From contig NZ_CALADU010000071.1 of assembly GCF_937890665.1 (NCBI RefSeq), positions 1 to 16,466 of the forward strand: DNA of 16,466 bases, read 5' to 3'. A model generated the notes under the pieces. The model was given only the letters and a program-made list of their open reading frames with translations. It made no database searches and was not told the origin of the DNA. Source of the stretch: an uncultured Subdoligranulum sp. GTDB taxonomy: Bacteria > Bacillota_A > Clostridia > Oscillospirales > Ruminococcaceae. Both the position numbers and the translations under genes were made by a program. The stretch's first letter is position 1. Each line of letters opens with the position of its first letter. Shown in pieces: positions 1 to 16,466 of this stretch.

Positions 1-2
1 AC

Positions 3-707
3 AGCCCTTATTACGGCATTCTGCAGACCAGCGGCGACTGTACCATCACCATTTGCGCCGACTTCCAGGATCCCGTGGAACTGATTCCTGTGTTTGTTTC
101 GGAATGGGAAAAGGGTTATAAGATTGTCTGTGGCATCAAGACCAGCAGCAAGGAAAGCAAGATCATGTATTTCCTGCGCAGCTGCTACTACAAGGCCATC
201 AAAAAGATGAGTAGTGTGGAGCAGATCGAGCACTTTACCGGTTTTGGATTATATGACAAGAGCTTTGTCCAGACGCTGCGGGATCTGAAAGACCCCACCC
301 CCTTCATCCGAGGTATCGTGGCCGAGCTGGGCCCTCAGCGTAAGGAGATAGAATACCAGCAGCCCCAGCGCCGGGCGGGCAAAACCCACAACAACTGGTA
401 CAGCCTGTACGACGCCGCCATGCTCTCCTTCACTAGCTACACCAAGGTGGGGCTGCGCATTGCCACCTTTGCGGGCTTTGCCATTTCCGGCATCAACTTC
501 CTGCTGGCTCTGGTCTACTTTGTGATGAAGCTGATTTGGTGGGACCGGTTTATCGCCGGCACTGCGCCGCTGCTCATCGGCGTATTCTTCATGGGCGGTG
601 TTCAGTTGTTCTTCATCGGTCTGCTGGGCGAATATATCATGAACATGAATGCGCGTATTATGAATCGTCCACTTGTGGTGGAAGAAGAACGGCTAAATTT
701 TGAATAA
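3..707 (+). CDS. GtrB/DPM1-like family 2 glycosyltransferase, 3' part
   Basis: The gene runs in from the left edge: the frame is open from base 3, and 234 C-terminal residues are visible. An ADFQDP motif near the start is the D-x-x-D-type donor-binding motif of GtrB/dolichyl-phosphate-mannose-synthase-like family 2 transferases. The C-terminus has two long hydrophobic segments (about residues 149-178 and 188-212 of the visible part) separated by a short charged loop, which is the usual membrane anchor of GtrB proteins. The family moves a sugar from a nucleotide donor to a polyprenyl phosphate at the inner face of the membrane, for later flipping and addition to cell-wall or surface glycans. 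The genes just downstream look like the flippase-type SMR partners normally encoded next to such enzymes, but they are broken. The visible part has no lesion. The specific sugar cannot be told. Confidence 0.88.
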   Translation, partial: SPYYGILQTSGDCTITICADFQDPVELIPVFVSEWEKGYKIVCGIKTSSKESKIMYFLRSCYYKAIKKMSSVEQIEHFTGFGLYDKSFVQTLRDLKDPTPFIRGIVAELGPQRKEIEYQQPQRRAGKTHNNWYSLYDAAMLSFTSYTKVGLRIATFAGFAISGINFLLALVYFVMKLIWWDRFIAGTAPLLIGVFFMGGVQLFFIGLLGEYIMNMNARIMNRPLVVEEERLNFE

Positions 708-738
708 AAGGAGGTGCCGGTGAGGGGGAGGCGGCAAA

Positions 739-1097
739 GTTAAAACGTATGTGTTGCTACATGAGTTAGTGATGATTTTAGTTTGTCACCTGTTTGCTCA
801 AAGTTGGCAGGGAAAAACTTCCTTAGTTATCGGTTCGGCCTATTTTATGGTATGGGAGCTGGTGCTACTGAGAGTCTACGCTTTGGTGTAGCAGCAAGTT
901 ATCAAGCGTTTGCCTCTGACGTTGTCTTATGCGAATAAGGCGGTCGCAGTAGTGTGGGAAATGGTATGGTGGGTGTTGTTTTTAATGAGCAGATAACTGT
1001 ACAGAAATGTATTGGTGCGACGGTTATTGCGTTTGGTGTGGTACTTTACGCATTCTCCAAAAGAAAAGCAGAAAAGGAGGTGGATACAGATGAATGA
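739..1097 (+). pseudogene. Decayed SMR/EmrE-type (ArnE/F-like) transporter subunit
   Basis: Translation across two frames gives a recognisable four-helix SMR subunit. The first part, beginning KTYVLLHELV at base 742, reads in frame to an amber codon at 889-891 between YALV and QQVIKRLPL, where relatives as I recall them have Trp. A further segment with the family motif SYANKAVAVVW follows. The frame then shifts at the T-run 979-983, consistent with loss of one T, and continues as NEQITVQKCIGATVIAFGVV to a stop at 1095-1097. No ATG or usable start precedes KTY: the codon there is GTT, and TGA lies in frame at 721-723. A good ribosome binding site (AAGGAGG, about 709-715) survives. Start loss, a nonsense codon and a frameshift together make it a pseudogene. 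Relatives encoded next to GtrB enzymes are thought to flip lipid-linked sugars. Confidence 0.82.
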
Positions 1098-1183
1098 GTT
1101 TGCCAATGTTTTGCCCTATGCTTTAGTTTCATTGGCAGGGGGATTCCCTTCTTCTGTTAGTCAGGTTATGCTCAAAAAGTGGC
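1090..1183 (+). pseudogene. 5' stub of a second SMR transporter subunit
   Basis: The ATG at 1090 is preceded by AAGGAGG (1074-1080) and overlaps the end of the decayed first subunit by eight bases, the arrangement expected of a paired SMR operon. The first 30 residues (MNEFANVLPYALVSLAGG, then SSVSQVMLKK) match the first membrane helix of SMR subunits, including the SQV-LKK motif. Resemblance ends at about base 1180. The frame stays open to 1317, but only because it runs on through flavodoxin-like coding sequence in the wrong frame. The remaining three helices are missing, so a deletion appears to have joined this stub to the next gene. Confidence 0.72.
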
Positions 1184-1669
1184 TTTTCAACATTCATCGT
1201 GTACGGCACCTGATACGGCTGCACCCAAAAATGCGCGGAACTTTTGCAGGAGCGCCTGCCGGGGAACGTGCGCCTGCAAAACGCAAAGGCGGCGCGCGGC
1301 CCTTTGCAGGGCTATGATGCGGTGATCGTTGGCGGTTCCGTTTATATGGGCAAGATCCGCCCGGAAGTCAGCCGCTTTTGCCGGCGGCACCGCGGGGAAC
1401 TTCTGAAAAAGCGTCTGGGGCTCTTTGTGTGCTGCTATACCCCGAAAGAGACCGCGGGCTTCCTGGAAACGCTGTTCCCGCGCGAACTGCTGGACCATGC
1501 CGCCTATGCGGCGGCCGTGGGCGGGGAGATGCGCTACGAAAAAATGAACGTGGTGTACCGCAGGCTGTTCGAATCGCTGAAAAAGATGGAGGGCTTCCGG
1601 GACGGGTTTCGCGAACCGCACATCGATGGGGAAGAGATCCAAAAACTGGCGGATGCGATGTTCAATTGA
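1184..1669 (+). pseudogene. Broken flavodoxin-domain (HemG-like) protein gene
   Basis: From about 1184 one frame reads STFIVYGT, a TGA stop at 1211-1213, then YGCTQKCAELLQERLPG, GYDAVIVGGSVYMGK and LFVCCYTPKET, ending MFN at 1669. The YGT(R)YGCT stretch is the FMN phosphate-binding loop, and the VGGSVYxGK segment is typical of the flavodoxin family that includes HemG-like protoporphyrinogen oxidases. The TGA falls where relatives carry Arg, so CGA to TGA is the likely change. The normal ATG is absent because the start abuts the truncated SMR stub. Reinitiation at TTG 1244 would give 141 residues, but without the phosphate-binding loop and without a ribosome binding site. The rest of the frame is intact, which suggests recent loss. 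Confidence 0.78.
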
Positions 1670-1793
1670 GTCGATAGGGAAGTCAGATGCTATGTGGGGA
1701 AAACTTTGCAGAAAGCTGTTTCTTATAGAAGCAGATCTGTGGCAGCGTTTTAGGCAGCAATATTTTACTTTGTGACGGATACTTTATTTTATT

Positions 1794-1830
1794 AAATGCT
1801 CTGCGGTCGTGCAGAGCATTTTTGTTTTTT
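1794..1830 (+). terminator. Rho-independent terminator closing the left flank
   Basis: A perfect 11-bp stem (AAATGCTCTGC, 1794-1804, with GCAGAGCATTT, 1811-1821) encloses a six-base loop and runs into TTTTT-G-TTTTTT ending at 1830. It ends transcription from the glycosyltransferase/pseudogene region and insulates the next operon. Confidence 0.93.
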
Positions 1831-1896
1831 ACAGATCCTTTTATTGTTTACGACTTTGCTGACGCTGAGAAAATTGAAAACTTGCGCATAGAAGGA

Positions 1897-1925
1897 TTGA
1901 CAGGAATTTTCGTATTTGATATATT
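1897..1925 (+). promoter_or_regulatory. Sigma-A promoter of module A
   Basis: TTGACA at 1897-1902 and TATATT at 1920-1925 are separated by exactly 17 bases, a near-consensus vegetative promoter. Transcription would begin around 1931-1934, giving a leader of about 60 bases before the SIS gene at 1992. No other promoter of this quality is seen before 6393, so it probably drives the whole 1992-6114 block. Confidence 0.87.
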
Positions 1926-1943
1926 GTTATTACAAAATAACAA
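1924..1943. promoter_or_regulatory. Operator-like inverted repeat over the -10 box and start site
   Basis: TTGTTATT (1924-1931) and AATAACAA (1936-1943) are perfect 8-bp inverted arms around ACAA. The repeat overlaps the end of the -10 box and the expected transcription start, the classic position for a repressor. The GntR/UTRA protein at 3877 in the same operon is the obvious candidate, which would make the operon autoregulated. That link is inference. Confidence 0.62.
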
Positions 1944-1948
1944 TTTGG

Positions 1949-1975
1949 CTGCCTTTGCCTCACCAGCAAAGGCAG
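1949..1975 (+). promoter_or_regulatory. Leader hairpin just upstream of the SD of the first gene
   Basis: CTGCCTTTGC (1949-1958) pairs perfectly with GCAAAGGCAG (1966-1975) across a seven-base loop. The hairpin stands in the mRNA leader and ends one base before AAGGAGG (1977-1983), which lies eight bases from the ATG at 1992. There is no T-run, so it is not a terminator. It may protect the mRNA 5' end or tune ribosome access. It does not resemble a riboswitch class I know. Confidence 0.6.
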
Positions 1976-1991
1976 GAAGGAGGCAGTGAAT

Positions 1992-2996
1992 ATGCAAATG
2001 GTCAATTTCAATGAGGAACAGATTATTGCCAATGGGGCAGTGATCTATAACCAGCGGCCGAAAATCGAGGCCATCGCAGATTCCATTTGGAAGAATGGTT
2101 TTGATTTGCTGCTCTTTACCAGCAGCGGCGGCTCCCAGGCAATGTTGGACCCCTTCGCGTTTTATATCCGGCATATGTCGCGGCTGCCGGTAGAAAGTGT
2201 GCTTTCCGCCAATCTGATGACGGGAGACTGCAATCGGATCGGTCCTAAGACGGTTGCGTTCCTGACTTCCAAATCCGGCAATACCGCAGAAACAGTGGAA
2301 GCGGCCCGTTGGCTGAAAGCACAGGGCGTGCGCCTGTTTGCGGCGGTAGGGCAGGCGGATTCTACGCTGGAATCGATTTGTGATGACACCGTTGTTTATG
2401 GTGCAGGCCGTCCGCAGGAAATGATATTCTACCTTCTCATTGGCCGGTTGCTGTATCACAGCGGAGATTTTGAAGCCTACCCGCGCTTTGCAGATGAGTT
2501 GCAGGGGCTGGCGCGGGCGTTGGCGGAAGTTCGCAAACAGGCGGATGAAAAATGCCGCCGCTATGCGTTGGACTATTGCAAGGAACCCTACAATATTTGG
2601 ATCGGCAGCGGCGATCTGTGGCCTACTGCATACAGTTATAGCATGTGTGTGTTGGAAGAAAGCCAATGGATCCGCACAAAAAGTGTTTCCAGCCCGGAGT
2701 TTTTCCATGGTACGCTGGAGCTGCTGGAGGACGATGTCTGCACGACGCTTCTGCTGACAGAAGGGCCTACCCGTGCGCAGGATGAGCGTGTCAAATCTTT
2801 TGCGGCTCGTCATACCCAAAAACTTACCTGTTTTGACACAAAGGACTATGAGCTGCCCGGTATCAGTGATGAATTTCGCAAGCTGCTCAGTCCAGTCGTC
2901 ATGGCGGCTGTGCTGCAGCGTATCAGCAAGAATATGGAACAGATCACCGGCCATTCGCTGGATATCCGCCGGTATTACAGGAAAGAGAGTTATTGA
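1992..2996 (+). CDS. FrlB/FraB-type SIS sugar-amine phosphate deglycase
   Basis: This is a 334-residue protein with two SIS (sugar isomerase) folds. The first carries SSGGS near residue 40 and SKSGNTAETVEAARWL near residue 92, the phosphosugar-binding loops. The second carries EESQWI and SPEFFHG. In Salmonella FraB, the fructose-asparagine-6-phosphate deglycase, the catalytic pair is Glu214 and His230. Here Glu223 and His239 sit in matching context with the same 16-residue spacing, followed by EGPTRAQDERVKSF and a RRYY...Y end as in FrlB/FraB. The family splits a 6-phosphorylated fructosyl- or glucosyl-amine into glucose-6-phosphate and the free amine or amino acid in the cytosol. The start at 1992 is chosen by AAGGAGG eight bases upstream; GTG 1986 is too close to it. 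The kinase gene begins two bases after the stop. Which amine (lysine, asparagine or other) cannot be read. Confidence 0.83.
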   Translation: MQMVNFNEEQIIANGAVIYNQRPKIEAIADSIWKNGFDLLLFTSSGGSQAMLDPFAFYIRHMSRLPVESVLSANLMTGDCNRIGPKTVAFLTSKSGNTAETVEAARWLKAQGVRLFAAVGQADSTLESICDDTVVYGAGRPQEMIFYLLIGRLLYHSGDFEAYPRFADELQGLARALAEVRKQADEKCRRYALDYCKEPYNIWIGSGDLWPTAYSYSMCVLEESQWIRTKSVSSPEFFHGTLELLEDDVCTTLLLTEGPTRAQDERVKSFAARHTQKLTCFDTKDYELPGISDEFRKLLSPVVMAAVLQRISKNMEQITGHSLDIRRYYRKESY

Positions 2997-2998
2997 TT

Positions 2999-3850
2999 AT
3001 GAAACTGATTGCGTTGGGTGATAATGTCATAGATTCCTACCACAATACCGGCGAAAATTTCCCCGGAGGCAATGCGGTCAATGTGGCAGTCCATGCAGCG
3101 CGGCTGGGGGCCCAGGCTGAATATTTGGGCGCGTTCGGCGATGACGAAATGGCGCAGATCCTGATCCGGGCGCTGGCAGATAACGGGGTCGACAGCAGCC
3201 ACTGTCCTGTATTGCCGGGGCGCACGACCAAGGTTTGCCGCTATGATGTGATCGAAGGGGAGCGGACCTTCCTTGGTATCGTCACGGGCGATACCTGGGT
3301 CGGACCGCTGCAAATCGGCGAGGATGAGTGGAGCGAACTGCGAACGGCAGACCTGATTGTGAGTAGTTGTAATGCCAAAATGCCGGAACAGATGTGTGCG
3401 GTAGAAGCACTGCCGGCCGTCTTTGCCTATGACTTTGGGGAAAAGGACAAGTATCGGACTTCGTCCTACTACGATGAAGTGTGCCACGGGATCGATCTGG
3501 CTATGTTCTCGTGCGAAAAGATGGAGCAGGCGGAATTTGCCGCGCTGTGCGCTCCGCTGCATCACCGCGGGGTGGTGCATGTACTGGCAACGATGGGGGC
3601 CGCCGGACAGATGCTGTCTGTGGAAGGAAAAATCATAAAAAAAGCTACCCAAATGGTGCAGGCAAGTGATACAATGGGGGCTGGGGACTCCTTCCTTGCG
3701 GCCTTCCTGTGCGACCTGTATGCAGCAGGATGGGAAAAAGGCCAGCCTATGTCGGAACAGGCTTTGCTGCATGCGTTGGCAGCAGGGCAGCAGGTATCGG
3801 CCCGCAACTGTATGGAACAAGGCGGGTTTGGGGTTCGGGCGTCCCTGTGA
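2999..3850 (+). CDS. frlD: FrlD-type PfkB sugar kinase (fructosamine 6-kinase-like)
   Basis: This 283-residue PfkB/ribokinase-family kinase opens with KLIALGDNVIDSY, close to the IGDNCVDIY start of E. coli FrlD. The substrate-side motif GGNAVNVAVHAARLGA starts at Gly23, and the ATP/anion-hole signature DTMGAGDSF spans 224-232 with Asp230 as predicted base. FrlD phosphorylates fructoselysine at C6, making the substrate for FrlB. Here the gene starts two bases after the SIS stop, so the pair is almost surely co-translated. Of the in-frame starts, ATG 2999 has a modest purine-rich site (GGAAAGAGAG) about nine bases upstream and gives the FrlD-like N-terminus. The substrate could be fructoselysine, fructose-asparagine, glucoselysine or another Amadori compound; family assignment is much firmer than substrate. 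Confidence 0.84.
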   Translation: MKLIALGDNVIDSYHNTGENFPGGNAVNVAVHAARLGAQAEYLGAFGDDEMAQILIRALADNGVDSSHCPVLPGRTTKVCRYDVIEGERTFLGIVTGDTWVGPLQIGEDEWSELRTADLIVSSCNAKMPEQMCAVEALPAVFAYDFGEKDKYRTSSYYDEVCHGIDLAMFSCEKMEQAEFAALCAPLHHRGVVHVLATMGAAGQMLSVEGKIIKKATQMVQASDTMGAGDSFLAAFLCDLYAAGWEKGQPMSEQALLHALAAGQQVSARNCMEQGGFGVRASL

Positions 3851-3876
3851 CAGATTCAATAGAAGGGAATCAAATA

Positions 3877-4629
3877 ATGATCGAACTCAATGGACTGCAT
3901 CTGGATAAAAACAGCGCAGTGCCTCTTTACGAACAGCTGCGGCAGGGGCTTTTGCATGCTATTACCAGCGGCTGCTTCCCGGCGGGGGCCAAACTCCCCA
4001 CGGAAGAAGCGCTCTGTAAAGCCTTTGATATTTCACGTCCGGTTGCCCGCCAGGCTTACAATGCGTTGATCGAAGAAGGGGTGGTAGAGCGTACGCGCGG
4101 CAGGGGAACTTTTGTGCGTACGCCGGATACGCGGGGGCGCTTCCTCAACCAGCAGATGAGTTTTGAGAAAGAGATGACGCTGCTTCACCTGGAGCACCGT
4201 ACGGAAGTTTTGCGTGCGGACTGGGTCAGCTATACACCGGCCCTGTTTGGCAGGTTGGAGCTTTCCCGGCAGGACCGCTGCTATCATCTGGTGCGCATCC
4301 GTTATGTCAGTGGAAAGCCCTTTGTTCTGGTAGAAAACTATATTCCGGAGTCTATTTTTCCGGGCATTGATGCATATGATTTTGGGAAAAATTCCCTGTA
4401 TGATGTGCTGGAAAATGTTTACCGTGTTAAAATTGTGAGGGCTCGCCGCACGCTGATGGCACAGACGGCTACGGCGGAATTTGCTTCGCTGTTTGCCGTG
4501 CACAGAGGTTCACCGGTACTGTATGTGGAAAACGTAGTTCGGGATCAGTTCGACCGCGCGATCGACCTCAGTAAAGAATATCTGGATGGAGTGACACAAA
4601 AATTTGAGTTTGAAGTAGTCAACCCATAA
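3877..4629 (+). CDS. GntR/HutC-family transcriptional regulator with UTRA domain
   Basis: The product has 250 residues. The N-terminal winged helix (about 16-80) has the GntR pattern PLYEQLRQGLLHAI, then LPTEEALCKAFDISRPVARQA, ending in the RTRGRGTFV wing. The rest (about 95-248) looks like the UTRA ligand-binding fold, with RVRYVSGKP-type and YVENVVRDQ segments and a short C-terminal strand. HutC-type members usually repress until a phosphorylated sugar or amino compound binds, and frl operons commonly carry one. I chose ATG 3877 because AGAAGGGA precedes it by about eight bases and the protein then starts right at the HTH domain; the longer upstream frame overlaps the kinase gene. The best candidate target is the inverted repeat at 1924-1943. 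Confidence 0.88.
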   Translation: MIELNGLHLDKNSAVPLYEQLRQGLLHAITSGCFPAGAKLPTEEALCKAFDISRPVARQAYNALIEEGVVERTRGRGTFVRTPDTRGRFLNQQMSFEKEMTLLHLEHRTEVLRADWVSYTPALFGRLELSRQDRCYHLVRIRYVSGKPFVLVENYIPESIFPGIDAYDFGKNSLYDVLENVYRVKIVRARRTLMAQTATAEFASLFAVHRGSPVLYVENVVRDQFDRAIDLSKEYLDGVTQKFEFEVVNP

Positions 4630-4637
4630 AATGCGGA

Positions 4638-4650
4638 GCGGGTGACCCGC
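4638..4650. repeat. Short perfect palindrome between regulator and HAD genes
   Basis: GCGGGT and ACCCGC flank a single G (4638-4650), nine bases after the regulator stop. The centre is too small for a stable RNA hairpin without opening pairs, and no T-run follows. It could be a protein-binding site or chance. Confidence 0.3.
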
Positions 4651-4674
4651 AAATTATGCCGAAGGGGGACGAAG

Positions 4675-6114
4675 ATGACACCGATCCGAGCGGTTATTTT
4701 TGATATGGACGGCGTACTGATCGACAGTGAGCCGGTTTATTTGCGACATGAGTGGGAACAACTGCATATTCGCTATCCATGGATCACGCCGGAAAGTCTG
4801 TACCCTACAATAGGGATGGCCAGTCAGGATTATATGCCTTTTATGGCACGTCTCTGCCGGCGGGAGAACGACGAGGCATTTGCGCAGGAGCTTCATGCCA
4901 TGAGCACTTCCTGCCAAGTGTGTTATCCGGAAATTTTGAATCCGCAGGTCCATCCGGTCCTGGCGCGTCTGCGTTCCATGGGATTACAGATCGCGCTGGC
5001 AAGCAGCAGCAGCCGGGCCAATATTCAGCGGGTGCTGGAAACATGCCGCTTGACCGATGCCTTCGATGTACTGGTCAGCGGTGAATCCTTTACGCGCAGC
5101 AAACCTGACCCGGAAATTTATCGGTACACCATGGGGCGCCTGGGGCGGCAGCCGGAGGAATGCCTGATCGTGGAAGACTCCACTTACGGCGTACAGGCGG
5201 GCGCGGCAGCCGGGGGCATCGTGGCGGCTCTGCGTGATGATCGGTTCCCTTTTGATCAGCGCGCGGCCCATCTGCATATCGAACAACTGACAGAGATTCC
5301 GGCGCTGGTAGCATGCGGCGGACGGAAGATCCGGGCAGCTTTCTTCGATGTGGATGGTACACTGATCGCCAGCGGTACGCATGCCATGCCGGGAGGAATA
5401 GTGGAAGCTTTGACGGCGCTGCGCCGCCGTGGCGTGGCGGTACTGCTCTGCACCGGCAGACATAAACTGGAGATCGAAGAAGAAAACCTGCTGCCCGGCC
5501 TCACTTGGGATGGCGCGGCCTATATGAATGGCCAACTTTGCGAATGGCAGGGGCATACTGTGCAGGAAAACTGGATCCCAGCCGGTGATCTGCGGGAACT
5601 GCGGCGATTTTTGCAGCAACGGGGAAAAAGTTGTATATTTTTGGAAAAAAACTGCATGTATGCCAACCGGGTGGATGCGCGGATGGAGCGCGGTCAGGAG
5701 CAGGTGGGGACCGCTGTCCCGAAGGTACGGGGGATCGATGACCTGGAAACCAGAAAAATCGATCAGGCGATTCCGTATATTGCCCCCGAGGAGGAGGCAG
5801 AACTGTTGGCCCGAATGCCCAATTGCCAGATCAAGCGTTGGTCGCCTTTTGCAGTGGATCTGATCAGCAGGGAGGGCGGCAAACAGAATGGCATTCGTGC
5901 ATTGTGTACAGCCATGGGAATTTCCCCGGAAGAAACGATCGCTTTTGGAGACGCCGAGAATGATTTGGAAATGCTGCGCCTTGCGGGGATCGGAGTTGCT
6001 ATGGGCAACGCGTTGCCGCAGGTACGTGACTGCGCCGACTATGTAACGGGTACGGTCGAGCAGGGGGGCGTGGTGGAAGCTTTACACCATTTCCAGCTGA
6101 TAGAAGAACGATAG
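4675..6114 (+). CDS. Tandem HAD fusion: beta-PGM-like phosphatase plus Cof-type phosphatase
   Basis: This single 479-residue protein contains two complete HAD hydrolases. Domain 1 (about 1-212) has FDMDGVLIDSEP with nucleophile Asp10 and Asp12, SSSSRAN as motif II, SKPDPEIY as motif III and EDSTYGVQAG as motif IV, which is the beta-phosphoglucomutase/sugar-phosphatase subfamily with a helical cap. Domain 2 (about 220-479) has FFDVDGTL with Asp225 and Asp227, CTGRH and GDAENDLEML (Asp426, Asp430), typical of Cof/type IIB phosphatases with an alpha/beta cap. The position equal to beta-PGM His20 is Tyr22, which argues for phosphatase rather than mutase activity in domain 1. The frame is continuous, with no stop or SD at the domain joint. 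AAGGGGG six bases before ATG 4675 sets the start. A role in dephosphorylating sugar phosphates of this pathway is inference. Confidence 0.87.
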   Translation: MTPIRAVIFDMDGVLIDSEPVYLRHEWEQLHIRYPWITPESLYPTIGMASQDYMPFMARLCRRENDEAFAQELHAMSTSCQVCYPEILNPQVHPVLARLRSMGLQIALASSSSRANIQRVLETCRLTDAFDVLVSGESFTRSKPDPEIYRYTMGRLGRQPEECLIVEDSTYGVQAGAAAGGIVAALRDDRFPFDQRAAHLHIEQLTEIPALVACGGRKIRAAFFDVDGTLIASGTHAMPGGIVEALTALRRRGVAVLLCTGRHKLEIEEENLLPGLTWDGAAYMNGQLCEWQGHTVQENWIPAGDLRELRRFLQQRGKSCIFLEKNCMYANRVDARMERGQEQVGTAVPKVRGIDDLETRKIDQAIPYIAPEEEAELLARMPNCQIKRWSPFAVDLISREGGKQNGIRALCTAMGISPEETIAFGDAENDLEMLRLAGIGVAMGNALPQVRDCADYVTGTVEQGGVVEALHHFQLIEER

Positions 6115-6192
6115 CCGTCTCTGAAGTGGCGAAGCCGGAGTACAGAGGAACGAAACATTTTTCTGAAAACAAAGCCGACAAATGATAAAGAG

Positions 6193-6232
6193 ATCCTCTT
6201 TGGTGCAGGAATGCAACTGCATCAAGGAGGAT
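6193..6232 (+). terminator. Long hairpin after the HAD gene, weak or bidirectional terminator
   Basis: Sixteen pairs (6193-6208 with 6217-6232, two of them G-U) enclose an eight-base loop, GAATGCAA. The right arm is followed only by a short T-rich stretch (TTTCTGCATTATAG), and the reverse strand also has a short T-rich side. It may end module A transcripts weakly in both directions, stabilise the 3' end, or be part of a small RNA. The stem is clear, the function is not. Confidence 0.5.
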
Positions 6233-6309
6233 TTCTGCATTATAGGGCAAGAATGGATGACCGAGCCGATTGCCTGATGGAAAGCGGGAAGAAAGACAGG
6301 GCGGGTGCA

Positions 6310-6339
6310 TTCTTCATATATTTTGCGATTGCTGAAGAA
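6310..6339. repeat. Inverted repeat in the inter-module spacer
   Basis: TTCTTCA (6310-6316) and TGAAGAA (6333-6339) are exact 7-bp inverted arms 16 bases apart, with TATATT directly after the left arm. This could be an operator upstream of the module B promoter. The arms are short enough for chance to remain possible. Confidence 0.3.
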
Positions 6340-6392
6340 AACTTTTGTGGAAAAGAACAAAAAGGGGCGCGGAAATTCGGCTAAAGTGCGTA

Positions 6393-6421
6393 TTGACGGA
6401 GGGAGCAAAAGAGAGTATCCT
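6393..6421 (+). promoter_or_regulatory. Probable promoter of module B
   Basis: TTGACG (6393-6398) and TATCCT (6416-6421) are spaced by 17 bases and point toward the MFS gene at 6514. The -10 box is weaker than consensus. This is the only promoter-like pair I see before the transporter block. Confidence 0.5.
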
Positions 6422-6431
6422 ATGGTCAAGA

Positions 6432-6462
6432 TAATTATTTAAGAAACTTTAGAATATAATTA
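6432..6462. promoter_or_regulatory. AT-rich inverted repeat with TATAAT, upstream of the MFS gene
   Basis: TAATTAT (6432-6438) and ATAATTA (6456-6462) are perfect 7-bp arms 17 bases apart. TATAAT at 6455-6460 would be an excellent -10 box, but no good -35 box is found at the right distance. This suggests either an activator-dependent start or an operator downstream of the 6393 promoter. Confidence 0.38.
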
Positions 6463-6513
6463 ACCTTTGCCATGCCGCTACAGACGGCAGCGGAACGAAC
6501 AAGGGGGGATGGT

Positions 6514-7695
6514 ATGGACCAGACAGGTTGGAAGGAGGACGAATTTCCCCGGCGGTTGTTTTTGCTGTATGTGCTGTTCTATGCGGGGCAGGCTATCTAC
6601 AACACCTACCTGAACTTGTATCTGTCTTCCGTAGGATTGAGCGATACACAGATCGGCATGACAGTTTCCGTTTCCACGGCGGTATTGCTGGCGGCTCAGT
6701 TGGGCTGGGGCATCCTCAGCGACCGGGCCCGGACCAAGAACCGGGTGCTCTTGCTGCTTTACGCTTTTATGGCGGTCTCCAGCTTACTGTTTTACCTGAG
6801 CACAGACTTCTGGTTCCTGCTTTTGGCGGTCACACTGTTCTCCGCGTTTATCAATCCCATTGTGCCGCTACAGGATAACTACACGCTGGAATGCCTGGAA
6901 AAAAGCCGCTGGGATGGCCAGATCCGTATGGGCGGTACCATTGGCTACAGCATTACGGTATTGTTCATCGGGTTGCTTTTGCAGGACAGCTACCGCGCGA
7001 TTTTCTGGATGGTAGCGCTGTGTATGATGGCTTGCCTGCTGGTTTGCCGCGGGCTGCCAAAAGTACGTGGCTACCGCGGGAAAAGCAGTGGACGGGGTGG
7101 TTACCGGGCGCTGCTGCAGAATAAAAACCTGATCGGGCTCATCCTCATCAATCTTGTGTTCAGCAGCGGCTTGAACTTCTTCTATAACTTTTACCCGATT
7201 TATTATACTTCGATCGGCGGCGACAGTTCCCGTGTGGGAATGATGATGTTTGCCTGTTCGATATCCGAGATCCCGATGCTGTTCTTCATCCATCGGATCA
7301 TCAAAAAGATCGGCGTGCGGGGTACGCTGATCATGGCCGGGTGCGTTACGGTAGTGCGCTGGGGGTTGCTTTTCCTGCTGCGCGATCCGATCCTGGTCAT
7401 CCCGGTCAACCTGCTTCACGGTATTGGTTACACGGGCTTCAACTATTGCCTGGTGACCTACATAGCGCGCACGGTCCCCCGTGAGATGCGCGCGACCGGC
7501 CAGACCCTTAACGCCATTATCAGCAATGTGGTCTCGAAGATCCTGTTCGGCGTGGTGGGCGGCGTGGCCAGTGACCTGTTGGGCGTTGGGCCGGTAATGC
7601 TTGTGAATGCTGTGGTAATGGCGATTGCCGTTGCCGTCTTTGCGCGGTGGAGCGCATCCAATCCGTCTCTGGCGGGGAGTTCACACTCCCACTAA
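6514..7695 (+). CDS. MFS transporter, oligosaccharide/nucleoside symporter-like
   Basis: This 393-residue membrane protein has about twelve hydrophobic segments in two halves. The first loop carries the MFS motif LGWGILSDRARTKNR (about residues 67-81), where G-x-L-S-D-R is the loop 2-3 signature. The cytoplasmic linker near residues 185-205 is basic, and IRMGGTIGYS is typical of the MFS_1-like/LacY-type and PPP-type symporters. The likely role is proton-driven uptake of a sugar or sugar conjugate; export cannot be excluded. ATG 6514 is five bases after an AAGGGGGG run, and an earlier in-frame ATG at 6472 lacks such a site. The ABC importer gene starts 36 bases after its stop with no promoter or terminator in between, so it probably heads that operon. 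It might serve the fructosamine module, which otherwise has no transporter. Confidence 0.83.
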   Translation: MDQTGWKEDEFPRRLFLLYVLFYAGQAIYNTYLNLYLSSVGLSDTQIGMTVSVSTAVLLAAQLGWGILSDRARTKNRVLLLLYAFMAVSSLLFYLSTDFWFLLLAVTLFSAFINPIVPLQDNYTLECLEKSRWDGQIRMGGTIGYSITVLFIGLLLQDSYRAIFWMVALCMMACLLVCRGLPKVRGYRGKSSGRGGYRALLQNKNLIGLILINLVFSSGLNFFYNFYPIYYTSIGGDSSRVGMMMFACSISEIPMLFFIHRIIKKIGVRGTLIMAGCVTVVRWGLLFLLRDPILVIPVNLLHGIGYTGFNYCLVTYIARTVPREMRATGQTLNAIISNVVSKILFGVVGGVASDLLGVGPVMLVNAVVMAIAVAVFARWSASNPSLAGSSHSH

Positions 7696-7731
7696 ATATT
7701 TATACCCATAAACTAAAGGAGGAAAAGATTT

Positions 7732-9042
7732 ATGAAAAACGCAAAACGAGCTTTGGCGCTGTTGTCTGCTGGTGCATTGGCAGTCGGCATGCTGGCTGGC
7801 TGCGGGGGCGGTACCTCGTCTTCCGCGGCGGCAGGGGGCGATTCCGCGACGGGTGAAAGCTCTGCAGCCGGTTCGTCTGAGGGCGGCGAGATCCGCGTGG
7901 TGACCTTCTTCGCGGGGTCGGACCAATGGGCGCCGGTCTGGAAAGAAGTTGTGGCGGATTACATGGCCGCAAACCCCGGCGTGACCATCATCGATGAAAG
8001 CCAGCCTACGGCCGGCGCCAACGACTTGTTCCGCACCAAAGTGCAGGCTGATGTGGCGGCCGGTACTCCGGCGGACCTGGTCCTGTTCTACAATGGCGCC
8101 GATATGACGACCCTGTCGGATTCCGGCCTGTTTGTGGACCTGAACACCTATCTGGAAGCTGATCCCGAATGGGCCAGCCACATCAAACCGGATGCGCTGG
8201 CGGCGGGCCAACAGGACGGCGTACAGTACTGCATCCCCTACATCGGCTTCTATGAAGGTCTGTTCTACAACAAGGGACTCTTTGACAAGTTTGGCCTGCC
8301 CGAACCCACGACTTGGGAAAACATCATCAATAGTGTCGAAACCTTCAAAGAAAATGGGATCGCGGCTTTCGCCGCGCCGCTGCCCAAGGCCTCCTACATT
8401 ACCGAGGCGTTCATCCTCTCTCAGGTAGGTGCGGAAGGCCAGCAGAACTACTTTGACGAGTCCTGGGCTCCGGCGCTTTACCGTATCAAGGATCTGTACG
8501 ACGCAGGGGCTTTCCCGGCTGACGCGATGACCATGAGCGAGGACGATGTCCGCGTACTGTTCCAGGACGAAAAGGCTGCCATGATGATCAACGGCAGCTG
8601 GTGTGTCTCGGCTCTGAAAGACAACGAGAATATGCGCATTATCTCGATGCCGACACTGCCGGATGGCGTTGGCGGTTCCAACGTGGCGCTGTCTGGTTAT
8701 GGCAGCGGCTGGTATATGAGCAAGGAAGCTGCGGAACGGGATGACCTGACCCTGAACTTCCTCAAGTACCTCACCAGCCCCGAAGTGATGACCCGCTTTA
8801 TTGCCATGGGCGGCAGCCCGGCCATCGATTGCGAGACGCCCGAAGGCGTGACTCCGCTGGAAAAGAGTGCGCTGGAGATGCTGGAAACGGCTGAAAGTAC
8901 TCGCCCGGCTATCGACAGCCAGGTCACCCGCGAAGCGTGGGCTGTCCTGACGGAACCCGGTATCCAGTATATCGTAGAAGGGGAGCGTACCCCGGAAGAC
9001 TTGCTGGCAGAAGCCAAATCGATCAATGACAGCGCTATCTGA
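7732..9042 (+). CDS. ABC sugar-importer substrate-binding lipoprotein
   Basis: The 436-residue protein opens with a basic N-terminus, a hydrophobic stretch and the lipobox LAGC, with Cys24 as the lipidated residue. A low-complexity Gly/Ser/Ala linker follows to about residue 50. The body begins with IRVVTFFAGSDQW, then DLVLFYNGADM, GLFYNKGLFDKFGLPEPTTWE and AAMMINGSW, the usual sequence landmarks of family 1 extracellular sugar-binding proteins. It would be anchored outside the membrane and deliver a mono- or oligosaccharide to the two permeases downstream. AAAGGAGG (7715-7722) lies nine bases before the ATG. The gene is separated from the permeases by a strong terminator, which should make it the most abundant product of the operon. 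The ligand cannot be predicted from sequence alone; neighbours suggest an amino-sugar glycoside. Confidence 0.92.
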   Translation: MKNAKRALALLSAGALAVGMLAGCGGGTSSSAAAGGDSATGESSAAGSSEGGEIRVVTFFAGSDQWAPVWKEVVADYMAANPGVTIIDESQPTAGANDLFRTKVQADVAAGTPADLVLFYNGADMTTLSDSGLFVDLNTYLEADPEWASHIKPDALAAGQQDGVQYCIPYIGFYEGLFYNKGLFDKFGLPEPTTWENIINSVETFKENGIAAFAAPLPKASYITEAFILSQVGAEGQQNYFDESWAPALYRIKDLYDAGAFPADAMTMSEDDVRVLFQDEKAAMMINGSWCVSALKDNENMRIISMPTLPDGVGGSNVALSGYGSGWYMSKEAAERDDLTLNFLKYLTSPEVMTRFIAMGGSPAIDCETPEGVTPLEKSALEMLETAESTRPAIDSQVTREAWAVLTEPGIQYIVEGERTPEDLLAEAKSINDSAI

Positions 9043-9050
9043 TCGCTGCG

Positions 9051-9066
9051 CCGCCGTTCACGGCGG
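9051..9066 (+). repeat. GC hairpin just after the binding-protein stop
   Basis: CCGCCG and CGGCGG form a six-pair GC stem with a TTCA loop, eight bases past the stop. It has no T-run and lies upstream of a true terminator. It probably protects the 3' end of the binding-protein mRNA. Confidence 0.5.
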
Positions 9067-9094
9067 TAAGGCATAAGCGCTTCCCCGGCAGGAA

Positions 9095-9135
9095 CCCCGA
9101 ACGCTGGCCTGCTGCCGGTGTTCGGGGCCTTTTTT
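9095..9135 (+). terminator. Internal terminator between binding protein and permeases
   Basis: CCCCGAAC (9095-9102) pairs with GTTCGGGG (9120-9127). The stem continues inward for six more pairs (two G-U) to a five-base loop, and CC plus six T follow (to 9135). Partial read-through here would give high binding-protein and low permease expression. The next SD (AAAGGAGG, 9138-9145) begins three bases after the T-run. Confidence 0.88.
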
Positions 9136-9159
9136 AGAAAGGAGGGAACCTGACCCCCT

Positions 9160-10026
9160 ATGGTCCTCAAAAGCAAAAAGTGGTTTACTTTATTTATCCT
9201 TCCCGCGTCGGCCTTTATTGTCGTGTTCCTGCTTTACCCGTTGTTCCGCACCTTCTATTACAGCCTGACATCCTGGCGGAACTTTTCGGTCAAGCAAACC
9301 TTCATTGGTTTAGATAACTATCAGCGTTTGCTGGAAGATCCGGTGATCGGGATCGCCATACGCAATACCTTTATCATGATGGTGGGCGTGTTCATCTTCC
9401 AAATCGGTGTAGCATTGCTGCTGGCGCTGCTGGTAGCCAGCACCAAGAAGATGTTCAAAATCCTGCGCACGACCTATTTCATTCCGATCCTGATCTCGGC
9501 CACTGCCATCGGTTTGATGTTCAAACTGATTTACGGCTATGAATATGGTCTGCTCAATATTGTCCTGGAACTTTTCGGCAAGGAAAAGCAGGTCTGGCTC
9601 AATGAAGATACCTCGATATTCCTTGTTTCCATTCCGGTCATGTGGCAGTATGTAGGGTTCTATTTCGTGATCTTCCTTACGGGTATGTCCAAAATTTCCC
9701 CCGATATTTACGAATCGGCCGAACTGGATGGTATCCGTCCCTGGCAGAAGGCTGTTTATATCACGATCCCCATGATGCGGGATGTGTTGGCTTCGGCAGT
9801 AGTACTGGTCATTTCGGGCTGCTTCAAGGTGTTCGATATGGTCTATGTCATTACCAACGGCGGGCCGATGAACTCCAGCCAGCTGCTCAGTACCTACATG
9901 TACAGTATGGCATTTGAAAAATACAATGGCGGTTATGCCTCGGCCATTGCAGTACTGATGATTCTGTTGGGCATCCTGGTCACGGTGGTACTGCGCCGCG
10001 TGACGGAACCCCCGCGGGACAACTGA
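9160..10026 (+). CDS. ABC sugar permease, MalF/UgpA type
   Basis: This 288-residue membrane protein has six predicted helices. The first (WFTLFILPASAFIVVFLLYPLF) includes the LPA...F..YP pattern common to this group. The EAA loop that docks the ATPase reads YESAELDGIRPWQKAVYITIP (around residues 184-206, Glu188 and Gly191). It would form the membrane channel with the next gene. An in-frame TGA at 9151 rules out any upstream start. ATG 9160 is about 14 bases from AAAGGAGG, longer than usual, which may lower translation. No ATP-binding subunit is encoded in this window, so a shared MsmK-like ATPase elsewhere is likely. Confidence 0.92.
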   Translation: MVLKSKKWFTLFILPASAFIVVFLLYPLFRTFYYSLTSWRNFSVKQTFIGLDNYQRLLEDPVIGIAIRNTFIMMVGVFIFQIGVALLLALLVASTKKMFKILRTTYFIPILISATAIGLMFKLIYGYEYGLLNIVLELFGKEKQVWLNEDTSIFLVSIPVMWQYVGFYFVIFLTGMSKISPDIYESAELDGIRPWQKAVYITIPMMRDVLASAVVLVISGCFKVFDMVYVITNGGPMNSSQLLSTYMYSMAFEKYNGGYASAIAVLMILLGILVTVVLRRVTEPPRDN

Positions 10027-10040
10027 AAAGGAGGCCCACC

Positions 10041-10907
10041 ATGAACAACACGCAGATTCGATACCATAAAACCCCGCTGCAATGGGTGGTAACCTTTTTT
10101 AAATGGGCACTGTTGATTGCTTGGGCTGCCACGACCATTGTTCCGCTGGTTTGGGTATTGCTCAATTCCTTCAAGTCGTCGGACGAGATCCTGCGCAGCA
10201 GTCTTTCGCTGCCCACTTCGCTGGATCTGAGCAACTACGTTACCCTTGTCAACTATCCCGATGTCAACATTCCCCGCGCTTTCCTCAACAGCTTCATCAT
10301 TTCCGGCTCGGTGGTGCTTCTGGTCGTTATCTGTGCCAGTATGGCGTCCTTTGCTCTGGGACGGCTGAAGGTGCGCGCATCGACCATCATCATGGCGATA
10401 TTAACGGCGTGTCTGCTGGTCCCCAGCTTTGCTACCGTTATTCCGAACTTCGTCACCATCAGCCATCTGAGCTTTGCCAAAGGCAACTGGCTGGCTGCCA
10501 TTCTGCCCCAGACGGCGGGCAACCTGTGCTTCTCCACCATTATGATGACCGGCTTCATGCAGTCGCTTCCGCAGGAATTGGACGAAGCTGCCATTATAGA
10601 CGGTGCCAGCGTACCGACTGTATTCTTCCGTATCAGCCTGCCGCTGTGCCGGTCCATCATCGCTACAGTAGCTATCATGGTATTTGTGTGGAGCTACAAC
10701 GATCTGTTTACTTCGCTGGTCTATATCTCTGAACGCAGCAAACAGCCGATCTGTGTGATCCTGTCCATGGTAAGCAATATGTTCGGCACGGACTACGGCG
10801 CTATGATGGCTGCGGTAGTCGTCACGATGCTGCCGCTGATTTTGCTCTACATCGTAGCGCAGGAGCAGGTCGTTTCCGGCCTGACTGCCGGTGCGGTCAA
10901 AGGTTGA
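10041..10907 (+). CDS. ABC sugar permease, MalG/UgpE type
   Basis: This 288-residue protein has six predicted membrane helices and a cytoplasmic N-terminus ending FKWALLIAWAATTIVPLVWVLLNSFKS, characteristic of the second permease of CUT1 sugar importers. The EAA loop is ELDEAAIIDGASVPTVFFRI, with Glu182 in the conserved place, followed by LPL. GGAGG about eight bases before ATG 10041 sets the start. The gene follows the first permease by 14 bases, and the GH9 gene follows it by 38 bases, so transport and hydrolysis are coupled in one transcript. Confidence 0.92.
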   Translation: MNNTQIRYHKTPLQWVVTFFKWALLIAWAATTIVPLVWVLLNSFKSSDEILRSSLSLPTSLDLSNYVTLVNYPDVNIPRAFLNSFIISGSVVLLVVICASMASFALGRLKVRASTIIMAILTACLLVPSFATVIPNFVTISHLSFAKGNWLAAILPQTAGNLCFSTIMMTGFMQSLPQELDEAAIIDGASVPTVFFRISLPLCRSIIATVAIMVFVWSYNDLFTSLVYISERSKQPICVILSMVSNMFGTDYGAMMAAVVVTMLPLILLYIVAQEQVVSGLTAGAVKG

Positions 10908-10945
10908 GCCCGATCCCAACCATTATCTATATAAGGAGAATTCCC

Positions 10946-12700
10946 ATGAAGATCCTGACCAATCACATGGGCTACAGCGCCCATGGCCCCAAGAAAGCTG
11001 TAATCCAGTGCGCAGCCGGTGAGGCTCCGCAGGCCTGCCGGCTGGTGGATGCTGCCGGGCGGGTGTGCCGCTCGTTGCTGCCGGAAGCGGTGGGCGAGGT
11101 GGCCCACTGGAACCAGGGCGAATTCTGGACGGTTGATTTTTCCGATTATACGGTGGAAGGCGAATATTACGTCGAAGCAGAAGGTTCGTCCGGTTGTGTT
11201 CGTTCCCATCCCTTTGAGATCAGCGCCAAGGTGCTGACGATGCGGATGATCAGCGCCGTAGGCTACTACTTCAAGGCGCAGCGCGATAGTGGCGAGTGGC
11301 TGGCTGCCGATCGTACCCTGCACTTCCGCGGTCCGCGGGAAGGCATCGTGGATGCCCACGGTGGCTGGTATGACGCCACGGGCGATTATGGCATCCATCT
11401 GTCGCACCTGTCCCACAGCACCTGGCACAATCCTCAGCAGGTCCCCTTCAGCGCCTATACCTTCTTTAAAGTTCACGAGTTCCTTGCTGCCAGCGGCAAC
11501 GAAGAATATACGATGGTCAAGCGCCGGGCACTGGATGAGGGGTTCTGGGGAGCGGATTTCCTGCTGCGGATGCGGGCGCCTTCGGGCAGTTTCTACCGTA
11601 CGATCAGCCGAGCCAAAGCGCTGGACGCGGTTCACGGGACCCGTACCCTGGGGTTCGAATATAAAGGCAGCAGCGATCAGTTCAGCGATACGGCAGCTAC
11701 GGCCGACAGAGAAACGGTAACGGATGAAAATTACGAATGCAGCCTGCGCTGTGGCGGCGGGCTGGCCATTGCGGCGCTGGCCGCGGCAGGGCGCTTTTTC
11801 TATCTCGGAGCGGAACATACGCAACAGGAGTATATTCTGGCTGCCAAAGAAGCCTGGGCGCACCTGTCCCGCCATAACGAGGCGTATACCAACGACGGTC
11901 AGTGGAACCTGGTGGATGAATACTGTGCCTTGATTGCCGTTACCGAACTTTGGCGTACGACCGGCGAGTATGAGTATCTTACCGCTGCCCGGGATATGGT
12001 TTCCCGTATTCAGGCGCGCGCAGTGCCGGCAGGACCGCAGATGCGGCGCCTGGAGATGGCCCCTGGCAGACCGTTCTATTCGGCGGCTGACGAAGGAATG
12101 CCGCTGATTGCACTGCTGCAATATGCGCAGGTAGAACCCAATGCCGGTGAGGCGGAAGCAGCCCGTGTGCTGGCGGAAGAGATATTCCGTTACCAGCTGC
12201 AACTGACGGACAGCGTGCCCAATCCCTTTGGGTATCCGCGAATGGAGTGTCTGGATGGCGACACCATCCACGCCAAGTTCTTCTTCTCCCACCAGAGCAC
12301 GGCCGCGCCCTGGTGGCAGGGCGATAACGCCAGACTCGGATCGTTGTCCGCTGCGGCGGCCATGCTCGGCCGTACGACCCGGGATAAGGTGCTGGCGGCC
12401 CGTTGCCGCAGAATGGCACAGGATACGTTGGATTGGATCATGGGCTGCAATCCCTTCGATTCCTGCATGATCGAAGGATATGGCTACCACAACATCCAGT
12501 ACTTCTACCTGGGACGGTACGATTTCCTGAACTGCCCCGGCGGTATCTGCAACGGGATCACCAGTGGCCTGCATGACGAGGACGGGATCGAATTCGTTAC
12601 ACAGCCTACGGAAGAAGTCAATGACAACTGGCGATGGGCTGAACAGTGGATCCCGCATGCCAGCTGGTATCTCTATGCCATGGCACTGAAATTTGAATGA
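10946..12700 (+). CDS. Cytosolic GH9 glycosidase, probable exo-glucosaminidase-like enzyme
   Basis: This 584-residue protein has no signal peptide, so it is intracellular. An N-terminal Ig-like CelD_N domain (about 1-95, starting KILTNHMGYSAHGPKKAV) precedes the alpha/alpha barrel. The GH9 catalytic-base motif is usually D-A-G-D. Here it is WYDATGDYG (Asp143, Asp147), one residue longer. The general-acid region near the end reads WRWAEQWIPHASWYLYA, with Glu566 the likely acid in place of the usual N-E-x-A. GH9 is known mainly for secreted endoglucanases, but it also includes intracellular exo-beta-D-glucosaminidases acting on chitosan oligomers. Import genes upstream and an amino-sugar kinase and SIS enzyme downstream favour that role over cellulose breakdown. 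AAGGAG seven bases before ATG 10946 fixes the start. An alternative is cleavage of a glycosylated Amadori compound. Confidence 0.82.
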   Translation: MKILTNHMGYSAHGPKKAVIQCAAGEAPQACRLVDAAGRVCRSLLPEAVGEVAHWNQGEFWTVDFSDYTVEGEYYVEAEGSSGCVRSHPFEISAKVLTMRMISAVGYYFKAQRDSGEWLAADRTLHFRGPREGIVDAHGGWYDATGDYGIHLSHLSHSTWHNPQQVPFSAYTFFKVHEFLAASGNEEYTMVKRRALDEGFWGADFLLRMRAPSGSFYRTISRAKALDAVHGTRTLGFEYKGSSDQFSDTAATADRETVTDENYECSLRCGGGLAIAALAAAGRFFYLGAEHTQQEYILAAKEAWAHLSRHNEAYTNDGQWNLVDEYCALIAVTELWRTTGEYEYLTAARDMVSRIQARAVPAGPQMRRLEMAPGRPFYSAADEGMPLIALLQYAQVEPNAGEAEAARVLAEEIFRYQLQLTDSVPNPFGYPRMECLDGDTIHAKFFFSHQSTAAPWWQGDNARLGSLSAAAAMLGRTTRDKVLAARCRRMAQDTLDWIMGCNPFDSCMIEGYGYHNIQYFYLGRYDFLNCPGGICNGITSGLHDEDGIEFVTQPTEEVNDNWRWAEQWIPHASWYLYAMALKFE

Positions 12701-12722
12701 TCAAGTGAAGGAGAGTATCACA

Positions 12723-13820
12723 ATGAATATGATGGATTATATCCGTGAACAGCCGGAGGTGTTTGCCAAAGCGATGGCGGGGCGTACGGCCCTGGCGGCT
12801 CCCTTTGTGGAACTGTTCCGTGCTGTGGACCCGGACCGCCTGTACATAGTGGCAAGCGGAACTTCTCGCAATGCATCGGCTACGGCGGCCCCGTTTATGT
12901 CTCAGGTACTGGGAATGGATGTGACGGTCAGCGCGCCTTCCCGTCTGTATGCGGTGTATGGTCAGCGCCCGCTGATGATCTATGTCTCCCAGGGAGGAAA
13001 CTCCACCAACACTATTGCGGCTATGGAACGATTTGCCGACATTCCCGCGCTGGCCATGACCGGGGATCGGGGCCGTATTTGCGACCTGTGCCAGCACTAT
13101 GCCGAGATCCCCTGCGGCCCCGAAACCGTCGGCCCCAAGACCAAGGGCTATACGATGACGATCCTGGGACTTTATCTGCTGGCGCTGGAAGCGGCGAAAG
13201 CCACCGGACGCCTGGCCGCAAAGGATTACGAGAACTATATCGAAACGCTTACAGCGGCAGGCCGTGCGATGGCTGCCAATGTGGAAGCGACCGTTGCCTG
13301 GCAGAAAGCCAACGATGAAGCCCAGCGCGGGCTCAAGGTGGCGTACCTGGTCGGTAAAGGTCAGGCGCTGCGTATCGCCCAGGAAGGGGCGCTCAAAATG
13401 CAGGAGACCCTGCTGATCCCTACCGCGGCCTTTGATTTTGAGGAATTCCTCCATGGCCCCACCAGTTCGATCAAGCCGGAAGTGGCGGGCTTCTATCTGC
13501 TGCCGCCGGAAGGCGACCCGGATCGCCGCCGGATGCTGGATCTGATGGCCTATCACCGCAGCGTGTGCCCCCATGTCTATACGCTGGGGCAGGGAACGCC
13601 TGCGGACGGCCGGGACTGTGGCTTGCAGGTGACTGGCCAGTGGTACACCCAGCCGTTTGAATATATCCTGCCGATGCAGGTGATCAGTGCGGCGGTGCCG
13701 GCCGAACTGGGTATCGAAAATGCCAGCTTTGCAACCTTCCATAAGCTGGACCTGTTGCTGAACATCAAGTTCAAGGGCGCCGATGGCGAGACGGAGTATG
13801 TTCAGCCCGGTGCACATTGA
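12723..13820 (+). CDS. GlmS/NagB-II-like SIS aminosugar-phosphate deaminase or isomerase
   Basis: This 365-residue double-SIS protein starts nine bases after AAGGAG and 22 bases past the GH9 stop. SIS 1 has VASGTSRNASATAAPF (near residue 42) and YVSQGGNSTNTIAAME (near 87), the phosphosugar loops. SIS 2 has EGALKMQETLL, then EEFLHGP: Glu221, Lys225, Glu228 and His244 keep the spacing of E. coli GlmS Glu481, Lys485, Glu488 and His504. There is no glutaminase domain, so the family would use no amide donor and run as a deaminase (NagB-II: glucosamine-6-phosphate to fructose-6-phosphate plus ammonia) or a deglycase. The C-terminus (FHKLDLLLNIKFKGADG) does not look like the GlmS tail bearing the Schiff-base lysine, so the exact reaction is open. 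Placement between GH9 and an amino-sugar kinase supports amino-sugar catabolism. Confidence 0.8.
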   Translation: MNMMDYIREQPEVFAKAMAGRTALAAPFVELFRAVDPDRLYIVASGTSRNASATAAPFMSQVLGMDVTVSAPSRLYAVYGQRPLMIYVSQGGNSTNTIAAMERFADIPALAMTGDRGRICDLCQHYAEIPCGPETVGPKTKGYTMTILGLYLLALEAAKATGRLAAKDYENYIETLTAAGRAMAANVEATVAWQKANDEAQRGLKVAYLVGKGQALRIAQEGALKMQETLLIPTAAFDFEEFLHGPTSSIKPEVAGFYLLPPEGDPDRRRMLDLMAYHRSVCPHVYTLGQGTPADGRDCGLQVTGQWYTQPFEYILPMQVISAAVPAELGIENASFATFHKLDLLLNIKFKGADGETEYVQPGAH

Positions 13821-13838
13821 ATGACCCGGAGGTACGTT

Positions 13839-14798
13839 ATGGATTATGTACTGGGAATTGACTCCGGCGGCACGAACTTCCGCATCATGGCGGGGGACTG
13901 CCAGGGGAATGTTCTGGGCAGTTATACCGGCCGACCGGCCAACCATTACTGTGTGCCGGAAAAGGAGATCAAGCAGATCGTCAATCAGTCGCTGGACGCC
14001 TGCCTGGCTCAGTTTGGCGGCCGGCGGGAGGACTGCCGGTATCTCGTGGTGGGCACCACAGGACTGGACAGCGACCAGGACGGCGAATACCTGCGCAATC
14101 TCTACGGGCAGATCCCGGGGTTGAATTGCCCGCAGTGTATCATGAATGATGCAGAACTGGCTCACTATACGGTAACGGGCGGAAGCGGTGTGCTGGTGAT
14201 CTCCGGGACCGGGTCCATTGGGTTCGGTCGGGATCGCCTGGGGCACACGGCCCGGGCCGGTGGATGGTTTTGCACGATCCTGGGGGACGAAGGCTCGGGC
14301 AGCTGGGTCAGCAAGCGTGCGTTGCGTCAACTGGGCCGCTGGCTCGACGGCGCCGCTGCGGAGGGCGTTTTGATCCGCAGTCTGCGCAAGGAACTTTCCG
14401 TTCACACGCGGGAGGACCTCAATGACATTGCCGTTCGCATGGCGGACCCGCCCTGGAAACCGCCGGAGCTGGGTAAATTGGTGAATGAAGCGGCTGCGGC
14501 CGGGGACCCGGACGCGGTGGCCATTCTCAAAGAGGCTGCGGCGCTTATGCTGACCATCGCGGAAGATGTGGCAACGGCACTGCACCTGGATGAAAATGAA
14601 CCGGGTTTCCCGCTGGGAATCTGGGGGAGCAACATTCTGAAATCGCCGGTTCTGTGCGATGAATTCTGTGCGCTGGCAGCTAAGCGCTTTCCGGGGTCCC
14701 CGGTCGTGCGCCCTGCCCGTTCGGCCACCGAGGGGGCGGTCCAACTGGCGCTGGAGCGCCTGAATGCAGAAAAAGGTACGGCGCAGGCTGTTTCTTGA
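13839..14798 (+). CDS. BadF/BadG-family amino-sugar kinase (GlcNAc/GlcN kinase-like)
   Basis: This 319-residue actin-fold kinase has GIDSGGTN (residues 6-13) as phosphate-1 motif, VVGTTGLD, ISGTGSIGFG as phosphate-2 motif and GGWFCTILGDEGSGSW, the hallmark of eukaryotic-type N-acetylglucosamine kinases and bacterial glucosamine kinases of the BadF/BadG/BcrA/BcrD family. A C-terminal ARSATEGAVQLA segment matches the PVxGAxxLA adenosine-site region. The protein would phosphorylate the free amino sugar released by the GH9 enzyme for the SIS enzyme upstream. ATG 13839 is chosen because GGAGG ends six bases before it and the protein then starts directly at the kinase motif; ATG 13821 lies upstream of that site. 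The gene starts 18 bases after the SIS stop. Confidence 0.85.
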   Translation: MDYVLGIDSGGTNFRIMAGDCQGNVLGSYTGRPANHYCVPEKEIKQIVNQSLDACLAQFGGRREDCRYLVVGTTGLDSDQDGEYLRNLYGQIPGLNCPQCIMNDAELAHYTVTGGSGVLVISGTGSIGFGRDRLGHTARAGGWFCTILGDEGSGSWVSKRALRQLGRWLDGAAAEGVLIRSLRKELSVHTREDLNDIAVRMADPPWKPPELGKLVNEAAAAGDPDAVAILKEAAALMLTIAEDVATALHLDENEPGFPLGIWGSNILKSPVLCDEFCALAAKRFPGSPVVRPARSATEGAVQLALERLNAEKGTAQAVS

Positions 14799-14841
14799 AC
14801 GAAATGATCGAAGATTGTGCAGGAAAAAATGCAGGGACCGG

Positions 14842-14870
14842 TTGGAATTTGGTCAAATTCTTGGTACAAT
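14842..14870 (+). promoter_or_regulatory. Promoter of the ROK regulator gene
   Basis: TTGGAA (14842-14847) and TACAAT (14865-14870) are separated by exactly 17 bases, giving a leader of about 63 bases to the ATG at 14940. There is no terminator between the kinase stop and this promoter, so read-through from upstream is also possible. Confidence 0.78.
14845..14860. promoter_or_regulatory. Operator-like palindrome inside the ROK promoter
   Basis: GAATTTG (14845-14851) and CAAATTC (14854-14860) are perfect 7-bp arms around GT. The palindrome fills the spacer between the -35 and -10 boxes, overlapping the end of the -35. Negative autoregulation by the ROK protein is the likely use. I did not find a second full copy upstream of the MFS or SIS genes. 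Confidence 0.6.
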
Positions 14871-14939
14871 AGAAATTGATAAAAACAAATGATTTCCGCT
14901 GCCTGAATTTATACAAGCAGATTGATGGGAGGCCGTTTC

Positions 14940-16082
14940 ATGACATCCTATGTACCGGAATATCTGAAGGCCAAAAACCGGAAAACTGTGTTCGACCTGT
15001 TTTTGCGCGATCCGGAGCTTTCGCGTGCCGAGATCGTGCAGCGGACAAGGATGAGTTTCCCCACGGCAAGCAAAGCGGTGGATTTCCTCATCTCCCGCGG
15101 GATCGTGACCGAAATCGGGAGCGAGGAACCGGTCGGCAGACCGGGACGCCGCCGGCGGAGCCTTCGGTTTAATCCGTCGGCTTACGCTGCGCTGGCCCTG
15201 AACTTTGAAGGCCGCGTATTGGAAGTGGGGCTCGTAGACCTGGCCGGGCAGTTGTTGCAGTACGAGCAGCACGCGTTCGACTGTTTTCATCAGACGGAAA
15301 ATTATGCGCAACTGGCGCCCATGCTGCAGGCGGTCGTAGAAAAATCCCCTTGCCATGTGCTGGGCGTGGGGATCGGTATGCCTGCCGACATTGACAATAA
15401 TGCCGAAACGGTCGCGCTGTATTATGACCGGCAGGAGGTCGTCGTCCCGTTGAAAGACCTGTTTGGCGATTTGCTGCAGGCCCTGCAGTTGCAAGCGTTT
15501 TACGGCAACGATGTGAATCTGGCTTGCCTGGGGGAAGCGTCTTTGCGAGGCGGCGCAGGTGAAAAAATGAACCTTTGCTACCTCACGCTCGGAACGGGCT
15601 TCGGCGCCGGGATCATGAACAACGGGGCTATATGGCTCGGCGGTCATGGGCGTGCGGGCGAGATAGGCAACACACATCTGGGGGCGTTTGACCTCAAAGG
15701 TCCGCTGCAAACACAGATCGAGCCATTGGAGACCCGTATCAATCTGCAAGCGCTGGAAAAAGCCTTTGGGATCAATCTGTTGGATGATACAGTGCTGCCG
15801 CAGGATACACAGGACCAGATGGTAGAATTTTTACTGCCGGCGCTGGTTACAGCCGTTTACAATTTCAGTTTTCTGTTCGATATGGACCAGTTTGTAATGT
15901 CCGGCGCGATCCCGAATCGTCTGCCGGGATTGGCCGCCTGCACAGAGAGGGAAGTGAACCGGCTGCTGGCATATCGGAAACGCAGCGTTACGATCTCCAG
16001 ACCCGTTTCGGCACACTGTACCCTGATCGGTGCAGCGAACGCTGTATTTGAAGGTACGATCCTAAGTGAACTACAGGGATAA
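14940..16082 (+). CDS. ROK-family transcriptional repressor (NagC/XylR-like)
   Basis: This 380-residue protein has an N-terminal winged helix (about 18-68; SRAEIVQRTRMSFPTASKAVDFLISRGIV) and a ROK sugar-binding body. The N-terminal lobe lacks the D-x-G-G-T ATP motif; LNFEGR stands there, so it is a regulator, not a kinase. The later ROK signature is kept as GNDVNLACLGE (Asp191), YLTLGTGFGAGI and GRAGEIGN (Glu241). The usual EIGH histidine is Asn244, and the cysteine-rich zinc motif that should follow is missing, replaced by LKGPLQTQIEPLETR. GGGAGG seven bases before ATG 14940 sets the start, and TTG 14922 and ATG 14924 are rejected. It likely senses an amino sugar or its phosphate and controls the transport/GH9 genes and itself. 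Confidence 0.87.
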   Translation: MTSYVPEYLKAKNRKTVFDLFLRDPELSRAEIVQRTRMSFPTASKAVDFLISRGIVTEIGSEEPVGRPGRRRRSLRFNPSAYAALALNFEGRVLEVGLVDLAGQLLQYEQHAFDCFHQTENYAQLAPMLQAVVEKSPCHVLGVGIGMPADIDNNAETVALYYDRQEVVVPLKDLFGDLLQALQLQAFYGNDVNLACLGEASLRGGAGEKMNLCYLTLGTGFGAGIMNNGAIWLGGHGRAGEIGNTHLGAFDLKGPLQTQIEPLETRINLQALEKAFGINLLDDTVLPQDTQDQMVEFLLPALVTAVYNFSFLFDMDQFVMSGAIPNRLPGLAACTEREVNRLLAYRKRSVTISRPVSAHCTLIGAANAVFEGTILSELQG

Positions 16083-16127
16083 AACGATCCCAGTGCAGCC
16101 GGAGGGCATCCTTACTTACACCAGGGA

Positions 16128-16173
16128 AGCCGGAGAAGGCACCGGAAAAACCGGTCCCATCTCCGGCTTTTTT
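16128..16173 (+). terminator. Rho-independent terminator at the end of module B
   Basis: AGCCGGAGA (16128-16136) pairs with TCTCCGGCT (16160-16168), with a second inner stem ACCGG/CCGGT around AAAAA, followed by six T. It separates the regulator gene from the exporter gene. Confidence 0.9.
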
Positions 16174-16211
16174 AGTGCCCGGCAAGAAAGAAAAAAGAAG
16201 GGAGCTTTGCT

Positions 16212-16466
16212 ATGTCCGTATCGTCCCGTTCACTTACTACCGGCAGTATTTTTCAAAGCCTGGCAAGGTTTTCACTGCCGATTTTATTCACATTGTTTTT
16301 GCAGGCGCTCTATGGCGGTGTTGACCTGCTGGTGGTGGGGCAGTTTGCCTCCACTGCCGATGTTTCGGGCGTGTCCACAGGTGGTATGCTGCTTTCGACC
16401 TTCACGATGCTGGTCACAGGGCTTTCCATGGGTACGACCGTCACAGTAGGGGAAGCCATCGGCAGC
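16212..16466 (+). CDS. MATE-family efflux transporter, 5' part
   Basis: Only the first 85 residues lie in the window and the frame is open to the right edge. The text FSLPILFTLFLQALYGGVDLLVVGQFAS, then SGVSTGG and GLSMGTTVTVGEAIGS, is typical of the first two helices of NorM/DinF-like MATE exporters, which move drugs or metabolites out using a sodium or proton gradient. AAGGGAG lies seven bases before ATG 16212. It stands after a terminator and is probably unrelated to the sugar locus. I see no clear promoter box in the 38 bases between the terminator and the start. Confidence 0.85.
   Translation, partial: MSVSSRSLTTGSIFQSLARFSLPILFTLFLQALYGGVDLLVVGQFASTADVSGVSTGGMLLSTFTMLVTGLSMGTTVTVGEAIGS

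Follow-up and report, generated by a model that had tools for sequence, protein, structure and literature searches.

The stretch of DNA analysed here (16,466 nucleotides, hereafter the window) carries an island in which a relative of the gfr system that relies on a kinase and has no PTS appears to have been joined to, and to be used together with, a locus for amino-sugar oligosaccharides, a reading to which we give a probability of roughly 0.55. The first part of the island, module A, has the content of a gfr core (a GfrF-type SIS enzyme, PfkB, GntR and HAD) minus the PTS genes. Genes predicted to recycle heat-formed conjugates of sugars and amino acids adjoin genes predicted to use amino-sugar chains in module B, and the recurrence of this pairing in other gut bacteria suggests that the two sets cooperate.

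Organisation of the island

Gene calls and profile matches place module A at 1986-6114 and module B at 6514-16082, both on the forward strand. Every gene named for the two modules in the original prediction is present, with A followed head to tail by B, and the 399-base spacer between them is exact provided that the MFS gene starts at 6514. Module A opens with SIS1, by homology a GfrF-type fructosamine-6-phosphate deglycase (1986-2996, the ATG at 1992 being the likelier start), which overlaps by four bases a FrlD-like PfkB-family sugar kinase (2993-3850, ATG at 2999); a GntR regulator with a UTRA domain, assigned by domain match, follows at 3877-4629. Both of the expected HAD phosphatase domains are found, the first beta-PGM-like and the second Cof-like, but they form one fused gene (4675-6114) and not several.

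Module B begins with an MFS transporter (6514-7695), which is its first gene in relatives too, and as this gene heads module B in genomes that lack module A its assignment to module A can be ruled out. It is followed by an ABC sugar-binding lipoprotein whose closest solved chains are chitin-oligosaccharide binders (7732-9042), two ABC permeases (9160-10026 and 10041-10907, with 57-74% and 54-74% identity respectively in window-type module B loci), a GH9 enzyme of the Vibrio VC0615 exo-glucosaminidase/glucosidase subgroup by homology (10946-12700), SIS2, by homology a GlmS/NagB-II-like SIS enzyme (12723-13820), a BadF-family sugar kinase whose closest solved chain is a MurNAc/GlcNAc kinase (13821-14798) and a ROK-family repressor (14922-16082, where the true start may be the ATG at 14925 or 14940). 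These are the sole transporters of the island, module A having none of its own, and the window's gene list holds no ABC ATPase. No RNA family reached its gathering score in the window and no tRNA genes were found in it. The closest genome found is that of a Candidatus Gemmiger, at 77-94% protein identity.

Module A and the known fructosamine systems

SIS1 had been described as a FrlB/FraB-type deglycase, a description that has to be given up in its plain form. In sequence comparison SIS1 matches the chains 2a3n, which we take to be Salmonella GfrF, and 8glr at an E of about 1e-71, above the FrlB-like chain 3eua, and other deglycase chains match at 7e-35 or weaker; the NCBIfam FrlB model, the only deglycase model in that collection, reaches 65 bits where its cut-off demands 430, no GfrF model being among the hits. 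At its N-terminal start 8glr resembles the second of the SIS proteins encoded by a Klebsiella gfr-type operon. SIS1 thus looks like a GfrF-type fructosamine-6-phosphate deglycase, in which E223 and H239 (numbered from 1992) are presumably the catalytic pair, as judged by GlmS and FraB, and its orthologues of 78-82% identity are located in PTS fructoselysine/glucoselysine (gfr) loci.

The gfr operon itself, a fructoselysine/glucoselysine PTS with GfrABCDEF in Salmonella, Enterococcus and Faecalibacterium, has the GfrF-type SIS in common with the window, and in the PTS-gfr loci of Lachnospiraceae (L080-L083) the order SIS1-PfkB-GntR-(EIIA)-HAD is as in the window, with a GlmS-type SIS adjoining. 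The HAD fusion has counterparts of 50-53% identity in three of these loci (L080, L082 and L083), and L081, as well as the Gemmiger excrementavium locus L053, has only its first HAD domain. Published descriptions and sequence annotation place a GlmS-type SIS (GfrE) next to a FrlB-type SIS (GfrF) in known gfr operons, so that the earlier statement that fructosamine and glucosamine routes are normally separate was too strong. What distinguishes the window is that it has ABC and MFS importers, GH9 and a BadF kinase instead of PTS genes. There was no match to mannose-family EIIA, EIIB, EIIC or EIID in the window at E<=1e-3, and no PTS gene in the window or in loci L053, L054, L001, L051, L008 and L079. 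PfkB alone is no marker of a PTS-free route, because PTS-type gfr loci carry PfkB too.

An ABC importer, a kinase and a SIS deglycase are also combined in frlBONMD of B. subtilis and in the Intestinimonas AF211 fructoselysine cluster, and B. subtilis frl has a GntR-type repressor, as does the window; the parts of those accounts that are available name neither a glycosidase nor a second SIS/kinase pair, whereas the window has both. An ABC importer, a FrlD-like kinase, a SIS and a GntR are all present in the window, but they fall in two predicted units, SIS1 is GfrF-type and PfkB scores below the FrlD cut-off.

It might be supposed that SIS1 and PfkB have changed substrate where they are linked to GH9, and would there be a glucosamine-6-phosphate deaminase and a second glucosamine kinase. 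SIS-type glucosamine-6-phosphate deaminases and PfkB-type glucosamine kinases do exist in archaea, and SIS1/PfkB share their locus with SIS2/BadF. Such a change would seem very improbable, however, as a comparison of SIS1 from five GH9-linked and four PTS-linked rows gives only four columns with disjoint residues, none of them in catalytic motifs, and the best NCBIfam model for PfkB is fructoselysine 6-kinase (a score of 136.9 bits where the cut-off is 247, hence related but below equivalog level). The SIS1 stretch from MCVLEE to LELLE is unchanged in nine of ten GH9-, SIS2- or PTS-linked rows, with one change in L001.

Enzymes of module B

The catalytic residues of the Vibrio GH9 are Asp140, Asp144 and Glu546 (PMC6096475). 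Located by motif, the Asp/Asp/Glu set is kept in the window enzyme, which is 34-37% identical to full-length Vibrio rows and fits an exo-type GH9 of the VC0615 subgroup. In the alignment the Vibrio residues near the 2-amino group (Tyr148, Trp220 and Tyr232) are not kept: the place of Tyr148 is taken by His in the window and in 22 of 24 non-Vibrio relatives (the others being Arg in L004 and Tyr in L030), a different loop stands in place of Trp220, and the placement of Tyr232 is uncertain. Even glucosamine is therefore uncertain as a substrate of this GH9. Visual inspection revealed no secretion signal. VC0615 belongs to a chitin-utilization operon, and none of the other window genes was detected next to GH9 in the Vibrio loci L044-L047 and L049.

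SIS2 is only 26% identical to the Klebsiella GfrE-like protein, and in a tree the latter groups with PTS-locus SIS proteins (99/96), albeit on a long branch, leaving SIS2 outside; on this ground SIS2 is ruled out as a GfrE orthologue, a further difference from the gfr operon. Nor does SIS2 reach an equivalog-level match to NagB-II glucosamine-6-phosphate deaminase (52.8 bits, cut-off 430).

Recurrence of the linkage

It had been proposed that the linkage would be incidental if relatives carried the modules at unrelated loci; as far as the samples go they are again adjacent. The linkage with GH9 is found in four genomes (G001, G014, G007 and G015), among them two species of Parablautia and Hungatella effluvii, in which the modules are divergent. 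In a fifth genome, G063, SIS2-BadF lies beside SIS1-PfkB with a GH88-type enzyme instead of GH9, so GH9 is not a necessary link between the modules. Across two family samples SIS1 occurs with GH9 in 3 of 397 genomes and with SIS2 in 2 of 297, and all five have both adjacent, in three arrangements that bear signs of repeated joining. Co-occurrence of the two modules has p values of 7.7e-6 and 6.8e-5 in the full samples but is weaker in subsets, p being 0.02 without Parablautia and 0.0068 without the centre genome G015, all uncorrected for kinship.

SIS1 alone did not reject a single clade of GH9-linked module A rows (p-AU 0.089), and three proteins were therefore concatenated, a choice made after the SIS1-only result and with the GntR of L082 excluded from the matrix; the concatenation rejects the single clade (p-AU 0.0076). 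Together with the recurring linkage this rules out a one-off chance neighbourhood.

Module B does not need module A: in a search of 16 genomes for SIS1, 12 proved to contain GH9 or module B genes while lacking a SIS1 orthologue (11 have no match at E<=1e-20, and G004 has only paralogues of 27-34% identity). Gemmiger stercoravium (G016) has SIS2-BadF-ROK and no SIS1 match, but as its contig starts inside GH9 it counts only provisionally as lacking module A. On the L053 contig of Gemmiger excrementavium the MFS, binding protein and GH9 are reduced to collapsed fragments and no permease is seen, so that the middle of its module B is only partly seen.

These distributions also bear on the suggestion that module A serves repair or detoxification, with free amino sugars and reducing sugars, set free in the cell, glycating amines, PfkB and SIS1 recycling the fructosamines and the HAD fusion dephosphorylating the overflow. 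SIS1-PfkB-GntR does join loci with differing hydrolases (GH9, or GH88-type in G063), all with SIS2-BadF, and has no dedicated transporter in them. A repair module should nevertheless be as common as module B, yet most module B loci lack it, and the same genes lie beside a dedicated importer in PTS loci, which makes this role quite unlikely.

Predicted regulation

The original prediction gave each module its own promoter and regulator; the regulators are present, whilst promoters and operators are predicted only. A promoter for module A is predicted on the forward strand at 1897-1925 (TTGACA-17-TATATT, 11/12 matches; the region has 2 such sites where 0.8 would be expected), and a GntR operator at 1923-1936 (ATTGTNATNACAAT, 1 mismatch) overlaps the palindrome TTGTTATT-N4-AATAACAA at 1924-1943. 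This box has one match in the window against 0.03 expected, and recurs with at most one mismatch in seven of nine other module A loci, L008 and L082 having two mismatches. The forward-strand promoter predicted for module B at 6393-6421 (TTGACG-17-TATCCT, 9/12; 2 found against 0.7 expected) is weak and, taken alone, unremarkable, yet it is closely followed by a conserved box, the predicted ROK operator at 6433-6459 (AATTATTTAAGAAACTTTAGAATATAA), which ranks 1 of 32,880 positions in leave-one-out scoring of sites first chosen by eye. No GntR box was found at the window's module B promoter at up to two mismatches, the site at 1923 being the only one in the window. Co-regulation is therefore not evident in the window, where the module B promoter has a ROK box instead. 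In the two Parablautia species the GntR box stands at both promoters, in L001 at positions 5171 and 5469, and the ROK regulator is absent from the locus, an operator swap that offers a clean natural test of one against two regulons.

The separate operators and regulators in the window would suit a pair of independent nutrient cassettes, dedicated to fructosamines and to amino-sugar oligomers respectively and clustered in a plastic genome region, with module A using an unlinked transporter; moreover B without A is common, and A occurs without B in PTS loci. Against this stand the adjacency of the modules in all five genomes that have both, in arrangements pointing to repeated joining, the GntR box at the module B promoter in Parablautia, and the lack of any EIID at E<=1e-20 in four of the five (G001, G014, G015 and G063), G007 having distant ones only. 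Independent cassettes would thus seem rather unlikely. Recurring linkage, repeated joining and the Parablautia box make it likely that modules A and B are functionally coupled, in keeping with a gfr relative joined to an amino-sugar locus.

A possible pathway

The gfr, frl and fra systems as described act on free fructosyl-amino acids. For the island we hypothesise a shared precursor, a beta-glycosylated Amadori compound or an amino-sugar conjugate cut by GH9. The MFS and ABC transporters would import conjugates bearing a beta-linked amino sugar or glucose, and an intracellular GH9 would cut off the non-reducing-end sugar. BadF would phosphorylate the freed aldose amino sugar, from which SIS2 would yield fructose-6-phosphate and an amine or ammonia; PfkB would phosphorylate the freed fructosamine, and SIS1 would split the product into glucose-6-phosphate and an amino acid. 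Surplus sugar phosphates would be cleared by the HAD fusion. GntR may detect a phosphorylated intermediate and govern module A, and in Parablautia also module B, which in the window would be governed by ROK.

A full route for glycosylated Amadori and Heyns compounds, with ABC import, cytoplasmic cleavage by GH9 and salvage of the two halves by two kinase/SIS pairs, is put forward tentatively and is on balance doubtful; searches of the open-licence literature found no account of such a route or of the A-B linkage. A weaker form of the core claim is that both cassettes would be used on a single diet in which Amadori, Heyns and amino-sugar compounds are mixed. If the island does take glycosylated forms, it would open a way to use the part of heated food and feed that derives from disaccharides, suggest for an unassigned GH9 group a substrate that can be tested, and exemplify a nutrient operon in which the PTS has been exchanged for a kinase/ABC/hydrolase set.

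Arrangement of the two gene sets

Every gene family named in the original prediction is present in the window, and the genes form two head-to-tail sets on the forward strand. Module A consists of SIS1 (1986-2996), a PfkB kinase (2993-3850), a GntR-UTRA regulator (3877-4629) and a HAD fusion, one protein with two HAD domains (4675-6114), with gaps of at most 45 bases between the genes. After a spacer of 399 bases module B follows with an MFS gene (6514-7695), an ABC binding protein (7732-9042), two permeases (9160-10026 and 10041-10907), GH9 (10946-12700), SIS2 (12723-13820), BadF (13821-14798) and ROK (14922-16082); gaps are at most 117 bases from MFS to BadF, with 123 bases between BadF and ROK. 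The closest genome found is that of Candidatus Gemmiger excrementavium, whose locus L053 encodes proteins 77-94% identical to those of the window.

An identical copy of SIS1 (window 1992-2993) occurs on nine contigs of the protein collection, one of which its source assigns to a Blautia massiliensis MAG; the locus itself is nearest to Gemmiger and the label may be a binning error. Upstream of module A, a reading frame at 1100-1672, which we take to be flavodoxin-like from its motif, looks like a degraded gene, with an in-frame stop within the first conserved motif and an unclear start.

Module A resembles a gfr operon

The best solved matches to SIS1 are chains 2a3n, presumably Salmonella GfrF, and 8glr (E about 1e-71), other deglycase-like chains being much weaker (3eua at 7e-35, the remainder weaker still); the N-terminal residues of 8glr are those of the second SIS in a Klebsiella gfr-type operon (EIIA-B-C-D-SIS-SIS). 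Homologues of SIS1 at 68% identity (P0103, P0104 and P0107) are annotated as fructoselysine-6-phosphate deglycase by one source, and the top NCBIfam models, both below cut-off, are FrlB for SIS1 (65 bits, cut-off 430) and fructoselysine 6-kinase for PfkB (136.9 against 247 bits). Since the stretch of SIS1 from MCVLEE to LELLE is unchanged in nine of ten close rows, with a single change in L001, and GH9-linked (n=5) and PTS-linked (n=4) copies have disjoint residues at only four columns, SIS1 most likely still cleaves fructosamine-6-phosphates.

SIS1 was searched for in 397 genomes that sample the Parablautia family (E<=1e-90), and eight had matches, six of them orthologues at 66-82%; G437 and G601, with SIS1 at 47% and their own ABC importer genes at both loci, were dropped. 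In G411 (two copies), G391 and G690 the gene lies within EIIB-EIIC-EIID-SIS1-PfkB-GntR-(EIIA)-HAD loci, which a divergent GlmS-type SIS adjoins; EIIA was searched for and not found at one of these, L083. Three such loci carry a HAD fusion with 50-53% identity to the one in the window, and the fourth (L081) has just the first domain (59%). No PTS genes were found at E<=1e-3 in the window, L053, L054, L001, L051, L008 or L079, nor EIID at E<=1e-20 in genomes G001, G014, G063 and the fragmented MAG G015, and G007 has only distant EIID copies (31-34%). Judged by sequence, module A is a predicted gfr core without its PTS. The PTS-type gfr loci (L080-L083, L094) retain PfkB even though their substrate should already be phosphorylated by the PTS.

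Enzymes of module B

SIS2 resembles the GlmS isomerase half and, less strongly, NagB-II; the closest relative of BadF is a MurNAc/GlcNAc kinase, and those of the ABC binding protein are chitin-oligosaccharide binders. The window GH9 is a member of the VC0615 exo-group. The available portion of the VC0615 study states that (GlcN)2 is hydrolysed faster than cellobiose and that Asp140, Asp144 and Glu546 are catalytic (PMC6096475), and these residues, placed by motif, are conserved in the window. When the window was aligned with 26 relatives (2 Vibrio, 24 others), place 148 was Tyr in both Vibrio and His in the window and 22 of the 24 others (Arg in L004, Tyr in L030), and the Trp220 loop was altered in the non-Vibrio rows; because of these differences from Vibrio, glucosamine specificity of the window GH9 is uncertain.

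L009 has two GH9 copies next to each other; the first (2521-4263) has Gly where the water-holding Asp144 would be, so its activity may be altered or lost. Both L027 (11801-14635, 944 residues) and L014 (15504-17864, 786 residues) encode, in the same locus as the exo-GH9, another GH9 protein of greater length. GH9 genes of the same group are flanked on either side by window-type MFS family genes in L012, L013, L017, L024 and L034, and no match to the ABC genes of the window was found at these loci.

Recurrence of the linkage

Scanning one genome per GTDB species with six short peptide patterns gave 56 GH9 loci. GH9 occurs with window-type ABC genes (at least 44%) in 13 of them (L001, L002, L003, L006, L007, L008, L018, L027, L040, L041, L042, L043 and L051), and L053 has GH9 with a binding-protein fragment and without permeases. 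SIS1-PfkB-GntR is present in 4/14 of these loci, divergent from module B in Parablautia (L001, L051) and Hungatella effluvii (L008) and head to tail in Gemmiger (L053). The predicted linkage is thus seen in relatives at four GH9 loci, and also in G063, where SIS2 (54%) and BadF (60%) converge on GntR-PfkB-SIS1 (82%) and no GH9 lies beside them. Because G063 pairs them without GH9, its locus shows the two kinase/SIS pairs, and not GH9, as the common partners. Next to SIS2-BadF, at L079 712-5831, lie genes for a GH88-type hydrolase, an MFS protein, a ROK-family kinase and a protein of 558 residues that has no Pfam match; this locus may serve a glycan that contains uronate, with the same SIS2-BadF pair in use.

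Both sets were found in five genomes of the family samples and were adjacent in all five. Sixteen genomes chosen for their GH9-type loci were queried with SIS1; an orthologue was present in four (66-87%), each time linked, and missing in 12, with no match at E<=1e-20 in G002, G003, G005, G006, G008, G009, G010, G011, G012, G013 and G016 and only paralogues (27-34%) in G004. G016, Candidatus Gemmiger stercoravium, has SIS2-BadF-ROK on a contig broken inside GH9, where module A could lie beyond view. An additional, unlinked GH9 is found in G007.

SIS1 also co-occurs with GH9 or SIS2 in the family samples, with p values that ignore relatedness and come from samples whose centres were picked because they bear GH9. 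The 397 genomes of the Parablautia family held SIS1 in 6, GH9 (E<=1e-80) in 4 and both in 3 (p 7.7e-6; 2.1e-5 with the two dropped genomes restored, 3.8e-4 without the centre G001, 0.02 without both Parablautia). For the Gemmiger family the counts were SIS1 in 2, SIS2 (E<=1e-60) in 3 and both in 2 of 297 (p 6.8e-5; 0.0068 without the centre G015), leaving out six further genomes with SIS1 at 35-38%, which when restored give 0.0019. Within the genus of G001, SIS1 is in 2/37 and GH9 in 4/37 genomes, G001 and G014 having both and the other two having GH9 at 42-46% and no SIS1. G015 is the only GH9 genome of 35 in its genus, and the only one with SIS1 at E<=1e-100 in an order-level sample of 394.

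Two further features concern the Gemmiger contigs. At L053 (6583-7543) the sequence passes from residue 194 of MFS to residues 109-178 of the binding protein and on to residue 519 of GH9, and lacks about 5 kb relative to the window, through either a collapsed assembly or a genuine deletion. The Candidatus Gemmiger stercoravium contigs L054 and L055 are identical across 131 bases at the GH9 tail (bases 1-131) and diverge at its stop codon, one into SIS2 and the other into other DNA.

Signs of repeated joining, and mosaicism of module B

A combined tree of SIS1, PfkB and GntR (10 rows, 883 columns, L082 without GntR) grouped Gemmiger with the PTS-type loci and G063 (100/100), whereas Parablautia and Hungatella lay elsewhere. 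On this tree the GH9-linked rows were rejected as a single clade (p-AU 0.0076), and with SIS1 alone they were not (p-AU 0.089); one clade of PTS-linked rows was just weakly rejected on the combined tree (p 0.047), which fits more than one order of swaps. BadF of L001, L051 and L008 is only 26-28% identical to that of the window and groups apart from Gemmiger and spirochaetes, in a tree that carries a long-branch warning, so that module B is itself mosaic.

Proposed substrate route

With the PTS absent, PfkB would have to provide the phosphate, and the fructosamine would have to come via the linked MFS/ABC genes or from GH9 acting inside the cell; this route is our inference. In the part of the literature consulted, B. 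subtilis is known to use free fructosamines through an ABC importer and a kinase, and a model of that kind exists for Intestinimonas; GH9 and the second kinase/SIS pair set the window apart from both. The claim that fructosamine and glucosamine routes are normally separate was too strong, as GfrE and GfrF, the two SIS deglycases, are both encoded in gfr operons according to the available descriptions, with which annotation agrees. A Faecalibacterium gfr operon is described without gfrE in the available section of PMC12136445, and the portion of PMC12675984 available differs between figure legend and text on the substrates of GfrE and GfrF, the text version being adopted here. A shared precursor for both modules is plausible and better motivated than before.

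Regulation

At its module A promoter (1923) the window has the palindrome ATTGTNATNACAAT with one mismatch; the palindrome is also found at one mismatch or fewer in L053, L079, L080, L081, L083 (with one extra stray match), L001 and L051 and at two in L008 and L082. Markov-resampled sequence gives 0 to 0.2 expected matches per locus at <=1 mismatch, and among ten control loci that lack module A a single one had a match (L014, distant from the cluster). A different box, AATTATTTAAGAAACTTTAGAATATAA, occupies 6433-6459, directly after the module B -10. When seven loci were scanned with each left out in turn, it ranked first in six and second in one, where the opposite strand of the same palindrome came first, a ranking that is partly circular as the sites were chosen by eye. 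A fairer test is L014, unused in the model, whose top match (31.3 bits) immediately precedes the ABC permease genes. L018 has a ROK gene and gave only a weak top match (17.5); L003, on a contig that breaks off ahead of any ROK gene, gave none (10.2). The box is absent from Parablautia and L079, where no homologue of the window ROK regulator was found, although L079 does have the ROK-family kinase.

According to the available part of PMC12632257, GntR repressors like these are thought to sense phosphorylated intermediates; the supposed signal of FrlR in E. coli is fructoselysine-6-P, and that of NagR in B. subtilis is GlcN6P or GlcNAc-P. The window itself has only predicted separate control of the two modules. 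Module B of both Parablautia species, however, has a GntR box of its own in front of it, 12 bases behind a -10-like hexamer (L001 5469, L051 5419), in addition to the one at module A, and this predicted site is the strongest sign that modules A and B may answer one signal.
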